Origin: Spirochaetales bacterium
GTDB lineage: Bacteria > Spirochaetota > Spirochaetia > Treponematales > UBA12059
Direction of reading: 5' to 3'
NCBI GenBank assembly: GCA_016928955.1
Contig: JAFGJV010000048.1
Coordinates: 1-64,000, forward strand
Length of the DNA stretch: 64,000 nucleotides
The notes under the pieces were generated by a model. That model did no database searches, had not been told where the DNA came from, and was given only the letters and a program-made list of their open reading frames with translations. This document shows positions 1 to 64,000 of the stretch, piece after piece. The stretch's first letter is position 1. The number at the start of each line of letters is the position of its first letter. Made by a program: the position numbers and the translations under genes.

Positions 1-207
1 GTCGCCGTGCGGGTGGTACTTCATGCACGAGCCGACGATGTTGGCGACCTTGTGGAACTTGCCGTCGTCCGCCTCGAACAGGGTGTGGAGTATGCGCCGC
101 TGGACGGGCTTGAGGCCGTCGTCCAGATCCGGTATGGCGCGGTCCTTGATCACGTAGCTGGCATAGTAGAGAAAATTGTCCCTGAAGAGCTTCTTGACGT
201 AAGCCAT
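1..207 (-). CDS. parC: DNA topoisomerase IV subunit A (ParC), N-terminal part only
   Basis: The 69 N-terminal codons run off the left edge of the window. The visible protein starts [12 protein letters not shown] and contains [19 protein letters not shown], the signature of the GyrA/ParC breakage-reunion domain, followed by KYHPHGD, the conserved stretch that leads towards the catalytic tyrosine (outside the window). The ATG at 207 is preceded by an AGGTGAT-type ribosome site. It lies 53 bases downstream of parE on the same strand, so the two topoisomerase IV subunits are probably co-transcribed. GyrA is the alternative; pairing with a ParE-type B subunit favours ParC. Confidence 0.85.
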
Positions 208-260
208 CCTATCACCTTGTTTTCAGTAGTGGCGGCGAGACGGGCCTGAAGGCCCGGCCC

Positions 261-2072
261 TTACAGATCGTTGACCAGGTTCTCCATAATGAAGCCCCGG
301 CGCTCCGGGGTGTTCTTGCCCATGTAAAAGCCCAGGATCTCGGGAACCGTCTTGAGCGTCTGCACGTCAACCGTGACCAGGCGCATGTCGTCGCCTATGA
401 ACTGGCCGAATTCTTTGGGGCTGATCTCTCCAAGGCCCTTGAACCGCGTCACCTCGGCGTTCGATCCGAGGCGGGTCGCCGTGTCGTCCCGCTCCCTAGC
501 GCTGTAGCAATACACGGTTTCCTTCTTGGTACGCACGCGGAATATGGGCGTCTCCAGAATGAACACGCGCCCCTGGGTGACCAGCTCCTCGAAAAATGTC
601 AGGAAAAACGTAAGCAGGAGTATGCGTATGTGGAAACCGTCGTAGTCGGCGTCCGTGGCAATGACGATGCGTCCGTAGCGCAGGCCTTCGATGTCGTTCT
701 CGATGCCGAGGGCCATCATCATGTTGTACAGCTCCTCGTTTTTGTATATGGCCGTGCGCTTCATGCCGTACATGTTCTCAACCTTGCCGCGCAGGCTGAA
801 GATGGCCTGGGTGTACACGTCCCGCGCAGACACCATGGAGCCGGACGCCGACTGGCCCTCGGTCAGGAAGATGGTGGAGTGCTCGCCGTCGCCCCCGTCG
901 TCCAGGTGGAGCTTGCAGTCCTTCAGGTTGGGTATCTTAAGCTCGATTTTCTTGGCGGCCTCCCGGGCCTCCTTCTTCACGATGTTGAGTTCGGTCCTGA
1001 GCTTCTCGTTATGGGCTATCTTGTCCTGGAGGCGCTTGGCCGCCGTGGGGTTGCGCCTGAGATACTCGTCAACGCCGCGCTTCACTTCCTGGAGTATCCA
1101 GGGCTTGATGTCGCCATTCCCCAGCTTGTTCTTGGTCTGGCTCTCAAACATGGGATTCTTGAGCTTGACCGCCACCGCCGCGGCTATGCCCTCGCGCACG
1201 TCCTCGCCCCGGTAGGACGCCTGGAAAAATTCGTTGACCGCCTTGAGAAAGCCCTCCCTGAAGGCGGACAGGTGGGTGCCGCCGTCCGACGTGAACTGGC
1301 CGTTGACGAACGAGAAATACTCCTCGCCGTAGTTGTTGGTGTGGGTGAAGGAGAATTCCATCTTGTCGCCGCGCCAGTAGCCGGCGTCGTACAGCACGTC
1401 GTCGCCCGTTTCGTCCTTAAGCAGGTCCAGAAGGCCGTTCTCGCTACGGAATTCCTGCCCGTTCAGGTCCAGGGTCAGTCCCGAATTCAGGTAGGCGTAG
1501 TGGCGCATGCGTTTTTCAACAAACTCCATGTTGTACGCAAACTCGCCGAAAATATCGGGGTCGGGCGTGAACTCCACGAGGGTGCCGTCCGGCTCCCTGC
1601 CCGCCGCTCCTTCCTTTTTTCCGAGCAGCTGTCCGCGCTCGAACCTGGCCTCAAAAAAACGGCCTTCCCGGTAGGACACCACGCGGAAGCTGGACGACAA
1701 TGCGTTGACGGCCTTGGTGCCCACCCCGTTGAGGCCCACGGAAAACTGGAACACGTCGTCATTGTACTTGGCGCCGGTATTGATCACCGACACGCACTCA
1801 ACCACCTTGCCCAGGGGTATGCCCCGGCCACGGTCTCGGACGCTGACCACGCCGTCCTTCAGGGCCACGGTGATGCGCTTGCCGTAGCCCATGATGAATT
1901 CGTCCACGGCGTTGTCCACCACTTCCTTAAGAAGGATGTATATGCCGTCATCCGGGTTGGCGCCGGAGCCCAGGCGCCCGATATACATGCCGGTGCGGAG
2001 CCGTATGTGCTCGAGGGATGAGAGTGTCTTGATCTTGGATTCGTCGTATTGATGCGAGCCCGTTCGTGCCAT
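261..2072 (-). CDS. parE: DNA topoisomerase IV subunit B (ParE)
   Basis: A 603-residue type IIA topoisomerase ATPase subunit, which powers decatenation of replicated chromosomes together with ParC. The GHKL ATPase motifs are visible near the N-terminus (EVVDNAVDE, DRGRGIP, GLNGVGTKAVNAL), and the TOPRIM motifs follow (EGQSASGSM, then DADYDGFHIR with the metal-binding acidic residues). Length and the SARDVYTQAIFSLRGK segment resemble the ParE branch seen in Bacteroidetes and spirochaetes rather than a full-length GyrB. The ATG has no clear Shine-Dalgarno, but a TATAGT -10 element ends 7 bases before it, so its transcript may be leaderless. parC follows directly. Confidence 0.9.
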   Translation of the reverse strand: MARTGSHQYDESKIKTLSSLEHIRLRTGMYIGRLGSGANPDDGIYILLKEVVDNAVDEFIMGYGKRITVALKDGVVSVRDRGRGIPLGKVVECVSVINTGAKYNDDVFQFSVGLNGVGTKAVNALSSSFRVVSYREGRFFEARFERGQLLGKKEGAAGREPDGTLVEFTPDPDIFGEFAYNMEFVEKRMRHYAYLNSGLTLDLNGQEFRSENGLLDLLKDETGDDVLYDAGYWRGDKMEFSFTHTNNYGEEYFSFVNGQFTSDGGTHLSAFREGFLKAVNEFFQASYRGEDVREGIAAAVAVKLKNPMFESQTKNKLGNGDIKPWILQEVKRGVDEYLRRNPTAAKRLQDKIAHNEKLRTELNIVKKEAREAAKKIELKIPNLKDCKLHLDDGGDGEHSTIFLTEGQSASGSMVSARDVYTQAIFSLRGKVENMYGMKRTAIYKNEELYNMMMALGIENDIEGLRYGRIVIATDADYDGFHIRILLLTFFLTFFEELVTQGRVFILETPIFRVRTKKETVYCYSARERDDTATRLGSNAEVTRFKGLGEISPKEFGQFIGDDMRLVTVDVQTLKTVPEILGFYMGKNTPERRGFIMENLVNDL

Positions 2073-2079
2073 GCCGGCG

Positions 2080-2108
2080 ACTATAGCACGCGCGGGCCCC
2101 CGTTGAAA
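2080..2108 (-). promoter_or_regulatory. Putative leaderless promoter of parE
   Basis: On the minus strand, TTTCAA (2103-2108) and TATAGT (2080-2085) are separated by 17 bases. The -10 ends 7 bases before the parE ATG, leaving no room for a ribosome site. The -35 is weak. Confidence 0.4.
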
Positions 2109-2129
2109 AGTTCGGCCTCCGGGCAGACG

Positions 2130-3053
2130 CTAGCCGCGTTCCATGGCCGCCAGCTCGGCCGCCAGCTCAGCCGCCAGACGGGCGTTGTTCTTGACCAGGG
2201 CTATGTTGGACTCAAGGCTGTCTCCCCCGGTCAGGTCCTTGACGCGGGCCAAGAGGAAGGGCGTGACGTCCTTGCCACGCACGCCCGTAGCCTCCGCCTC
2301 GGCCACGGCGCGGTCTATGGCCTCGTTGATCACCGCGGGCGCCATCTCGTTGGCGTTGGGTATGGGATTGGCTATCACGGCCCCGCCGGGGAATCCGAGC
2401 CGCCTTTTGGCGAACAGCATGGCGGCTATCGCCTTTGCGTCGTCCATGCGGGCCGGGGCAGGTACGCCCGAGCTGGAGGTGTAGAAGGCCGGAAACTCGT
2501 CCCATCGGTACACAAGCACCGGCACGCCCTTGGTCTCCAGGTATTCCAGGGTCTTGGGTATGTCCAGGATGCTCTTTGCCCCGGCGCACACCACGGCAAC
2601 GTCCGTGCGCGCCAGCTCGTCCAGGTCGGCGGAAACGTCCATGGTGCGCTCCGCGCCACGGTGCACGCCGCCTATGCCCCCGGTGGCAAAAACGCGTATA
2701 TTGGCCATAGCCGCTATGATCATGGTTCCGGCCACCGTGGTTGCACCGTCCGCACCCCCGGCCACTATGCCCGGCAGGTCGCGGCGGCTGACCTTGGCCA
2801 CGGCGTGGCCAGCCTCGCCAAGGCGGCGTATGTCTGCCTCTGTCAGGCCGGCCTTGAGCCTGCCTCCCAGTATGGCTATGGTCGCGGGCACAGCGCCGTT
2901 GTCCCGTATCACCGCCTCGACCTCGAGCGCCGTATCCGCGTTGCGGGGATAGGGCATGCCGTGGGAAATGATGGTCGACTCGAGGGCTACCACGGGCCGG
3001 CCGGCCTTCAAGGCCTGGGCAACCTCGGGCGCGATGTCAAGATAGTCGTTCAC
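2130..3053 (-). CDS. psuG: Pseudouridine-5'-phosphate glycosidase (PsuG)
   Basis: 307 residues, the usual PsuG length. The enzyme cleaves the C-C bond of pseudouridine 5'-phosphate to uracil and ribose 5-phosphate. Visible family motifs are VVALESTIISHGMPYPRN (holding the catalytic Glu), AVAKVSRRDLP (catalytic Lys) and CAGAKSILDIPKTLEYLET (second active-site Lys). The start is GTG, preceded by AAAGGAGC at good spacing, and lies inside the last codons of psuK (17-base overlap), so the two genes are translationally coupled. Together they form the standard pseudouridine salvage pair, another nucleobase catabolic function next to the purine genes. Confidence 0.93.
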   Translation of the reverse strand: MNDYLDIAPEVAQALKAGRPVVALESTIISHGMPYPRNADTALEVEAVIRDNGAVPATIAILGGRLKAGLTEADIRRLGEAGHAVAKVSRRDLPGIVAGGADGATTVAGTMIIAAMANIRVFATGGIGGVHRGAERTMDVSADLDELARTDVAVVCAGAKSILDIPKTLEYLETKGVPVLVYRWDEFPAFYTSSSGVPAPARMDDAKAIAAMLFAKRRLGFPGGAVIANPIPNANEMAPAVINEAIDRAVAEAEATGVRGKDVTPFLLARVKDLTGGDSLESNIALVKNNARLAAELAAELAAMERG

Positions 3054-3984
3054 TATGTGCTCCTTTCGACGCTTCCTCCAAGACGGCCGCGCTGACGCCC
3101 GCGCGTACGGGCTCCGGCGACGCCGCGCACAGGGCGGCCGCCGTTATGGCAAGCACCGCCGCTTTTTCCGCTGTATACCCCAGGGCCGCTGACCACGCAA
3201 GGGCGGCTCCCGCCGCGTCACCGGCTCCGGACACGTTGACGACCGGCATGTCCGGCGGCAGCGCCCTGCCCTCTCCTTCCGGCGACGACCAGGCCAGCCC
3301 GCCGGGCCCGAGGCTCACGAACACGGCGCCCGTGCCCCGTTTCCGGATTTCCCGGGCGGCGGCCAGGGCTTCTGCAAGGCCACCTGGCTGAAAGCCGGCC
3401 AGGGCCGCGGCCTCCGCTCGGTTGGGCTTCAGCATGGCCAGATGAGGCAAGGCGGAGAGCGCCCTGGGAGCCTTGGCCACCGACACCGGGTCCAGGATCA
3501 CCGGCTTGTCCCGCCAGCGCGCTGCCGCCGCTGCCAGGGTGTCGGCCGGCAGGTTGGCGTCCAGGACCAAGGCGTCCGCCTCATCGCCGGCCGTGGCCAG
3601 TCGCAACAGTTCATCGGGACCGAACCGGTCTATGGCGTCCATGTCGGCCACGGCGCCCACCAGGGTACCGTCGGCGTCCAAGAGGCAGAGATAGCGGCAG
3701 CTCGGCAGCCCGGATACGGCAAGCGACCGCGAGCAATCCACGCAGCGGGCGGCGCAGTCTGCTTTCAGCATGGCCGCTTCGTCGTCGTCCCCAAAGACGC
3801 TGACCAGGCTCACGCGAGCGCCGAGGCCAGCCAGGTTGGCGGCCAGGTTGCGACCCACCCCGCCCGCCGCTACGCCCACCGAGCCGGGATTGGAGTCACC
3901 CGCCCGGTACGCAGACGCGCACCGCGCCTGTATGTCCACGTTGATCCCGCCGTACACGGCAATGCGCGGCGTCGTGCCGTCCAT
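3037..3984 (-). CDS. psuK: PfkB-family kinase, probable pseudouridine kinase (PsuK)
   Basis: 315 residues of the PfkB/ribokinase fold. The N-terminal glycine motif (VYGGINVDIQ), the GGVGRNLAANLA substrate-binding stretch and the C-terminal NVSGAGDAAGAALAW ATP/anion-hole motif with its catalytic Asp are all present. Longer in-frame starts exist upstream, but the ATG at 3984 has a GGAGG seven bases before it, and the protein then starts directly at the first beta strand. Overlap with psuG supports pseudouridine as the substrate; without that context it could be any PfkB sugar kinase. Confidence 0.85.
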   Translation of the reverse strand: MDGTTPRIAVYGGINVDIQARCASAYRAGDSNPGSVGVAAGGVGRNLAANLAGLGARVSLVSVFGDDDEAAMLKADCAARCVDCSRSLAVSGLPSCRYLCLLDADGTLVGAVADMDAIDRFGPDELLRLATAGDEADALVLDANLPADTLAAAAARWRDKPVILDPVSVAKAPRALSALPHLAMLKPNRAEAAALAGFQPGGLAEALAAAREIRKRGTGAVFVSLGPGGLAWSSPEGEGRALPPDMPVVNVSGAGDAAGAALAWSAALGYTAEKAAVLAITAAALCAASPEPVRAGVSAAVLEEASKGAHSERLS

Positions 3985-4080
3985 CCTACCTCCAAGCGGG
4001 GGCCCGCCTTGCCCTCCGGGCCCGCCTTCATTACAGTATAGCCGGGCGGACGCCGTTGCCAAGCCGCGCCCGACCCTTCA

Positions 4081-4121
4081 CAGGATGTTGAAAAGCCGAT
4101 GGCGGCTTTTTTAACAGCCTG
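4081..4121. repeat. Long imperfect palindrome between divergent genes
   Basis: Arms beginning CAGG and ending CCTG enclose a perfect 8-bp inner stem (AAAAGCCG, loop ATGG, CGGCTTTT at 4091-4110). It looks like a rho-independent terminator, but it lies upstream of both flanking genes (psuK to the left on minus, the J-domain gene to the right on plus), so it terminates neither. It may be an interspersed palindromic element or an attenuator. Confidence 0.55.
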
Positions 4122-4223
4122 CTAGAAACGCCGCCGCACCCCGTTGGGTTCCTGGCAGGCGGCGCGGAGAAACCGGAAACGGCTTTCCCGCACTTCAACG
4201 ACCGTTTTCCGGCGAGGCCACGC

Positions 4224-4694
4224 GTGGATCAGATATTCGACCGTCTGGGCAGGCTGCTTAAATCCTTTGTTACCCCGGATGAAGACGACCAGCCCTTCTC
4301 CGAGCCCGGCCGCGGACGCTCGGGCGACCCCTTCCTGGACGATGCCATGGACGAGCTGGACGCCTTCCTGGAAGACGACCGTGAAAAAGCCGAGCGACTG
4401 CGCGCCCAGCGCGACGCACGCGCCCGGGCCGAGGAAGAGCTCAGGGCCAGGAACCGCCCCCACTCGGGACCGCCCAAACGCCTCCTGGACGCGTACGCCG
4501 CCTTGGGCCTATCGCACGGCGCCGATTTTGCCTCGGTCAAGGCAGCCTACAAGCGCCTTCTCAAGGCGCACCACCCGGACAGGCACGGCCATGACCCTGC
4601 CGCCCTCAAGAAAGCCACGGAAACCAGCGCGCGCATCAACGACGCGTACCGGACCATAGAAACATGGATAGAGAAAGGCCGCCTGGATGACTGA
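4224..4694 (+). CDS. J-domain (DnaJ-like) co-chaperone protein
   Basis: 156 residues. The C-terminal 70 form a J domain: LLDAYAALGLSHGADF opens it, KAAYKRLLKAHHPDRHG carries the HPD tripeptide that stimulates DnaK ATPase, and ARINDAYRTIETW closes it. The first 80 residues are charged and probably coiled-coil (DDREKAERLRAQRDARARAEEE). There is no glycine-rich or zinc-finger region, so this is not DnaJ itself but a type III/DjlA-like partner. The start is GTG with no strong ribosome site. It precedes fliS and flgN with a 120-base gap. Confidence 0.85.
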   Translation: MDQIFDRLGRLLKSFVTPDEDDQPFSEPGRGRSGDPFLDDAMDELDAFLEDDREKAERLRAQRDARARAEEELRARNRPHSGPPKRLLDAYAALGLSHGADFASVKAAYKRLLKAHHPDRHGHDPAALKKATETSARINDAYRTIETWIEKGRLDD

Positions 4695-4814
4695 CAGGCT
4701 ACTGGGAACCTCTTGTTTTGCTCGTACCCTGCGCCGGCATGGGAACAAAGCCCTCAAGGGCATAGCTGGCGTTGCCGATAAATGTAAAGAACGTATATCG
4801 GGAGGGGGCTCGAC

Positions 4815-5237
4815 ATGAACCAGAATCCGTTAGCCGCGTACCGCGAAACCCGCGTCAAGACCGCGAGTCCTGGCCAGCTGGTCGTCATGCTCTACGAGGA
4901 AGCGGTCAAACAGTGCGACCGCGCCGTGGAACTCCTTTCCAAGGGCCCCAAACCGGCCGATATCGAGCGCTGCGGGACGATCATACTCCATGTCCAAGAC
5001 ATCATCACCGAGCTGATGGCCAGCCTGGACTTTGAGGCAGGCGGCCAGCTTGCCCACGACCTTTTCTCCCTGTATGTGTATTTCAACCGCGAGCTCATGG
5101 AAGCCAACATCGCCAAGGACGCCTCCCGGGTCCGCTCAATCCGCGACCTCCTGGACGAGCTCCGGGGCGCATGGGCCGTGGCAGCCACCCAGGCCCAGGG
5201 CTCCGAACGGGTCCAGGGCGTCAACATAGCCGGATAG
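4815..5237 (+). CDS. fliS: Flagellar export chaperone FliS
   Basis: 140 residues. FliS binds the C-terminus of flagellin in the cytoplasm and keeps it unfolded for export. Recognisable features are the N-terminal AYRETRVKTASPGQLVVMLYEEAVKQ, typical of the family, the helical body, and a helix with LYVYFNRELMEANIAKD. The ATG is preceded by GGGAGGGG. The next gene, flgN-like, follows after 5 bases. This pair is direct evidence for a flagellated organism. Confidence 0.92.
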   Translation: MNQNPLAAYRETRVKTASPGQLVVMLYEEAVKQCDRAVELLSKGPKPADIERCGTIILHVQDIITELMASLDFEAGGQLAHDLFSLYVYFNRELMEANIAKDASRVRSIRDLLDELRGAWAVAATQAQGSERVQGVNIAG

Positions 5238-5242
5238 CCCCC

Positions 5243-5713
5243 ATGGCGCGGACGCTTCCGAAAGCCGAGCTGGACGAACGGGTAGCCGTCCTTAAACGCT
5301 TCCGCGAGCTTCTGGCCCGGCAACGGGACAAGTTCCAGGCCTATCTCGAGCTCCTGGACCGCCAGAAAAGCGATATAGAACGCGACGACGTGGACGCCCT
5401 GGTGGCCCATGTCGAGCTCGAGCAGGGCATAGTCGCGGAGCTGTACTCCGTGCAGAAGGTCATAGACCCCCTTGAGGACATGTACCGCGTCGCCTACGCG
5501 GGGGCAGAGCCCGAGGGCATCACCGAGCTCAAGGGCACCCTGGACACCCTCAAGGAAGAAGTCGCCGCCCGCAACGCCGAGAACCGCTCCCTCCTCCGCC
5601 AGCGCATGGACATGCTCAGGCACAAGATCATGTCCATCAGCAATCCATACACCAAAAAAAAGAGCGTATACGCCGACCAGCCCGAACCCACCGCCTTGGA
5701 CATCAAGGGCTGA
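5243..5713 (+). CDS. flgN: FlgN-like flagellar chaperone
   Basis: 156 residues, almost entirely helical and charged. It fits FlgN, the export chaperone of the hook-filament junction proteins FlgK and FlgL: LLARQRDKFQAYLELLDRQK near the N-terminus and a long second helix ending RQRMDMLRHKIMSI match the family pattern. The in-frame reading continues upstream inside fliS, but the ATG at 5243 gives the expected length and sits 5 bases after the fliS stop. Identity rests on size, helical pattern and neighbour, since FlgN sequences diverge strongly. Confidence 0.75.
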   Translation: MARTLPKAELDERVAVLKRFRELLARQRDKFQAYLELLDRQKSDIERDDVDALVAHVELEQGIVAELYSVQKVIDPLEDMYRVAYAGAEPEGITELKGTLDTLKEEVAARNAENRSLLRQRMDMLRHKIMSISNPYTKKKSVYADQPEPTALDIKG

Positions 5714-5742
5714 CCCCCAGCCATAAGCCAGCGCGTAAACGC

Positions 5743-5771
5743 TTGCCCCCGCACCGCCATGAGGCTATGCT
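5743..5771 (+). promoter_or_regulatory. Putative leaderless promoter of polA
   Basis: TTGCCC (5743-5748), 17-base spacer, TATGCT (5766-5771), then six bases and the polA ATG. No ribosome site fits between. Confidence 0.5.
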
Positions 5772-5777
5772 GGGCGC

Positions 5778-8543
5778 ATGGAAGCCCTGTACCTATTGGA
5801 CGCGTACGGTATCATCTACCGATCGTATTACGCCTTCATTTCCCGTCCCTTGCGGAGCCCGTCGGGGCGCAACGTGTCGGCTGTATTCGGATTTTTCCGT
5901 TCCCTGTTCCAGCTGTGGGACCAGTTCAAGCCAGGGGCCCTGGCAGCCGTGTTCGACTCCCGCGTGCCCACGTTCCGCCACGCCATGTACGACGCGTACA
6001 AGGCAACCAGGCAGAAAACGCCCGAGGACCTCCACGAGCAGGTCCCGCTGGTGGAAGAAGCCCTGAAGCTTCTCGGGGTGAGCGTCCTGCGCGAGGACGG
6101 CTTTGAGGCGGACGACCTTATAGCCGCCCTGGCCGAGCGTTGCAGGGCCGAAGGGCGGCCGTGCTATATCGTGTCGGGCGACAAGGACCTTCTCCAGCTG
6201 GTCGGCGGACCGGTCAAGGCCCTGCGGCCGGACAGGGACCAGGGCTTTCTGGTCCTGGGCGAGGCCGAGGTACACGCCGAGTGGGGAGTGCCGCCCCAGC
6301 GCATCCTGGACTACCTGTCCCTGACCGGAGACGCGTCGGACAACGTACCCGGCGTCCCGGGCGTGGGCGACAAGACGGCGCTCAAGCTCCTTGGCGAGTT
6401 CGGGTCCTTTGACGCCATCTGGGAGCGCCTGGACGAGGTCAAGCCGGACAGTCTGAAAAAGAAACTGGAAGCCGGCAAGGAAAGCGCCCATCTATCCCGC
6501 CGCCTGATAACGCTGGCGGCGGACGCCCCCCTGCCCCAGCCCGGCGTTTCCTGGCTGGAAGTGGCAGCCCTGGACAGGGACGCGGCCAGCGCCGTGTTCA
6601 TGCGCGAGGGCATGAGGAGCCTGGCCACGCGCAAGGCTGCGGACGGCCTCTTGGTGCCGCCGCCCGGGGCCAGGGAGGCGGCAGGGCCCCGGGCGGCGCA
6701 GGCACAGCCTGTGTCCCAGGAACTCTTCCCGGCTCCCGCCCTGCCCCCTGAATTTTCCCGCCCCGGCTCCTGGGAGGCCGTAACCGATCCCGACAGGTTG
6801 CGCGACTGGGTCAAACGCGCGCGCAAGGCCGGGACCTTCGCGTTCGACTGCGAGACGGACAGCCTGGACGAGATGCGCGCCCTGCCCGTGGGTTTCTCCC
6901 TGGCCGTGGAACCCTGCTCGGCCTGCTACGTGCCCCTGTCGTCCCCGGACGCCGAGTGTCTGTCAGCGGACGACGCCCGAGCCATAGTGGCCCCTCTGCT
7001 TGGCGATCCTGCGCTGTGCATGGTCGGCCAGAACCTCAAATTCGACACGCATGTTATGGAAAACTGGGGCTGCGCTGTCCGATGCAAACCCTGGGACACC
7101 ATGATAGCCGCCTGGCTTATAGACCCCGAGCGCGATTCCCTCAAGCTGGAAGCCCTGGCCCAGGGCTGGTTGGGCTTTGCCGGCACCAGTTACGTGGATG
7201 TCGTGCCCAAGGGCTCCGTGTTCTCGTCGGTAGCGCTTGATAAGGCCGCCGCGTACGCCGCCGAGGACGCTGACCTTGCCCTCAGGCTGAAGTCCGTGTT
7301 GGAGCCGGAACTGGAGCGCCGAGGACTCTCGTCACTGATGACCGACCTGGAAATGCCCGTGCTTGGCCTTCTATCGCGCATGGAACGGGAAGGCATACTC
7401 CTGGACAGAACCACGCTCGCCGCCCAGGGCGCGGAACTGGAAAAGGACCTGGCCGCTGTGCAGACCGAGGCGTGGAAGCTGGTTGGCCACGAGTTCAATC
7501 TGAATTCGCCCAAGCAGCTGCAGGACGTGCTCTTTGTGGAGCGCAAGCTGGAATCCGGGAAAAAGACCAAAACAGGCTACAGCACGGACATATCCGTGCT
7601 CGAGGACCTTGCCAGGGACGACCCCGTGCCCGCACTGATACTCCGTCACCGGGGTCTCCAGAAACTCAAGAGCACCTATGTGGACGCCCTCCTGGCCATT
7701 ACGGGGGACGATCCTCGCGTGCGCACCCACTACGTGCAGACCGGCACGGCCACTGGCCGTCTGTCCAGCCGAGACCCCAATCTCCAGAACATACCGGTGC
7801 GCGAGGAGGAAGGCCGCCGCATACGCAAGGCCTTCGTTGCGGCTCCGGGCAAGGTTCTCATATCTGCCGACTATTCCCAGATAGAGCTCGTGGTCTTTGC
7901 CCATCTGTCAGGCGACGAGGAACTGCGCAAAGCGTTCATCGAGGGCGCGGATATACACCGGCGCACGGCCGCCCTGATCCTGGGCAAGCCCGAGGACCAG
8001 GTGAGCCAATCCGAGCGTCGCGCCGCCAAAACCATCAACTTTGGCGTGATATACGGCATGGGCGCCTTCCGCCTGGCGCAGGAGCTGGGCATCAGCCGCT
8101 CCGACGCATCCAAATTCATAGACGCGTATTTTGCCCGCTACTCTGGCGTGGCAGCCTTCGTGCGCGACACCGTGGAAACGGCCAAACGCAACGGCTACGT
8201 GTCGACCATACTGGGCAGGCGCCGGCCGGTTCGCGGCATAGACTCGCGCAACGCGAACGAGCGCCAGGCGGCCGAACGGGTAGCCGTCAACAGCCCGATC
8301 CAGGGCTCGGCGGCCGATATAATGAAGTTGGCCATGCTCAGCGTGGACGACGCCCTGCGCTTACGCTTCCCCGACGCACGCCTCCTCCTGCAGGTGCACG
8401 ACGAGCTGATCATCGAGGCGCCCGCATCCCAGGCCGGTGCCGTCAGCGCGGCCGTGTCCGAGGCCATGGCGTCGGCATACGCCCTGTCGGTGCCTCTGCG
8501 CGTGGGCGTGGAAACGGCGGACAGCTGGGGAGCCATGCATTGA
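5778..8543 (+). CDS. polA: DNA polymerase I
   Basis: 921 residues, full-length PolA for gap filling and primer removal. The N-terminal 5'-3' exonuclease domain (about 1-290) shows RHAMYDAYKATRQKTPEDL and the acidic stretches EADDLIAAL and GDKDLLQL. The 3'-5' exonuclease (about 345-520) looks active: FDCETDS with DxE, NLKFDTH and YAAEDADLAL. The polymerase domain has LLQVHDELIIEAP, SADYSQIELV and the O helix RRAAKTINFGVIYGMG. Of 32 Ile codons, 18 are ATA by hand count. The terminal codons overlap the coaE start by 4 bases. Confidence 0.97.
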   Translation: MEALYLLDAYGIIYRSYYAFISRPLRSPSGRNVSAVFGFFRSLFQLWDQFKPGALAAVFDSRVPTFRHAMYDAYKATRQKTPEDLHEQVPLVEEALKLLGVSVLREDGFEADDLIAALAERCRAEGRPCYIVSGDKDLLQLVGGPVKALRPDRDQGFLVLGEAEVHAEWGVPPQRILDYLSLTGDASDNVPGVPGVGDKTALKLLGEFGSFDAIWERLDEVKPDSLKKKLEAGKESAHLSRRLITLAADAPLPQPGVSWLEVAALDRDAASAVFMREGMRSLATRKAADGLLVPPPGAREAAGPRAAQAQPVSQELFPAPALPPEFSRPGSWEAVTDPDRLRDWVKRARKAGTFAFDCETDSLDEMRALPVGFSLAVEPCSACYVPLSSPDAECLSADDARAIVAPLLGDPALCMVGQNLKFDTHVMENWGCAVRCKPWDTMIAAWLIDPERDSLKLEALAQGWLGFAGTSYVDVVPKGSVFSSVALDKAAAYAAEDADLALRLKSVLEPELERRGLSSLMTDLEMPVLGLLSRMEREGILLDRTTLAAQGAELEKDLAAVQTEAWKLVGHEFNLNSPKQLQDVLFVERKLESGKKTKTGYSTDISVLEDLARDDPVPALILRHRGLQKLKSTYVDALLAITGDDPRVRTHYVQTGTATGRLSSRDPNLQNIPVREEEGRRIRKAFVAAPGKVLISADYSQIELVVFAHLSGDEELRKAFIEGADIHRRTAALILGKPEDQVSQSERRAAKTINFGVIYGMGAFRLAQELGISRSDASKFIDAYFARYSGVAAFVRDTVETAKRNGYVSTILGRRRPVRGIDSRNANERQAAERVAVNSPIQGSAADIMKLAMLSVDDALRLRFPDARLLLQVHDELIIEAPASQAGAVSAAVSEAMASAYALSVPLRVGVETADSWGAMH

Positions 8544-9130
8544 TCGTCGGACTGACTGGAGGGTACTGCACGGGCAAAAGCGAGCTGGCCGCCCTCCTGG
8601 CCGAGCGCGGCTGGATCAACGTTGAGATGGACGCCATGGGCCACCGGGCCCTGGAAAACCGCCTGGACCAGGTTGAAAGCCTCCTGGGCCGCGCCCTGCG
8701 CCTGCCGGACGGCCACCCCGACCGCAAGGCCATAGGAACCCTGGTCTTTTCGGACGCGGCCCTGCTTGAGCGCTACGAGGCCATCATCCACCCCGAGATG
8801 GTGCGCCTGTGCGACAGGGCTATAGACCAGGCTCTGGGCGCCGACGGCTCAGGCCGGGTGCTGGTCAACGCGGCCCTTCTGTACCGCCTGCCCCAAGTGG
8901 GCCGTTGCGAGCTGGTCCTGGAGGTACGGGCTCCTCTGCTCCTTCGCCTGCGCCGGAGCGCCCGGAGGGACGGACTGTCCGTATGGGCTGCGCTCAGGCG
9001 CATAGCCTCCCAGCGCAAGCTGTGGAAGCTCGGCCGCCGTCTGGGCAAAAAACGGCGGATTGTGCGGAACGCAGGCAGCCGCGCCGAGCTTGAGCGCCAG
9101 GCCCGCGCCATCCTGGACACTCGGCCCTAA
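8540..9130 (+). CDS. coaE: Dephospho-CoA kinase
   Basis: 196 residues, catalysing the last step of coenzyme A synthesis (phosphorylation of the dephospho-CoA ribose). The P-loop is GLTGGYCTGKS rather than the usual GGIGSGKS; this Cys-containing form is typical of Treponema CoaE. VEMDAMGH replaces the usual D-A-D segment, and EAIIHPEMVR follows as in the family. The start is taken as TTG overlapping the polA stop, with GGGGAG at 8527-8532. The long open frame further upstream is a shadow inside polA. It is coupled to polA, as in several spirochaetes. Confidence 0.87.
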   Translation: MIVGLTGGYCTGKSELAALLAERGWINVEMDAMGHRALENRLDQVESLLGRALRLPDGHPDRKAIGTLVFSDAALLERYEAIIHPEMVRLCDRAIDQALGADGSGRVLVNAALLYRLPQVGRCELVLEVRAPLLLRLRRSARRDGLSVWAALRRIASQRKLWKLGRRLGKKRRIVRNAGSRAELERQARAILDTRP

Positions 9131-9210
9131 CTGCTCGCCGCCTGCCTGCCGATAATTGAGGTGGCGAGCGCGCTTTGGACAGGCGACGCGGCGCCGGGAG
9201 GGGGCTTTTC

Positions 9211-9924
9211 ATGCCGCTTGAGACCAGAAAGGTCCTGTGGACCGTCGTATCGATAGCCATTGTGCTGGTTGTGGCGTCCGGCATAGCCGTGGTGGCCTTC
9301 CTGCCCAAAGACCAGACGGCCCAGGCTCCGGCCTTCATAGCTGGCAGCGCTCCGCCCCGTACCACGTCCCCTGCGGTCTATATGGCCCAGAACGAGCCGG
9401 CACCCGTACCCAGCGGGACCGAGCCGGCCGCCCCCGTCATCAGCATCACCACGGTACCGTACGGGGAAAAGCCCAGCCCCGAGGTTCTGTCCGGCACGGT
9501 TACGACCACGACCAGCGCCCCGGCTGCCGCATCCGCCACTCCGTCCGGAACCTCATACACGCCCGCGCCTCCTGTTCCGTCCGGCGCCACCTCGACCAAA
9601 CCAACGAGTCCCTCTACCACGGTCAAGCCGGCATCAAAACCCGCCGTGGCTACGAGCGCCCCAAAGACGGTCACGGTGACCGAATACTGGATACAGGCTG
9701 CCAGTTTCTCGAGCCGTTCGCGGGCGGAGGATTTCCAGCGCGACCTGGCGGCCAGAAGCCTTGCGTCGATCATCACCATGAAGGACGTAGACGGGGTCAC
9801 CTGGTACCGCATACGCATCGGCCCCTACGGCACCAAAAGCGAGGCTGATGGCTGGTTAGGCAAGGTCCGCGCCCTGCCCGGCTGCGACGAGGCATACGTG
9901 TCCATGCAAAGCGCCCAGCGCTAA
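9211..9924 (+). CDS. Inner-membrane protein with C-terminal SPOR domain
   Basis: 237 residues: a short cytoplasmic N-terminus, one membrane helix (VLWTVVSIAIVLVVASGIAVVAFL), a long Pro/Ser/Thr/Ala-rich linker of about 120 residues and a C-terminal SPOR domain (EYWIQAASFSSRSRAEDF to CDEAYVSM). SPOR domains bind denuded glycan strands at the division septum. The layout matches FtsN/DedD-type proteins, so a role in cell division is likely but the exact member cannot be named. The start at 9211 is set by GGGAGGGGG upstream. Confidence 0.82.
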   Translation: MPLETRKVLWTVVSIAIVLVVASGIAVVAFLPKDQTAQAPAFIAGSAPPRTTSPAVYMAQNEPAPVPSGTEPAAPVISITTVPYGEKPSPEVLSGTVTTTTSAPAAASATPSGTSYTPAPPVPSGATSTKPTSPSTTVKPASKPAVATSAPKTVTVTEYWIQAASFSSRSRAEDFQRDLAARSLASIITMKDVDGVTWYRIRIGPYGTKSEADGWLGKVRALPGCDEAYVSMQSAQR

Positions 9925-10005
9925 ACTGATAGCCCTATCGAGCGCACCCCTTCCCTGGCGGCCTTTCCTTTGGTACTTTAATCCTGGCTCGGGGAGGCCT
10001 GCGGC

Positions 10006-11118
10006 ATGGACAGCGATCGCTTCAGAGGTTTCAATTACGCCAAGGCCAACCTGTTCCTGGTCGGCCTCATCGTGCTCATGCTGGTGGCGGCCGTGCTCAA
10101 GCTGGCCCAGCCGGTCGTGCTGGCCCTGGTCGTGTCGGTGCTGCTGGCCTTTGTGCTTGAGCCCCTGATTGCCGTGTTCGAGCGGCTCAAAGTGCCGCGC
10201 GTGCTGTCCATCATCATCGTGTTCCTGCTCATCAGCGTGGGCCTGGTCGTTATCGGCGCCATATTGGCCGGCAGCATCAGCACCATAGCCACGCTGTACC
10301 CCAAGTACGAGGAACGCTTCACGGAAATATACCAGCGCGTGGCCTCTGTTCTGTCCCTGCCCTACGACGAGCACCGATCCCTGTTCCAGAACCTGTGGGA
10401 CCAGCTCGGCGTCAGGCAGAAGGTTCAGTCCTGGGCCTTGTCCCTGTCCCAGTCGTCTGCCGCCTTCCTGGGCGACACGGCCATGGTCCTCCTCCTCACC
10501 GTGTTCCTGCTCCTTGAAATAGGCCACATGCGTACCCGTGTTGAGACGGCCTTTGCGGGCAAAATGTCCGGCCGCATCCAGGCCATCATAGCCGACGTGG
10601 TCAAGCAGGTTGCCCGCTACATGAGCATCAAGTTCCTGTCCAGCATGGTCACCGGCGTGCTGGTCGGCATACTGCTGGCCATCATCGGCGTCGACTTTGC
10701 CATCGTATGGGGCGTGCTGTCGTTCATCCTAAATTTCATACCGGCCATAGGATCCGTCGTGGCCGGCGGCGGTGTGACGCTCTTTGCCCTGGTGCAATTC
10801 TACCCCGACCCCGGCCCCATCATTGGCGCCTTTCTTGTTGTCACCGGCGTCAACATGGTAATAGGCAACTTTGTGGAACCGAGGGTGCAGGGCGAAAACC
10901 TTGGGCTGTCGCCTTTTGTCATCATCCTGTCCCTGATGGCTTGGGGCTGGCTCTGGGGCTTTGCCGGCATGGTCCTGGCCGTGCCCATGACCGTGATCGT
11001 CAAGATCGTGTGCGAGAACGTGCCCATCCTGGAGCCCGTGTCCGTCATGCTCGGTTCGTTCAAGGCTGCCAAGCTCAAGGAAAATCCGGAAACGCCCCCT
11101 TCGCCGGACATGCTCTAG
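10006..11118 (+). CDS. AI-2E (PerM/UPF0118) family membrane transporter
   Basis: 370 residues with about eight hydrophobic segments in the family order: paired helices near the N-terminus (FLVGLIVLMLVAAVLKLAQPVVLALVVSVLLAFVLEPL), a central soluble stretch, and C-terminal helices with FILNFIPAIGSVVAGG and NFVEPRVQGENLGLSPFVIILSLMAWGWLWG cut by polar residues, the two hallmarks of the family. Members export small molecules or, in some bacteria, exchange Na+ for protons; the substrate here is unknown. GGGGAGG precedes the ATG. Confidence 0.85.
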   Translation: MDSDRFRGFNYAKANLFLVGLIVLMLVAAVLKLAQPVVLALVVSVLLAFVLEPLIAVFERLKVPRVLSIIIVFLLISVGLVVIGAILAGSISTIATLYPKYEERFTEIYQRVASVLSLPYDEHRSLFQNLWDQLGVRQKVQSWALSLSQSSAAFLGDTAMVLLLTVFLLLEIGHMRTRVETAFAGKMSGRIQAIIADVVKQVARYMSIKFLSSMVTGVLVGILLAIIGVDFAIVWGVLSFILNFIPAIGSVVAGGGVTLFALVQFYPDPGPIIGAFLVVTGVNMVIGNFVEPRVQGENLGLSPFVIILSLMAWGWLWGFAGMVLAVPMTVIVKIVCENVPILEPVSVMLGSFKAAKLKENPETPPSPDML

Positions 11119-11179
11119 CAAGCATCCCCGCCCGGGCGTCTTTTATTTACTCAACAGCTTGTGATGGTTTTCGAAAAAG

Positions 11180-11208
11180 AAGCCCCGGGCTCTTAGGCCC
11201 CGGGGCTT
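11180..11208 (-). terminator. Rho-independent terminator of the purine permease gene
   Basis: A 10-bp GC-rich stem (AAGCCCCGGG pairing with CCCGGGGCTT, 9-base loop). Read on the minus strand it is followed by TCTTTTTCG, the expected U-rich tail, so it mainly serves the permease and may also stop the converging exporter transcript. Confidence 0.7.
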
Positions 11209-11266
11209 TGCCGTCTTATCCGCAGTTTGCAGGGAGCGGGTCGCCCGAACGGCTCCCGCCCCTTCT

Positions 11267-12553
11267 TTACAGGATGTGCTTGAGCACGAAGAACGCGCCT
11301 ACCACCCAGGTAACCACGGATATCTCCTTGATCTTTCCGGTGATGGCCTTGAGGAAGATGTAGGACAGGATACCGAACACCAGGCCTTCTGCGATGCTGT
11401 AGGTCAGCGGCATGAACAGCATGGTGATGAAGGCGGGGATGGCCTCGGTGAAGTCGGAGAGGTCAATGTCCTTGACCGGGCTCAGCATGAACAAGCCAAC
11501 CAGAATGAGGGCCGGAGCGGTGGCCGCTCCGGGTACCAGGAGGAAGAGCGGCGAGAAAAGCAGGGCCAGGCCGAACAGCACCGAGGTGGTGACGGCGGTA
11601 AGGCCGGTGCGGCCGCCGTCCGCCACGCCCGAGGCGCTTTCAATGTACGACGTGACGGTGGAGGTACCGAGGGCGGCGCCCGCCACGGTGCCCACGGCGT
11701 CGGACAGAAGGGCCTGTTTGACGCGGGGGATCTCGCCGTTCTTGTTAATGAGACCGGCCTGCGTGGTGACGCCTACCAGGGTGCCTATGGTGTCAAAAAT
11801 ATCGACGAACAGGAACGTGAAGAACACGATGAAGAAATCAAGCGTCAGCACCTTGTCGAACTGGAACTGGAAGAACAGGGGCGCGTCGGGCAGCTTGAAC
11901 GGGGTCCAGCCTTTGGGAATTGAGGTGACGCCAAAGGGAATTCCGATAAGGGTCGTGGCCACTATGCCTATGAGCAGGGCGCCTTTTACCTTGAAGGCCA
12001 GAAGCACGCCGGTCAGCACGAGGCCTATGAGAGCCACAAGGACCTTGCCGTCGCCCATGGAACCGAGGCCGACCAGGGTTGCGTCGTTGTTCACAACGAT
12101 TCCCGCGTTCTGGAGGCCTATGAAGGCTATGAACAGGCCTATGCCCACGGATACGGCCCGCTTGATGTTGGCCGGGATGGATTTGATGATGGCTTCCCTG
12201 ATATTGAACAGGGACATCAGGATGAAGACGATACCTTCCAGGAACACTGCGGTCAGGGCGAGCTGCCAGGGGTAGCCCATCCCGAGCACCACGGTGAAGG
12301 CAAAGAAGGCGTTCAGGCCCATGCCCGGTGCCAACGCTATGGGCAGATTGGCCACCAAGCCCATCATCAACGTGGCAATCAGCGAAGCCAGGGCCGTGGC
12401 GGTGAACACGGCTCCCGCCGGCATGCCGGCGGCGGACAGAATTCCGGGGTTGACGGCCAGAATGTAGGCCATGGTCATGAAGGTCGTTATGCCCGCCATG
12501 ATTTCCGTGCGCACATTGGTGTTATGCGCTTTTAGCTGGAAAAGTTTTTCCAC
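11267..12553 (-). CDS. NCS2-family purine base permease (AzgA/PbuG type)
   Basis: 428 residues with 12-14 membrane segments. The N-terminus (NVRTEIMAGITTFMTMAYILAVNPGIL) and LAPGMGLNAFFAFTVV are characteristic of the AzgA/PbuG branch, proton symporters for hypoxanthine, guanine and adenine, rather than the UapA/XanQ xanthine-urate branch. FVDIFDTIGTLVGVT in the middle and TSTVTSYIESASGVADGGRTG match the substrate-site helices. The start is GTG with GAGGAGGC upstream. It is divergent from adenine deaminase, so uptake and first deamination are probably regulated together. Confidence 0.9.
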   Translation of the reverse strand: MEKLFQLKAHNTNVRTEIMAGITTFMTMAYILAVNPGILSAAGMPAGAVFTATALASLIATLMMGLVANLPIALAPGMGLNAFFAFTVVLGMGYPWQLALTAVFLEGIVFILMSLFNIREAIIKSIPANIKRAVSVGIGLFIAFIGLQNAGIVVNNDATLVGLGSMGDGKVLVALIGLVLTGVLLAFKVKGALLIGIVATTLIGIPFGVTSIPKGWTPFKLPDAPLFFQFQFDKVLTLDFFIVFFTFLFVDIFDTIGTLVGVTTQAGLINKNGEIPRVKQALLSDAVGTVAGAALGTSTVTSYIESASGVADGGRTGLTAVTTSVLFGLALLFSPLFLLVPGAATAPALILVGLFMLSPVKDIDLSDFTEAIPAFITMLFMPLTYSIAEGLVFGILSYIFLKAITGKIKEISVVTWVVGAFFVLKHIL

Positions 12554-12688
12554 CGTTCAGCCTCCTCGCGTTGATGCTTATCCGCCCATACCAGGCGTCG
12601 CGCACGGCTCCGAAGGTCCGCCGCAAGCATTCGTATCCAGACGAGCCTACGCCCTGCCCGTCCAACACGCAAGCTTTTTTTAGCGGGA

Positions 12689-12704
12689 ACACAATTACTT
12701 GTGT
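12689..12704. promoter_or_regulatory. Putative operator: ACACAA-N4-TTGTGT
   Basis: A perfect 6-bp inverted repeat between the permease and adenine deaminase genes. It shares the CACAA/TTGTG core with the palindrome at 12817-12835, which suggests one regulator binds both. The remainder of the 309-base gap (12554-12862) holds the adenine deaminase promoter; no purine riboswitch consensus was found in it on either strand. Confidence 0.45.
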
Positions 12705-12763
12705 CGCGCTTGGGGCCCAGCAACGTAAACTGCGGGAATTTCTCTTTTTTGGACGATTTTTAT

Positions 12764-12791
12764 TTGACAAAGCAGGGAACCCTGCTACAAT
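12764..12791 (+). promoter_or_regulatory. Sigma-70-type promoter with palindrome in the spacer, upstream of adenine deaminase
   Basis: TTGACA (12764-12769), 16-base spacer, TACAAT (12786-12791). The spacer carries a perfect inverted repeat, AGCAGGG-AA-CCCTGCT (12771-12786), placed where a repressor would occlude RNA polymerase. This is the best promoter match seen in the window. Confidence 0.65.
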
Positions 12792-12816
12792 CTTCCCTAC
12801 CCCTACTGGTCAGGCG

Positions 12817-12835
12817 GCGCACAAGCTTTGTGCGC
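12817..12835. promoter_or_regulatory. Putative operator: GCGCACAA-N3-TTGTGCGC
   Basis: Perfect 8-bp arms, in the 5' leader of adenine deaminase. Its right arm contains TTGTGC (12828-12833), which is 17 bases from CAGGCT (12851-12856), itself 6 bases before the ATG. A weak second, leaderless promoter could therefore overlap the operator; its -10 match is poor. Confidence 0.45.
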
Positions 12836-12862
12836 ACCCGAACCCGTAGCCAGGCTCCGTCC

Positions 12863-14602
12863 ATGCTGAAATCAGACTATATCGCCGTAGCGCGGGGGCG
12901 TACTCCCGCGGACCTCAACCTTACCCACTGCCGCGTCGTGGACTTTTTCCGCGGCCGCGTTTTGGATGAAGCCACGGTATCGGTGTACAGGGGCTACGTG
13001 GTCGGCGTGAACGACGGCCTCAAGGCGGCCGAGACCAGGGATCTAGGCGGGGCCTATCTCTGCCCGGGCCTGGTTGACGCCCATGTTCATATAGAATCCA
13101 GTCTCCTGTCGCCGGCCGAATTCGCCCGCCTGGTGGTGCCCCGCGGCACGCTGTCCGTTGTGGCCGATCCCCACGAGATAGCCAACGTGCAGGGGTACGA
13201 CGGCATCATGTGGATGCTCAGGGCCTCGGAAGGCCTTCCACTTGACTGCTACTTCATGGCCCCGTCCTGCGTCCCGGCCACGGGCTTTGACACGGCGGGG
13301 GCCGAGCTGTACGCGTCGGACCTGGCGCCCTTCGCACGGGAGGAACGAGTCCTTGGCCTTGGCGAGGTGATGAACTACCCCGGTGTCCTGTCGGGCGACC
13401 CCCGCGTGCTGGACAAGATGTCCTTGTTCTGGGAAGCGGGAAAGGCCATAGACGGCCACGCGCCGGGCTTGTCCGGCCGCGACCTGTCCGCCTATGTGAT
13501 GGCCGGCATCCGCAGCGACCACGAGGCCACCACCCCGGAAGAGGCTCTTGAGAAACTCGGCAAAGGCGTATGGATCATGGCGCGCTTCGGATCCGGCGCC
13601 CGGGACCTGGAAAACCTAATTCCAGCCATGACGCCGGATACCTGCCGCCGCATGATGCTGTGCACTGACGACCGCCACCCCAACGACATAGCCGGCGAGG
13701 GGCATATAGACGCGGCCGTGCGCTCCCTGGTGGCCGGCGGCGTACCCTGGATGGACGCCCTCCGCATGGCCTGCCACAACCCGTCCCTGTACTACGGACT
13801 CAGGCGGCGCGGAGCCATAGCTCCCGGCTACAAGGCCGACTTCATCACCTTCTCCGACCCTGCCGATTTCCGCGTGTCCGCCGCGTACCGGGCAGGCGCC
13901 TTGGTCGCGGCCAACGGCTCGCCCACGGATGGCTTTGAGGCCTTCGGCGCCGAGCGCCGCCTGGCACCGGCCGTGCGCGACTCGGTCAACATCAAGTGGC
14001 TGGAGGAAAAGGATTTCCGCATTCCGGACGAGGGCGGAGCTGTCCGCGTCATAGAGGCGCGGGCCAATTCCATAGTCACAGCCGCTTCCGAGGCCAGGCC
14101 CCTGGTAGACAACGGCCTCTGCCTGGCTGATACAAGCAGGGACCTGCTCAAGATATTCGTCATCGAGCGCCATACCGGCTCGGGCTCCATAGGCAAGGGC
14201 TTCATACGAGGCCTGGGCCTCAAGAAGGGCGCCGTGGGCTCCACTGTCAGCCACGACTCGCACAACATGATCATTGCCGGTGTGGACGACGCGTCCATAT
14301 TCAAGGCTGCCCGCCGCCTGAACGCCATGAAGGGCGGCTTTGTTGTCACCGATGGCGACGACGTGGTGGCCGAGCTCGCCCTTCCGGTTGCCGGGCTCAT
14401 GAGCGACCGCCCAGCATCCGAAGTCCTTGCCGCCCTGGACGGCTTTGAGCGCTATTTCAAGGAGCAGGGCGTACACGGGGACTCCCCCCTTACCCTGTTG
14501 TCCTTTATGGCCTTACCGGTGATACCCAGCCTCAAGATCACCGACAAGGGCCTTGTGGACGTGGATCGGTTCGAGATGGTACCGCTGTTCAAGGGATCTT
14601 GA
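12863..14602 (+). CDS. ade: Adenine deaminase
   Basis: 579 residues, matching the length of bacterial AdeC (about 577). It hydrolyses adenine to hypoxanthine and ammonia. The N-terminal beta domain leads to the metal site PGLVDAHVHIESSLLSPAEFA, then VVADPHEIANVQG, EVMNYPG, DGHAPGLSG and DDRHPNDIAGEGHID, all AdeC signatures. The C-terminal domain has KRG-like GLKKGAVGSTVSHDSHN and LMSDRPA. The open frame extends further upstream, but ATG 12863 gives the family length. It feeds hypoxanthine to the xanthine dehydrogenase encoded next door. Confidence 0.95.
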   Translation: MLKSDYIAVARGRTPADLNLTHCRVVDFFRGRVLDEATVSVYRGYVVGVNDGLKAAETRDLGGAYLCPGLVDAHVHIESSLLSPAEFARLVVPRGTLSVVADPHEIANVQGYDGIMWMLRASEGLPLDCYFMAPSCVPATGFDTAGAELYASDLAPFAREERVLGLGEVMNYPGVLSGDPRVLDKMSLFWEAGKAIDGHAPGLSGRDLSAYVMAGIRSDHEATTPEEALEKLGKGVWIMARFGSGARDLENLIPAMTPDTCRRMMLCTDDRHPNDIAGEGHIDAAVRSLVAGGVPWMDALRMACHNPSLYYGLRRRGAIAPGYKADFITFSDPADFRVSAAYRAGALVAANGSPTDGFEAFGAERRLAPAVRDSVNIKWLEEKDFRIPDEGGAVRVIEARANSIVTAASEARPLVDNGLCLADTSRDLLKIFVIERHTGSGSIGKGFIRGLGLKKGAVGSTVSHDSHNMIIAGVDDASIFKAARRLNAMKGGFVVTDGDDVVAELALPVAGLMSDRPASEVLAALDGFERYFKEQGVHGDSPLTLLSFMALPVIPSLKITDKGLVDVDRFEMVPLFKGS

Positions 14603-14686
14603 TCCGTTCCGGCCGGATCCGGCGGCGCCCCCGGAAACCCGCCCCCTGTCCCGACACAATCCAGATCCCCAAGAATGCAGCTTCCG

Positions 14687-14715
14687 TTGCGCGGAGGCTC
14701 CGCCGGCTCTACACT
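14687..14715 (+). promoter_or_regulatory. Candidate promoter of the purine operon
   Basis: TTGCGC (14687-14692), 17-base spacer, TACACT (14710-14715). The spacer contains a perfect palindrome, GCGGAG-G-CTCCGC (14691-14703). Transcription would begin near 14722, giving a leader of about 125 bases. Confidence 0.4.
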
Positions 14716-14796
14716 GTAGGTAGCCCATATAGTCGCGCCGCGGGCACCTCGTCCCCATCCCGTTCATACACGCCCGCCTCCCGCGCGAGCACTACC

Positions 14797-14831
14797 AGGG
14801 TTTTGAAATACTTGAAGCATTTCAACACCCT
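14797..14831 (+). promoter_or_regulatory. Inverted repeat in the leader of the purine operon
   Basis: Arms 14797-14809 and 14819-14831 pair at 12 of 13 positions around a 9-base loop and end just before the AAGGA ribosome site (14835-14839) of the first gene. It could be an operator or an RNA hairpin that limits ribosome access. Confidence 0.45.
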
Positions 14832-14846
14832 GCTTAAGGAATCGCC

Positions 14847-16301
14847 ATGAAACGCGTCATACGCTTCAGGCTCAACGAACGCCTGTACGAAGAGGAAATC
14901 GGCTCGGAACAGCCCGCCCTGGACTGGATACGCAAGACAGCTGGCCTGACCGGCACCAAGGAAGGCTGCCGGGAAGGCGACTGCGGCGCCTGCCTGGTAC
15001 TGCTCGGCGGCCGCGGCATGGATGGCCGGCCTGAGTGGAAAGCCGTCACGTCTTGCACGCTGGGCATGGGCGAGCTGGACGGACGCCACCTGGTGACCAT
15101 CGAGGGCCTGGCATCCGGCGGCCTCACGCCGGTCATGGAGGCCATGCTTGACGAGGGTGCCAGCCAGTGCGGGTTCTGCTCGCCCGGCTTCATCATAGCC
15201 CTTACGGGTTTCCTGGTGTCCGGCCAGGCCATAGACCCGGTGTCCGCCATGGCGTCCGTGGAAGGCAATTTGTGCCGCTGTACCGGCTACGGCTCCATCC
15301 GCCGTGCCGCGTCCATACTGGCCAGGGACTTTGCGGACCTGCCCGCGGGGCTTGAGCGGCGCCTGCCCGAGCTAGCGCGGCGACACGTTCTCCCGGCCGC
15401 CCTTGCCCAGCTCATGCTTGAGCCGCCCGAACCGGCCGGTTCCCAGGGCGCGGCCTTTGCGGCCATACACCCCGAGGATCCTTCGCTTGTGGACCTGGGC
15501 GGCGGCACGGACTGGTACGTACGCAACCCTGATCCCGACCCCGACCTGGCCCCCCGCTTCTCAGACCAGGCCCCCGGAGCCCGGTCCATACGCGCCGGCG
15601 GCAGCGCCGAGCGCCCCGTGCTTGAGCTTGGCTCAGCGGTGACCGTGGACGACTTCTTTGCCTCGCCGCTGGTCCGGAACCTGGCTCCCGGCATCGAGCG
15701 CTTTGCCGCGGACATGGCCAGTCCCCCGATTAGGGCACGCGCCACCCTGGCGGGCAATATCGTCAACGCGTCGCCCATAGCAGACCTCACATCCATGCTC
15801 CTGGCCCTGGGAGCCCGCCTGGTCCTGGAAGGCGGCCCGGACGGGGAGCGCCTCCTGGAATTGTCGGACTTTTTCCTGGGCTACAAGAAAACGGATATCC
15901 GCGACGGGGAGCGCGTGCGTGGCATCCTGATACCCGCGTCGCCCCTCCGCTTCAACTTTGAGAAGGCGGCAAAACGAGCGCGCCTGGACATAGCCACGGT
16001 CAACACGGCCATGGCCGTGACGCTCGCCCCGGACGGCGGCATAGCGTCGGTCAGGGCGTCGGCCGGCGGCGTGGCTCCGGTGCCCCTGCGCATGGTGGCG
16101 CTGGAAAACGCCATGGTCGGCAAACAGCCGTCCGCCGCCCTCGCGCGGGAAGCCGGCAAGCTGGCCTACGACTGCGGCTCGCCCATAGGTGACGTGCGTG
16201 GATCGGCCGGCTACCGGCGCCGCCTCATGGAGCGGCTTACCTGGGCCCACTTCATCCGGCTGTGGCCGGAGCTTGGCCTGGAAAAGGAGCTCCTGGCATG
16301 A
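14847..16301 (+). CDS. Xanthine dehydrogenase small subunit: two [2Fe-2S] clusters plus FAD domain
   Basis: 484 residues, similar in build to the XdhA subunit of two-subunit bacterial xanthine dehydrogenases (about 460). Cluster one is bound by C41, C46, C49 and C70 (CREGDCGAC), cluster two by C108, C111, C143 and C145 (CGFC and CRCTGY). The FAD-binding domain follows from about 190, with RATLAGNIVNASPIADL. Electrons from the molybdenum subunit would pass through these centres to NAD+. It is the first gene of the locus, with AAGGA before the ATG, and its stop overlaps the next start (ATGA). Confidence 0.9.
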   Translation: MKRVIRFRLNERLYEEEIGSEQPALDWIRKTAGLTGTKEGCREGDCGACLVLLGGRGMDGRPEWKAVTSCTLGMGELDGRHLVTIEGLASGGLTPVMEAMLDEGASQCGFCSPGFIIALTGFLVSGQAIDPVSAMASVEGNLCRCTGYGSIRRAASILARDFADLPAGLERRLPELARRHVLPAALAQLMLEPPEPAGSQGAAFAAIHPEDPSLVDLGGGTDWYVRNPDPDPDLAPRFSDQAPGARSIRAGGSAERPVLELGSAVTVDDFFASPLVRNLAPGIERFAADMASPPIRARATLAGNIVNASPIADLTSMLLALGARLVLEGGPDGERLLELSDFFLGYKKTDIRDGERVRGILIPASPLRFNFEKAAKRARLDIATVNTAMAVTLAPDGGIASVRASAGGVAPVPLRMVALENAMVGKQPSAALAREAGKLAYDCGSPIGDVRGSAGYRRRLMERLTWAHFIRLWPELGLEKELLA

Positions 16302-18496
16302 AGCGCAATCCCGAATCCGTGCTCAACGTTCTTGGCAAGACCCAATACCTGGACGACCTGCCGGAAAACGCCGGCATGCTCCATGCCGCCGTGGTGCTGT
16401 CGCCGTCCGCCCATGGCCGTTTTTCGGGCCTGGACACCGCGGCGGCTCTGGCCATGGATTCCTCCGTACGCGTGGTGGTGGCGGCAGACATACCCGGCCA
16501 GAACGAGCTTGGCACGGCCGTGTTCGACGAGCCGCTCCTGGCCGCCGGCGAATGGCACTACCACGGCCAGGTGCTGGCCCTGGTCCTGGCGTCCAGCCGC
16601 TCGCTGGCCAGGAAAGCGGCGGCCCGCGTGGCCGTCCAGGGGGCCGAACAGCTGCCCGCGGTGACCGACCCGAGGGAGGCGGCCGCCCGGGGAAACATCA
16701 TACTCAGCCCCCGCACCCAGCGTTCCGGCGACGTGGATACCGCCTTCTTGGCCTGCGACGTGGTGGTATCCGGCCGCGTGGAGTCGGGCGGACAGGAACA
16801 CGTGTACCTGGAGACCCAGGGAGCCATAGCCTGGCCGGACGATTCTGGCGGCGTGCGCCTTTTGTCGGGAACCCAGTCCCCGTCCGGTGTGCAGAAGATC
16901 GTGGCCCGCGTCCTTGGCCTGCCCATGAACCTGGTCGAGGTGGAAACCAGGCGCTTGGGCGGCGCGTTCGGCGGCAAGGAGGACCAGGCAACGGGCTGGG
17001 CGGCCCTGGCTGCCCTCGGCGCCGTGGTCAGCGGCCGGCCGGTCAAGATCAACCTCAACCGCCGCGACGACATGGTCGCCACGGGCAAACGCCATCCCTA
17101 TTCGTCGGACTTCCGCATAGGCCTGAAAAAGGACGGAACCATCTTGGCCTTTGAGGCGGATTTCTACCAGAACTCGGGCGCGGCCACAGACCTGTCGCCA
17201 GCCATCATCCCGCGCACCCTCTTCCACGCGGCCGGCGCCTACCACATACCCAATGTCCGCGTGACGGGCACCATGTGCCGCACCAACCTGATTCCCTTCA
17301 CGGCCTTCAGGGGCTTTGGCGGGCCCCAGGGCTTCTTCGTGATAGAGAGCGCCATAGACGCCGCGGCCAGGGCCCTGGGCATTGAGCCCGCCGACATACA
17401 GCGCCGCAACCTGCTGTCCGATGGCGACGAGTTCCACTACGGCATGGTCGCGGAGGATCCACGCGCCAAGGAGACCATGGAGCGCTGCCTGGCCAAGGCA
17501 GACTGGAACAAGCTCAGGGCAGACATACGCGACTTCAACGCGGCTCACGCCGGGCTGAAACGCGGGGCGGCCGCAACGCCCGTGTGCTTTGGCATCAGCT
17601 TTACCAAGATCATGATGAACCAGGGAGGGGCCCTGGTCCATATATACAATGACGGCTCCGTGGGCGTGAGCACGGGCGCCGTCGAGATGGGCCAGGGAGT
17701 TGGCCGCAAAATAGCCCTCGTCGTGGCCGATGCCCTGGGCATACCCGATTCCAAGGTCAAGATAGAGACCACCCGCACGGTCACCGTGGCCAACACCATG
17801 CCCACGGCGGCCAGCACCGGAACGGACATAAACGCCATGGCCGCCAAGATAGCCTGCGACCAGCTCCGCGCCCGCCTGGACGCGCTGGCCAAGGACAGAC
17901 CCGGCCTGGACTTTGTCCAACTGGTAGCCCTGGCCCACGAACAGCGGGTGGACCTGTCGGCCCACGCCTTCTACGCCACGCCCGGCCTCCACTATGACCT
18001 GGCAACCGAGAAGGGCAAACCCTTCCACTACCACGTATACGGATGCGCCGTGGTTACCGCCACGCTGGACGTGCTCAGGGGCACATACCAGTTCGACGAC
18101 GCGTTCATTGTTCACGATATAGCCCACTCCATAGACCCGGTGATAGATCGTGGCCAGGTGGAAGGAGCTTTTGCCCAGGGCCTGGGCTGGGCAGCCCTGG
18201 AGGAACTGGCCTTTGGAGCCGACGGTCGCCTGCTTGCCAACACCCTGTCCACCTACAAACTGCCTGACGCTCATTTCATGCCGCGCATGGACGTGGAATT
18301 CCTCGAGCGGCCCAATCCCGGCACCGTGGCCAACTCCAAGGCCGTGGGCGAGCCGCCCCTGATGTACGGCATAGCCGGCTACTTTGCCGTGCTGGACGCC
18401 CTGAAAGCCGTCCATCCGGACAAACCCGCCTTCTATGACCTTCCCATGACCCCTGAGAAGGCCCTGCGCTTCCTGAGCGAGGAGGACAGCCCATGA
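16298..18496 (+). CDS. Xanthine dehydrogenase large (molybdopterin) subunit
   Basis: 732 residues of the molybdenum hydroxylase fold without Fe-S domains, partner of the preceding gene. Key motifs are GGAFGGKED (about 220-228), TAFRGFGGPQGFF (about 335-347), holding the Arg equivalent to Arg880 of bovine xanthine oxidase, and GEPPLMYG near 685 with the catalytic Glu. The retained Arg supports a purine substrate over an aldehyde. Reaction: hypoxanthine to xanthine and xanthine to urate. ATG 16298 overlaps the upstream stop by 4 bases; the in-frame ATG at 16262 lies inside that gene. Confidence 0.92.
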   Translation: MKRNPESVLNVLGKTQYLDDLPENAGMLHAAVVLSPSAHGRFSGLDTAAALAMDSSVRVVVAADIPGQNELGTAVFDEPLLAAGEWHYHGQVLALVLASSRSLARKAAARVAVQGAEQLPAVTDPREAAARGNIILSPRTQRSGDVDTAFLACDVVVSGRVESGGQEHVYLETQGAIAWPDDSGGVRLLSGTQSPSGVQKIVARVLGLPMNLVEVETRRLGGAFGGKEDQATGWAALAALGAVVSGRPVKINLNRRDDMVATGKRHPYSSDFRIGLKKDGTILAFEADFYQNSGAATDLSPAIIPRTLFHAAGAYHIPNVRVTGTMCRTNLIPFTAFRGFGGPQGFFVIESAIDAAARALGIEPADIQRRNLLSDGDEFHYGMVAEDPRAKETMERCLAKADWNKLRADIRDFNAAHAGLKRGAAATPVCFGISFTKIMMNQGGALVHIYNDGSVGVSTGAVEMGQGVGRKIALVVADALGIPDSKVKIETTRTVTVANTMPTAASTGTDINAMAAKIACDQLRARLDALAKDRPGLDFVQLVALAHEQRVDLSAHAFYATPGLHYDLATEKGKPFHYHVYGCAVVTATLDVLRGTYQFDDAFIVHDIAHSIDPVIDRGQVEGAFAQGLGWAALEELAFGADGRLLANTLSTYKLPDAHFMPRMDVEFLERPNPGTVANSKAVGEPPLMYGIAGYFAVLDALKAVHPDKPAFYDLPMTPEKALRFLSEEDSP

Positions 18497-19938
18497 TCGT
18501 GCGAAACGCCCTGTGCGCTCTGCCCGGCAGGCAGGAACTGGTCAAAACCGACCTTGCCGTATCGGACGACTCCGGCCGAATCCGGGAGCTTGGGCTGGGC
18601 ATCCAGCCAGCGACCGGCGAGGCTGTCCTTGACGCTGAAGGCCTTGAGCTCTACCCCGGCGCCATAGATCCCCACGTCCACTTTGACGAACCCGGCTTTA
18701 CCACCAGGGAAGACTTCTACCATGGCTCCATGGCCGCCGCCCGGGGCGGGGTCACCACGGTCATAGACATGCCGTGCACATCCCAGCCCCCGGTCACCAC
18801 GCTGGACAACCTGAAGGCCAAGCTCGAGGTGATAAGCGAGCGCAGCGTGGTGGACTTTGCCCTGTACGGGGGCGTGTCCGGGAACCGCGTTGAGCAGGCC
18901 CTGGCCATCGATATGGAAGCCCTTGCGCCCTATGTCGTCGGGTTCAAATGCTACTTCGTGTCCGGCATGGATACCTTCACGGCTGTAGACCACTACAGCT
19001 TTGGCCTGGCCGCGCGCAAGGCAGCCGAGCTGGGCAGGCCGCTCCTCCTCCACTCCGAGGACGCTGGCATTGTGGGTCCGGCCACCAAAGCGGTCAAGGA
19101 ACGTCTCCAGGAAGATGACCGGGAGGCTGATTGGGCCGACTATGTGGCGTCCAGGCCAGAATCCGCGGAACTGGTGGCCGCGGCCTCGGCGCTTGCCCTG
19201 GCCCGCGGGCGAGAGGGCACCCTCCACGTGGTCCACGTGGGCACGGCCGAGGCGGCCGAGCTTCTTGCCGCCGGTGGCGCGAGCGCGGAAACCTGCCCCC
19301 ACTATCTGGCTTTTTCCGTGGATGATTTTGCGGACAAAGGCTCGTCCCTGAAAACCGCGCCGCCGGTCAAGGCCAGGGGCCAGGCCGCCCGTCTGTGGAA
19401 ACTGCTGGCGGACGGGGTGATAGCCTTTGTCACCAGCGACCACGCCCCCTGCACCCTGGCCGAGAAGAACACAGGATCGGTGTGGAACGATTACGGCGGC
19501 ATCCCTGGCACGGGCACACTCTTCCCCTACCTCTACTCTGAAGGCTACAAGGCCGGACGCCTTTCCCTGCCGGCCTTCCTCAGGGCCACGGGCGCCGGGG
19601 CGGCCCAACGCTACGGCCTGTCTGGCCGCAAAGGATCGCTGGAGGTCGGCAAGGACGCCGACTTTGTCCTTGTGGATCCCGCCGGCGGCTACGTTATCAG
19701 CGGCGCGGCCCTCCTCAGCAAGGGCACCGTCACGCCTTTTGAAGGCATGAGCCTGCGCGGCTCCATCAAGGCTACCTTCGTGCGCGGCAGGCCCGTGTGG
19801 CTGGCTAATTCCGCGCCGGAGGCATGGCATCTGGCTGGTAGTTTGGCTGACCACGCGCACAAGGATACGCACGCGGCTGACGGCTCTATCGTCGCCGAAC
19901 CTGGATACGGAAACCACATACTCTGGGGGTATAGGTGA
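18493..19938 (+). CDS. hyuA: Cyclic amidohydrolase (HyuA; allantoinase/dihydropyrimidinase family)
   Basis: 481 residues of the urease-like amidohydrolase superfamily. Binuclear metal ligands are visible: DPHVHFDEPG, GFKCYF with the Lys expected to be carbamylated, LLHSED, VVHVGTAEAAE and TSDHAPC. The closest named families are allantoinase and hydantoinase. In the anaerobic urate cluster this gene is thought to open a ring intermediate, and the exact substrate is not settled by sequence. It overlaps xdh (ATGA) and ygfK (GTGA), so it is translationally coupled on both sides. Confidence 0.87.
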   Translation: MIVRNALCALPGRQELVKTDLAVSDDSGRIRELGLGIQPATGEAVLDAEGLELYPGAIDPHVHFDEPGFTTREDFYHGSMAAARGGVTTVIDMPCTSQPPVTTLDNLKAKLEVISERSVVDFALYGGVSGNRVEQALAIDMEALAPYVVGFKCYFVSGMDTFTAVDHYSFGLAARKAAELGRPLLLHSEDAGIVGPATKAVKERLQEDDREADWADYVASRPESAELVAAASALALARGREGTLHVVHVGTAEAAELLAAGGASAETCPHYLAFSVDDFADKGSSLKTAPPVKARGQAARLWKLLADGVIAFVTSDHAPCTLAEKNTGSVWNDYGGIPGTGTLFPYLYSEGYKAGRLSLPAFLRATGAGAAQRYGLSGRKGSLEVGKDADFVLVDPAGGYVISGAALLSKGTVTPFEGMSLRGSIKATFVRGRPVWLANSAPEAWHLAGSLADHAHKDTHAADGSIVAEPGYGNHILWGYR

Positions 19939-22900
19939 GCAAGATCATGAGAGCCCTGCCCATGCGCGAGCTTTTGTCGCGCGTGGCGGGCGAATGGGCT
20001 GCCAAGCGGAGCGCCTTCGACATACCGGAGGAGAGCGTCCGCAGGGTCCTCGCGCTGGAAGCGTCGTCGCCCGGCTTCCAATTCAACGGGCTCCGCGTGG
20101 CCCTGCCCGTGGGCCCGGCTGCCGGTCCGCACACGCAGATAGCGCCCAACCTGGTGGCAGGCTGGCTGGCCGGCTCGCGCGTGTTCGAGCTCAAGACCGT
20201 GCAGGTCAACGACAGCCTGGACATAGACAAGCCGTGCATAGACGCCCTGGACGAGGGCCACAACGTGGAATGGTCCACCGAGCTCAGCCTGGAGGAGGCG
20301 CGCGCGGAGTACCTGCGCGGCTGGATAGCCATACACCTGCTCCGGGCCGCACTGTCGTCGCCCGAGGCAGAGCCGGGTCCCGTGGCCTTCAACATGTCCG
20401 TGGGCTACACCCTGGACGGCATCAAGAGCGAGCGCATGGACGCGTTCATAGAAGGCATGCGCTCCCCCGGTGGCACGGCGACGTGGCGGGAAGCCATGGA
20501 CGACGCCAGAGCCGCGGTGGACGGCCAGCGCTTCAGCGCTGCCTTTGGTCCCGACGGAGCCAAGCGAGCGCGCGATGCCCTGGACGCCATGCCCGACCAG
20601 CCCGTCCACTCGGTCACCCTGTCCACCATGCACGGCTGCCCGCCGGACGAAATCGAGCGCATAGGCGCGTACCTGATCAAGGATAAGGGCTTTGACACCT
20701 TCATCAAGCTCAATCCCACCCTGCTTGGCTACGACGAGGCGCGCTCGATCCTGGACCGTACCGGCTGGGAGCGGGTACGCATCACCCGGCCCAACTTTGA
20801 GCACGACCTTCAGTTTGACGCCGCCCTTGCCCTGATAGCGTCCCTGGAAAAGGCCGCGGCCGACTCGGGACTGCGCTTTGGTATCAAGCTGTCCAATACC
20901 CTGGCCAACGTCAACGACGGAACCCGGCTACCCGGTGGCGAGCGCTACATGTCCGGCCGCGCCCTGTTCCCCCTGACCACCCGCCTGGCAGCCCGCCTGG
21001 CAAGGGCCCTGAGCCGGCCGCCCCTGTTCAGCTACTGCGGCGGCGTGTCTGCCGGCAATGTTGGCGCCTCCCTTGACGCGGGCCTCGGGCCCCTGACCGT
21101 GGCCACGGACATACTGAAGCCCGGCGGCTACCTCCGCCTTGAGCCCATGGCCAGGGAGGCAGTGGCCGCCCTCAAGCGCGGCGTGCCCAAAGCGCCCGAC
21201 CCGGACAAATTGGATGCCCTGGCCGCATCCGCCTTGTCCATGCCCGAGTACCGGGGCGACTACAAAAAAGGACGCGCGCGTATAGCCCGGACCCTGCCCC
21301 TCTCCGACTGCTTTGCCGCGCCCTGCGTGGAAGCCTGTCCGGCCAACCAGAAGGCTCCCGCCTACATCAAAACCCTGGGCAAAGGCGACGCCAAAGGCGC
21401 CTTGGCCATCATCCTTGAGGACAATCCCCTGCCGCGCGTTACCGGTGTCCTGTGCGACCACCAGTGCATGCCGGTCTGCTCCCGGGTCGACTATGAAGGC
21501 CCCGTGAACATACGCGCCATGAAACTGGCCAGCGCCCGCAGGGCTGAATTGGCCGCTCGCCCGGCTCCGCGTGTCAGCGGCAAGGGCAAGGCGGCCGTGG
21601 TCGGCGCCGGGCCCGCCGGCCTGGCATGCGCCCATTTCCTGGCCCTGGACGGCTACCCGGTCACCGTGTTCGACACGGCGCCCGGCCCCGGCGGCGTGCC
21701 GGCCAACGTGATACCGGCCTTCCGCATCGACCCGTCGGACATAGCCGCCGACGTGGACAGGATCCAGGCCCTGGGCGCTGAGTTCCGCTTCGGCTGGGAC
21801 GGCGGCATCGACATGGATGCCTTGAAACAGGACGGCTACACAAGTTTCGTGGTGGCCACCGGGGCGCCCGTGCCCCGTGCCCTGGACCTCAAGGGCGCTG
21901 GCATACCCGTGGTCGATGCGCTTGAGTTCCTGGAAGCCGCCCATGTTTCCGCCCGTGGAGGCAAGCCGGGTCCCTGGGACGGCGTCCGCGCCGTTGCCGT
22001 GGTCGGCGGCGGCAACACGGCCATGGACGCCGCACGGGTGGCAGCCCGCCTGCCCGGCTCGCCGTCAGTCAGTATCCTGTACCGCCGCACCCTGGCGGAG
22101 ATGCCGGCCGACCGCGAGGAGTTCGAGGCGGCCCTGGCGGACGGCGTCAAATATCGCGAACTGTCCCTGCCGGAAACTGCCGAGGCGGCCGCGGGAGGGG
22201 ACTTGCCCACGCTGACCGTGCGCGAGATGGAACTCGGGGCGCCGGACTCGTCTGGCCGGCGAGCTCCCGTTCAGAGCGACAGGACCACGCGCATGCCCTG
22301 CGAGCTCCTGGTGGCCGCGGTTGGCGAAAGCCCCGATTCGCGGCTCCTGTCGTCGCTGGGCGTGGCCGTGGAATCGTCCGGCCGACCCGTCGTCGACCAG
22401 CGCACCATGCTGAGCGGGGCGCAGGGCGTCTTTGTTGTGGGCGACGCTCGCCGGGGCCCGGCCAGCATCATAGCGGCTGAGGCGGACGGCAAGAAGGCTG
22501 CGCACGCCATCCTCCGTATAGCGGGCATCGAACCGTCCGGCATGGACCTGCGGCCCGGTCCCATCGACCGGGAAGCCCTGTCCCGCCGAGGAGAGATCAT
22601 AGCGCCGGCGGCATCGGACGGCGAGCTGGACGACGAAGGCGTCAGCCGGGAAGCGTCGCGCTGCCTGTCCTGCGGTTCGGCCTGCCTGCGCTGCGTGGAA
22701 GTCTGCCCGAACCGGGCCAATCTGGCCCTGCCCGTTGACGTGCACGCTGGCGGCCCCTTTACGCAGGCCCTGCAGATCCTCCATATCGACGAACTCTGCA
22801 ACGAGTGCGGCAACTGCGGCTTCTTCTGCCCGTACGACGGCGAGCCCTTTACGGGCAAGCCGACGCTGTTCCGCGACGAAACGACTCTGCGCGCCAGCGG

Positions 22901-23102
22901 CAACGCCGGGTTTGCCTTCCTTGGCGCCGGACCCGAACCGGAGCTGGCGCTCAGATCGGAACCCGGCCGCCGCGACGACGTGGTCGTCCTTCCCTATTCC
23001 GCGTGGAGCCGCACGGCCGACGCAGAGAACGCAGGCCTCATAGCCATGGCCCGTACCGTCCTGGCCGAACACGACTACCTGCTGCCCGGAGGCCGCCCAT
23101 GA
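19935..23102 (+). CDS. ygfK: YgfK-type Fe-S flavoprotein oxidoreductase
   Basis: 1055 residues (E. coli YgfK is about 1030), often annotated as a putative selenate reductase subunit. The N-terminal third is dihydroorotate-dehydrogenase-like (VGPAAGPHTQIAPNLVAG). A glutamate-synthase-beta-like unit follows: CVEACPANQKAP and CDHQCMPVCSR Fe-S ligands, FAD motif VVGAGPAGLACAH, NAD(P)H motif VVGGGNTAMDAARVAAR and a second FAD motif VFVVGDARRGPA. The C-terminus has ferredoxin-like CLSCGSACLRCVEVCPN and CNECGNCGFFCPYDG. In the anaerobic purine route it is a candidate for reductive attack on the urate ring. The start is GTG overlapping hyuA. Confidence 0.9.
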   Translation: MSKIMRALPMRELLSRVAGEWAAKRSAFDIPEESVRRVLALEASSPGFQFNGLRVALPVGPAAGPHTQIAPNLVAGWLAGSRVFELKTVQVNDSLDIDKPCIDALDEGHNVEWSTELSLEEARAEYLRGWIAIHLLRAALSSPEAEPGPVAFNMSVGYTLDGIKSERMDAFIEGMRSPGGTATWREAMDDARAAVDGQRFSAAFGPDGAKRARDALDAMPDQPVHSVTLSTMHGCPPDEIERIGAYLIKDKGFDTFIKLNPTLLGYDEARSILDRTGWERVRITRPNFEHDLQFDAALALIASLEKAAADSGLRFGIKLSNTLANVNDGTRLPGGERYMSGRALFPLTTRLAARLARALSRPPLFSYCGGVSAGNVGASLDAGLGPLTVATDILKPGGYLRLEPMAREAVAALKRGVPKAPDPDKLDALAASALSMPEYRGDYKKGRARIARTLPLSDCFAAPCVEACPANQKAPAYIKTLGKGDAKGALAIILEDNPLPRVTGVLCDHQCMPVCSRVDYEGPVNIRAMKLASARRAELAARPAPRVSGKGKAAVVGAGPAGLACAHFLALDGYPVTVFDTAPGPGGVPANVIPAFRIDPSDIAADVDRIQALGAEFRFGWDGGIDMDALKQDGYTSFVVATGAPVPRALDLKGAGIPVVDALEFLEAAHVSARGGKPGPWDGVRAVAVVGGGNTAMDAARVAARLPGSPSVSILYRRTLAEMPADREEFEAALADGVKYRELSLPETAEAAAGGDLPTLTVREMELGAPDSSGRRAPVQSDRTTRMPCELLVAAVGESPDSRLLSSLGVAVESSGRPVVDQRTMLSGAQGVFVVGDARRGPASIIAAEADGKKAAHAILRIAGIEPSGMDLRPGPIDREALSRRGEIIAPAASDGELDDEGVSREASRCLSCGSACLRCVEVCPNRANLALPVDVHAGGPFTQALQILHIDELCNECGNCGFFCPYDGEPFTGKPTLFRDETTLRASGNAGFAFLGAGPEPELALRSEPGRRDDVVVLPYSAWSRTADAENAGLIAMARTVLAEHDYLLPGGRP

Positions 23103-24421
23103 TCGTCATAGAGAACGCCCGCGTGCTCAACCTGAGCCCCTCGTCTCTGTCCGGCCCCGTGGACATAGCCGTGGATGGTTCGACCATCGCGGCCGTCGGC
23201 CAGGGCCTGGCCGCAAAATACCCGGAGGCCGAGCGCCACCGGGCGGACGGCATCGTGAGCCCTGGCCTGGTGTGCTCGCACAACCATTTCTACTCGGCCC
23301 TGGCCCGCGGACTCATGGTAGCCGTGCAACCGAGCAAGGACTTTGCCCAACAGTTGAAGCACCTGTGGTGGCGCCTGGACAGGGCCCTGGATCCGGACAT
23401 AGTACGCGCGTCTGGACTGGTTGGCGCAGCGGAAGCCGCGCGCTGGGGCGTTACGTCGGTGGTCGACCACCACGCCAGCCCGGAGTTCATAGACGGGTCC
23501 CTGGACGTCCTGGCCGAGGGTTTCAAAACCGTGGGCCTGCGCGGCGTCCTGTGCTACGAGACCACGGACCGAAATGGCATGGATGGTGCCCGAGCCGGCG
23601 TCCGCGAGAACCTGCGCTGGGCCAAGGCCGTGGACGACGCCCGCGCTGCCGGCCAGGAGCCCCTCATGGAGGCCATGATAGGCGCCCACGCCCCCTTCAC
23701 GGTGGGTGACGATACGCTGTCAAGCCTGTCGGACGCCGTGAGAGCAAGCGGCAGGGGTATACACATCCACGTGGCCGAGGACAAATACGACGCCGTGCAC
23801 AGCCGCCATGAACACGGCCTTGACATAGCCGTACGGCTGGACAGGGCAGGCGTACTGGGACCTGCGTCCCTCCTGGTCCACGGCCTGTACCTCACCGACA
23901 GCGAGGTTGACCTGATCAACGAGCGCGACGCCTTCCTGGCGCACAACGCCCAGTCCAACATGAACAACGCCGTGGGCTACAACGCCCTCCTGCCGAAGTA
24001 CCGCAACGCCGTGCTGGGCACGGACGGCATAGGCTCGGACATGCTGGCTGCGGCCAACTGGGCGTACTTCAAGCACCGGGACTCGGGCGGCCAACTCTGG
24101 ATGGACGCCTTCCTGGGCATGCTCCAGAACGGCAACCGCCTCCTGGAGCGCTGCTTCCCCGGCAAACGTTTTGGCAGGGTGGAGCCGGGCTACCAGGCCG
24201 ACCTGGCCTTCTGGGATTACGACCCGCCCACGCCCCTCGTGGACGGGAACGTGGCCGGCCACGCGGCCTTCGGATTGTCGTCGGGCTTTGTGTCCGGCAC
24301 CATGGTGGGGGGAAAATTCGTCTTCAAGAACAGACACGCAACGTTCGACTACGCCGCGGCCATGGCCGCGGGCCGGGAGCAGACGGTACGGCTGTGGAAA
24401 CGCATGGAGGAAAGGGTATGA
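23099..24421 (+). CDS. ssnA: SsnA-type amidohydrolase
   Basis: 440 residues, as in E. coli SsnA. Superfamily metal ligands: CSHNHFYSALARG (HxH), HIHVAEDKYD, LLVHGLYLTD and LGTDGIGSD. The family acts on C-N bonds of aminated or cyclic substrates; SsnA is a fixed partner of YgfK and is required for urate use in bacteria carrying this cluster, but its substrate is inferred. It overlaps ygfK upstream and ygeY downstream, each by ATGA. The open frame extends far upstream inside ygfK and is not used. Confidence 0.9.
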   Translation: MIVIENARVLNLSPSSLSGPVDIAVDGSTIAAVGQGLAAKYPEAERHRADGIVSPGLVCSHNHFYSALARGLMVAVQPSKDFAQQLKHLWWRLDRALDPDIVRASGLVGAAEAARWGVTSVVDHHASPEFIDGSLDVLAEGFKTVGLRGVLCYETTDRNGMDGARAGVRENLRWAKAVDDARAAGQEPLMEAMIGAHAPFTVGDDTLSSLSDAVRASGRGIHIHVAEDKYDAVHSRHEHGLDIAVRLDRAGVLGPASLLVHGLYLTDSEVDLINERDAFLAHNAQSNMNNAVGYNALLPKYRNAVLGTDGIGSDMLAAANWAYFKHRDSGGQLWMDAFLGMLQNGNRLLERCFPGKRFGRVEPGYQADLAFWDYDPPTPLVDGNVAGHAAFGLSSGFVSGTMVGGKFVFKNRHATFDYAAAMAAGREQTVRLWKRMEERV

Positions 24422-25638
24422 GCATTCAGAACGGCAAGGACATCAGGGCACGGGCCGAAGCACTCAGGGACTGGACGGCCAAAAACCTGTCAGACATCAT
24501 CAAGGTGCCGGCCATGAGCAACAAGGAAAAGGAGCGCATCCACTTCCTCAAGGCCATGTGCGAGAAGGCCGGCTTTGACGAGGTCCGCATAGACGGGCTT
24601 GGAAACCTGCTGGCGCGCGTCGGCAACGGGCCCAAAAAGCTGGTCATAGACGCGCACATAGACACGGTTGGCATAGGCGACCGCGCCCAGTGGAAGAAGG
24701 ACCCCTTCTCCGGCGACATAGAGAACGGCCTGGTCCACGGCCGGGGCACCAGCGACCAGACCGGCGGCGCAGCCGCCATGATCACCGCCGGCCGCATGCT
24801 CAAGGAAATGGGCTACTCAGGCCAGTACTCCGTGTGGTTCGCCTTCACCATCATTGAGGAGGACTGCGACGGTCTCTGCTGGAAATACCTGATCGAGGAG
24901 GAGGGCTTCAGGCCGGACTTCTTCGTGTCCACCGAGCCCACCAGCCTCAGGCTGTACCGCGGCCACCGCGGCCGCATGGAAATGGAAGTCCACCTCAAGG
25001 GAGTGTCCTGTCACGGCTCTGCGCCCGAGCGCGGGGTATCGGCCGCGTACAAGGCCGCCCGGGCGGCCCTGGCCATGGAGGCCCTGAACGACGCCCTCAA
25101 GCCGGATGACGACAATTTCCTGGGCAAGGGCACCGTGGTTGTGTCCAAGATCGACGTCCACGGTCCCAGCCAGTGCGCCGTGCCGGACCAGGCCATGCTG
25201 TACCTGGACCGCCGCCTGACCTGGGGCGAGACCAAGGACCTGGCCATCCAGCAGGTCAAGGACGCCATCAAGGCGGCCGGCGTGGACGAGGTCGAGGTGG
25301 TCATGCCCGAGTACGCCATACCCAGCTGGACCGGCAAGGATTACCGGCAGGAGCTGTATTTCCCCACCTGGAAATTCCCCGCCGACCATCCCTTCGTCAA
25401 GGCAGGCGTGTCAGCCCACGAGTCCGTCTTCGGTCAGGCTCCGGTGGTGGACAAGTGGACCTTCAGCACCAACGCGGTGGCCGTGGCCGGCAGGCACGGC
25501 ATACCGAGCATAGGTTTTGGCCCCGGCGACGAGAACCAGGCCCACGCGCCCAACGAGATCACCCGCGTGGACGACCTCTGGAAGGCAGCCGCTTTCTACG
25601 CCGCCCTGCCCTACGTGATGGACGAGGCCAGCCTGTGA
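24418..25638 (+). CDS. ygeY: YgeY-type M20-family metallohydrolase
   Basis: 406 residues (E. coli YgeY is about 403). Zinc ligands and catalytic residues of M20 enzymes are present: IDAHIDTVG (His and Asp), RGTSDQTGG, the general base pair in IIEEDCDG, STEPTSLRLYRGHRG and the terminal FGPGDENQAHAPNE His. A dimerisation lid interrupts the domain. It would hydrolyse an N-carbamoyl or amide bond in an open-chain intermediate. It is the last gene of the first tightly overlapping block; 64 bases separate it from the next gene. Confidence 0.9.
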   Translation: MSIQNGKDIRARAEALRDWTAKNLSDIIKVPAMSNKEKERIHFLKAMCEKAGFDEVRIDGLGNLLARVGNGPKKLVIDAHIDTVGIGDRAQWKKDPFSGDIENGLVHGRGTSDQTGGAAAMITAGRMLKEMGYSGQYSVWFAFTIIEEDCDGLCWKYLIEEEGFRPDFFVSTEPTSLRLYRGHRGRMEMEVHLKGVSCHGSAPERGVSAAYKAARAALAMEALNDALKPDDDNFLGKGTVVVSKIDVHGPSQCAVPDQAMLYLDRRLTWGETKDLAIQQVKDAIKAAGVDEVEVVMPEYAIPSWTGKDYRQELYFPTWKFPADHPFVKAGVSAHESVFGQAPVVDKWTFSTNAVAVAGRHGIPSIGFGPGDENQAHAPNEITRVDDLWKAAAFYAALPYVMDEASL

Positions 25639-25644
25639 AAGCGC

Positions 25645-25671
25645 ACCGCGGAGACTCGGCCACGCAGAGGG
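25645..25671 (+). repeat. Decayed copy of an interspersed palindromic repeat
   Basis: This stretch reads like one arm of the repeat at 33744-33851 (CCRCGGAGACWCGG followed by ACGCAGAGG). It occupies the break between ygeY and the next gene. Confidence 0.4.
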
Positions 25672-25702
25672 TGTGCGGAAAAGACGGGGTGGGACAAAGC
25701 TC

Positions 25703-26878
25703 ATGAAGTGGTACTACGAGTGCTCTGAGTGCGGCAAGCGCTATGACATAGAGCCGGGACGCTATCTCTGCGACGCGTGCGCGCGGGCGCAGGAAGCGGA
25801 CCGCCCACTCAGGGGCATCCTGGAATGCCGCTGGGACGGCCAGTGGGACGGCCCGCAAGACGGCGTGCCCCTGCCCGTGGCCCGTGAACATTTCCCAGCC
25901 CTGCCCGTGGGCGACACGCCCCTGTGGGCGCCCGAGCGCCTGAGGGCGGAAACGGGCTTTCAGCGGCTGTGGCTCAAGGACGACACCTGCGAACCGTCCG
26001 GTTCCTTCAAGGACCGGGCGTCCTTGCTGGTGGCCGCCTTCGCGCGGGAGCGGGGCATCAGAGAGATAGCCCTGGCCAGCACAGGCAACGCGGCGTCCAG
26101 CATGGCGGCCGTGGGCGCCGCGGCGGGCCTGCGCGTCACCGTGTTCCTGCCCAAGAAGGCCCCCGTGGCCAAACGCGTGCAAGTGCTCCAGTACGGGGCC
26201 GAACTGCGCGAGGTTGACGGCACCTACGACCGCGCCTTTGACCAGTCGCTGGCCTACAGCTCGGCCTCCGGCGTCCTGTCCCGGAACACGGCGTACAATC
26301 CCCTGACCATAGAGGGCAAAAAGACGGCGTCCTTCGAGATGGCCGCCCAGCTTGGCCGAGCTCTGTCCCCCGCGGCGCCCGCCGGATACTGTCAGGTACC
26401 CGACCACGTGTTCGTGCCCGTCGGAGACGGCGTCATCCTGGCCGGGGTGTACAAGGGCTTTGAGGACCTTAAGCGGCTCGGCCGCATAGACCGCATGCCA
26501 ACCGTGTGGGCCTGCCAGGCTGAGGGATCCAGCGCCATAGCGCGGGCCCTTGAAGCCGGCGCTTTCCAGGCACCTGTGCCAAGCGACACCGTGGCCGATT
26601 CCATATCGGTGGACGTGCCCAGGAACGGCGCGCACGCCCTGGGCAAGCTCCAGAAACACGGCGGCCGGGCCGTGGTGGTGACGGACGCCGAAATACTGGC
26701 CGGCCAGCAAGAACTGGCCTCGGGCTCGGGTCTCTTTGCCGAACCCAGCTCTGCCGCTGCGTGGGCCGGCTTCCGGAAGGCAGCTCCCGGCCTGGACAAA
26801 AACGAAAGGGTTGTCGTCATGGTCACCGGCTCGGGACTCAAGGACATAGCCGGCGCCATGAAAGGACTCGGACTGTGA
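25703..26878 (+). CDS. Threonine-synthase-like PLP enzyme with N-terminal zinc ribbon
   Basis: 391 residues. The N-terminus carries a CxxC...CxxC zinc-ribbon motif (YECSECGKRYDIEPGRYLCDACA). A fold-type II PLP domain follows: CEPSGSFKDRAS with the Schiff-base Lys, STGNAASSMAA phosphate-binding loop, and VTGSGLKD near the C-terminus. It looks like ThrC, but its position inside the purine locus argues for a catabolic role, perhaps elimination of ammonia from an amino-acid intermediate in the step YgeX performs elsewhere. It lacks YgeX signatures. No strong ribosome site; ATG 25703 is chosen because the ribbon starts there. Confidence 0.75.
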   Translation: MKWYYECSECGKRYDIEPGRYLCDACARAQEADRPLRGILECRWDGQWDGPQDGVPLPVAREHFPALPVGDTPLWAPERLRAETGFQRLWLKDDTCEPSGSFKDRASLLVAAFARERGIREIALASTGNAASSMAAVGAAAGLRVTVFLPKKAPVAKRVQVLQYGAELREVDGTYDRAFDQSLAYSSASGVLSRNTAYNPLTIEGKKTASFEMAAQLGRALSPAAPAGYCQVPDHVFVPVGDGVILAGVYKGFEDLKRLGRIDRMPTVWACQAEGSSAIARALEAGAFQAPVPSDTVADSISVDVPRNGAHALGKLQKHGGRAVVVTDAEILAGQQELASGSGLFAEPSSAAAWAGFRKAAPGLDKNERVVVMVTGSGLKDIAGAMKGLGL

Positions 26879-26886
26879 GATGCATA

Positions 26887-26921
26887 GCGCGGAGGCACGG
26901 AGCGCCACGTCTCCGAGCCGC
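26887..26921 (+). repeat. Second decayed copy of the interspersed repeat
   Basis: GCGGAGGCACGGAG and a partly complementary CTCCGAGCCGC follow the stop of the preceding gene. The pattern matches the left arm of the element at 33744-33851. Confidence 0.35.
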
Positions 26922-26945
26922 AGCGGTTGAGATTTCCATAGGAAC

Positions 26946-27187
26946 CCTCTAAAAAACATTAGTTTTAGAGGCTTACCGTGGCATACTTCGCGTTTTCGAA
27001 CGAAAACGCAGGGAACCTTCAAGAACCACCGGTTTTAGAGGTTCTCTATAGAGGCTCTTTCAAAAGTCGGACGAGTTTTGAAAGAGCTCCATATTGAGAC
27101 GTGATTTGCGTAGCGGTTGCGAAACATGCAAACGACCGCGAGCAATCGCAAAGCCAATTTCAGAAGTAACAGACTTTTGGAATTGGC
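26946..27187 (+). repeat. AT-rich array of six stem-loops within the purine locus
   Basis: This fills most of the 338-base gap 26879-27216. Stems: 26946-26954 with 26963-26971 (9 bp perfect), 26990-26998 with 27001-27009 (9 bp), 27022-27027 with 27040-27045, 27054-27065 with 27076-27087 (12 bp perfect), 27105-27110 with 27147-27152 enclosing GCGGT/ACCGC, and 27153-27159 with 27181-27187. The first and third units share GTTTTAGAGG and AACC-rich starts, so they look like degenerate direct repeats. Composition differs sharply from the flanking genes. No U-tract follows any stem. Confidence 0.8.
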
Positions 27188-27216
27188 TCTATACGCTTAG
27201 CCTAAGGAGCATAGAC

Positions 27217-28674
27217 ATGATCGATTTACGGATTGACGAGAAAGCCCGCAGGAAGAACATCGAGCGCTGCAAGCAGAACAACATCATACTGCCCACCTAC
27301 GAGCAGATGCGCGACCCGTCCAAGGTGCCCCAGTCCGTCAAGGACGAGCTCAAGAACATAGGACTCTGGGACGTCCACAGCCGCAACCTGTTCCGCGTCA
27401 CCTGGAAAAACGAACCAACGGAAAAAGGCGGCCAATTCGGCGGGGTCAACTACTTTGAGCTTCCGCGCCAGCTCACCGGCACCAAGGCTCGGATAGCCGG
27501 CGTGGTGGGCAAATGGTTCCCCACGGGCGCCCACAAGGTTGGCGCCACCTACTCCTGCCTGGTGTCCGAACTGATTACGGGCCGCTTTGACCCCACCACC
27601 AAAAAAGCCGTATGGCCGAGCACCGGCAACTATTGCCGCGGCGGCGCGTACGTATCCCGGCTCCTCACCTGCCCGTCTGTGGCCATCCTGCCGGCAGAGA
27701 TGTCCAAGGAGCGCTTCGAGTGGCTCAAGACCATGGCCGACGAGGTGATAGCCACCCCCGGCTGCGAGTCCAACGTGTGGGAAATCTTCGTCAAATGCAT
27801 TGAAATAGAGTCCAACCAGCCCGACGCTGTCATCTTTAACCAGTTCGACCAGCTGCCCAACCACCTGTGGCACTACACCGTCACCGGTCCGGCCCTGGAA
27901 GAAGTGTACAAGGCCATGGCGACCAAGGGCGAGCATCTGGCCCTGACCATGTACTCGTCGGGCTCGGCGGGCACCCTGGGCGCGGGCAGTTACCTCAAGG
28001 AACGGTACAACGGCCACCGCGTCGGCGCCGGCGAAGCCCTGCAGTGCCCCACCATCCTGGAAAACGGCTTTGGCGGCCACCGCATAGAGGGCATAGGCGA
28101 CAAGCACATCCCCTGGATCCACAACCTTCGCGACACCGACCACGCCGTGGCCGTTGACGACGAGATAACCATCCGCCTGCTCCGCCTGTTCAACGAACCC
28201 GCCGGCCGGGCTGTGCTAGTTGAAGCCGGCGTCCCCCAGGAGACGGTGGACCAGCTCGACCTCCTGGGCATATCCGGCATTGGCAATCTGGTGGCCACCA
28301 TCAAGGCGGCCAAGTTCTACGAGCTCAGGGACGACGACATTGCCCTGACCGTGTTCACCGATTCACTCCAGCTGTACGGATCGCGGCTCAGGGAGCTGAC
28401 CGCCGAGCGCGGCCCCTACACCCAGCGCCAGGCCGACAAGGACCTTGACCTGCTCCAGAACCTGTCCGTGGACCACGTGCTGGACATGGGCCATATTGAG
28501 CGCCGCCGCGTCCACCAGCTCAAGTACTACACCTGGATCGAGCAGATGGGCAAAAGCCTGGACGAGCTCAACGAGCAGTGGGACAATTACCGCCAGTACT
28601 GGGGCAAACTCCATGACCAGGTCGACACCATCGACCAGATGATCAAGGACTTCAATGCGGAGGTTCTCAAGTGA
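27217..28674 (+). CDS. PLP-dependent fold-type II enzyme of unknown substrate
   Basis: 485 residues of a family usually annotated only as a PLP-dependent or cysteine-synthase-like enzyme. FPTGAHKVGATYSCLV holds the likely Schiff-base Lys, WPSTGNYCRGGAYVSRLL resembles the phosphate and substrate loop, SSGSAGTLGAGSYL the glycine-rich cofactor loop, and ENGFGGHRIEGIGDKHIPW is a long conserved block. The C-terminal 90 residues are helical. The start is fixed by AAGGAG at 27202-27207. It overlaps the 8-oxoguanine deaminase start (GTGA). It is a second candidate for the ammonia-lyase step; the function is unproven. Confidence 0.75.
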   Translation: MIDLRIDEKARRKNIERCKQNNIILPTYEQMRDPSKVPQSVKDELKNIGLWDVHSRNLFRVTWKNEPTEKGGQFGGVNYFELPRQLTGTKARIAGVVGKWFPTGAHKVGATYSCLVSELITGRFDPTTKKAVWPSTGNYCRGGAYVSRLLTCPSVAILPAEMSKERFEWLKTMADEVIATPGCESNVWEIFVKCIEIESNQPDAVIFNQFDQLPNHLWHYTVTGPALEEVYKAMATKGEHLALTMYSSGSAGTLGAGSYLKERYNGHRVGAGEALQCPTILENGFGGHRIEGIGDKHIPWIHNLRDTDHAVAVDDEITIRLLRLFNEPAGRAVLVEAGVPQETVDQLDLLGISGIGNLVATIKAAKFYELRDDDIALTVFTDSLQLYGSRLRELTAERGPYTQRQADKDLDLLQNLSVDHVLDMGHIERRRVHQLKYYTWIEQMGKSLDELNEQWDNYRQYWGKLHDQVDTIDQMIKDFNAEVLK

Positions 28675-30071
28675 TAGTGCTCAAGGACTGCTTCAGGGTG
28701 GTCCGGCCCCGCTACGGGGCGGGCAAGGCCGCCGGCTCCAGCACCGACGACCTTGCCGGTGTTGACGTACTCCTGGACGGAAACCGCATCGTCCGCATAG
28801 CCAAGGGCATAGACGCCCCGGCCGGCTGCGAGGTTGTGGACGCGTCCAGGCACGTGGTCATGCCGGGCCTTGTGAACACGCACCACCATTTCTACCAGAC
28901 GCTTACGCGCAACGTGCCGGCCGTCCAGGACGCCAAGCTGTTCAAATGGCTGGTGTACCTGTATGAGGTATGGAAGGGCGTGGACGAGGAGGCGGTGTAC
29001 TGGTCCAGCATGCTCGCCCTGGCCGAGTTGGCCAAGACGGGCTGCACCCTGTCCACCGACCACCACTATCTCTATCCCCAGGGCTTCAAGGACGACCTGC
29101 CCGGCCTCCAGTTCAAGGCCGCAGCGGACATCGGTCTCCGCTTTGCCCCCACGCGCGGTTCCATGTCGCGTTCCAAAAAGGACGGCGGCCTGCCCCCGGA
29201 CAGCGTTGTCCAGGACGAGGACACTATCCTGGCCCAGAGCGAGGCTGCCCTGCGCGCATACCACGACCCGGCGCCGGACGCCATGCGCAAGCTGGCCCTT
29301 GCGCCGTGTTCGCCCTTCTCCGTGTCCGAGCAGAGCATGAAGGACGCCGCCGCCCTGGCCCGCCGCTACGGCGCCCGGCTCCACACGCACCTGGCCGAAA
29401 CCAAGGACGAGGACGAGTTCTGCGTCAAGATGTACGGCCGCCGTCCGCTCAAGGTCATGGAGGACTGCGACTTTATCGGGCCGGACGTGTGGTACGCCCA
29501 CGGTATACATTTCAACGACGACGAGCTCAAACTGCTGGCTGAAACCAAGACCGGCGTTGCCCACTGCCCGTCCAGCAACATGCGGCTGGGTTCCGGCATA
29601 TGCCGCGTGCGCGAAATGCTGGACCTCGGCATACCCGTGGGCCTGGCCGTTGACGGCTCGGCCTCCAACGACGCGTCGGATATGCTGGGCGAGGCCAGGC
29701 AGGCCCTGCTCCTTCAGCGGGTGCGCTACGGCTCGGCAGGCATCACCGCCCGCGAGGTCCTGGGCCTGGCCACCCAGGGCGGAGCCCGCATCCTGGGCTA
29801 CGATGAGGCCGGCCGCATGGAGGAAGGCGCCCTGGCCGACCTTGCCCTGTTTGACGTCATGAAACTGGAGTACGCGGGGGCCCTGTCCGACCCGGCTGCC
29901 GCCCTGCTCTTTTCGGGGTACAATCACGGCGTGGATCACCTGATTGTCAATGGTCGTTTTGTCGTCCGGAATTCACGCCTTGTGGGCGCGGATGAGGAGC
30001 GCATACGCGACGAGGCCAATCGCTGCGCCAAGCGCCTCCTCCAGAAAGCGGGGGTACAGGCTGAATGGTAA
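28671..30071 (+). CDS. 8-oxoguanine deaminase
   Basis: 466 residues. Sequence landmarks of the 8-oxoguanine deaminase/hydroxyatrazine hydrolase branch are PGLVNTHHHFYQTLTRNVP (HxH metal site), STDHHYLYPQG, RLHTHLAETKDEDEF, WYAHGIHFNDDE, VAHCPSSNMRLGSG and LAVDGSASNDASDML. The reaction is 8-oxoguanine to urate plus ammonia, which would feed the same locus. Distinguishing it from guanine deaminase rests on these motifs and length. The GTG start overlaps the preceding stop; its own stop overlaps the ygfM-like start by 7 bases. Confidence 0.87.
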   Translation: MIVLKDCFRVVRPRYGAGKAAGSSTDDLAGVDVLLDGNRIVRIAKGIDAPAGCEVVDASRHVVMPGLVNTHHHFYQTLTRNVPAVQDAKLFKWLVYLYEVWKGVDEEAVYWSSMLALAELAKTGCTLSTDHHYLYPQGFKDDLPGLQFKAAADIGLRFAPTRGSMSRSKKDGGLPPDSVVQDEDTILAQSEAALRAYHDPAPDAMRKLALAPCSPFSVSEQSMKDAAALARRYGARLHTHLAETKDEDEFCVKMYGRRPLKVMEDCDFIGPDVWYAHGIHFNDDELKLLAETKTGVAHCPSSNMRLGSGICRVREMLDLGIPVGLAVDGSASNDASDMLGEARQALLLQRVRYGSAGITAREVLGLATQGGARILGYDEAGRMEEGALADLALFDVMKLEYAGALSDPAAALLFSGYNHGVDHLIVNGRFVVRNSRLVGADEERIRDEANRCAKRLLQKAGVQAEW

Positions 30072-30874
30072 ACGAATATGTTAGACCGGCTTCCCTTGAG
30101 GAAGCCCTGGAGCTCATGGAGGACGACGGCAGCGTGGCCTCCGCTGGCGGCACCTTCCTCTTGACCGGCTACGAGGTCGGCCGCGGACGGGACATGGACT
30201 GCATGATAGACGTGCTCCAGCTCCTGCCCTCAGGCGTCACCCGGAGCGGCAACGAGCTGTCCATAGGCTCGGGCACCACCTTCCAGGCCCTCATAGACTC
30301 CAAGGACGCGCCTGCGTGCCTGAAGGCGGCCGCCCTGTCCATGGCCAACCGCAACACCCGGAACCGGGCGACCGTGGGCGGCAACCTGGGGGCAAACAAG
30401 GCATGCGCAAGCCTTCCGCCCATACTCCTGGCCCTCGGCGCCAAGGTCGAGTTCAAAGCCCGGGCGTCCGCTCCCCTGACCCTGGACCTGGACAAGTGGC
30501 TGGCCGCCCCTGAAGGCCTTGTGCTTCGCGTGATCGTGCCCATGGCTCCAGGTACCCTGGCGGCTGCGGGCAGGGCCAGCCGCACGGCCTGCGACCTGGC
30601 CACGGCCACCGTGGGAGTGTCCTACCGACTTGAGAACGGCGTCATCCGGGGGCTCCGCGTCGCCTTGGGCGGCTTTAGCCCCCACGCCCGCCTGTTCCCG
30701 GACCTGGCCGCGCTGTTCGAGGGCACGGCCCTGCCGCCCAAGGCCGACATCGAACGCGTCGCCAAACCCCTGCTTACGGCCATATCCGACCACCGGGGAA
30801 GCGCCGACTACAAGAAACAGCGAGGCGCGGTCATCCTGGCGGACGCCATGCACGCGGCGGAGGCCCTGTCATGA
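30065..30874 (+). CDS. ygfM: YgfM-like FAD-binding subunit of a molybdenum hydroxylase
   Basis: 269 residues (E. coli YgfM is about 259). It is the stand-alone FAD subunit of the xanthine dehydrogenase family: VNEYVRPASLEEALELM opens it, and NRNTRNRATVGGNLGANKACASLPPILLALGAKVE is the typical flavin-binding stretch. No Fe-S cysteines are present; these sit on XdhD, whose start overlaps by 4 bases. The two likely form an electron-transferring complex distinct from the XDH pair at the head of the locus. Confidence 0.87.
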   Translation: MVNEYVRPASLEEALELMEDDGSVASAGGTFLLTGYEVGRGRDMDCMIDVLQLLPSGVTRSGNELSIGSGTTFQALIDSKDAPACLKAAALSMANRNTRNRATVGGNLGANKACASLPPILLALGAKVEFKARASAPLTLDLDKWLAAPEGLVLRVIVPMAPGTLAAAGRASRTACDLATATVGVSYRLENGVIRGLRVALGGFSPHARLFPDLAALFEGTALPPKADIERVAKPLLTAISDHRGSADYKKQRGAVILADAMHAAEALS

Positions 30875-33738
30875 AAACGACCTTTACCCTGAACGAGAAA
30901 CCGGTAAGCTGGAATTCGGAACCCGGACAGACCCTCCTGGACGCCCTCCGCGCCCACGGCATCGTGTCCGTACGCAACGGCTGCGACGGCGAGGGTTCAT
31001 GCGGCCTGTGCGCCGTCCTCATGGACGGAAAACAGGTCAATTCGTGCCAGATCCTCCTCCCCCAGGTGGAAGGCCGTAACATATACACGGTCGACTACTT
31101 TGGCAAGAACCGGTCCTTGTCCATAGTCCAGCGGGCCCTCATAGACGCCGCCTGCGTCCAGTGCGGCTACTGCACGCCCGCGGTGGTCCTTGCCCTTCAC
31201 GAGCTGCTTGCCCGCTCCCCCGACCCCAGCGAACCCGAGGTCAAGGACGCCCTGTCCGGCACCCTGTGCCGCTGCACGGGCTACGAGCAGTTCTTCAACG
31301 CGGCCCGTATAGCCAGCAAGCGCCTACGCGACCCGTCCTACTCGGAAGCCGCGTCCGAGCAGTTCCGTCCCGACCTCCGCCACGTGGGCAAGGACAGGGA
31401 CAAGGTCGACGCGGTGGCCCTGGCCAGGGGCGAGCGAGCCTTTGTGGAGGACCGCGTGGCCGCCGACGCCTGTCACCTGTTCGTGCTCGGCAGTCCCCAC
31501 GCCCACGCGTACATAAAGAGCGTGGACATCAGCAAGGCCGAAGCCATGCCCGGCGTGGTCAAGGTGCTGTGCAAGGACAACTGCCCGGACCTGGTGTACA
31601 CCACGGCCGGCCAGGGTTTCCCGGAACCCAGCCCCCACGACCAGCGCATGTTCCCGCGCAAGGCCCGTTTTGTCGGCGACCGCGTGGCCGCCGTCCTGGC
31701 CGAGACGCCCGAACAGGCCAAGGCCGCCCTGTCGGCCATCACCGTTGAGTACGATGTCCTGGAGCCCGTCCTGTCCATAGCCCAGGCCAAGGCCAAAGGC
31801 GCCCCGATAGTCCACCACGGCGACGTTTCGTACGTGGTCGGCGACCCGCCAGAGGGCAGTTCCGTCAAGGGTGACGGCCGTGACGACCCCATCCTGTACC
31901 AGTTCCCCCTGCACGCCGACCCGCACCGCAACCTGGCCGCCAGCGTTTCCGACGGCATAGGCGACATGGACAAGGGTTTTGCCGAGGCGGACGTGGTCAT
32001 AGAGCGCACGTACGTGGGCAACCGCGTGCAGTGCACGCCCATGGAACCCCATGTGGTATACGCCCGCATGGACGGCGGACGCCTGATACTCCACGCGTCC
32101 ACCCAGGTGCCCTGGCACGTCCGGCGCATCGTGTCGCGAGCCATAGGCGTGAGCGAGAACAAGGTCCGCGTGGTCAAGGAACGCGTGGGCGGCGGTTTCG
32201 GCGCCAAGCAGGACATCGTCGTGGAGGACCTGGCCGGCTACCTGGCCTGGACCACCGGACGCGACGTGTTCTACCGCTACAACAGGGAAGAGGAATTCGC
32301 CGCCAGCCGCACCAGGCACGGCATGGAGATCACGGTCAAGCTGGGAGCAAAAAAAGACGGCACCCTGACCGCCGTGCTCATGCAGCTGGACGCCGACACC
32401 GGCCCCTACGGCCAGCACTGCCTGACCGTGCCCATGAACGCCATATCCAAGAGCCTGCCCCTGGTGCTGTGCGACAACGCCAGGTTTGAGGTCAGAAGCT
32501 GGTATACCAACCTGTCGCCCGCCGGCGCCTATCAGGGTTACGGCGCGCCCAAAGGCTCCTTTGCCCTCCAGACGGCCTTGGCCGAGCTGGCCGCCGAGCT
32601 TGGCATGGACCAGCTGGACCTGATAGAGAAGAACCGCGTCCGCTCGGGCAGCCGCATCGAGATACTGCGCTCCCTGGGCGAGGGCAGGCCCGGCCAGCCG
32701 GTTACCCTGGGCGAATGCGGCCTGGGCGAGATGATCAGGCGCGGCAGGGTCAACCTCGAGTGGGACAAGCCCAAGCCAAAGGCCAGCGCCGATGGCTGGA
32801 AGGTCGGGCGCGGCGGCGTCATCATACAGCAGGGCTCGGGCCTTCCCGGCCTGGACGCTGCCAACGCCGAGCTCAGGCTCCTGTCGGACGGTACCCTCCT
32901 CATGCTGTCGGGCGGCGCCGACCTGGGTACGGGCCTTGATACGGTCACGGCCAAGGCTGCCGCCGAGATACTCGGCCTGGACATGGAAGACGTGAGCGTC
33001 GTATCGGGCGACACGGACACCACGCCCTTTGACAAGGGCGCGTACGCCAGCTCGGGCACCTACTTCTCAGGCAACGCCGCCGTCAAGGCGGCCCTGGACC
33101 TCAAGGCCAAGTGCATTTCCGTGGCCGCGGGCATCCTGGGCGAACCGGAGAGCGACCTTGCCATCGTCCCGCGCGGCATCATACGCGGCAAGCGCGGCGA
33201 GATCACCCTGGCCAAGCTGGCCCACCTGTCCATCCAGGGCGAGGGCCACCACGAACTGGTCGGCTTTGGCAACTTCAAGACCGAGCACGCCGCCTTCCCC
33301 TATGGCGCCCATTTTGCCCAGGTTGAGGTGAACGAGCGCTCGGGAGAGGTACGCATCACCCGTTACCATGCGTACCAGGACTGCGGCACGCCCATCAACC
33401 CCGCCCTGGCCATGGGCCAGATATACGGCGGCGTCATGAAAGCCGTCGGCCACTCCCTCTACGAGGAACTCCTGTTCGACAACAAGGGCCGGCCCCTGAA
33501 CACCAATTTCCTGGACTACAAGATACCGAGCGTGTTCGAGGTGCCTGACGACTTCCACGTGGAGCTGGTGCCCGTGGCCGACGAGGAAGGCCCCTTTGGC
33601 GGCAAGAGCGTTTCCGAGATTTCGCTCAACGGATCGGCCCCGGCCATAGCCATAGCCATCCACGACGCCGTTGGCGTATGGATGCGCGAATGGCCCTTCA
33701 CCCCCGAGCGCATCCTCAAGGCAATGGGGAAGTTATAA
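30871..33738 (+). CDS. xdhD: XdhD-type molybdenum hydroxylase with fused [2Fe-2S] domain
   Basis: 955 residues, essentially the E. coli XdhD length (956). Residues 1-160 bind two [2Fe-2S] clusters through C38, C44, C47, C59 and C98, C101, C133, C135; the molybdopterin domain follows from about 170, with VGGGFGAKQD and a final GGKSVSEISLNGSAPA. The substrate-loop segment AYQGYGAPKGSF replaces the XO-type FRGFGGPQ, so its substrate probably differs from that of the other Mo enzyme. The family is linked to selenium-dependent purine hydroxylation, with selenium as a labile ligand; no in-frame TGA is needed. A 157-base gap follows. Confidence 0.9.
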   Translation: MKTTFTLNEKPVSWNSEPGQTLLDALRAHGIVSVRNGCDGEGSCGLCAVLMDGKQVNSCQILLPQVEGRNIYTVDYFGKNRSLSIVQRALIDAACVQCGYCTPAVVLALHELLARSPDPSEPEVKDALSGTLCRCTGYEQFFNAARIASKRLRDPSYSEAASEQFRPDLRHVGKDRDKVDAVALARGERAFVEDRVAADACHLFVLGSPHAHAYIKSVDISKAEAMPGVVKVLCKDNCPDLVYTTAGQGFPEPSPHDQRMFPRKARFVGDRVAAVLAETPEQAKAALSAITVEYDVLEPVLSIAQAKAKGAPIVHHGDVSYVVGDPPEGSSVKGDGRDDPILYQFPLHADPHRNLAASVSDGIGDMDKGFAEADVVIERTYVGNRVQCTPMEPHVVYARMDGGRLILHASTQVPWHVRRIVSRAIGVSENKVRVVKERVGGGFGAKQDIVVEDLAGYLAWTTGRDVFYRYNREEEFAASRTRHGMEITVKLGAKKDGTLTAVLMQLDADTGPYGQHCLTVPMNAISKSLPLVLCDNARFEVRSWYTNLSPAGAYQGYGAPKGSFALQTALAELAAELGMDQLDLIEKNRVRSGSRIEILRSLGEGRPGQPVTLGECGLGEMIRRGRVNLEWDKPKPKASADGWKVGRGGVIIQQGSGLPGLDAANAELRLLSDGTLLMLSGGADLGTGLDTVTAKAAAEILGLDMEDVSVVSGDTDTTPFDKGAYASSGTYFSGNAAVKAALDLKAKCISVAAGILGEPESDLAIVPRGIIRGKRGEITLAKLAHLSIQGEGHHELVGFGNFKTEHAAFPYGAHFAQVEVNERSGEVRITRYHAYQDCGTPINPALAMGQIYGGVMKAVGHSLYEELLFDNKGRPLNTNFLDYKIPSVFEVPDDFHVELVPVADEEGPFGGKSVSEISLNGSAPAIAIAIHDAVGVWMREWPFTPERILKAMGKL

Positions 33739-33743
33739 ATGCA

Positions 33744-33851
33744 GCCACGGAGCCACGGAGCTAGGGGAAAAACAAGAGATGTGAAGGATTCACGGCGCAC
33801 GCCTTTTCCCTCGCTTCTTGTCTCTTCCCCTGCGTCTCGGTGTCTCTGTGG
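33744..33851. repeat. Interspersed palindromic repeat element between xdhD and ygeW
   Basis: The left arm (about 33744-33779, CCACGGAGCCACGGAG then GGGGAAAAACAAGA) and right arm (33816-33851) are imperfect reverse complements over about 36 bases, around an interior of about 36 bases. Partial copies lie at 25645-25671 and 26887-26921. The build resembles small non-autonomous palindromic elements of the CCACAGAGACACNGAG type known from many genomes. Confidence 0.65.
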
Positions 33852-33895
33852 TTTTTTGTGAAGTTGTTTTCGCTGATTACTCATGGAGGTTACTG

Positions 33896-35092
33896 ATGAG
33901 CGTTAATGAGATTAAAGCCCTGATCGACAGGCTGGCCGCCAAGAAGATCGGGATGTACCACAAGGACTTTCTCCTGACCTGGGAGAAGACCCGCGACGAG
34001 ATAGACGCCACCTTCCTGGTGGCCGACATCCTGCGCGGCATGCGCGACGCCAACGTGAGCCCGCGCGTGTGGCACTCCGGCATAGCCGTGTCCAACTTCC
34101 GCGACAATTCCACCCGCACTCGTTTTTCCTACGCCAGCGCCTGCGACCTTCTGGGCCTGTACGTCCAGGACCTGGACGAGGGCAAGAGCCAGATAGCCCA
34201 CGGCGAGACCGTGCGCGAGACGGCCGCCATGATCAGCTTCCTCACCGAGGCCATAGGCATACGAGACGACATGTACCTGGGAGAGGGCGACCGCTACCAG
34301 CGCGAGGTCGGCTCAGCCCTGGACGCGGCCGTGGCTTCCGGCGTGCTCCCGGACCGGCCCACCGTGGTCAACCTCCAGAGCGACATCGACCACCCTACCC
34401 AGGCCATGGCCGACTTCCTCCACCTGGCCCACCACTTCGGCGGCATCGGCAAGCTCAAGGGCAAGAAAATCGCCATGACCTGGGCGTACTCTCCGTCCTA
34501 CGGCAAGCCCCTGTCCGTGCCCCAGGGCATCATAGGCCTGGCCAGCCGCTTTGGCATGGACATCACCCTGGCCCACCCCGAAGGCTACGACCTCATACCG
34601 GACGTGGTTGCCCTGTCCAAGAAACAGGCGGCGGAGTCCGGCGGCTCCTTCACGCACGTCAATTCCATGGACGATGCCTTCAAGGGCGCGGACATCGTCT
34701 ATCCCAAGAGCTGGGCACCCTTTGACGTCATGCAAAAGCGCGTGCCCCTGCTCAAGGCCGGCGACCAGGCTGGGCTCAAGGACCTGGAAAAAACCTGCCT
34801 TGCCAACAACGCGCGCTTCCAGGACTGGGAGTGCACGGAAGAAAAAATGAAACTGACCAAGGACGGCAAGGCCCTGTACATGCACTGTCTGCCCGCCGAC
34901 ATCACCGGCGTGTCCTGCAAGGCTGGAGAGGTGGCCGCCAGCGTCTTTGAGCGCTACCGCGACGACACCTACCGCGAGGCCGGTTTCAAGCCGTACATCA
35001 TAGCCGCCATGATTCTGCTCGGAAAGCGCAAGGACCCGGCGGCTACCCTGCGCGCCCTCCTGGAAAAGGGCCACCAGCGCGAGACCCTATAG
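33896..35092 (+). CDS. ygeW: YgeW-type carbamoyltransferase
   Basis: 398 residues (E. coli YgeW about 396), a knotted-fold transcarbamylase. DNSTRTRFSYASACDLLG has the STRTR carbamoyl-phosphate loop, DHPTQAMADFLHL the second active-site block, and MHCLPADI the HCLP motif. In purine degradation it would run in the phosphorolytic direction, releasing carbamoyl phosphate from a ureido intermediate. No carbamate kinase is in the window to harvest the ATP. The start has GGAGG at 33885-33889. It is the last gene of the locus. Confidence 0.9.
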   Translation: MSVNEIKALIDRLAAKKIGMYHKDFLLTWEKTRDEIDATFLVADILRGMRDANVSPRVWHSGIAVSNFRDNSTRTRFSYASACDLLGLYVQDLDEGKSQIAHGETVRETAAMISFLTEAIGIRDDMYLGEGDRYQREVGSALDAAVASGVLPDRPTVVNLQSDIDHPTQAMADFLHLAHHFGGIGKLKGKKIAMTWAYSPSYGKPLSVPQGIIGLASRFGMDITLAHPEGYDLIPDVVALSKKQAAESGGSFTHVNSMDDAFKGADIVYPKSWAPFDVMQKRVPLLKAGDQAGLKDLEKTCLANNARFQDWECTEEKMKLTKDGKALYMHCLPADITGVSCKAGEVAASVFERYRDDTYREAGFKPYIIAAMILLGKRKDPAATLRALLEKGHQRETL

Positions 35093-35097
35093 TTTGT

Positions 35098-35130
35098 CCG
35101 GGAGAGGAACCCTCGCGGTTCCCCTCCCGG
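35098..35130 (+). terminator. Stem-loop ending the purine locus
   Basis: CCGGGAG-A-GGAACC pairs with GGTTCC-C-CTCCCGG around a 5-base loop, 5 bases after the ygeW stop. There is no U-tract, so termination may be inefficient or the hairpin may protect the 3' end. Confidence 0.55.
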
Positions 35131-35170
35131 CCCCTTCCTTCCGCTCTGTCCGTGCCGCCACAACAAGCGC

Positions 35171-35199
35171 TGGCGCTGGCCTACCCAAGGCACTATGCT
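35171..35199 (+). promoter_or_regulatory. Putative leaderless promoter of the diguanylate cyclase gene
   Basis: TATGCT (35194-35199) lies six bases before ATG 35206; the stretch TATGCTGGG-N2-C-ATG is the same arrangement seen at polA. The -35 position (TGGCGC) is a poor match. Confidence 0.35.
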
Positions 35200-35205
35200 G
35201 GGAAC

Positions 35206-37170
35206 ATGCCCCTTGCTCCCGCTAGCCACGGCACCCCCAAACACGGCGCGCGCGCCGCCCTGACTCCCCTTCTTTCCCAGAGGAGCGTCCTGCCCCTTGC
35301 CCTGGTCCTTGCCGCCCTGGCCACCCTGCTCGTGGTTGGCTACACCTCGCTGGAGACGGGCAGGCAGGCCGTGCTGCGCGACCAGGAAGCCAGTATGGCA
35401 GAGCTGTGCGAGAGCCTTGCCCACTCCGTCGAGCGTCTGTGGCTGGAGCCCCATGCGGCCGCCCTGGAGCGGCTCGCCGCCAGCCCGGTGCTCCGCCGCC
35501 GTATTTCCGGCTCCGCCGGCCAGGATGAGCTCTTTGCCGAGTGGGCCGCCGCCATGAACGTCCTTCCGGACGTGTATTTCATCTACTACGGCCTGGAAGA
35601 CGGGTCCATTGAGCATTATCCGCCCCTTGACCTGCCTCCGGGTTTTGATCCGCGCCTGCGGCCCTGGTACGCGGAAGGAAAAGCGTCCGTATCTGCGGCG
35701 TGGACGAACCCGTACGCCGAGATCATCACCGGGGAGTCAGTGTCCAGCGCCGTGCGGTCCCTGGCCAACGACGCGGGGGCCGTGGTCGGCGTGTTCTCCA
35801 TGGACGTTACCCTGTCGGGCATCCAGGACATACTCCGCCGCCTGTCCCTGCCCTTCGGGGGCGCGTGCTACCTCATGCAGGCCAACGGCGCCCTGCTCGC
35901 CTCGTCCGATGCCGAAGCGTCCCAGTTGTCCAGGATCGTCCAGCTCTGCGTTCAGCAGCCTCAGGCCGACGCGTCGCATGTCCATGAGGGCGTGTACGTC
36001 ACGATATCCGGCGCTCTTTCCAACGGCTGGCGCCTGGCCCTGGCCGCCCCCCAGCGGTCCCTGGGCGCGTCGCTGGATCCCATCCGCAGCCTTGTGTCTC
36101 TGTCCCTGATAGCCTTTGCAGCGTGCTCCGTGGCCGCCATCGTCGTCATGGGCGTCCTTACGGAAAAACGCACAGCGCGCCTGTCGGCCTATTTCGACGC
36201 CATGGCCGACCCGTCCGCCCCCCTGCGCACCCTGTTCACCGGCTCAGATGAGTACGCCGCCCTCAACGCGCGCTTTAACGACGCGGTCTCGCGTGCCCGG
36301 GCATCTGAGGCCGACCGGCTTGAGAAGGAACGCGTGTACCGCCGCCTGTTCGAAAACGCCCCCATAGGTTTTTTCGTCACCGGCGTGGACGGCTGCATTT
36401 CGTATTTCAACCAACGGCTCGGTAAGCTGCTGGATTACACGCCCGAGCAGGCGGCAGCTCTTAAGAACGTCAGCATAATATACGCGAATCCCGCGGACCG
36501 CGCTCGCATGCTGTCCGTCCTGAAGGCTACGGGCACGGTCACCGATTTCCACGTGCGCTTGAAGACACGGCTCGGCCACGTGGTATGGACGTCCATGAAC
36601 GCCGTGCCCATCGACCTGCCGGAGGGAGGCAAGGGACTGGCCGGCTTCATCACGGACATCAGCGGCCTGGTGAGCGAACGCGACAGGCAGGCAGTCCTCG
36701 CCGCCACCGATCCCCTCACCGGCCTGGCCAACCGACGCTCGCTTGAGAGCGCCCTTGCCGCCTGCATCCGGTCAGCCACGGGTTCCTGCGCCCTCATCCT
36801 CCTTGACCTGGACGGGTTCAAGGAACTGAACGACACCCTGGGCCACGAGGCAGGCGACGCCGCCCTCAGGACCTTTGCCGCCCTGGTCAAGGGTGTCCTC
36901 AGAAAAAACGACCTCTTGGTCCGTTACGGTGGCGACGAGTTTGTTGTTCTGTTGCCGGAAGCCGGCCCGAAACAGGCCAGGGACGCCGCGGCCCGCATCT
37001 CGGAAGCCCTGGCGGGCGCCCGCGTGCACGGCTACGACGCGCCCATGCCCGGCGTCAGCTCCGGCTTGGTCACCTGGAAAGCCGGGCAGCGGCTGCCCGA
37101 GGACGTGCTTAAGCTGGCTGACAAGCGCTTGTATACGACCAAACGGTCGCGCAAAAAGGACTCGCCGTAG
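35206..37170 (+). CDS. Membrane sensor diguanylate cyclase (CACHE-like, PAS, GGDEF)
   Basis: 654 residues. One membrane helix near the N-terminus (VLPLALVLAALATLLVVGYTS) and a second near residue 300 (LIAFAACSVAAIVVMGVL) bracket a periplasmic double-CACHE-like sensor (DPRLRPWYAEGKASVSAAWTNPY). A PAS domain (about 380-490, RRLFENAPIGFFVTGVDG) and a C-terminal GGDEF domain follow, with DPLTGLANRRSLE and the intact RYGGDEF motif near 575. It should make cyclic di-GMP. An RxxD inhibitory site was not seen at the usual place. A GTG at 35152 could start it earlier; ATG 35206 is preferred because a -10 element sits six bases before it. Confidence 0.88.
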   Translation: MPLAPASHGTPKHGARAALTPLLSQRSVLPLALVLAALATLLVVGYTSLETGRQAVLRDQEASMAELCESLAHSVERLWLEPHAAALERLAASPVLRRRISGSAGQDELFAEWAAAMNVLPDVYFIYYGLEDGSIEHYPPLDLPPGFDPRLRPWYAEGKASVSAAWTNPYAEIITGESVSSAVRSLANDAGAVVGVFSMDVTLSGIQDILRRLSLPFGGACYLMQANGALLASSDAEASQLSRIVQLCVQQPQADASHVHEGVYVTISGALSNGWRLALAAPQRSLGASLDPIRSLVSLSLIAFAACSVAAIVVMGVLTEKRTARLSAYFDAMADPSAPLRTLFTGSDEYAALNARFNDAVSRARASEADRLEKERVYRRLFENAPIGFFVTGVDGCISYFNQRLGKLLDYTPEQAAALKNVSIIYANPADRARMLSVLKATGTVTDFHVRLKTRLGHVVWTSMNAVPIDLPEGGKGLAGFITDISGLVSERDRQAVLAATDPLTGLANRRSLESALAACIRSATGSCALILLDLDGFKELNDTLGHEAGDAALRTFAALVKGVLRKNDLLVRYGGDEFVVLLPEAGPKQARDAAARISEALAGARVHGYDAPMPGVSSGLVTWKAGQRLPEDVLKLADKRLYTTKRSRKKDSP

Positions 37171-37265
37171 GTTCCGCGCCCTCTGGCGCGCTATACTCAA
37201 CAAGACGAGCGCTGGGCCAAACGTGGCCCGAGCAGGCGGCCTGACACAGGCCCGGGAGGAATGAC

Positions 37266-38924
37266 ATGATGCGAGGAAGTAAGGCTCTGTTTCTGGCCGC
37301 CATCGCGTGTGCCGGCGTGCTGGCATCAGCCCAGGAAGCGCTTGCGCCGAGCTCCAGGGTAGCCAAGGTAACCGTGTATTCCGACCGCGCCTTGGTTACG
37401 CGCCAGGCCGAGCTGGCCCTCCCCAAGGGCGAGTCGACCGTGCTGTTCTCGAATCTGCCGGCCGCCCTTGACCCGTCCAGCGTGCAGGTAAGCGGTACGG
37501 GCGCTTTCACCCTCAGGGACGTCCGCGTGGCGTCGCGCCAGCTCAGCCGGGACGTGTCTGCCCAGCTCAAGGCCCTGGAGGACGAAAAACGCCGCCAGGA
37601 AGCCATGCTGGGCGCCGTCAACGACAGCATAAAGGAGGCCGAAGCCGAGCGCCTGTTCCTGGCCGAGATGGTCAAGCGGCTGACGTCTAACGCCGGCGAC
37701 TCGGAAGCCCTGCCCATGGACACGGCCGCGTGGGCCAAGATGCTGGACTTCCAGCGCTCCCGCAACGAGGCCATCAACGCCGACCTCCGCGAAGCCCGCG
37801 CCAAACTGCCCGCCATACAGGCCGAGATAGACCGCCTGGCCAGGGAAATACGCGCCCTGGGTTCCGGCGTTCGGCTGTCGGTATACGAAGTGGAACTGGT
37901 CCTGGACGCGGCCTCGGCAGCCAAGGCGTCGATCGAGCTGTCCTACCTGGTGGCCGGCCCGTCGTGGCGGCCTGACTACGTGCTGCGCGCAAACTCGGCG
38001 GACGGGTCCTTGAGCGTGCAGTACCGGGCCCTGGTCCGCCAGAACACGGGAGAGGACTGGACCAACGCGGCCATGCAGCTGTCCACGGCCAGACCCCAGA
38101 CAGGCGGTAGCCTTCCCGAACTGTATCCGTGGTACGTGGACGTGTACCAGCCCCGGGTCCTAAGCAAGTCATCAGCGTCCAGAGGGGCTGAAGAGGCTCC
38201 CGCGCCGGCCGCCGCGGCGTATATGGACCTGTACGCAGAGCAGGAGTCCGCCGAACCCCCAATGGAAACGGCCACAGCCAGGGCGGACAGCGGCGCCACC
38301 GCGGTGCTGTTCTCCATAGCGGGAACCACCACCCTGGCGTCTGACAACAAGGAACGCACGCTGACCGTGGCCATGCTCAACCTGAGCGCCGCCTACTCAT
38401 GGGCCGCCGTTCCAAAATTGTCGCCCTACGCCTATTACCGTGCCGATGTGACCAACGGTTCCGACTATCCCTTCCTGGCCGGGCCCACCCATGTGTACGT
38501 GGACGGTTCGTACGTTGCCGACGCGGACATGCCCGCGGTGCCCACGGGCGGGTCCTTCCGCTGCGACCTGGGCATAGACGAGGCTGTCAGCGTGGAGCGC
38601 GAGCTGGTGAAAAAATTTGACGAGACCACAGGCCTGGTGTCCAAGAAGAGCAAGACCACCTGGGAATACAAGCTGACCGTCAAGAACGGCAATCGTCGGG
38701 ACGTGGTCGTGGAGCTGTCCGACCAGCTGCCCGTGTCCGTCAACGAGCAGATTGTCATCAAGCTGCTCGCGCCCGCCTACACCAAGGACACGGACACGCT
38801 CACCAGGGACGAGCGCGGCATCTTCACTTGGAAACTGTCCCTGGCGCCCGGCAAGGAAAGCTCGGTCACCTTGTCCTTCAGCGCCGAGTACCCAAAGGAC
38901 GTGGAGGTCACCGGACTGGAGTAG
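37266..38924 (+). CDS. Secreted DUF4140/DUF4139 protein (mucoidy-inhibitor-like)
   Basis: 552 residues. It begins with a signal peptide (MMRGSKALFLAAIACAGVLASAQ). Then come an N-terminal DUF4140-like region (VAKVTVYSDRALVTRQAELALPKGESTVLFSNLP), a coiled coil of about 100 residues, and the DUF4139 body (LSYLVAGPSWRPDYVLRAN, NTGEDWTNAAMQLSTARP, the C-terminal TWEYKLTVKNGNRRDVVVELSDQLPVS). The molecular function of this family is unknown; it is predicted to be periplasmic or surface-associated. GGGAGGAATG precedes tandem ATG codons. Confidence 0.85.
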   Translation: MMRGSKALFLAAIACAGVLASAQEALAPSSRVAKVTVYSDRALVTRQAELALPKGESTVLFSNLPAALDPSSVQVSGTGAFTLRDVRVASRQLSRDVSAQLKALEDEKRRQEAMLGAVNDSIKEAEAERLFLAEMVKRLTSNAGDSEALPMDTAAWAKMLDFQRSRNEAINADLREARAKLPAIQAEIDRLAREIRALGSGVRLSVYEVELVLDAASAAKASIELSYLVAGPSWRPDYVLRANSADGSLSVQYRALVRQNTGEDWTNAAMQLSTARPQTGGSLPELYPWYVDVYQPRVLSKSSASRGAEEAPAPAAAAYMDLYAEQESAEPPMETATARADSGATAVLFSIAGTTTLASDNKERTLTVAMLNLSAAYSWAAVPKLSPYAYYRADVTNGSDYPFLAGPTHVYVDGSYVADADMPAVPTGGSFRCDLGIDEAVSVERELVKKFDETTGLVSKKSKTTWEYKLTVKNGNRRDVVVELSDQLPVSVNEQIVIKLLAPAYTKDTDTLTRDERGIFTWKLSLAPGKESSVTLSFSAEYPKDVEVTGLE

Positions 38925-38953
38925 CCGGGGGATTTTTTCACCGAACGGCAAGC

Positions 38954-38983
38954 GCCCGGGCCCTCTGGCCCGGGCTTTTTTTT
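38954..38983 (+). terminator. Rho-independent terminator after the DUF4139 gene
   Basis: GCCCGGGCC pairs with GGCCCGGGC over a 4-base loop, followed by eight T. This is the clearest terminator in the window. Confidence 0.9.
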
Positions 38984-39018
38984 CTCTTGGCAATTTTGGA
39001 CGTTCCCGCATGGTTTTC

Positions 39019-39047
39019 TTGACCGCTATACATCTGTATAGTAGTAT
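39019..39047 (+). promoter_or_regulatory. Promoter with spacer palindrome ahead of the DNA-repair pair
   Basis: TTGACC (39019-39024), 17 bases, TAGTAT (39042-39047). The spacer holds CTATAC-ATCT-GTATAG (39026-39041), a perfect palindrome that could bind an SOS-type or other repressor. Confidence 0.55.
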
Positions 39048-39103
39048 GGGGTCGGGAAGGCCGCTCAGCATCTGGCTCCATTCCGCCTTCCACCGGGGGC
39101 TGC

Positions 39104-40522
39104 ATGGACCTGGCAGGCAAAATATCCATACTGGCTGACGCGGCCAAGTACGACGCGTCCTGCTCAACCTCGGGCAGCGCCCGGTCCAACAAGGGCGGCG
39201 TGGGCAATGCGGCCGTGGGCGGCATCTGCCACGCATGGTCCGCTGACGGGCGCTGCGTTGCCCTCCTCAAGGTGCTCTTGTCAAACGCCTGCGCGTACGA
39301 TTGCGCCTACTGCGTGAACCGGCGCTCCAACGACGTTCCCCGCACGGGCTTTGAGCCTGAGGAACTGGTGCGGCTGGTCATGGATTTCTACCGGCGCAAC
39401 TACATAGAGGGCGCCCTGCTGTCGTCTGGCGTGATCGGCTGTCCGGACGCCACCATGGAACGGCTCATAGCGGTGGCAAAAACCCTCCGGGTACGCGAGC
39501 GCTTCAACGGTTACCTGCATCTCAAGGCCATACCGGGAGCGTCTGAGCGCCTCGTGCTTGAGGCCGCGCGCTGGGCGGACCGCCTGTCCGTCAACATAGA
39601 GCTACCCAGCGCGGCCAGCCTCAGGGCCGTGGCTTCCGACAAGACCCCAGCGGCCATTTTTGGTCCCATGCGCGTTTTGGCCAGGGCAGGCGGCTTTGAG
39701 CCCCGCCGCCTGCCGGCCACATCGGCCCAGCCCGCCGTCCCGCTGCAAGACTCGCCGGCTGAAACGCCCGTTTCCTTCCACTCCCAGCTTCCGGCCGTAT
39801 CGCACGCAGTACGGGATATCCGTCCCATGGAAGGCGGGGCCGACCTGCCGGCCCGGGCATCCGTCATGGACGCGCGGGCATTGCGGCGGAGGGATCCCGG
39901 CGCCGCCGTCCTGCCAGCCGGCCAGACCACGCAAATGGTCGTAGGAGCCAGCCCGGAAAGCGACCTCCACATACTGACCCTGGCGGAAAACCTCTACCTG
40001 GCCTATGACGTCAGGCGCGTGTATTATTCCGCGTTCGTGCCCACCGGCGGGGATTCACGCGTGCCCGCGCTGGCCGGCCCTCCCTTGGTGCGGGAGCATC
40101 GTTTATACCAGGCTGACTGGCTGTTCCGTTTTTACGGATACTCGGCGGCCGAGGTCCTGGATCCCCTCCATCCCAACCTGGATCCATCCATTGATCCCAA
40201 GGCCGCGTGGGCTCTCAGGCATTTGGAACGCTTTCCCGTGGACGCGAATACCGCCGACTACCGGGAACTGCTGCGCGTGCCCGGCATAGGACCGCGGAGC
40301 GCATCACGGATAGTGCGGGCCCGCAGGCTGGCCCGGCTTTCGCCCTCTGCCCTGAAAGGCCTGGGTGTCGTCATGAAGCGTGCCCGGTGGTTTGTCAGCT
40401 GCTCGGGCACCATGGCCGTGGACGCGGGACGGGTGCTGGACAGACCCGACGCGCTTGCGTCGTTGTTGCGGGACGGCGCAGACACCCTGCTCGAACCCCT
40501 CCAGCTGGAGTTCGCGTTTTGA
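39104..40522 (+). CDS. Radical SAM protein linked to DNA modification/repair (TIGR03916-like)
   Basis: 472 residues. The cluster-binding motif is CAYDCAYC (CxxxCxxC), within LLSNACAYDCAYCVNRRSND. The core (LLSSGVIGCPDATMERL, LKAIPGASERLV, ADRLSVNIELPS) matches the family often annotated as a putative DNA modification/repair radical SAM protein. A C-terminal helix-hairpin-helix follows (YRELLRVPGIGPRSASRIVRARR), consistent with DNA binding. The next gene is its usual partner and overlaps the stop codon. The chemistry carried out is not known. Confidence 0.87.
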   Translation: MDLAGKISILADAAKYDASCSTSGSARSNKGGVGNAAVGGICHAWSADGRCVALLKVLLSNACAYDCAYCVNRRSNDVPRTGFEPEELVRLVMDFYRRNYIEGALLSSGVIGCPDATMERLIAVAKTLRVRERFNGYLHLKAIPGASERLVLEAARWADRLSVNIELPSAASLRAVASDKTPAAIFGPMRVLARAGGFEPRRLPATSAQPAVPLQDSPAETPVSFHSQLPAVSHAVRDIRPMEGGADLPARASVMDARALRRRDPGAAVLPAGQTTQMVVGASPESDLHILTLAENLYLAYDVRRVYYSAFVPTGGDSRVPALAGPPLVREHRLYQADWLFRFYGYSAAEVLDPLHPNLDPSIDPKAAWALRHLERFPVDANTADYRELLRVPGIGPRSASRIVRARRLARLSPSALKGLGVVMKRARWFVSCSGTMAVDAGRVLDRPDALASLLRDGADTLLEPLQLEFAF

Positions 40523-41343
40523 GCGATACGGGCCGGGGCCAGCCAGACGCGGTCCTTTTGCATGACGGGAGCTTTTCCTGTTTTCTGTGCGCGGTGGCGG
40601 AATGCCTCAACGCGGCCATGGCCGGCGGACGGCCACCGGCAGTGCGGTCGGCCGGTGGACCAGCTGGACTCTTTGAAAATCCCGTGCCGGTTGCCCGGGA
40701 CGACGCCAGGGCGGCGGTCCTGTGGAAACGACTCTGCTCCAGGGCCGGGGACGCGAGCATGCGGCTCGTGTTTGAGGCCTTCTGTTCCGACAGGCCGGGC
40801 GCTGACAGCTCAGCCGCCGTGGCCGTATGCAGGCTGTGGCGGGAAGGCCCCCGGGCCCTGTCCGACCTGGCCGCGGCCGACATGCTGGAGCTAGAGAAAG
40901 CCTCGGCCCGCTCGAGGGCTGAAGCCCATCTGATAAGCGGGCTGGTCCGTTTTTCGGAGCTGGCGGACGGTTCCTGGTACGCGTCCGTACGGCCGTCCTG
41001 CGACGTCCTGCCGCTCATAGGCGACCACTTCTCGGCCCGCTTCCCGGACGCGCTCTGGGCCATCCATGACCTGGGTAGGGGCAGCGCCCTCGTCCACGAG
41101 GCGGGCGCGCCGTGGGTCCTGGCCCGGTCTTTCTCGTTTACCGCCGAGGAGGAGGCCCAGGCTAGTGGAGGCGTGCCGCCCTACTCGGCCGCCGAGCGTG
41201 AGCTCAGGCACGCATGGTCCCGGTACTTTGACGCCGTGGCGATCCAAGAACGCAGCAACCCTCGGCTCCAGGCCGGACACATGCCAAAACGCTACTGGGC
41301 TGACCTCCCCGAGATGAACGATGCCCCGGAAGGGAGTCAGTAG
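40519..41343 (+). CDS. TIGR03915-like putative DNA metabolism protein
   Basis: 274 residues. It begins with the family's typical N-terminus (AVLLHDGSFSCFLCAVAECL), contains LEKASARSRAEAHLISGLVRFSEL and PLIGDHFSARFPDALWAIHDLGR in the middle, and ends MPKRYWADLPEM. This family is almost always adjacent to the radical SAM protein, and some versions are fused to uracil-DNA glycosylase; no glycosylase domain is present here. The start is taken as TTG overlapping the upstream stop, with GGAG at 40507-40510. Its end overlaps the convergent lipoprotein gene by 7 bases. Confidence 0.82.
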   Translation: MSDTGRGQPDAVLLHDGSFSCFLCAVAECLNAAMAGGRPPAVRSAGGPAGLFENPVPVARDDARAAVLWKRLCSRAGDASMRLVFEAFCSDRPGADSSAAVAVCRLWREGPRALSDLAAADMLELEKASARSRAEAHLISGLVRFSELADGSWYASVRPSCDVLPLIGDHFSARFPDALWAIHDLGRGSALVHEAGAPWVLARSFSFTAEEEAQASGGVPPYSAAERELRHAWSRYFDAVAIQERSNPRLQAGHMPKRYWADLPEMNDAPEGSQ

Positions 41344-41864
41344 CTCAGGTCCCAGCCCCGGGCCAGCCCGGTACGCTTGAGCTCGCCCGCAAAGCGCTCC
41401 AGGCCTCTTCTGTCCATGGTCCTGAATTCCGCGTATTGCCGCGCGACGCCGTCCTGGCCCATGACGAACTCCACGACCAGGGCTTCCGGCAACAGCGTGA
41501 TGGTGTCGGCGCCCACGGTAAAGCCCATGTTAAGACGCCGGCGCTGGAACGGCTCGGCGGTCTTGATATCCACCGGCTCCAGGGCGGTAATGGTGTAACG
41601 GCCGGGTTTCAAGCCGGAAATGAGGACGTAGTCGGTATTGGTTCTCAGCTCGGCGTATTGCCCGTCTGAATAGTGTATCCGGTAGGCCGTATCCCAGACG
41701 GATCCCTTGCCGTTTTCCACCGTTACCTTTATGGCCAGGACCCCGGTGCCGTCCTGAATCAGGGGCGACGTGGCGCAGGACCCTACCAGCACGGCCAGCA
41801 CAGCCAGCATGACTGCGCCGATAAGCTCGCTTGTGTGCAGGTTTTTTTTCTGTGACGCTCGCAT
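41337..41864 (-). CDS. Small hypothetical lipoprotein
   Basis: 175 residues with a lipoprotein signal (IGAVMLAVLAVLVGSCATS, lipobox VGSC). The rest is a beta-rich domain of about 140 residues (GTGVLAIKVTVENGKGSVWDTAYRIHY, LKPGRYTITALEPV) that may be an immunoglobulin-like or carboxypeptidase-regulatory-like fold. No family was recognised with confidence. Of the two near ATGs, 41864 is preferred because GGAGG is then 10 bases upstream. It lies just downstream of the NUDIX gene on the same strand. Confidence 0.65.
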   Translation of the reverse strand: MRASQKKNLHTSELIGAVMLAVLAVLVGSCATSPLIQDGTGVLAIKVTVENGKGSVWDTAYRIHYSDGQYAELRTNTDYVLISGLKPGRYTITALEPVDIKTAEPFQRRRLNMGFTVGADTITLLPEALVVEFVMGQDGVARQYAEFRTMDRRGLERFAGELKRTGLARGWDLSY

Positions 41865-41869
41865 TGTTG

Positions 41870-42274
41870 TCATTCCTCCAGATTTCCGCCGAGCAGGGCA
41901 GTCACCGTTGGCCGGTCGGCGGGAGCCCACACCAGGGAACCAAGGGCCGTCCTGGGCAGCCACAGCATGGCCGCGTGCTCGCGCGGCACGGGCTGGCCCC
42001 CTGCCAGGCGGCACGGCAGGGTCAGGAGCCTGACCTGGCGCTCGCCCGAGTCCCAGACCACATCCTCAAGGGGTGGGCCAACGACACGGATTTCGCAGGA
42101 AAACTCTTCCCGCATTTCCCGCTCCAGGGCTTCGGCCGGCGACTCGCCTGGCTCCACCTTGCCACCCGGAAATTCCCATACCAGGGGCTGGGACATGAGC
42201 TCAGACCTCAGGGCGCAGAGCACGCCCCGCTCGTCTTCCAGGACGGCTCCGACCACGGTGATGATTGGCTTCAC
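41870..42274 (-). CDS. NUDIX hydrolase, MutT-like
   Basis: 134 residues. The complete Nudix box is present in GGKVEPGESPAEALEREMREEF (split as GG, E, REMREEF), following WEFPGG, as in the (d)CTP/8-oxo-dGTP group of MutT proteins. The likely role is sanitising oxidised nucleotides. GTG 42274 is chosen because a TTGCCC/TAAGGT promoter ends 8 bases upstream and the protein then begins at the first beta strand (KPIITVVGAVLED). A TTG further upstream would add 19 unconserved residues. Confidence 0.82.
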   Translation of the reverse strand: MKPIITVVGAVLEDERGVLCALRSELMSQPLVWEFPGGKVEPGESPAEALEREMREEFSCEIRVVGPPLEDVVWDSGERQVRLLTLPCRLAGGQPVPREHAAMLWLPRTALGSLVWAPADRPTVTALLGGNLEE

Positions 42275-42282
42275 GGCGCCAT

Positions 42283-42311
42283 ACCTTAGCACGGAGGGCG
42301 CCAGGGGGCAA
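42283..42311 (-). promoter_or_regulatory. Putative promoter of the NUDIX gene
   Basis: On the minus strand, TTGCCC (42306-42311), 17 bases, TAAGGT (42283-42288), then 8 bases to the GTG start. The transcript would be leaderless or nearly so. Confidence 0.45.
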
Positions 42312-42340
42312 GGAAAAGAGTCTGCACGCAATATGGACGT

Positions 42341-44992
42341 TCAGCTGTCCGTGCCGGCCTTCCGGAGGGCCTCGTCCAGCTCTACCACGGTAAAGGGCTT
42401 GTCCACCAAGGCGCAGCCGCCCGTTCCGGGCAGGTCGCACAGGTTGTCCTCATGGAAGCCGCTGGCCAGGACGATGGGCATATCGCCACGCACCCGGCGT
42501 ATGGCCGCAGCCACTTCGTCGCCCCTCATGTCGCGGAGCCTGAGATCCAGCACGGCGGCCTTGAACGTGTCCTGCCTGGCCATGAACAGGCTCAGCGCCT
42601 CCATGCCTGAAGAAGCCACGGCCGTGTCGTAACCCAGGGTCCGGGCCACGGCCTCCGCTATCTCGCGGGGTATGTCGTCGTCGTCTGCTATGAGCACAAG
42701 CCCATGGCGGCTGGCCGGCTTTTGAGCCTCCATGACCCCACCTCCTGAGTCTTTTGACAGGGGCAGATACACCAGGAATTCCGAACCCAGATCCACGTCG
42801 GAGCGGATACGCACAAAACCGCCGTGCTGGCTGGCTATGGCGTGCACCATGGCCAGGCCAAGGCCGCTGGACGATTCCCCCGGCTTGGTCGTGTAGAAGG
42901 GGTCGAAAATCCTTCTCTGAATATGCCGAGGTATGCCCACGCCCTCGTCCTTTATGGAAATCTCGCAGTAGTCGATGTCAACCGCCGCCGCGTTGACAGC
43001 CAGGAAGGAGCGGTCGGGCCGGAAACGCCTGAGGCCCAGTCGCAGGTTCCCACCCCATTTGTGGCCCGCCGGCCGCATCACGGTCATGGCGTGTTCGGCG
43101 TTGACCACCAGGTTGAGTATGAGCTGTTCCACCTGGCCCACTGAACCGAGCACCGTGAGCGCGGGCATGGCCGATTCCAGGCGGACCCGCACGGAACTGT
43201 CCACGGAGCGCTCGGCAAAATCCGCTACCCTGGCCAGGGCCTCGTCCACCCTGAACGGCGCGGACTCGGGGGCGCGCTTGCGCGTGAGGGTCAGAAGGCG
43301 TTTGACCGACGACGACGCCCTGTTGGCGGAGCGCTCGATGATCTCCAGCTCGCGCGTCAGCTCTGTCACGTTTACCTGGGCGCCGCCCTCCATGCGCTGC
43401 CGTATCAGGGACATGGCGCCCACAATGCCGGCCAGGGTATTGTTGAAGTCGTGGGCTATGCCGCCCGACAGGGCGCCCACGGCCTCCATTTTCTGGGCGT
43501 GGTCCAGGTGCCTGATCCTCTCGATGTTCTCCGCGGCTATGCGACGCTCGTCCGTCAGGTCGCGGGCTATCAGGGCCAGGATGACGCCTTCCGTGGTGGG
43601 GATGGGTGACACGTCCGTCTGCAGTATGCGGTGCGACCCGTCCCTTCTGACTATCTCAACGTCGCTCTGCCGGTGGCTCCAGTCATCGTACTTGCCGGCC
43701 AGGATAGCCTGGAAGCGCTCAGGCAGGAGTTCCGGTCGCTCGCGCCCCAGCGGCCACAGCGACAGAATCAAATCCCAGTAGTACGACCCTTCGGCCTCGT
43801 CGCGCGGCACTCCGGTGATGGCGGCCATTGCGTCGTTCCACTGCGCTATGTGACCCATGGTATCCGTAAGCACGATGCCGTCCATGGACCTGTTCACGAA
43901 TTCGTCCAGCACGAGGGACGAATCGGCAAGGCGGCGCTCCACGCACGCGCGCTCGTTTTCCGCCCTCAGGTCGGCCGCCGTAATGACGGTGCCCGGGCCC
44001 CAGCCCTTGTACACGCGCCTCAGCTTGACGCTGACCGGGATGCGCCGCTTGCCCAGTACAGAAAGGCTTTCACCTTGGTCTTCCGTTTCCTGAGCTTTAT
44101 CCAACACCATGGAGGACAGGTCGGGGGGCAGGAAGGCGCTCACGTGCGAGCCCCTGGCCCCCTCCAGGGTCATGCCGAGGGCGGCGAGGGCGCTGGAGTT
44201 TGCCCATACGAGCCGCCCGCCCGAATCCAGGTAGATGACAAAGCCGGCCATCTGCTCGAGCACTGCGACTGCTTCGCGCGCAGGCAGGACGGAGGAAAAA
44301 CCGTAGCGGTCCATGGCCAGATTGAGGCCCAGGGATATGATGACAATCCACAAGATAGCCAGGTTCGGAAACTCTATGCCCAGCACCAGAAAGACACTGT
44401 CGGTGACAAAGCCGAGAAGCCCGGCGGACAGGAAAGACGCTCCTATGATGGCAAAGCGCTTTCGGCTGCGGAGCTCGGCGCTCCTGGCGCTGGCCCGGAA
44501 GGACAGCACGACCGCAGCCAGAACATAGGAAAAATAATGGACCACAAAGGCGTAATAGACGGCATTGGTCCTGACGGCAAGCATCCAGTATCCGGCCCTA
44601 TGCACTGACGGCGCTATCACCTGCCCGGGTATGGCAAGCGACAGCGCCACGGCTGGCGCGTACAGGAGCGTGAGAGCCGGCAGCTTCCAGCGGCTGTCCA
44701 TCAGCGCCTGTCCGGTGACTCGCAGGGTAAAATGAAGTATCAGGGGCGGGAAAAAGCAAAAGGTCCAGGAAAAGAATCTGTACAGGGATGTGGCCGCGGG
44801 CTCTTCCTGGGCCATGTACCAGAGACTGGCGCCGAAAGCCCATATGGCAAAGACCAGATTGAAGACCACGGCTATCCGGTTGGCCCTGGATTCCGGGTCG
44901 AGCGACCACACCCTCCACGCGCTGTACAGGAACACGGCCACGGCTACCAGGGCAAGGCGGGACAGCCATACAGTGGCAAAGGTTTGTGTCAT
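42341..44992 (-). CDS. Membrane hybrid histidine kinase (7TM, two PAS, HisKA, HATPase, receiver)
   Basis: 883 residues. The first 240 form about seven membrane helices resembling the histidine-kinase 7TM input region. Two PAS domains follow (MAGFVIYLDSGGRLVWANSSAL, then VNRSMDGIVLTDTMGHIAQWND). The phosphoacceptor block ALSGGIAHDFNNTLAG puts the His near residue 513. ATPase motifs are IKDEGVGIP and SSGLGLAMVHAIA. A C-terminal receiver has IADDDD, the phosphoacceptor Asp in LDLRLRDM near 815 and DKPF. No output domain or partner regulator is adjacent. The start is uncertain; ATG 44992 precedes the first helix but lacks a clear ribosome site. Confidence 0.87.
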   Translation of the reverse strand: MTQTFATVWLSRLALVAVAVFLYSAWRVWSLDPESRANRIAVVFNLVFAIWAFGASLWYMAQEEPAATSLYRFFSWTFCFFPPLILHFTLRVTGQALMDSRWKLPALTLLYAPAVALSLAIPGQVIAPSVHRAGYWMLAVRTNAVYYAFVVHYFSYVLAAVVLSFRASARSAELRSRKRFAIIGASFLSAGLLGFVTDSVFLVLGIEFPNLAILWIVIISLGLNLAMDRYGFSSVLPAREAVAVLEQMAGFVIYLDSGGRLVWANSSALAALGMTLEGARGSHVSAFLPPDLSSMVLDKAQETEDQGESLSVLGKRRIPVSVKLRRVYKGWGPGTVITAADLRAENERACVERRLADSSLVLDEFVNRSMDGIVLTDTMGHIAQWNDAMAAITGVPRDEAEGSYYWDLILSLWPLGRERPELLPERFQAILAGKYDDWSHRQSDVEIVRRDGSHRILQTDVSPIPTTEGVILALIARDLTDERRIAAENIERIRHLDHAQKMEAVGALSGGIAHDFNNTLAGIVGAMSLIRQRMEGGAQVNVTELTRELEIIERSANRASSSVKRLLTLTRKRAPESAPFRVDEALARVADFAERSVDSSVRVRLESAMPALTVLGSVGQVEQLILNLVVNAEHAMTVMRPAGHKWGGNLRLGLRRFRPDRSFLAVNAAAVDIDYCEISIKDEGVGIPRHIQRRIFDPFYTTKPGESSSGLGLAMVHAIASQHGGFVRIRSDVDLGSEFLVYLPLSKDSGGGVMEAQKPASRHGLVLIADDDDIPREIAEAVARTLGYDTAVASSGMEALSLFMARQDTFKAAVLDLRLRDMRGDEVAAAIRRVRGDMPIVLASGFHEDNLCDLPGTGGCALVDKPFTVVELDEALRKAGTDS

Positions 44993-45254
44993 GCTCGTGT
45001 ATCCATACTGCTCGTTCCCGCCCGGGATAGCGTTGGCGTGTCCGACTGGCCCCAGCGGGGTACGTTCCTCGTGCAAAGGACAATCCGCCCGAGCGGTCTA
45101 AGAGTAACCCACGCCGGGCGAATACCGCAAGTGCAAGTCCGTACGCACCTGCTCGGACGCTACTCAGACACATAGCGGGCAAACGCCAGCCGCTGGGCGC
45201 GCCGGAAGTTATTTATTTTTTACTGGACCTATTCGGCAAATAATTCGAATTCAT

Positions 45255-45283
45255 TTGACCGCTATCGATTTCGGACGTATAAG
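45255..45283 (+). promoter_or_regulatory. Promoter of the lysozyme lipoprotein gene
   Basis: TTGACC (45255-45260), 17 bases, TATAAG (45278-45283), in an AT-rich part of the 365-base divergent gap 44993-45357. No convincing promoter for the histidine kinase was found in the same gap. Confidence 0.6.
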
Positions 45284-45291
45284 AGACACAC

Positions 45292-45333
45292 CGAGGCCCT
45301 TTCCGAACGCTTTTGTGTTTTTGTAGGGCCTCG
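45292..45333 (+). promoter_or_regulatory. Stem-loop in the 5' leader of the lysozyme gene
   Basis: CGAGGCCCT (45292-45300) pairs perfectly with AGGGCCTCG (45325-45333) around a 24-base T-rich loop, starting near the predicted transcription start. It may stabilise the mRNA or act in regulation. Confidence 0.5.
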
Positions 45334-45357
45334 TGCCATCAACAGTGGAGGGTATCT

Positions 45358-46692
45358 ATGAAACGTTCAATGTGGGTATGCGTGGCTGTTGTCCTGGCCC
45401 TGCTTGCCGGCTGTAGCCAACCGCTTGGGGCGCCCGCGGGGCTGGGCGAGCCTGATCCGTCCCTTGCGCCTGAAGGCTTGGCCATGGGCATGGGGGCCGT
45501 CGACACAAGCTCCCGGGGGACCTTGTCGCCTGAGGCCGTGGAAGCCAGGGCCCTGGGGTATGTGGCCGGCATAGACGTCAGCTACTACCAAGGCGCCATA
45601 GACTGGAAGGCAGTGTACGCCGCCGGCAAGCGTTTTGCCTTCGCGCGCGTCAGTTACGGCACGAACACCGTGGACTCGCGCTTTGCGGCCAACTGGCCGG
45701 CCATGAAAGCCGCAGGCATCATCCGCGGCGCGTACCAGTTCTTCAGGCCGAGCCAGGACGCCGCCGCCCAGGCCAATCTTTTCCTGTCCAAGCTCGGCAA
45801 GCTCGAGGCCGGAGACCTGCCCGCCGTCATAGACGTGGAGGTGACCGAAGGCGTGGCCGGCTCGGTCATTGTGTCCAAGGTCAGAACCTGGGTGAACATC
45901 GTGAAAGCCGCCACCGGCAAGATGCCCATCATATACACTTCACCTGGTTTCTGGAATTCGTTGCCAGGCACGTCAGTGCTGTCCGACTGCACGCTCTGGG
46001 TGGCCCACTGGGGAGTATCCAGCCCCAGCCTGCCGTCCGCGTGGTCGTCCTGGAAATTCTGGCAGTATTCAGACTCGGGTTCCGTGTCCGGCATATCCGG
46101 GGCCGTTGACCTGGACTGGTTCAACGGCGACCTGACCGCCCTCAAGCTGTTCGCGTCCACCAAGGTGGCCGTGTACGAGGCGCCCTTTACGCGTAGTCTC
46201 AGACTTGCTAGCCCGATTATGACCGGGCGCGACGTGACGCTCCTGCAGACCCTGCTCAACGACTGGGCCAAGGCCACTGGCCGCGCCCCTATAGCCGCAG
46301 ACGGAGTCTTTGGAAACGGCACCTCATCCCTGGTTAAAACCTTCCAGGGCGCCCGCGGCCTGCTAGCCGACGGCATCGCCGGACCGGCCACCCAGGCGGA
46401 ACTGGTCCGCGTGTTCACGTCCCTGACCACGTATTACACGCCGTACACCCGCACCCTGAGGCGAACCAGCCCGACCATGTACGGCAATGACGTGAAGGCT
46501 TTCCAGACAGCGTACAACGTGTGGGCGCGCCTTAAGGGCCAACCCACGCTCGTGGTGGACGGATACTTTGGCCTTGCGTCCGAAAACGCGGCCTTACGGT
46601 TCCAGGGCGCCGAGACACGACTGCTCGGAGCGCCTGACGGCATAGCCGGAAAGATGACGCAACGCTTGTTGTTCGTGAGGAGCTGGAAGTAA
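45358..46692 (+). CDS. GH25 lysozyme lipoprotein with two peptidoglycan-binding domains
   Basis: 444 residues. The lipoprotein signal ends in LLAGC. The GH25 muramidase domain (about 68-265) shows GIDVSYYQGAIDW, FARVSYGTNTVD, GAYQFFRP, the catalytic acidic pair in PAVIDVEV, and a closing FWQYSDSGSVSGISGAVDLDWF. Two PG_binding_1 repeats follow, each with a D-G-x-F/Y-G core (AADGVFGNGT, VVDGYFGLAS). It would cut glycan strands in the periplasm or at the surface. GGAGGG precedes the ATG. Confidence 0.92.
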   Translation: MKRSMWVCVAVVLALLAGCSQPLGAPAGLGEPDPSLAPEGLAMGMGAVDTSSRGTLSPEAVEARALGYVAGIDVSYYQGAIDWKAVYAAGKRFAFARVSYGTNTVDSRFAANWPAMKAAGIIRGAYQFFRPSQDAAAQANLFLSKLGKLEAGDLPAVIDVEVTEGVAGSVIVSKVRTWVNIVKAATGKMPIIYTSPGFWNSLPGTSVLSDCTLWVAHWGVSSPSLPSAWSSWKFWQYSDSGSVSGISGAVDLDWFNGDLTALKLFASTKVAVYEAPFTRSLRLASPIMTGRDVTLLQTLLNDWAKATGRAPIAADGVFGNGTSSLVKTFQGARGLLADGIAGPATQAELVRVFTSLTTYYTPYTRTLRRTSPTMYGNDVKAFQTAYNVWARLKGQPTLVVDGYFGLASENAALRFQGAETRLLGAPDGIAGKMTQRLLFVRSWK

Positions 46693-46702
46693 AACAAAGA
46701 AA

Positions 46703-46763
46703 GCTGACGCCTCCTGTCCAGAATCGGCGGCTTGTGCCGCCGAATGGACGGGAGACGGTCAGC
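46703..46763. terminator. Long bidirectional hairpin between convergent genes
   Basis: Outer arms GCTGAC/GTCAGC, middle TGTCCA/TGGAC and inner CGGCGG/CCGCCG enclose a 6-base loop. It spans the gap between the lysozyme and ABC ATPase genes and includes the ATPase stop. No U-tract. Confidence 0.55.
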
Positions 46764-47475
46764 CGTTCACGGGAGCCGGCACCTGTCTCAGCTCAAAGGT
46801 CACGCCGTACAGCTCTGACAGGCGGCCGGGCTCGAGCGTCGCCGCGGTCGGACCGTGCGATAATAGGCGCCCAGCCTTGATGAGGGCCGCGTCGTCCGCG
46901 GAGGCGAGGGCAAAATACAAATCATGTGTGGACACGAGGACGCCCTTGCCGGCCCGAGCCATGTCCCTGACCACTGCTCCAACAGCGGCCACGTGCGCCG
47001 GATCCAGCATGTCGGTCGGCTCGTCCAGGATTACCCAGGCTGAATCCTGGACCAGGGCGCGGGCAAGCCTGACCAGTTGCAGTTCCCCGCCGGACAGAGC
47101 CGTGATGCGCTTTTTGGCAAAAGCGCCCATACCGACGCTGTCCAGGGCCCTGAGCGCCAACTCCCTCTCTCGTCCGCCCGGAACTCCAAGGTACGGCAGG
47201 TGGGGGGCCCGGCCAAAGGTCACGTACTCGCAGCAGGTGAAGGAAAACGCCAGGCGCTCCGATTGCGGCAGGAAAGCCGCCCGGCCCTCCCTGCTCACGG
47301 TTCCCGAACAGGGTTTGAGCCAGCCTGCCGCCATACCCAGGGCCGTGGATTTTCCGGAACCGTTCGGTCCAAGCAAGGCCAGCACCCTGCCGGGCAACGC
47401 GCGCAGGCTGAGGCCGTCCACGGCCAGGCGCGGCTCTCCCTTGTAGCGGTAGCTGGCGTTTGCGAATTCTATCAT
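46759..47475 (-). CDS. ABC transporter ATP-binding protein (FecE/MolC-like)
   Basis: 238 residues with all ABC motifs: Walker A LLGPNGSGKST, Q-loop LPQSE, signature LSGGELQLVRLARAL, Walker B WVILDEPTDMLD and H-loop STHDLYF. It energises import with the upstream permease. The open frame continues upstream through the permease region, but ATG 47475, 2 bases after the permease stop, gives the family length. It is the last gene of the mocA-SBP-permease-ATPase unit. Substrate assignment to molybdate is inference from that context. Confidence 0.9.
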   Translation of the reverse strand: MIEFANASYRYKGEPRLAVDGLSLRALPGRVLALLGPNGSGKSTALGMAAGWLKPCSGTVSREGRAAFLPQSERLAFSFTCCEYVTFGRAPHLPYLGVPGGRERELALRALDSVGMGAFAKKRITALSGGELQLVRLARALVQDSAWVILDEPTDMLDPAHVAAVGAVVRDMARAGKGVLVSTHDLYFALASADDAALIKAGRLLSHGPTAATLEPGRLSELYGVTFELRQVPAPVNG

Positions 47476-47477
47476 GG

Positions 47478-48476
47478 CTACCCCCGCTCCACGCGCACGC
47501 GCCTGCCCAGGAGCAGGAACACGAAGGCGCCCGTGCCCAGGAAAGCCGTTACCACGCCCAGGGGCAGCTCGCCCGGGAAAAGCCCGCGGGCCACGGCGTC
47601 GGCAAGCACCACAAAACCGGCGCCCAGTATCGCGGAGCCAGGCACGGTGGGCGACGAGTCGGTGCCCAGTGCCAGCCTGGCGGCATGCGGGACGATGAGA
47701 CCCACCCAGGAAACGGCGCCCGCCATGGCGCTGACCGCTGCCACGCCCAGGGCTGCCGCCGCCAGGGCCAGGCCGCGTTCCAACGAAGGCCGCGCTCCCA
47801 GCGTCGACGCGGTGGCTTCGTCCAGGGACAGGATGGCCAGGCGGAACCTGGTGAGCGACAAGTAGGCAACGGCCACCAGAGCCGGCGCGCTCGCCATGCC
47901 CAAGGTCGCCCAGGTGGCTCCGGACAGGCCTCCCATCATCCAGTAGCTGATTTCCGGTAATTCTTTGCGGGGATCGGCGCCGTATTTGATCAAGGCCACG
48001 GCCGCTGAGAACAGGGCCGACACGGCTATTCCGGACAGGACCAGGCGCAAGACGGCGCCGCCAAAGCGTATGCGGGCGGCCAGGAACACAGACAGCGCCA
48101 AGGCCAGCACGGCGCCGGCAAAGGCCGAGCCAAACAAGCCCAAGGAGCCAAAACCCAAAACCAAGGCAAGCGCCGCTCCGAACGACGCGCCCTGGCTGAC
48201 GCCAAGGAAACCGGCGTCCACCAAGGGGTTGGCGAATATCAGCTGGAAGGCGCACCCCGCGGCGCCCAGGGTCGCGCCCAGCAGCAGGGCCGCCAGCACG
48301 CGCGGCAGGCGTATGAGCAGGACCACGTTCCTTGCCATGGCATCCGACGCCAGGTCGGCGGGATCCATGAATCCCGGCTGCGGGTAGCGGCCAAAAAGCA
48401 GGGCTCCAAAAGCTAGCGCGGCAAGGGCCAGCAAGGCCAGGACCAAACGCCGCCCGGGCCGCGCGGCCGCTCTCAT
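47478..48476 (-). CDS. FecCD-family ABC permease
   Basis: 332 residues, ten predicted membrane helices as in BtuC/FecCD/MolB proteins. RLPRVLAALLLGATLGAAGCAFQLIFANPLVDAGFLGVSQGASFGAALAL is the conserved N-terminal region, and GLIVPHAARLALGTDSSPTVPGSAILGAGFVVLADAVAR the C-terminal coupling region. Such permeases carry metal chelates, cobalamin, haem or, in MolBC, molybdate. It overlaps the binding-protein gene by 4 bases. Confidence 0.9.
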   Translation of the reverse strand: MRAAARPGRRLVLALLALAALAFGALLFGRYPQPGFMDPADLASDAMARNVVLLIRLPRVLAALLLGATLGAAGCAFQLIFANPLVDAGFLGVSQGASFGAALALVLGFGSLGLFGSAFAGAVLALALSVFLAARIRFGGAVLRLVLSGIAVSALFSAAVALIKYGADPRKELPEISYWMMGGLSGATWATLGMASAPALVAVAYLSLTRFRLAILSLDEATASTLGARPSLERGLALAAAALGVAAVSAMAGAVSWVGLIVPHAARLALGTDSSPTVPGSAILGAGFVVLADAVARGLFPGELPLGVVTAFLGTGAFVFLLLGRRVRVERG

Positions 48477-49504
48477 CTCCAGTCGCCCGCCATGCGCGGA
48501 AGGATCACAGCGTTGAACGAATCGTCGTCCAGATCGTAAAAGAGCCTATAAAAACGCCTGGCCTCGGGCTCCAGCCCCGGTGAGCGGCCGGGATACAGCA
48601 CCTTGGACAGCCACAGAAGTCCCAGGCCCCAGCGCGTGTCCGGTTGGTCCCAGGAGTAGAAATCCTGTGGAAAGCCGTACACCTTACCGGCTTTGAGTGC
48701 CGACAGCGCGGAAAAGCGTGCGTCGCCCTTCATGGCTGGCACCAGGGTGCCGGCGTTCTGTTTGTAGGATATGAGGATGACGATGTCGGGGTTCCACGCC
48801 AGGACCTGCTCGGGGCTTACGGCCGCCCAGCCTGAGCCGGGATTGGCGCCCTTCCATACGGGCGCGCCGCCGGCCATTTCCACAAGGACGGTCTGCATCC
48901 AGGTGTCTGGCGGCACCTCGTAGGCCGAGCCTTTTGCCTGCATGACCAGAACCCTGGGCACCTTGACGCCCGCCTTTTTTGCGCCGGCTACCGCGCTTGA
49001 CACCCGCGCAACCACGTCCTTGTAGTAGGCCACCAGGCCTGCGGCCCGCTCTTCCTCACCGAACACGGAACCCAGCGTCTGTATGTCTGCGTAATAGTCG
49101 TCCGGAGTTTCCAGGTTGAGGTAGAGCGTCGGCACGCCCAGGGCATCCAGACCCGAGCCCAGGCTGGAGCGCATGGTTTCCTTGAGTATCACCAGGTCCG
49201 GTTGCAGGGCTGCGTACGACTCGGCGCTTGCCGACCTGTCCAGGCTGGGTTTGTCCAGAAAGCCCGGATCCACGGCGTTCAGGAAACTGCCCAGGCCTTG
49301 GTCCGTGCCCGCCACCGACACCACGCTGGCCCGGGCTGAAGGAAACGCGTACACGGCGTCCGCCACCATGGTTACCGCCCTGCCGCCCAGCACGACGCGG
49401 GACGGGTTTTTGGGGAAGGAAGCTGTCCCGCCCGTGCCCTGGGCCGTAACGAAAGAAAAGGCCGCGACAAGCGCGGCTACTACTGCGAACCATCTGATTT
49501 TCAT
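48473..49504 (-). CDS. Periplasmic substrate-binding protein (BtuF/FepB/MolA-like)
   Basis: 343 residues with a cleavable signal peptide (MKIRWFAVVAALVAAFSFVTAQG). The two-lobed class III fold shows PSRVVLGGRAVTMVADAVYAF at the start of lobe one, LQPDLVILKE, then AWNPDIVILISYK and KVYGFPQDFYSWDQP in lobe two. No second lipobox. The ligand cannot be read from sequence; the mocA neighbour 31 bases upstream suggests molybdate or tungstate. ATG 49504 lies six bases after a TATCAT -10 element, so this gene may also have its own leaderless transcript. Confidence 0.87.
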   Translation of the reverse strand: MKIRWFAVVAALVAAFSFVTAQGTGGTASFPKNPSRVVLGGRAVTMVADAVYAFPSARASVVSVAGTDQGLGSFLNAVDPGFLDKPSLDRSASAESYAALQPDLVILKETMRSSLGSGLDALGVPTLYLNLETPDDYYADIQTLGSVFGEEERAAGLVAYYKDVVARVSSAVAGAKKAGVKVPRVLVMQAKGSAYEVPPDTWMQTVLVEMAGGAPVWKGANPGSGWAAVSPEQVLAWNPDIVILISYKQNAGTLVPAMKGDARFSALSALKAGKVYGFPQDFYSWDQPDTRWGLGLLWLSKVLYPGRSPGLEPEARRFYRLFYDLDDDSFNAVILPRMAGDWR

Positions 49505-49510
49505 AGATGG

Positions 49511-49539
49511 ATGATAGCACGAACCCCATACGGCATCAA
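49511..49539 (-). promoter_or_regulatory. Putative leaderless promoter of the substrate-binding protein gene
   Basis: On the minus strand, TTGATG (49534-49539), 17 bases, TATCAT (49511-49516), six bases, ATG 49504. It overlaps the end of mocA. Confidence 0.5.
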
Positions 49540-50183
49540 GATGAAGGGAAATCGCGTACAGCGATCTCATACTCCTCCGGCGTGTCCATGTCGACGAGGA
49601 TGCCCGGATCGTCCACGTCCACGCTGGTCCAGCCCAGGGCCTGCAGGGCGTCCTTGAGCCGCTCGGACAGGTTTCTGTGCTCCAGCAGTGGGATGAAACC
49701 GTAGGGTATCCATACAGGGTGGCCAAGCCGTCCGCCAAAGGCCGGGAAAACCGCGCTGGCCGAGCTTACTTCCTGCCGCCCTGCCGCGTCCAGCACGGCC
49801 GTAAACGCCTTCACCGGTACCAGCGGCATGTCCGCCGGGCACACAAGGAATCCGCCTGCATCGGGAAGCAGATCCAAGGCGACCCTCGCTCCCGCCAGGG
49901 CGGACGACGCCATGCCGCGTTCCCAGCCTGGATGGCTCTGGAACAGGAGTCCGGGCATGCCGGACAGGGATGCTTCCAGCTCGGCAGCCCGATAGCCGGT
50001 CACCACGAGGGGAAGGCAGCCTGCCGCGCGCGCGGTGGCGGCTACCTGGGCGCACAGCGTCGTAGGCCCTCCCTTTCCCTTCCAGGGCAACAAGGGCTTG
50101 AAGGGCTCCCGCCCGTTGGCCGACATGCGGCTTCCGCGTCCTGCGGCCGGGATCACGCACACGGAGCGCGCTATGATATCCAT
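49536..50183 (-). CDS. mocA: MocA-like molybdenum cofactor cytidylyltransferase
   Basis: 215 residues of the MobA/MocA nucleotidyltransferase fold: SVCVIPAAGRGSRMSANGREPFKPLLPWKG carries the nucleotide-binding loop, VVTGYRAAELEASL and HPGWERGMASSALAG follow as in MocA, and FLVCPADMPLVP has the metal-binding Asp. It would attach CMP to molybdopterin, giving the dinucleotide cofactor used by xanthine-dehydrogenase-family enzymes, which are encoded 15 kb away. Longer in-frame starts exist, but ATG 50183 sits six bases after a -10 element. Related NTP transferases acting on sugars remain possible. Confidence 0.78.
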   Translation of the reverse strand: MDIIARSVCVIPAAGRGSRMSANGREPFKPLLPWKGKGGPTTLCAQVAATARAAGCLPLVVTGYRAAELEASLSGMPGLLFQSHPGWERGMASSALAGARVALDLLPDAGGFLVCPADMPLVPVKAFTAVLDAAGRQEVSSASAVFPAFGGRLGHPVWIPYGFIPLLEHRNLSERLKDALQALGWTSVDVDDPGILVDMDTPEEYEIAVRDFPSS

Positions 50184-50189
50184 GTGGGG

Positions 50190-50219
50190 AGTATTCCCGG
50201 CGCCGCCCCAGGGGGTCAA
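50190..50219 (-). promoter_or_regulatory. Putative leaderless promoter of mocA
   Basis: On the minus strand, TTGACC (50214-50219), 18 bases, AATACT (50190-50195), six bases, ATG 50183. Confidence 0.5.
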
Positions 50220-50227
50220 GCGCCGCC

Positions 50228-50256
50228 TTTCCCCGGAACGGCGTTTTTCGTATACT
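50228..50256 (+). promoter_or_regulatory. Candidate promoter of the 50.3-53.1 kb pair
   Basis: TTTCCC (50228-50233), 17 bases, TATACT (50251-50256), giving a leader of about 70 bases. The -35 is weak; the -10 is good. Confidence 0.4.
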
Positions 50257-50332
50257 GATAGTGGGATGGACCTTAGCGTTTGGCGCTCGGCCATCCCTAT
50301 CCGGGCCCTGCGGGGCATGCAAGGCGGTGCGC

Positions 50333-50890
50333 GTGGCTACGACCCTGGCTGTGCTGGAATCTTACCTCCTGGAGGAAGGCCTCAAATATTCCGTGCACGA
50401 GGACTATATACGCACCAGCTTTGCCACGGACCTGTACCGTGACCAGGAAGGCGACCCGTCCGTGTTCATAGCCGCCCGGCTGGACGAGGACGGGGAGTAT
50501 TTCAAGCTGATGGCACCCAACCTGTACGCCTACCCTCCGGACGGGCCCAACCGGGCAGACGTGTTCAGGGTGCTCCTGGGCGTATGCTGGCGCTCCAAGC
50601 TGATCAAATACGAGTACGACGAGCGCGACGGCGAGATCCGCGCCATCATAGAATTTCCCCTTGAGGACGGCACCTTGACCAAGCGCCAGTTCCTGCGTTG
50701 CCTGAACGGACTGGTGCAGATCGTGGACGAGTACCATCCGGCCATAGCCAGCGCCATGTCCGGCGGGCCAGGCTCCCTGGACATGGCAGAGGACGTGTCC
50801 GACAGCCTCCGGCGGGCCGAGCGCCTGTACAAACTGGCCGGTGTCGAGCGGCCCCGGGTGTCGCCCCGGGACCTGCTCCTGGAGGAATGA
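50333..50890 (+). CDS. YbjN-like domain protein
   Basis: 185 residues. LESYLLEEGLKYSVHEDY and FKLMAPNLYAYP with a later LDGTLTKRQFL-like stretch (FPLEDGTLTKRQFLRCLNGLVQIVDEYHP) resemble the YbjN/type III secretion chaperone-like fold. Its function is unknown. GTG 50333 has AAGG eight bases upstream; GTG 50327 or an earlier GTG at 50261 are alternatives. The Clp ATPase begins 3 bases after its stop, so it may be an adaptor or accessory factor for that ATPase. Confidence 0.65.
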   Translation: MATTLAVLESYLLEEGLKYSVHEDYIRTSFATDLYRDQEGDPSVFIAARLDEDGEYFKLMAPNLYAYPPDGPNRADVFRVLLGVCWRSKLIKYEYDERDGEIRAIIEFPLEDGTLTKRQFLRCLNGLVQIVDEYHPAIASAMSGGPGSLDMAEDVSDSLRRAERLYKLAGVERPRVSPRDLLLEE

Positions 50891-50892
50891 CC

Positions 50893-53112
50893 ATGTCCCG
50901 CTACGACCGCTACTCGGACAGCGCCCTTGGCGTGCTCATCAAGTCGCAGGACATAGCCCTCCGCGCCGAGAGGGAGGAAACCCAGTCCGCGGACCTAGCC
51001 GCCGCCCTGCTCCTGGCAGCCCTCCCCGACATCGTGGCCATAGCCAAGCGCAACCACGCCTATGTGGACGACTCCAAGCTCAAGACCCTGAACGAGCGGA
51101 TAGAGGCGGCCCCCAGGCGCGAGGCCGACGGGCCGGTCAAGATATCGCCAGAGTTCCGCGTCATCCTGGATTCGGCAGAGGCCCTTGCCGGAGACGCCAA
51201 GGTTGAGCCCCTGCACCTGATAGAAGCGGCGTGGCCGGCCATCAAGGACGATATCACGGCCTTCCTGCGCCCGGAAGCGGCGCCCGTGCTCCGCCTGTCG
51301 CCTGACGAGGTCAGCCTCTATGAAACCGGCGAAACCGACCGGGCCGAGGCGGACGCCGCTCGGATACTGGCCCGCTTTGGCCAGGAACTGACGGCGCAGG
51401 ACGCCGAGCACCTGGTATTCGGGCGCGAGAAGGAGATAGACGCCCTGGCGTCGGCCCTGCTCAAATACTGGAAGCCCAATCCCCTCCTGGTGGGCGAGTC
51501 GGGGGTCGGCAAGACCGCCTTGGTGCACGGCCTGGCGCAGAGAATCAAGCTCGGCGCTGTGCCTCACAATTTGAAACGCGCGCGGATTTTCGAGCTCCGG
51601 GTGTCCGAACTCCTGGCCGGCACTACCCTGCACGGCGCCCTTGAGGAAAACGTCAACCAGGTGGTTGAGGCGGCCGAGCTTTTGCCCGACGCGTTTCTGT
51701 TCATTGACGAGTTCCACCAGGTGGTACCCGCCTTTGCCAACAACCCCATATCAGAGATCCTCAAACCGGCCCTGTCGTCCGGCAGGATACGCTGCATAGG
51801 CGCCACGACCAGTTCCGACTACGCCCGCTACCTGGAAAAGGACGCGGCCTTGCTCAGGCGCTTCCAGACCATCCTGGTCAAGGAGCCCGACAAGGCCACC
51901 GTCAGGGCCATCCTGGAGGGCGTTGCCCCGGTCCTGGAGCGTCATTTCTCCCTGGCCATACCTGCCACCCTGTTGGACCGTGCCCTGGAAATTTCGCGGC
52001 GCTACCTGCCCATGCGCCGCTACCCCGACAAGGCCCTGGACACCCTGGACAGGGCTTGCTCCCGGGCGGCATTTTCCGCCGAGCCTGTCCTGACCGAGGC
52101 CCGTCTCATGGACGCTGTCAGGGACATAGCCAACGTGGTGGCCGATCCCGGCCTGGATTCGCATAGCGGCCTGCCCGGACTGGAAGAAGCCATCCGGAGG
52201 GACATCAAGGGACAGGACGACGCCGTGCGCCTGGTGGCGGAGGCCGTCCGCGTATCCAAGATGCGCCTGGGACTCCACGAAGGCAGGCCCGAGGGAGCGT
52301 TCCTGCTTACGGGTCCGACCGGCGTGGGCAAAACGGCCCTGGCCATCAGCCTTGCCCGGGCCCTATCCGGCCGTGAGGACGCCATCTTCCGCATAGACAT
52401 GAGCGAGTTCTCCGACGGACACACCGCGGCAAGGCTCCTGGGAGCCCCGCCGGGCTACGTGGGTTACGACGATTCGCCCCTGTTGTCGCGAGCCGTGGAC
52501 ACCTGTTCCGGCGGCGTGCTCCTCTTGGACGAGCTGGAAAAGGCCCATCCCCAGGTGCACCGCGTGTTCCTCCAGATACTGGACGCTGGCCGCGCCACGG
52601 ACTCATCTGGGCGCGTTCTGTCCTTCTCGTCCATCACCATCGTGGCCACCTGCAACGTTGGCAGCGAGGCGGCTCCTCCGGTTGGCTTTGGCCAGGACGA
52701 ACTGCCCGGCAGGACGGGTGCGCCTTTGGCCGCGCTCAAACGCGCGTTCCCCGTCGAGCTCCTCAATCGTTTCGACGCCATCGTCCCGTTCCGCAGCCTG
52801 GACCACAACGACGCCATGGCCATACTGAAGGACGGCATAGTGGCCAAGGCCAACGCCACGCTCCTGGAAGAGTACGGCGTGGCGCTCGAGCTGTCCGAGG
52901 AAGCCGCGCGCCTGATTTTGGGCGAGGGTTTCTCCCGCGAGTTCGGTGCGCGTCACCTCCAGCGGGCGTACCGCTCCCTTGTTGCAACTCCCCTGTCGCG
53001 CGCCATCGCGGGTTTGGCCGGTGCGGGCACGATAGACGTTGTGGTCGAGGGAGGCGCTCTGTGCTTCCGGCCTCGAACCAGCCCTGGCTCTGATACCGTT
53101 GGCGACGCCTGA
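50893..53112 (+). CDS. clpA: ClpA-like AAA+ unfoldase
   Basis: 739 residues with an N-terminal helical domain and two AAA+ modules. Module one: Walker A GESGVGKTALVHG (about 201) and Walker B FLFIDEFHQV. Module two: GPTGVGKTALAI (about 473), LLLDELEKAHPQVH, and sensor region ELLNRFD. There is no ClpB/ClpC-type middle coiled coil, so ClpA is the best match. A VGF tripeptide in PPVGFGQDE lies where the ClpP-docking loop is found in ClpA/ClpC/ClpX, suggesting it serves ClpP. GGAGG at 50881-50885 sets ATG 50893. Confidence 0.87.
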   Translation: MSRYDRYSDSALGVLIKSQDIALRAEREETQSADLAAALLLAALPDIVAIAKRNHAYVDDSKLKTLNERIEAAPRREADGPVKISPEFRVILDSAEALAGDAKVEPLHLIEAAWPAIKDDITAFLRPEAAPVLRLSPDEVSLYETGETDRAEADAARILARFGQELTAQDAEHLVFGREKEIDALASALLKYWKPNPLLVGESGVGKTALVHGLAQRIKLGAVPHNLKRARIFELRVSELLAGTTLHGALEENVNQVVEAAELLPDAFLFIDEFHQVVPAFANNPISEILKPALSSGRIRCIGATTSSDYARYLEKDAALLRRFQTILVKEPDKATVRAILEGVAPVLERHFSLAIPATLLDRALEISRRYLPMRRYPDKALDTLDRACSRAAFSAEPVLTEARLMDAVRDIANVVADPGLDSHSGLPGLEEAIRRDIKGQDDAVRLVAEAVRVSKMRLGLHEGRPEGAFLLTGPTGVGKTALAISLARALSGREDAIFRIDMSEFSDGHTAARLLGAPPGYVGYDDSPLLSRAVDTCSGGVLLLDELEKAHPQVHRVFLQILDAGRATDSSGRVLSFSSITIVATCNVGSEAAPPVGFGQDELPGRTGAPLAALKRAFPVELLNRFDAIVPFRSLDHNDAMAILKDGIVAKANATLLEEYGVALELSEEAARLILGEGFSREFGARHLQRAYRSLVATPLSRAIAGLAGAGTIDVVVEGGALCFRPRTSPGSDTVGDA

Positions 53113-53162
53113 GCCCGAGTCCCGTACGCGGTCCCGTCTGGCGGCCTGTGCGTTTTCCCTGA

Positions 53163-53191
53163 TTGCCTAAGGCCCTCGGCGGCCGTATACT
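53163..53191 (+). promoter_or_regulatory. Putative leaderless promoter of the E2-like gene
   Basis: TTGCCT (53163-53168), 17 bases, TATACT (53186-53191), six bases, ATG 53198. Confidence 0.5.
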
Positions 53192-53197
53192 TCCAGA

Positions 53198-54061
53198 ATG
53201 TTGTTCCGCGACAGGCCGGACGGCGTCCGCGTCAGGCATGACACCCACATGTCCGCCATGCTCCCCTACGTGATGCGCTCGCGCTCGTCGGCCACCGTGT
53301 ACTTTTCCCGGAACGTGGACGTTGAAGCCGCCCTGTCCTACATACACAGAATGAACGCCGAGCAACCGGGCGCCCGCTACAGCCTGTTCGGCATACTGCT
53401 TTCCGCCGCGGTGCGCGTGTTCGCCCTCAAGCCCAGGCTCAACCGCTTCGTGTCGCGGCGCGGGGTGTACCAGCGCAGCGAACTGTGCTTCTCCTTCATC
53501 GTCAAGCAGTCGCTCACGGAGGAGGCACCCGAGCGCTCGGCCAAGGTCTGGTTCGAGCCGGAGGACACCCTGTCCACCGTGATTGCCAAGACGAACCAGG
53601 CCATTGATTCCATCCGGTCCATAGACCAGACGCCCGACGAGAAGGAGATGAGCTTTGTCGGTTCCATCCCCGGCATGCGCGCCTTCTCCACATTCATCTT
53701 CCGTTTGCTCGACTCGTGGAACATAGCCCCGCGCGGCATGATCAAGTCCGACCCCCTGTACGCGTCGGCGTACTTTGCCAACCTGGGCAGCATAGGCCTG
53801 GAAACGCCCTACCACCACCTGTACGAATGGGGCACGGCCAGCCTGTTCGTGGCCATGGGCACCATCACCCGAGGCGGCAACGGCAGGCGCCAGGTCAACA
53901 TAAAAATATCCCTGGACGAACGCATAGCCGACGGCATCTACTTCGCGCACGCGGCCGGCCTCATGGCCAGGTTCATGAGAAAGCCGGAGGAACTGGAAAT
54001 GCCGCTGGACGACATGAAACGGGGCGGGATTCTGGACACGGAGCCCGCCGGAGCCGAATGA
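53198..54061 (+). CDS. Acyltransferase-fold protein (2-oxoacid dehydrogenase E2/CAT-like) lacking the catalytic His
   Basis: 287 residues of the chloramphenicol-acetyltransferase-like fold, without lipoyl or peripheral-subunit-binding domains. RYSLFGILLSAAVRVFALKPRLNRFV and SAYFANLGSIGLETPYHHLYEWGTASLFVAMG are typical of stand-alone E2-like proteins. The C-terminal active-site motif, normally DHRxxDG, reads DERIADG, so the catalytic His is replaced by Glu. Transferase activity is therefore doubtful; a binding, regulatory or structural role is possible. No E1, E3 or lipoylation genes are nearby. Confidence 0.78.
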   Translation: MLFRDRPDGVRVRHDTHMSAMLPYVMRSRSSATVYFSRNVDVEAALSYIHRMNAEQPGARYSLFGILLSAAVRVFALKPRLNRFVSRRGVYQRSELCFSFIVKQSLTEEAPERSAKVWFEPEDTLSTVIAKTNQAIDSIRSIDQTPDEKEMSFVGSIPGMRAFSTFIFRLLDSWNIAPRGMIKSDPLYASAYFANLGSIGLETPYHHLYEWGTASLFVAMGTITRGGNGRRQVNIKISLDERIADGIYFAHAAGLMARFMRKPEELEMPLDDMKRGGILDTEPAGAE

Positions 54062-54127
54062 CATCCGTGTCGGCCCGTGCCCGCCCCCGATCTTTGGCAA
54101 GACTGCCGCCGCGATTGAGGAGGAGCC

Positions 54128-54658
54128 ATGGACAAGCATATCGTTGAGGAAGTGCCAGAATTTTACAGGATCATTACCCTGGAACCCTTCCGCAAAACGG
54201 AAGGCGTGCGCTTTGACCTTGTGCCCATGGACCTGCTGCCCCGGATAGACGGCATAGACAGGGTCATCCACGATAAAGACGCCCTGTCCCCAGGCCCCGT
54301 TGGCGGCGTGGAGCGCCCCTGGTACCTGCACCAGTCCCAGGAGGATAACCTGATAGTCCTCCACGGCGTCAGGACCGTGGACATATACACGCTGAAACAC
54401 CGCAGGGTGGAAACCTTCGTGGTGGAGCCTGAACGCGTGCTTAAAAACGGCACACTTGTCTACGATGGCCCCGCCATGCTGGTGTGGCCCTGCAACGTGT
54501 TCCACCGCATACGCTCGGGCGAGCGCGGGTCCGCGTCGCTCAATTTTGCCGTGCGCCATCCCGGCTTTGACATCCGCACGAATTTCAGCGTGTACAGGCT
54601 GGACACGGACACGGGAGACTATTCGGTGATCCGCGCTGGCCACCTGGACCAGAACTGA
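54128..54658 (+). CDS. Cupin-like hypothetical protein
   Basis: 176 residues. The middle has a jelly-roll pattern (WYLHQSQEDNLIVLHGVRTVDIYTL, then PAMLVWPCNVFHRIRSGERGSASLNFAVRHPGFD), consistent with a single cupin domain. The first-motif metal ligands are only partly present (one His, one Gln/Glu pair); a His follows in NVFHRI. No pathway can be assigned. GAGGAGGAG precedes the ATG. Confidence 0.6.
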   Translation: MDKHIVEEVPEFYRIITLEPFRKTEGVRFDLVPMDLLPRIDGIDRVIHDKDALSPGPVGGVERPWYLHQSQEDNLIVLHGVRTVDIYTLKHRRVETFVVEPERVLKNGTLVYDGPAMLVWPCNVFHRIRSGERGSASLNFAVRHPGFDIRTNFSVYRLDTDTGDYSVIRAGHLDQN

Positions 54659-54675
54659 GAGCTCGCTGATTGCCG

Positions 54676-54698
54676 CCCCCGGGCAAGGCGCCCGGGGG
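54676..54698. terminator. GC hairpin between convergent genes
   Basis: CCCCCGGGC pairs with GCCCGGGGG over a 5-base loop between the cupin gene and the protease gene. No U-tract in either direction. Confidence 0.5.
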
Positions 54699-54721
54699 AC
54701 AAAACGTTCAGGCGACAGTCC

Positions 54722-56110
54722 TCAGAACGCGCTGACGTTCAGCCTTCCACCCGTCAGGCATTTGCCAGAGAGCGAGGCCGTGGGAACGACGGCAGCCAGT
54801 ATGGCCGCCTTGATCTGCGCGGCTGTTGCCTCAGGATGCGTGGCCGCGTACAGGGCAACGCCGCCGGTCACGTGCGGCGTGGCCATGGACGTGCCGGAAT
54901 ACGACGCGTAGCTGGACGAGCGGCCGTTCTTACTTGGCACAGTGGAATACACGGCCGAGCCTGGCGCGCCCAGGTCCACGCGGGTGGCGCCGTAGTTCGA
55001 GTAGCTGGCCAGGAGGCCGGCGGAGTCTATGGCCGCCACGGATATGATGTTGGCGTTCGGGTAGCCGGCAGGATAGCTGATGGTGGCGTCTATGTTGAGG
55101 CTCTCGTTGCCGGCGGCCGCCACGAACAGGATGTCAGCGGCGTTGGCGCGCTCGATGGCGTCCTGCAGGAGTTGCGAGAAGGCCCCCCCGCCCCAGGAAT
55201 TGTTGGTGGCCGGCAAGCGCAGTCCGTGCCGCAGCTTAAGGTCGGTAAGGTAGTCAACGGCCCTGATGGCGTTCTCGGTGGTGCCGCCTGTTGAGCCGAG
55301 GAACTTGGCCGTGATGATGCGCACGTTCCAGGCTACGCCTGCCACGCCGATACCGTTCCCGCCGATGGCGCCGATGGTGCCGGACACGTGCGTGCCGTGG
55401 TCGTCGGAGCCGCCGTCATAGGTGCTGTTGTTGTTCGCGGCAAAATCCCAGCCGTGGATGTCGTCCACATAGCCGTTTCCGTCGTTGTCGACGCCGTCCA
55501 CGGGATCGTAGGGGTTGGTCCATATCTGCCCCGCCAGGTCCGTGTGGCTGTACATGGCGCCTTCGTCGATCACGCCGATGTGTATCGTCGTCGATCCGGT
55601 GTTGCCCCTGGCCCAGGCCTCGCCAGCCTGGCTTCCGTACTGGTTGGCCGGGGTGGTGGCGTCGCCATACATACCCCACAGCTGGCCGGACGTGTAATAA
55701 GGGTCGTTGGATACGGCGGCGTGCTTGTATACGTAATTCGGCTCGACGATCTCGATTCCAGGCTGGCCCCTGAGCTTGCCAAGCGCCTCAACCACGGACA
55801 GCCGCGTCCGCACCACGTAGAAGCCTTCGTTTTGTCCTAGGCGTTCCATGGCCATGGTCTGGACGGAACGCTGTACAGACGCATAGGCAGCCCCCAAGGC
55901 CCGCCCCCGGGCTTCCGGAGTGGACCCCGGAGCGAATTTGACCAAAAGCTCGCCGGCCACGCAGTCTCCTTCTGGAAGGCTCTCCACGACAAGCCGGACA
56001 TCGGCGTCCGCAGTCGCTTCCGGAATGGCTCCGGGGGCGAGCACGGCGTTGTCGCACGACACGACCGTCACGAACGTGATGAGGATCAGCGCGTACACGA
56101 TTTTCTTCAT
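54722..56110 (-). CDS. Subtilisin-like (S8) protease lipoprotein
   Basis: 462 residues. The lipoprotein signal ends in VVSC. An inhibitor-I9-like propeptide region (GELLVKFAPGSTPEARG to PGIEIVEPNYVY) precedes the catalytic domain. The triad is visible: Asp in GVIDEGAMYSHTDL (unusually D-E-G rather than D-T/S-G), His in DDHGTHVSGTIG, and Ser in SGTSMATPHVTGG, with the oxyanion Asn in NNSWGGGA. DPVDGVDNDGNGYVDD is a likely calcium site. It should act outside the inner membrane. Confidence 0.92.
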   Translation of the reverse strand: MKKIVYALILITFVTVVSCDNAVLAPGAIPEATADADVRLVVESLPEGDCVAGELLVKFAPGSTPEARGRALGAAYASVQRSVQTMAMERLGQNEGFYVVRTRLSVVEALGKLRGQPGIEIVEPNYVYKHAAVSNDPYYTSGQLWGMYGDATTPANQYGSQAGEAWARGNTGSTTIHIGVIDEGAMYSHTDLAGQIWTNPYDPVDGVDNDGNGYVDDIHGWDFAANNNSTYDGGSDDHGTHVSGTIGAIGGNGIGVAGVAWNVRIITAKFLGSTGGTTENAIRAVDYLTDLKLRHGLRLPATNNSWGGGAFSQLLQDAIERANAADILFVAAAGNESLNIDATISYPAGYPNANIISVAAIDSAGLLASYSNYGATRVDLGAPGSAVYSTVPSKNGRSSSYASYSGTSMATPHVTGGVALYAATHPEATAAQIKAAILAAVVPTASLSGKCLTGGRLNVSAF

Positions 56111-56218
56111 GGCATCCCTCTACACAGGTTGGCTTGCGCGGCAACCAGGGCCGCGCGTATTCAGTAAGCCATACCTCTGCAGAGCGGAAGGAGTTGCGGG
56201 ATTTCCCGCCGAATGAAA

Positions 56219-56255
56219 ATTATATAACAGAATTGGCGGACTGGGACCGTCCCAG
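56219..56255 (-). promoter_or_regulatory. Candidate promoter/operator of the protease gene
   Basis: On the minus strand, a consensus TATAAT (56219-56224) lies downstream of a perfect palindrome, CTGGGAC-G-GTCCCAG (56241-56255), which occupies the -35 region. A GCGGG-AAAT-CCCGC hairpin follows in the leader. The -35 itself is not recognisable, so activator control is possible. Confidence 0.4.
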
Positions 56256-56265
56256 GTGCGCCATA

Positions 56266-56589
56266 CTACATCATGGCAAAGGCCAGGGCGACGAGGGCGG
56301 CGCCGAGCGCCACAACGGCTACAATCCACATGAACACGGGTACGGGCGGCGCGGGCTCCTTGGGCGCCCGTATCTCCGGCGTCGCGAAGGAACCGGGGGC
56401 GTTGAAATCACCCGAGTGCCCGCACACGGGGCACCCGGTCCTGAAACGCTCGGGGTCGCCTGAGAACCCGCACTTCGGGCACAGCACGGACGTGAATATG
56501 CGCCCGCAGTCTGGGCAGACCTTTGTGTCCCTGCCCACCTCGGCCCCGCAGTGCTGGCAGTAATAACGGGGCTGGTTCCTGGCTTTCAG
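56266..56589 (-). CDS. Double zinc-ribbon membrane protein, probable CTG start
   Basis: 107 residues from the proposed start. Four CxxC pairs (YYCQHCGAE, VCPDCGRI, LCPKCGFS, GCPVCGHS) form two zinc ribbons, followed by a Pro-rich linker and one C-terminal membrane helix (FMWIVAVVALGAALVALAF). No ATG, GTG or TTG lies between the upstream gene's stop and the first CxxC. CTG at 56589 overlaps the fmdB-like stop as CTGA and has AGGA upstream, mirroring the ATGA/GTGA overlaps elsewhere. The only in-frame ATG (56793) lies deep inside the upstream gene. Confidence 0.65.
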   Translation of the reverse strand: MKARNQPRYYCQHCGAEVGRDTKVCPDCGRIFTSVLCPKCGFSGDPERFRTGCPVCGHSGDFNAPGSFATPEIRAPKEPAPPVPVFMWIVAVVALGAALVALAFAMM

Positions 56590-56885
56590 GCGCTTTCCTT
56601 TGCCTTTGCCGCGTCCTTTGCAGCGGTGCCGCCAGAAGACGTATCGGCAGGGGGCGCCGCGGGACTTGACGGAGCCTTTGTGTCCTTGCCTGCGGCGCTG
56701 TTTTTGCCCTTGGAATCGTTCACGTAGAATCCGGACCCCTTGAAGATGACCCCTGAGCCGCCGAATATCAGGCGCCGGACTTCCTTCCCGCACTCCGGGC
56801 AGGTTTTTATGGGCTCGTCGGACATGTTCTGAAATACCTCAAAGCTGTGTCCGCAGGAACGGCACTCGTATTCATAGGTAGGCAT
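56586..56885 (-). CDS. FmdB-family zinc-ribbon protein
   Basis: 99 residues. MPTYEYECRSCGHSFEVFQ with a second CxxC (TCPECGKE) and GGSGVIFKGSGFYVND define the FmdB/CxxC_CxxC_SSSS family of putative regulatory proteins, named after a gene near formylmethanofuran dehydrogenase; function is unknown. A Lys/Ala/Ser-rich tail completes it. GAGG lies five bases before the ATG. It overlaps the downstream zinc-ribbon gene by 4 bases. Confidence 0.87.
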   Translation of the reverse strand: MPTYEYECRSCGHSFEVFQNMSDEPIKTCPECGKEVRRLIFGGSGVIFKGSGFYVNDSKGKNSAAGKDTKAPSSPAAPPADTSSGGTAAKDAAKAKESA

Positions 56886-57112
56886 ATCCACCTCGCGCTG
56901 CGTTCGTATGTGATGTTTGCTCGGTCGTACGGGCGATCATCCATGACCGGAGGGCTCAAGGCCCGCCTATCCGGGAATCACGACCAATATAACGAAAAGC
57001 CAGGCGTTTCGTAAAGGCCGCCCGCTGGCCCTGGCTGCCTTGAATCCTTTTGACGGCGGCCGTCCCGGCGCGCACCACCGCGCTACATTTTTCTTCAAAA
57101 CAAACGGTACAC

Positions 57113-57141
57113 TTGCCCGTGCGCCCCGCATGCGCTAGTCT
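57113..57141 (+). promoter_or_regulatory. Candidate promoter upstream of a short leader ORF
   Basis: TTGCCC (57113-57118), 17 bases, TAGTCT (57136-57141). Part of the 874-base stretch 56886-57759, which otherwise holds only the two doubtful small ORFs listed here, a CCCGCC-AGC-GGCGGG hairpin (57436-57450) and a TCGAAAC/GTTTCGA inverted repeat near 57360-57382. Confidence 0.4.
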
Positions 57142-57195
57142 CCAAAGCGAGCCAGGCCGCATGGCCGGCGCAGCACAGCCTGCAAGGAGGTCCGC

Positions 57196-57261
57196 ATGAT
57201 CAACTATTCGTACCGGTCGGCCGGATGCCTGGCTGTCTGTCGCGGGCTCTCCCGCTTCTGA
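57196..57261 (+). CDS. Possible 21-residue leader peptide
   Basis: A 22-codon frame (start MINYSYRSAG, end GLSRF) follows a perfect AAGGAGGT (57184-57191) at ideal spacing and a promoter-like element 50 bases upstream. Such a strong ribosome site on so short a frame is typical of regulatory leader peptides. It contains two Cys and three Arg. No downstream attenuator could be drawn convincingly. Confidence 0.4.
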   Translation: MINYSYRSAGCLAVCRGLSRF

Positions 57262-57459
57262 CCGCCTCCCGCTTACCGTACACCCCTCCATTACTATGAG
57301 CGCCCGTTCGCGGATCTAGGTCCGGTCGGGCATCCACCGTGCGCGCCGGCATACAGCGCCTCGAAACGCTTACCGTGTTTCGATCGTCTGCCAGAGCCGG
57401 GCGCCAGGACAGGGCGGCCAGCTGCCGTCCGGAAACCCGCCAGCGGCGGGGAGCATTCT

Positions 57460-57702
57460 ATGCGTATATCGATACACTGCGGAGGACAGGCTCGTATGGC
57501 CGACACAGGAGCGGCCATAGCCTGGGAACAATTCTACCAAGGGGTATTCGCCGCGCTCGGAGCGCGGGCGACCCTTGTCATGGCCGGTGCCCAGTCGGGG
57601 CCGGCAGGCGCGCGCGGCACGCATGAAGCCGGCGCGCCGGACGGAAGGCACGGCGGCGCCCAGGGCGTTCACGCGGGGCGCCGCCTCGGCAAAGCGGCAT
57701 GA
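57460..57702 (+). CDS. Doubtful small hypothetical protein
   Basis: 80 codons with GGGGAG six bases before the ATG. The first 45 residues are plausible (AIAWEQFYQGVFAALGARATLVMAG), but the C-terminal half is low-complexity Gly/Ala/Arg/His. No family was recognised. It may be spurious or a degraded remnant. Confidence 0.25.
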   Translation: MRISIHCGGQARMADTGAAIAWEQFYQGVFAALGARATLVMAGAQSGPAGARGTHEAGAPDGRHGGAQGVHAGRRLGKAA

Positions 57703-57724
57703 ACGGTCAGGCAACCGGTCAAGG

Positions 57725-57753
57725 TTGACCTGGATACCGGCGCGGTTTAGGCT
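57725..57753 (+). promoter_or_regulatory. Putative leaderless promoter of the metallopeptidase gene
   Basis: TTGACC (57725-57730), 17 bases, TAGGCT (57748-57753), six bases, ATG 57760. Confidence 0.5.
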
Positions 57754-57759
57754 GTGAGC

Positions 57760-58590
57760 ATGAAATGGGAAAACGGTCGCAGAAGCGACAATGTTGAAGA
57801 CCGGCGCTCTTCCCGGGGAACCGTCGGCAAGGTGGCCGGCGGCGCCATAGTCGTCGCCATACTGGCCTTCGTACTGACGGGCGACCCGAGCGCCCTCCTG
57901 AACGGCCTCCTGGGCGGCTCGGGAGGCGTGGAAACCACCCAGGAAGCATCCAGCCCCGAGCAGGACCGCCTTGCGGACATGTGCTCGGTGGTGCTGGCGG
58001 ACACGGAGGACACCTGGCACAGGCTGTTCGCCGCCATGGGCCTGACCTACGAGGAGCCGGGTCTGGTCATATACTCGGGCTACACAGAGTCGGCGTGCGG
58101 CGCGGCCGACTCGTCCACCGGGCCGTTCTACTGCTCGGGCGACAAAAAGGTGTACATAGACCTGGTGTTCTACCGGGAGCTGGAATCTCGCTTTGGGGCT
58201 CCGGGCGATTTTGCCCAGGCATACGTGATAGCCCACGAGGTGGGACACCACGTGCAGAAGCTCCTTGGAGACCTGGACAAGGTGCACCGCCTGATGGCCT
58301 CAAGCTCCCAGGAAGAAGCCAACGAGCTGTCGGTACGGCTCGAGCTTCAGGCTGATTTCTACGCCGGTATATGGGCGCACTACGCGGACAAGTCCAGGGG
58401 GCTGCTGGAGCGCGGCGATCTTGAGGAGGCGCTCGGAGCCGCGGCCGCCGTGGGCGACGACAGCATCCAGAAGCGCTCGCAGGGCTACGTGGAGCCTGAT
58501 ACCTTTACCCACGGGACCAGCGCCCAGCGCCTGGCCGCCTTCAAGCTGGGCTACGAAACAGGCGACCCAAGCGCCCTGACCTTGTTCTGA
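57760..58590 (+). CDS. YpfJ-family putative zinc metallopeptidase
   Basis: 276 residues. The N-terminus MKWENGRRSDNVEDRR and one membrane helix (GGAIVVAILAFVLTGD) are typical of the neutral zinc metallopeptidase (YpfJ/KPN_02809) family. GPFYCSGDKKVYIDLVFYRELESRFGAPGDFAQAYVIAHEVGHHVQ holds the HExxH zinc site, ELQADFYAGIWAH the third ligand region, and a closing FTHGTSAQR is conserved. Proteolysis has not been proven for the family. ATG 57760 is preferred over GTG 57754 because of the promoter spacing. Confidence 0.9.
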   Translation: MKWENGRRSDNVEDRRSSRGTVGKVAGGAIVVAILAFVLTGDPSALLNGLLGGSGGVETTQEASSPEQDRLADMCSVVLADTEDTWHRLFAAMGLTYEEPGLVIYSGYTESACGAADSSTGPFYCSGDKKVYIDLVFYRELESRFGAPGDFAQAYVIAHEVGHHVQKLLGDLDKVHRLMASSSQEEANELSVRLELQADFYAGIWAHYADKSRGLLERGDLEEALGAAAAVGDDSIQKRSQGYVEPDTFTHGTSAQRLAAFKLGYETGDPSALTLF

Positions 58591-58651
58591 GCGCGCCGGT
58601 CACGGCGGGCGGCCGAGCGCTCAGGCCGTCCGCCGCACGCGCGTCGTCGCT

Positions 58652-59788
58652 TTATCTCTTGGTCAAACCGCCCAGATATTCCTCTATGAATTCCCGGGGC
58701 GACAGCTCCCGGTTGAGTATGCGGTACACGCCCTTGCATATGGGCATGGGAATTTTCCGCGCCGCGGCTATCTTGCGCACGAACATGCTGGCCGGGGCTC
58801 CCTCCGGCAGGTAGCCCAGCTCGCCTATGCGCTTCATGAGGTCGTCCGCATCCTTGAAGGGCTCAAGGACGTTCTTCTCGACAATCTCCCTGCCAAAGCG
58901 CCGGTTGCGTCCGTGCACTGAGCGGCAGGTCACGTCCAGGTCGCCCACGCCGGCTATGGACGTGAAGGTCTCTGGGTGCGTGGCCCCCAGGGCCTGCCCA
59001 AAGCTCTGTATCTCGTTCAGGCCGGCGGCCAGGAGCAGGGACTCCGCGTTGTCGCCGAACACCTCCGACTGGGCCTTGAGGGCGTCCATCATGCCAAAGG
59101 CTATGGCGACGATGTTCTTGACGGCTCCGCACACCTGCACGCCCACAACGTCCAGGGACGGGAAGACGAACAGCGACTTGGACTGCAGAAGCTCCCGCGC
59201 TCGTATGGCGTTCCTGCCGTTTGAGGACGCCGCCGCCAGGCCGGTGATCAGCCCCCTGGACACCTCCTCTGCGTGGCTCGGCCCGGACACGTATACCAGG
59301 GCGCCCCGGTAAAAGCCCGGCAGGTAGTCCTCCAGGGTCTCGACAATCAGGCGCGGTCCGCGCTCTGTCTCGATAAAGCCCTTGGTCAGGACGACGATGA
59401 GCGAGCGGCCCTCCATGATGTTCGGCGCGGTCAGAATGCGCTTGACCGTGCCCAGAAGGTAGGGCGATGGCACGGCCAGTACCAGGGCGTCCTTGTCCGT
59501 GGCCGCCGCCAGGGGATCGGCGGTGGCAACAAGCGCGTCTGGCAGGCGCACGCCGGGCAGATAAAGCTCGTTGACATGCCGCTGGTTGATGGCCTCGACG
59601 GTGGCCGGCTCAAGGGCCCACAGGCATACGTCATGGCCGTTTTCCGCCAGGGACTTGGCCACTGCCGTGCCCCAGGCGCCCGCGCCTATCACGCCTACCT
59701 TCTGGGGCCTGCGCCGGCCAAAGCTCGGCAAGGACGGAAGGCGCCAGCGTTTGGGCGGCTTGTCCGGGTCGACCACCGCGTTAGGCAT
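58652..59788 (-). CDS. gpsA: Glycerol-3-phosphate dehydrogenase [NAD(P)+]
   Basis: 378 residues. GpsA reduces dihydroxyacetone phosphate to glycerol 3-phosphate for phospholipid synthesis. The NAD(P) motif GVIGAGAWGTAVAKSLAENGHDV, SGPSHAEEV, the catalytic Lys in CGAVKNIVAIAFGMMDAL and GVGDLDVTCRS are all present. An N-terminal extension of about 30 basic residues precedes the Rossmann fold. ATG 59788 has GGAG upstream and overlaps pepF by 8 bases. Confidence 0.94.
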   Translation of the reverse strand: MPNAVVDPDKPPKRWRLPSLPSFGRRRPQKVGVIGAGAWGTAVAKSLAENGHDVCLWALEPATVEAINQRHVNELYLPGVRLPDALVATADPLAAATDKDALVLAVPSPYLLGTVKRILTAPNIMEGRSLIVVLTKGFIETERGPRLIVETLEDYLPGFYRGALVYVSGPSHAEEVSRGLITGLAAASSNGRNAIRARELLQSKSLFVFPSLDVVGVQVCGAVKNIVAIAFGMMDALKAQSEVFGDNAESLLLAAGLNEIQSFGQALGATHPETFTSIAGVGDLDVTCRSVHGRNRRFGREIVEKNVLEPFKDADDLMKRIGELGYLPEGAPASMFVRKIAAARKIPMPICKGVYRILNRELSPREFIEEYLGGLTKR

Positions 59789-61568
59789 GGGCTTGCTCCA
59801 CAAGGCGCTCGAACTCGGCCACCTGGTCGGCGAACACCTTGACGCCAGAACGCCAGAAATCGGGGGTTTCTATGTTGAAGCCCGCCGAACGGCACACGTC
59901 AACGGCGTTTGCCCTGCCTGTCTGCACCAGAAGGGTGCGGTACGCTTCTGCAAAGGCTGGTCCCTCGCTCCGGTAGCGGGCGTACAGGCCAAGGCCAAAG
60001 AGCTGGCCAAAGGCGTAGGGGAAGTTGTAGAAGGCCAGCTCCGGCCGGTAATAGTGACTCTTGACCGCCCACATATACTGGTGCAGGGCGTCCGGGTCCA
60101 AGCCGTCGCCATAGGTCCTCTTCTGGGCGTCAAGCATGAGCTGGCTGAATTCGTCCGGCGACAGTTCGCCTTTGGTCCTGCGCTCGAACACGGCACGCTC
60201 AAAGTAGAAACGGGACAGGATATCGACCAGCACCTGGCAGCCGTCCTGGAGGCGGGATTCCAGGAGCCCCAGCCGCTCGTCGCCCGTGGCCTTTGAGAAA
60301 GCGTCCTCGAACACGATGGTCTCGGCAAAGATGCTGGCCGTTTCGGCCAGGGTCATGGGATATTGAGTCAGGGCGTAGGGTTGGTCTTTCAAGGTCCATG
60401 CGTGGTAGGCATGCCCCAGTTCATGGGCCACGGTGGTGAGCGACGAGAAACTGCCTTCAAAATTGCACAGGACGCGGGCCATGCGCGCGCGCGGGAAGTC
60501 TATGCAGTACGCTCCCCCGACCTTGCCTTCCCTCGGCTCTGCGTCTATCCACGACTGCTTGAAAGCCATGGCGGCAAAATCGCCCATATCCTTGGAGAAG
60601 GCGGTGAACTTCTCCACCACAAAGGCCTTGGTCTCGTCCCAGGTAAACGTGCGGTCGGACGCTCCCACCGGCGCGAACAGGTCGTAAAAAGCGCAGGACG
60701 GCAACTTCAGGAGCCGCGCCTTGGCCTTGAGGTAGCGCCTCCATACCGGCAGGGATTCCTCTATGGCCAGAATCAGGGAATCCAGCGTTGCGCGGCTGAT
60801 GCGGGCCTGGGCGGCTGCCTTGTCCAGGGCCCCGTCCCAAGCGCGGCGCTTGTCCAGGCTTATGGACCAGCCCTTGACGCCGTTGAGCGACGCGGCCAGG
60901 GGTGTCTCCACGCCTTTCCACGCGTCGAGCTCCAGGCGGTAGGCTTTTTCCCTCACTGCACGGTCCGGATCGAACGCCATGGACCGTAGCTGCACCAGGG
61001 TCTTGCGCTCGCCGGTGGCTGGATCCCAAACGGCGCCGGTTATGCTGGAAACGCTCTCCTGGAGGCGTTCCCAGGCGTCGCCGCCGGAACGCGCCAGGTC
61101 AGCGGCCAGGTCCTCAAGCTCGGGCGCCATCTGCTTGGTCTGCCAAAAGAGCGCTTCCTCGATGATGAAGCGGTAGTCCGCCAGGTCGGGCTGGGAAGCC
61201 ACCAGCTTGAGTACCTCGTCGCGCCGCGCGGCCAGGGAATTTTTCATGGCCACGGAGGCACGCTTGAGCGGCAGGGACAGCTCTTCCACGGCGTTGAGCT
61301 CGGCCATGGCCTTGTCGTCCCGCGTGTTTGTGGAATAGTTGGAATAGGCGTACGCGCCCAGGGTCTCGGCCAGGGAGCCGGCCGTGTTCTGTATGTCCAA
61401 AACCGAGCGCAGCCAGGCCAGGGTGTCGGCTCCGGGCTCCGAGCAGAGCTTCTCGGCGTCGGCGGCCAGCCGGGCAAGCTCGGCCTTGGCGTCGCGGTAC
61501 TCGGCCGAGTCAAACGAGGGGAAAATGGGACTCAGGTCCCAGCGGGGAAGCGTTTCAGAGCCACTCAT
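59781..61568 (-). CDS. pepF: M3-family oligoendopeptidase (PepF-like)
   Basis: 595 residues, the usual PepF length. The zinc site is TVAHELGHAYHAW (HExGH), with the third ligand Glu in TASIFAETIVFED. The N-terminal half is helical (ETLGAYAYSNYSTNTRDDKA), and SYHYRPELAFYNFPYAFGQLFGLGLYARY-type sequence near the C-terminus is typical. It hydrolyses oligopeptides in the cytoplasm. The start lies inside the end of ndk (14-base overlap), so ndk, pepF and gpsA form one operon. Confidence 0.92.
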   Translation of the reverse strand: MSGSETLPRWDLSPIFPSFDSAEYRDAKAELARLAADAEKLCSEPGADTLAWLRSVLDIQNTAGSLAETLGAYAYSNYSTNTRDDKAMAELNAVEELSLPLKRASVAMKNSLAARRDEVLKLVASQPDLADYRFIIEEALFWQTKQMAPELEDLAADLARSGGDAWERLQESVSSITGAVWDPATGERKTLVQLRSMAFDPDRAVREKAYRLELDAWKGVETPLAASLNGVKGWSISLDKRRAWDGALDKAAAQARISRATLDSLILAIEESLPVWRRYLKAKARLLKLPSCAFYDLFAPVGASDRTFTWDETKAFVVEKFTAFSKDMGDFAAMAFKQSWIDAEPREGKVGGAYCIDFPRARMARVLCNFEGSFSSLTTVAHELGHAYHAWTLKDQPYALTQYPMTLAETASIFAETIVFEDAFSKATGDERLGLLESRLQDGCQVLVDILSRFYFERAVFERRTKGELSPDEFSQLMLDAQKRTYGDGLDPDALHQYMWAVKSHYYRPELAFYNFPYAFGQLFGLGLYARYRSEGPAFAEAYRTLLVQTGRANAVDVCRSAGFNIETPDFWRSGVKVFADQVAEFERLVEQAHA

Positions 61569-62004
61569 CGTTGCCGTCCTTCCATGGTTGGATGTCTTCG
61601 TTCGAGAAAAACAAGGCTATTTCCCTGGCCGCGCTGGCCGGCGAGTCGGATGCGTGTATCAGGTTTCTCTGGGTACGGCAGCCAAAGTCGCCGCGTATGG
61701 TGCCCGCCGGGGCTTCTGCCGGAGCCGTGGGCCCCGCCAGGGAGCGCAGGGCTCCTATGGCGTTTTCTCCCTCCACGACCAGGGCCAGTACGGGCCCGCT
61801 GGTCATGTAGTCGATCAGGCCGGCGTAAAAGGGCTTGCCCAGATGCTCGGCGTAATGGCGCTCGGCCAGGCCCCTGTCTATGGTCATCATTTTGGCCGCC
61901 ACAACGCGGAGGCCCTTGCGTTCCACGCGCGACAGTATCTCGCCCACCAGGCGGCGCTGGAGCGCTCCCGGCTTGATCATGGAAAATGTGCGCTCAACGG
62001 ACAC
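61555..62004 (-). CDS. ndk: Nucleoside diphosphate kinase
   Basis: 149 residues. Ndk transfers the gamma phosphate among nucleotides. ERTFSMIKPGALQRRLVGEI is the N-terminal signature, and NLIHASDSPASAAREI holds the phosphorylated His. The GTG at 62004 is chosen because GGGAGGG lies just upstream and it gives family length; a much longer frame is open but not conserved. First gene of the ndk-pepF-gpsA operon, divergent from the DUF6765 gene. Confidence 0.93.
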   Translation of the reverse strand: MSVERTFSMIKPGALQRRLVGEILSRVERKGLRVVAAKMMTIDRGLAERHYAEHLGKPFYAGLIDYMTSGPVLALVVEGENAIGALRSLAGPTAPAEAPAGTIRGDFGCRTQRNLIHASDSPASAAREIALFFSNEDIQPWKDGNDEWL

Positions 62005-62110
62005 TGACGGTCCCTCCCTGTGCGGCTCGCCGGACATGGCCGGCCTTGCCGGTATATGCTTAAAGCCCATACTACCCGAACGTAGAAGCCGGGGCAACGC
62101 CCCGGGGCGC

Positions 62111-62139
62111 TTGTACCGCTTTCCAGGGCGTGCTAGCCT
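62111..62139 (+). promoter_or_regulatory. Putative leaderless promoter of the DUF6765 gene
   Basis: TTGTAC (62111-62116), 17 bases, TAGCCT (62134-62139), six bases, GTG 62146. Confidence 0.45.
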
Positions 62140-62145
62140 TGGGGC

Positions 62146-63126
62146 GTGAACGTAGAATTCCACTATTACGCCATACACGCCCTGGCCCTTGAGGCCGGCT
62201 TTGACGCTGACACGGCCAGGATCATGGCCTCAGCCTCCCAATACGTCGACACGTCGACCACGGCCCTGGCGTTCGACGCTCCACAAGGCCGGGTGGACGT
62301 GGCCGTGACCCAGAATTACGTGTTCTGGGACGACTCGGTGCGGCGAGACATCTACCTGCCCTTCCACTTCCTGCCTGGAGAGCCCCAGGTCAGCTCTGCC
62401 CTGCGCAAGGACGGCGCGTCCAACCCATACGCGGTCACGGCAAACAGCACCCTGGCAAAGGAGCTGCTGGTGGGCGCCTTCAGGGACAAGGATCCGTACA
62501 TAATGGGCGTGGCCCTCCACGCCTTTGCCGACACCTGGGCCCACCAGAACTTTGCCGCGCAATCGGCGTCCTGGAACGAGCTGGACTCGGGCATGTCCGC
62601 CCTGGGCCTACCGGCTGCAGGCCACCTGCACGCCCTGTCCGCTCCGGACGAGCCGGACAGGACCTGGACGGACAGCCGCCTTGTGCCCGCCGAGCGGACC
62701 GTGGTCAACACGCGGCGTTTCGCCGACGCGGCGCGGAAGATTTTCCGTTACTTCAGGGTATTCCTGGGCAAGCCCTTTGACGACGACGACTTGGTTGTCG
62801 AGCGCCTGGCGTCCATCTGGGCGGATCCGTCCAGGGACGGGCGCCTGGCCGAGTACTGCATACGCTACGACCTTGGCCCCTGGGACGCCCAGTCGTGGCG
62901 CCTGGCGGCCGGCGCGCCTCCTGACCGCTCCCCGCTTGCGGGGGTGCGCCACTACGACAAGCTGGCATGGGCCAAGGCCGAGCTGGCCCGCGCCCTGCGA
63001 GGCGGCCTGAAAGCCATACCCGTGTCGTCGTCCTTGTACCAAAGCGAGCTCTATCAGTGGCACCAAGCCGCCACGGAGTACCGCCTAAGGGCCCAGGCGG
63101 CCCTGGCCAAACGGGGGCTGTTGTGA
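62146..63126 (+). CDS. DUF6765-family protein
   Basis: 326 residues. FHYYAIHALALEAGFDADTARIMASASQYVDTST and MGVALHAFADTWAHQNFA are characteristic: the His/Asp pattern (HxxxDTWAHQ) resembles the zinc-binding core of phospholipase-C-like helical proteins, but no function is established. The start is GTG with no ribosome site. It overlaps the following lipoprotein gene by 4 bases (GTGA). Confidence 0.8.
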   Translation: MNVEFHYYAIHALALEAGFDADTARIMASASQYVDTSTTALAFDAPQGRVDVAVTQNYVFWDDSVRRDIYLPFHFLPGEPQVSSALRKDGASNPYAVTANSTLAKELLVGAFRDKDPYIMGVALHAFADTWAHQNFAAQSASWNELDSGMSALGLPAAGHLHALSAPDEPDRTWTDSRLVPAERTVVNTRRFADAARKIFRYFRVFLGKPFDDDDLVVERLASIWADPSRDGRLAEYCIRYDLGPWDAQSWRLAAGAPPDRSPLAGVRHYDKLAWAKAELARALRGGLKAIPVSSSLYQSELYQWHQAATEYRLRAQAALAKRGLL

Positions 63127-63971
63127 ACACCCGTGCGCGCGCGGCGGGTCCGCTGTTCCTGCTCCTGGCGCTCGCGTCCTGCGCGTCCGGCCCGTCCCTG
63201 CCCTCGGACGCCGAGCCCGAACGCCTCCTGCCAGCTGGCGCCCTGGCCTACGCCAAGCTGGACCGCGAGCTGTTCAGGGCGGCCGCAGCCGCTCTTGGCG
63301 GCCCCGACGCCGCGCGTTCGGCCAAGGCCCTTGTGGACCGCACGGACACCGTGTGGGTGGCCGTGAGCGCTCAGTCGTCTGGCGATCCCGGCCTGCTAGC
63401 CGTGGCCAGGGGACGCTATCCCTCCGCTGGTTCCTTGGCTTTGGCCCTGCGTTCGGGCTGGCACAGGGACGGCCTATCGTGGGCGCAGGACTCGGGTCCC
63501 TTCCGCGTTGCGTCCGCCGGCACCAAGGCCCTGGCCTTTGGCACGGTGGCCCTGGACGGCGTCCTGAGCGCGATCACGATGCCCGGGCCCCATCCCATTC
63601 CGGACGATTGGCGCGCCGCCTGGGACGCGGACGTGGCCGTGTTCGTGCCCCGGCCCCTGGCCAGTCTTGCCGGTTCCCTGGGCATGGATCCGGACGCGGC
63701 GCCCCTGGAGGCGGCCATGGTCGCGGCCAGGCAGGACGGAGACGCCTACCGCGCGGAGCTGGTGTTCGGTTTCGCCGACGAGCGTTCGGCCAGGATATTC
63801 GCGCCCCTGTGCAGGCTCATCCTCTACGGGGCCGCGCACAGCCTGTGGTCGCCCCGGGCCAATGACATACTGTCAGCGGCCGAGTGGACCGTAGCAGGCC
63901 GGCGGGTCACGGCGCATGATTTCAGCCTGGATGCCGCCGAACTGGCCGCCTTCCTCACAGCCCTGCAATAA
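63123..63971 (+). CDS. Hypothetical lipoprotein
   Basis: 282 residues. The signal peptide ends in the lipobox LASC. The rest is Ala-rich with alternating strands and helices (ALAYAKLDRELFRAAAAALGG, DTVWVAVSAQSSG, RVASAGTKALAFGTV), a pattern seen in spirochaete lipoproteins of unknown role. The GTG start overlaps the DUF6765 stop, so the two are probably made together. Confidence 0.7.
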   Translation: MNTRARAAGPLFLLLALASCASGPSLPSDAEPERLLPAGALAYAKLDRELFRAAAAALGGPDAARSAKALVDRTDTVWVAVSAQSSGDPGLLAVARGRYPSAGSLALALRSGWHRDGLSWAQDSGPFRVASAGTKALAFGTVALDGVLSAITMPGPHPIPDDWRAAWDADVAVFVPRPLASLAGSLGMDPDAAPLEAAMVAARQDGDAYRAELVFGFADERSARIFAPLCRLILYGAAHSLWSPRANDILSAAEWTVAGRRVTAHDFSLDAAELAAFLTALQ

Positions 63972-64000
63972 AGTCGGCCACGGCCATGACCAGCGCGCCT
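63955..64000 (-). CDS. C-terminal end of an unidentified gene cut by the window edge
   Basis: The last 14 codons and stop of a minus-strand frame (ending MAVADFIAGL). Too short to identify. It would overlap the lipoprotein gene by 17 bases. Confidence 0.25.
   Translation of the reverse strand, partial: GALVMAVADFIAGL

Follow-up and report, generated by a model that had tools for sequence, protein, structure and literature searches.

Our analysis shows that an operon of twelve genes, all on the + strand and all open, occupies 14847-35092 of the window (the whole stretch of DNA analysed, 64,000 nucleotides) and encodes homologues of the enzymes of the reductive urate pathway, being by its sequence a new variant of a known pathway. 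We consider it rather probable that the operon serves the fermentation of adenine and hypoxanthine, with urate as intermediate and pyruvate, ammonia and CO2 as products, a pair of PLP enzymes, plp401 and plp526, likely taking the step of YgeX. What the analysis establishes is which genes are there, how they are arranged, that YgeX was not found, how the elements balance and where the pair occurs; all reactions in this organism, the electron loop and what the pair does are predictions. The pathway itself (XdhD, YgfM, YgfK, SsnA, YgeW and YgeY) was described in 2025 in E. coli and clostridia, and the reactions of the E. coli enzymes were demonstrated in vitro (PMC12507026). In the same work, SsnA is the marker enzyme for the reductive uricolytic gene cluster, Glu606 of XdhD is proposed to orient urate, and SsnA in Spirochaetota is already on record (PMC12507026, section 9).

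The gene calls were scored by curated NCBIfam profiles and their cut-offs. An earlier note on this DNA had described twelve genes on one strand of a spirochaete, and both the set, save for the gene named HyuA, and the lineage are correct, all ORFs being open at the places given and their families assigned by profile. The genes were also said to overlap mostly, which agrees with our counts: 8 of the 11 junctions overlap, seven by 4 bases and one by 7, with internal ATG starts adopted for xdhL (16298), ygeY (24418), plp401 (25703), plp526 (27217) and ygeW (33896). The gaps at the non-overlapping junctions are 64 bases for ygeY-plp401, 338 for plp401-plp526 and 157 for xdhD-ygeW. The purine permease and adenine deaminase reported directly upstream are likewise recognised by PF00860 and TIGR01178, the latter over its cut-off, and copies of the permease 81-83% identical are found near cluster genes in two relative loci (L041 and L042). 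In the window, nothing is found from Rfam at gathering scores or from the tRNA scan. The features are as follows:

11267..12553, - strand: xanthine/uracil-type permease, 428 aa, divergent from the operon (PF00860, 168 bits)
12701..14602, + strand: adenine deaminase, adenine to hypoxanthine (TIGR01178, 570 bits, cut-off 472.5)
14847..16301, + strand: xanthine dehydrogenase small subunit xdhS, Fe-S and FAD (best family TIGR02963, 286 bits, below the cut-off of 467)
16298..18496, + strand: xanthine dehydrogenase Mo subunit xdhL (best family TIGR02965, 738 bits, below the cut-off of 849.5)
18493..19938, + strand: allantoinase-type cyclic amidohydrolase in the place of HyuA (TIGR03178, 333 bits, below the cut-off of 358)
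19935..23102, + strand: YgfK, predicted yanthine reductase (TIGR03315, 1008 bits, cut-off 835.3; 43% identity to E. coli YgfK)
23099..24421, + strand: SsnA, predicted ring-opening aminohydrolase (TIGR03314, 509 bits, cut-off 455.5; 50% identity to E. coli SsnA)
24418..25638, + strand: YgeY, predicted ureido hydrolase (TIGR03526, 492 bits, cut-off 321.5; 51% identity to E. coli YgeY)
25703..26878, + strand: plp401, threonine-synthase-like PLP enzyme, 391 aa, candidate half of the YgeX-replacing pair
27217..28674, + strand: plp526, cysteine-synthase/CBS-like PLP enzyme, 485 aa (longest ORF 526 aa from 27094), candidate half of the YgeX-replacing pair
28671..30071, + strand: 8-oxoguanine deaminase, 8-oxoguanine to urate (NF006055, 602 bits, cut-off 532)
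30065..30874, + strand: YgfM-like FAD subunit (best family TIGR03312, 87 bits, below the cut-off of 241.5; 30% identity to E. coli YgfM)
30871..33738, + strand: XdhD, predicted urate reductase (TIGR03313, 1167 bits, cut-off 1101.9; 50% identity to E. coli XdhD)
33896..35092, + strand: YgeW knotted carbamoyltransferase (TIGR03316, 656 bits, cut-off 500; 65% identity to E. coli YgeW)

Compared with PMC12507026 and the E. coli K-12 locus, the gene set is of the reductive, urate-oxidase-free type, as had been proposed. Among the members of the cluster of PMC12507026, SsnA, XdhD with Glu606, YgfK (UacX being the alternative), YgeW (with UacY as alternative) together with YgeY, and carbamate kinase are found, YgfM is the best family of its gene with a score below the cut-off, and the HyuA hydantoinase and YgeX are not. 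The glutamate of XdhD is at the position of E. coli Glu606 in a rough four-sequence alignment, in which the operon's other xanthine dehydrogenase has a gap there. The carbamate kinase (380 bits, cut-off 358) is located outside the cluster at G000:C57:4029-4958 of the window's genome, which also has YqeB over the cut-off at G000:C1; YqeB is found in just 14 of 58 genomes and not in several carriers of the operon. The locus had been called complete-looking; the gene set bears out the proposed pathway, but completeness is not supported, as YgeX is not found and the hydantoinase is of allantoinase type. Actually, the gene taken for HyuA scores best as an allantoinase (333 bits), has just 197 bits for D-hydantoinase TIGR02033 (cut-off 393) and is 27% identical to E. 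coli HyuA; TIGR02033 has no match at E<=1e-60 in the window's genome. The YgeX family TIGR01747, with a cut-off of 274 bits, has no match at E<=1e-3 in this genome (99.48% complete), both PLP genes included, and is over the cut-off in 2 of 58 genomes of the relatives, the own genome counted.

The earlier note had suggested a search of spirochaete genomes for the same gene order, and this order is conserved. Counted over 33 relative loci, and only where the contig extends far enough, ygeY-plp401 are adjacent in 30 of 30, plp401-plp526 in 23 of 25, plp526-oxoGD in 23 of 23 and xdhS-xdhL in 18 of 18. Disruption of the genes elsewhere in the lineage, which was named as a point against the proposal, is thus not what the relatives show. 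An orthologue of XdhD is missing from four g17 genomes, where the best match (42%) lies elsewhere.

In the proposed mechanism, adenine deaminase would convert adenine to hypoxanthine, xanthine dehydrogenase would carry hypoxanthine to urate with a yield of two NADH, and 8-oxoguanine deaminase may supply urate directly. XdhD-YgfM would then turn urate into yanthine, which YgfK would dearomatise, two NAD(P)H being used. SsnA and the allantoinase-type hydrolase are predicted to open both rings, YgeW would release carbamoyl phosphate, from which the carbamate kinase encoded elsewhere in the genome could make ATP, and YgeY would free diaminopropionate, which the PLP pair would deaminate. By element balance, the breakdown of adenine with 7 H2O and of hypoxanthine with 6 H2O is exactly redox-neutral. 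Urate reduction needs four electrons, and the oxidative xanthine dehydrogenase could deliver them; since the redox level of hypoxanthine is exactly that of pyruvate, CO2 and NH3, the oxidative and reductive halves would balance within one operon. From the upstream genes and the element balance we infer that the natural substrate is adenine or hypoxanthine more than urate.

Both plp401 and plp526 are members of PF00291, as is YgeX (PMC12507026, figure 3g legend). With E. coli YgeX, neither gives a match by BLAST at E<1e-3, and of the 42 families matching plp401, the 25 best, with scores down to 41 bits, do not include TIGR01747. In the fold searches, diaminopropionate ammonia-lyase is absent among the 50 matches listed per PLP model, an absence that does not point to a different fold. 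The closest family of plp401 is threonine synthase, with scores below the cut-offs of all six threonine synthase models listed (207 bits against 303 for PRK08197, 153 against 167 for thrC), while plp526 has 72 bits for cysK (cut-off 351) and continues at its C-terminus for about 70-85 residues past the range aligned to its best matches. We take D120 and D189 to be catalytic residues of YgeX. In a low-identity alignment, plp401 and plp526 both have Thr in place of D120, the Asp preceding the Gly-Asn motif, and Asn opposite D189, so that the pair probably does not use the same residues. A protein search with plp526, in which the 8000 candidates sharing most words were scored and the best 120 listed, gives names without context. 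Among the titles listed by the literature searches, none is on such a PLP pair in urate clusters; prior publication is possible.

Among 247 Spirochaetota genomes, SsnA is identified in 42, YgeX in 29 and plp526 in 19. SsnA is present in 18 of the 19 plp526 genomes, the exception being G069, and this association has a Fisher p of 6e-15 by genome and 7e-15 by genus. The 42 SsnA genomes include 12 with plp526 only, 20 with YgeX only, 6 with both and 4 with neither. Of the 20 SsnA genomes with YgeX but no plp526, 19 have YgeX on the ssnA contig at a distance of about 4 kb or less, versus 1 of the 6 with both (p 0.0005). The genus g57 contributes 18 of the 20 YgeX-only genomes, and it is largely this genus that makes plp526 exclude YgeX in the counts: counted by genus, both are present in 4, the pair only in 11, YgeX only in 3 and neither in 1 (p 0.12), and without g57 the linkage contrast is 1/2 versus 1/6 (p 0.46). 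In one genome (G077), ssnA, plp526 and a YgeX-family gene share a single contig.

Beyond Spirochaetota, the pair recurs in many phyla, some copies beside urate-type genes and others not, and for this reason we word its role as a prediction. Among 80 plp526 loci, the best 80 of 575 confirmed relatives and therefore a sample leaning to the kin of the window protein, 23 have ssnA, ygfK or ygeY, and 43 have no urate-type marker at the thresholds used, so that the pair either has uses outside uricolysis or is located apart from the cluster. In GC-rich loci, antisense ORFs disturbed part of the clustering of neighbour ORFs, which served only to pick proteins for annotation. In L090, the pair has a ygeW-ygeY-ygeX set no more than about 6 kb away. 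In the Halanaerobiales locus L085, it lies beside a D-hydantoinase over the cut-off (436 bits, cut-off 393), and an L-series stereochemical pathway formed by the allantoinase-type hydrolase and the pair was therefore dropped as a lead. In the Rhodocyclaceae locus L076, it is located between a gene of the allantoate-amidohydrolase family and an L-serine ammonia-lyase. This prompted a route from diaminopropionate via serine to pyruvate, which was rejected because the L-serine ammonia-lyase family does not track the operon in the relatives: it has a match at E<=1e-25 in 31 of 58 genomes and is over the cut-off in 11, and the match in the own genome has 167 bits, below the cut-off of 243.

The locus may be read otherwise. 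It may encode nothing other than the known reductive urate pathway: one of the PLP enzymes, probably that resembling threonine synthase, would be a diaminopropionate ammonia-lyase that has diverged, and its neighbour a mere passenger. Such a reading, which we consider unlikely, agrees with the membership of both enzymes in PF00291, with the capability of threonine-synthase-type enzymes for beta-elimination, and with the plp401 orthologues in some relatives that match the YgeX model weakly (19-23 bits); however, neither enzyme of the window matches TIGR01747 or E. coli YgeX at the thresholds above, and plp526, kept at 68-84% identity where complete in the relatives and adjoining plp401 in nearly all loci, is unlike a passenger. 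The reductive route as a whole could also be questioned, with the allantoinase-like gene acting on allantoin and YgeW and YgeY on its products. The best score of the cyclic amidohydrolase is in line with this, but XdhD, YgfK and SsnA of the reductive route are all present in conserved order and YgeW is a knotted carbamoyltransferase 65% identical to that of E. coli, making an allantoin-type route very improbable.

The remaining explanation is that the pair belongs to another amino-acid route (serine, cysteine or threonine synthesis, or the breakdown of another beta-substituted alanine) and is co-regulated only, diaminopropionate being excreted or handled by an unrecognised enzyme. The loci without urate-type marker (43 of 80 among the best 80 of 575), the neighbourhood in L076 and the nearness of plp401 to threonine synthase speak for it; since plp401 finds only itself and one weak match when its own genome is searched, it could even be the housekeeping threonine synthase. 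However, plp526 is almost confined to SsnA genomes in Spirochaetota, the relatives without the operon give weak matches only (at most 56 bits for plp526 and 129 bits for plp401), and plp401 is under the cut-offs of the six threonine synthase models, so we regard this explanation as rather improbable. Going beyond our preferred reading, in which the pair takes the step of YgeX in the fermentation of adenine or hypoxanthine, we tentatively suggest, with somewhat more doubt than belief, that reductive urate breakdown has another terminal module, so far unrecognised, in which two PLP enzymes replace YgeX across many phyla and deaminate diaminopropionate, perhaps by beta-replacement to serine or cysteine, and which here closes a redox-neutral adenine fermentation in one operon.

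The reductive urate pathway was reconstituted only in 2025 and has been discussed as a gut trait. One commentary (PMC12990295) raises the questions of its origin, as an ancient innovation or by adaptation to the gut, and of the electron donor of the clostridial first enzyme. The present locus is a full-length version of the pathway in a spirochaete family, with a probably different terminal enzyme system, and, with adenine or hypoxanthine as substrate, a built-in electron source is possible. Should the predicted role of the pair be correct, purine degradation gains two new enzymes, and surveys taking PF00291 as the mark of YgeX need correction, for they could not distinguish the pair from YgeX if the two-enzyme module reading is true. 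The pair is the part of the locus worth testing.

Compared with known systems, the locus is like the E. coli K-12 cluster (L156; ygeW-ygeX-ygeY-hyuA-yqeA and ygfK-ssnA-ygfM-xdhD; PMC12507026) in its enzymes (XdhD 50%, YgeW 65%, YgeY 51%, SsnA 50%, YgfK 43% and YgfM 30% identity) and in its predicted chemistry. It differs in having the 12 genes in one same-strand run, YgeX not found, an allantoinase-type protein for HyuA, 8-oxoguanine deaminase, a two-subunit xanthine dehydrogenase and two extra PLP genes included in the operon, and carbamate kinase elsewhere in the genome. With YgeX (TIGR01747), the pair shares PF00291 and, as we propose, the step that it replaces, while the own genome is without a family match, BLAST gives no hit and two Asp residues are not conserved in the pair. 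From cysteine synthase and cystathionine beta-synthase for plp526, and from threonine synthase for plp401, the enzymes are set apart by scores below the family cut-offs, and plp526 also by its extra C-terminal residues. The C. difficile variant (UacX and UacY; PMC12507026, section 5) is similar in the non-orthologous replacement of pathway steps: C. difficile swaps the dearomatising and ureido-cleaving enzymes, whereas the spirochaete would swap the terminal lyase.

The earlier note's observation of a twelve-gene, same-strand locus from 14847 to 35092 is confirmed in the window (G000:C6:1-64000; a genome of 2.87 Mb in 59 contigs, 99.48% complete). In order, the genes encode a two-subunit xanthine dehydrogenase (XDH), a cyclic amidohydrolase, YgfK, SsnA, YgeY, a threonine-synthase-like and a cysteine-synthase/CBS-like PLP enzyme (plp401 and plp526, named from the longest ORFs), 8-oxoguanine deaminase, a YgfM-like subunit, XdhD and YgeW; with internal ATG starts, neighbouring genes share 4 or 7 bases at 8 of the 11 junctions. 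The claim that this locus is "complete" does not stand, since the canonical terminal enzyme YgeX is not found in it; the PLP pair, whose function is predicted, probably takes over that step. The adenine deaminase gene ends 244 bases upstream of the operon, and beyond it a xanthine/uracil-type permease gene runs in the opposite direction. The two PLP genes are separated by 338 bases holding AT-rich inverted repeats (26935-27087), one of them at 27054-27087 with 16-base arms, 94% complementary, and others with 19- and 20-base arms around CCTCTAAAA/TTTTAGAGG. The same junction spans about 1 to 2.4 kb in some relatives (loci L027, L036, L038 and L039). A same-strand ORF for a dCache-PAS-GGDEF diguanylate cyclase (35152-37170) starts 59 bases past ygeW.

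Gene order was checked by tblastn with the window proteins in 33 loci of related genomes, one genome giving two loci, and adjacency was scored only if over 400 bases of contig were left.

Adjacent pairs in relative loci (xdhS and xdhL, XDH small and Mo subunits; allB, cyclic amidohydrolase; oxoGD, 8-oxoguanine deaminase)
xdhS-xdhL: 18 of 18
xdhL-allB: 20 of 20
allB-ygfK: 21 of 22
ygfK-ssnA: 27 of 27
ssnA-ygeY: 30 of 31
ygeY-plp401: 30 of 30
plp401-plp526: 23 of 25
plp526-oxoGD: 23 of 23
oxoGD-ygfM: 18 of 23
ygfM-xdhD: 18 of 18
xdhD-ygeW: 14 of 15

Three exceptions trace to one divergent locus, L053 (genome G023), and four of the five at oxoGD-ygfM belong to a single genus, g17. In these four genomes (L036, L037, L038, L039) the operon is kept with YgeW directly after 8-oxoguanine deaminase; XdhD-YgfM is absent from it, and the best XdhD match, 39-42% identical, lies on a different contig.

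Among 247 Spirochaetota genomes SsnA is found in 42 (E<=1e-75), plp526 in 19 (E<=1e-60) and YgeX in 29 (E<=1e-50, all over the cut-off). SsnA is present in 18 of the 19 plp526 genomes, a strong association (p 6e-15 by genome, 7e-15 by genus), and in 13 of these 18 plp526 lies on the ssnA contig within about 14 kb. The 42 SsnA genomes divide into 12 with plp526 only, 20 with YgeX only, 6 with both and 4 with neither, and YgeX adjoins ssnA in 19 of the 20 genomes without plp526 but in 1 of the 6 with it. The mutual exclusion of plp526 and YgeX is significant by genome (p 0.0014); by genus it is not (p 0.12), because 18 of the 20 genomes with YgeX only come from one genus. Of the 58 genomes in the relatives set, YgeX passes the cut-off in only 2 (L064, G004:C151; L065, G018:C56), on contigs other than those of ssnA, and therefore the lyase may serve another route than the urate one there. 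A plp526 relative, 37% identical, is also seen beside XDH-type Mo and FAD subunits (L063 9430-11061, G023:C86).

Beyond this phylum, the plp526 alignment was used to scan genome records. Of 575 relatives the best 80 were kept; by record title they include Spirochaetota, Chloroflexota, Bacteroidota, Acidobacteriota, Bipolaricaulota, Halanaerobiales, Clostridia, Proteobacteria and others, the gut records among them being from goat (L122 and L141). Within these 80, the plp526 locus holds plp401 in 56, YgeX in 1, and ssnA, ygfK or ygeY in 23, or 37 when the XDH Mo subunit or carbamoyltransferase is also counted; in the remaining 43 none of these five markers is seen at the thresholds applied. The Bacteroidetes loci L105 and L151 bring together ssnA, ygfK, ygeY, carbamoyltransferase, XDH genes, the pair and 8-oxoguanine deaminase, with YgeX not found within them, and thus repeat the spirochaete pattern in a second phylum. 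In Rhodocyclaceae L076 (6568-12828) the pair is flanked by an allantoate-amidohydrolase-family gene and L-serine ammonia-lyase, and neither there nor in L075, another betaproteobacterial MAG, is a urate-type marker found in the locus. Occurring with and without urate-type genes across phyla, the pair is therefore a unit of wider use, and beside urate-type genes diaminopropionate would be its simplest candidate substrate.

By element balance, hypoxanthine + 6 H2O gives pyruvate + 2 CO2 + 4 NH3, and adenine + 7 H2O gives pyruvate + 2 CO2 + 5 NH3, with no added electrons, while 2 H have to be supplied for xanthine and 4 H for urate. The operon would thus be self-balancing in redox on adenine or hypoxanthine, the oxidative XDH being paired with reductive enzymes and adenine deaminase adjoining; for the clostridial enzyme, the physiological electron donor is listed as an open question (PMC12990295). 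Carbamate kinase and the selenium-molybdenum accessory gene yqeB (name from PMC2276186) are present in G000 outside the operon; yqeB occurs in 14 of 58 genomes and is not found in every operon carrier.

The reductive urate pathway was reconstituted by Li et al. 2025 (PMC12507026) with enzymes of E. coli and C. difficile. In it XdhD-YgfM yields 2,8-dioxopurine (yanthine), which YgfK dearomatises; the rings are then opened by SsnA and HyuA, the ureido groups are taken off by YgeW and YgeY, and YgeX cleaves diaminopropionate to pyruvate. The authors also report SsnA in Spirochaetota, so its presence there is known, and propose Glu606 of E. coli XdhD as a possible substrate orienter; the window XdhD has Glu aligned at this position. 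The earlier assignment to this pathway is sound, with 30-65% identity to the E. coli K-12 locus proteins (YgeW 65%, YgeY 51%, SsnA 50%, XdhD 50%, YgfK 43%, YgfM 30%). The locus is a known pathway in variant form, its testable novelty being the predicted role of the PLP pair.
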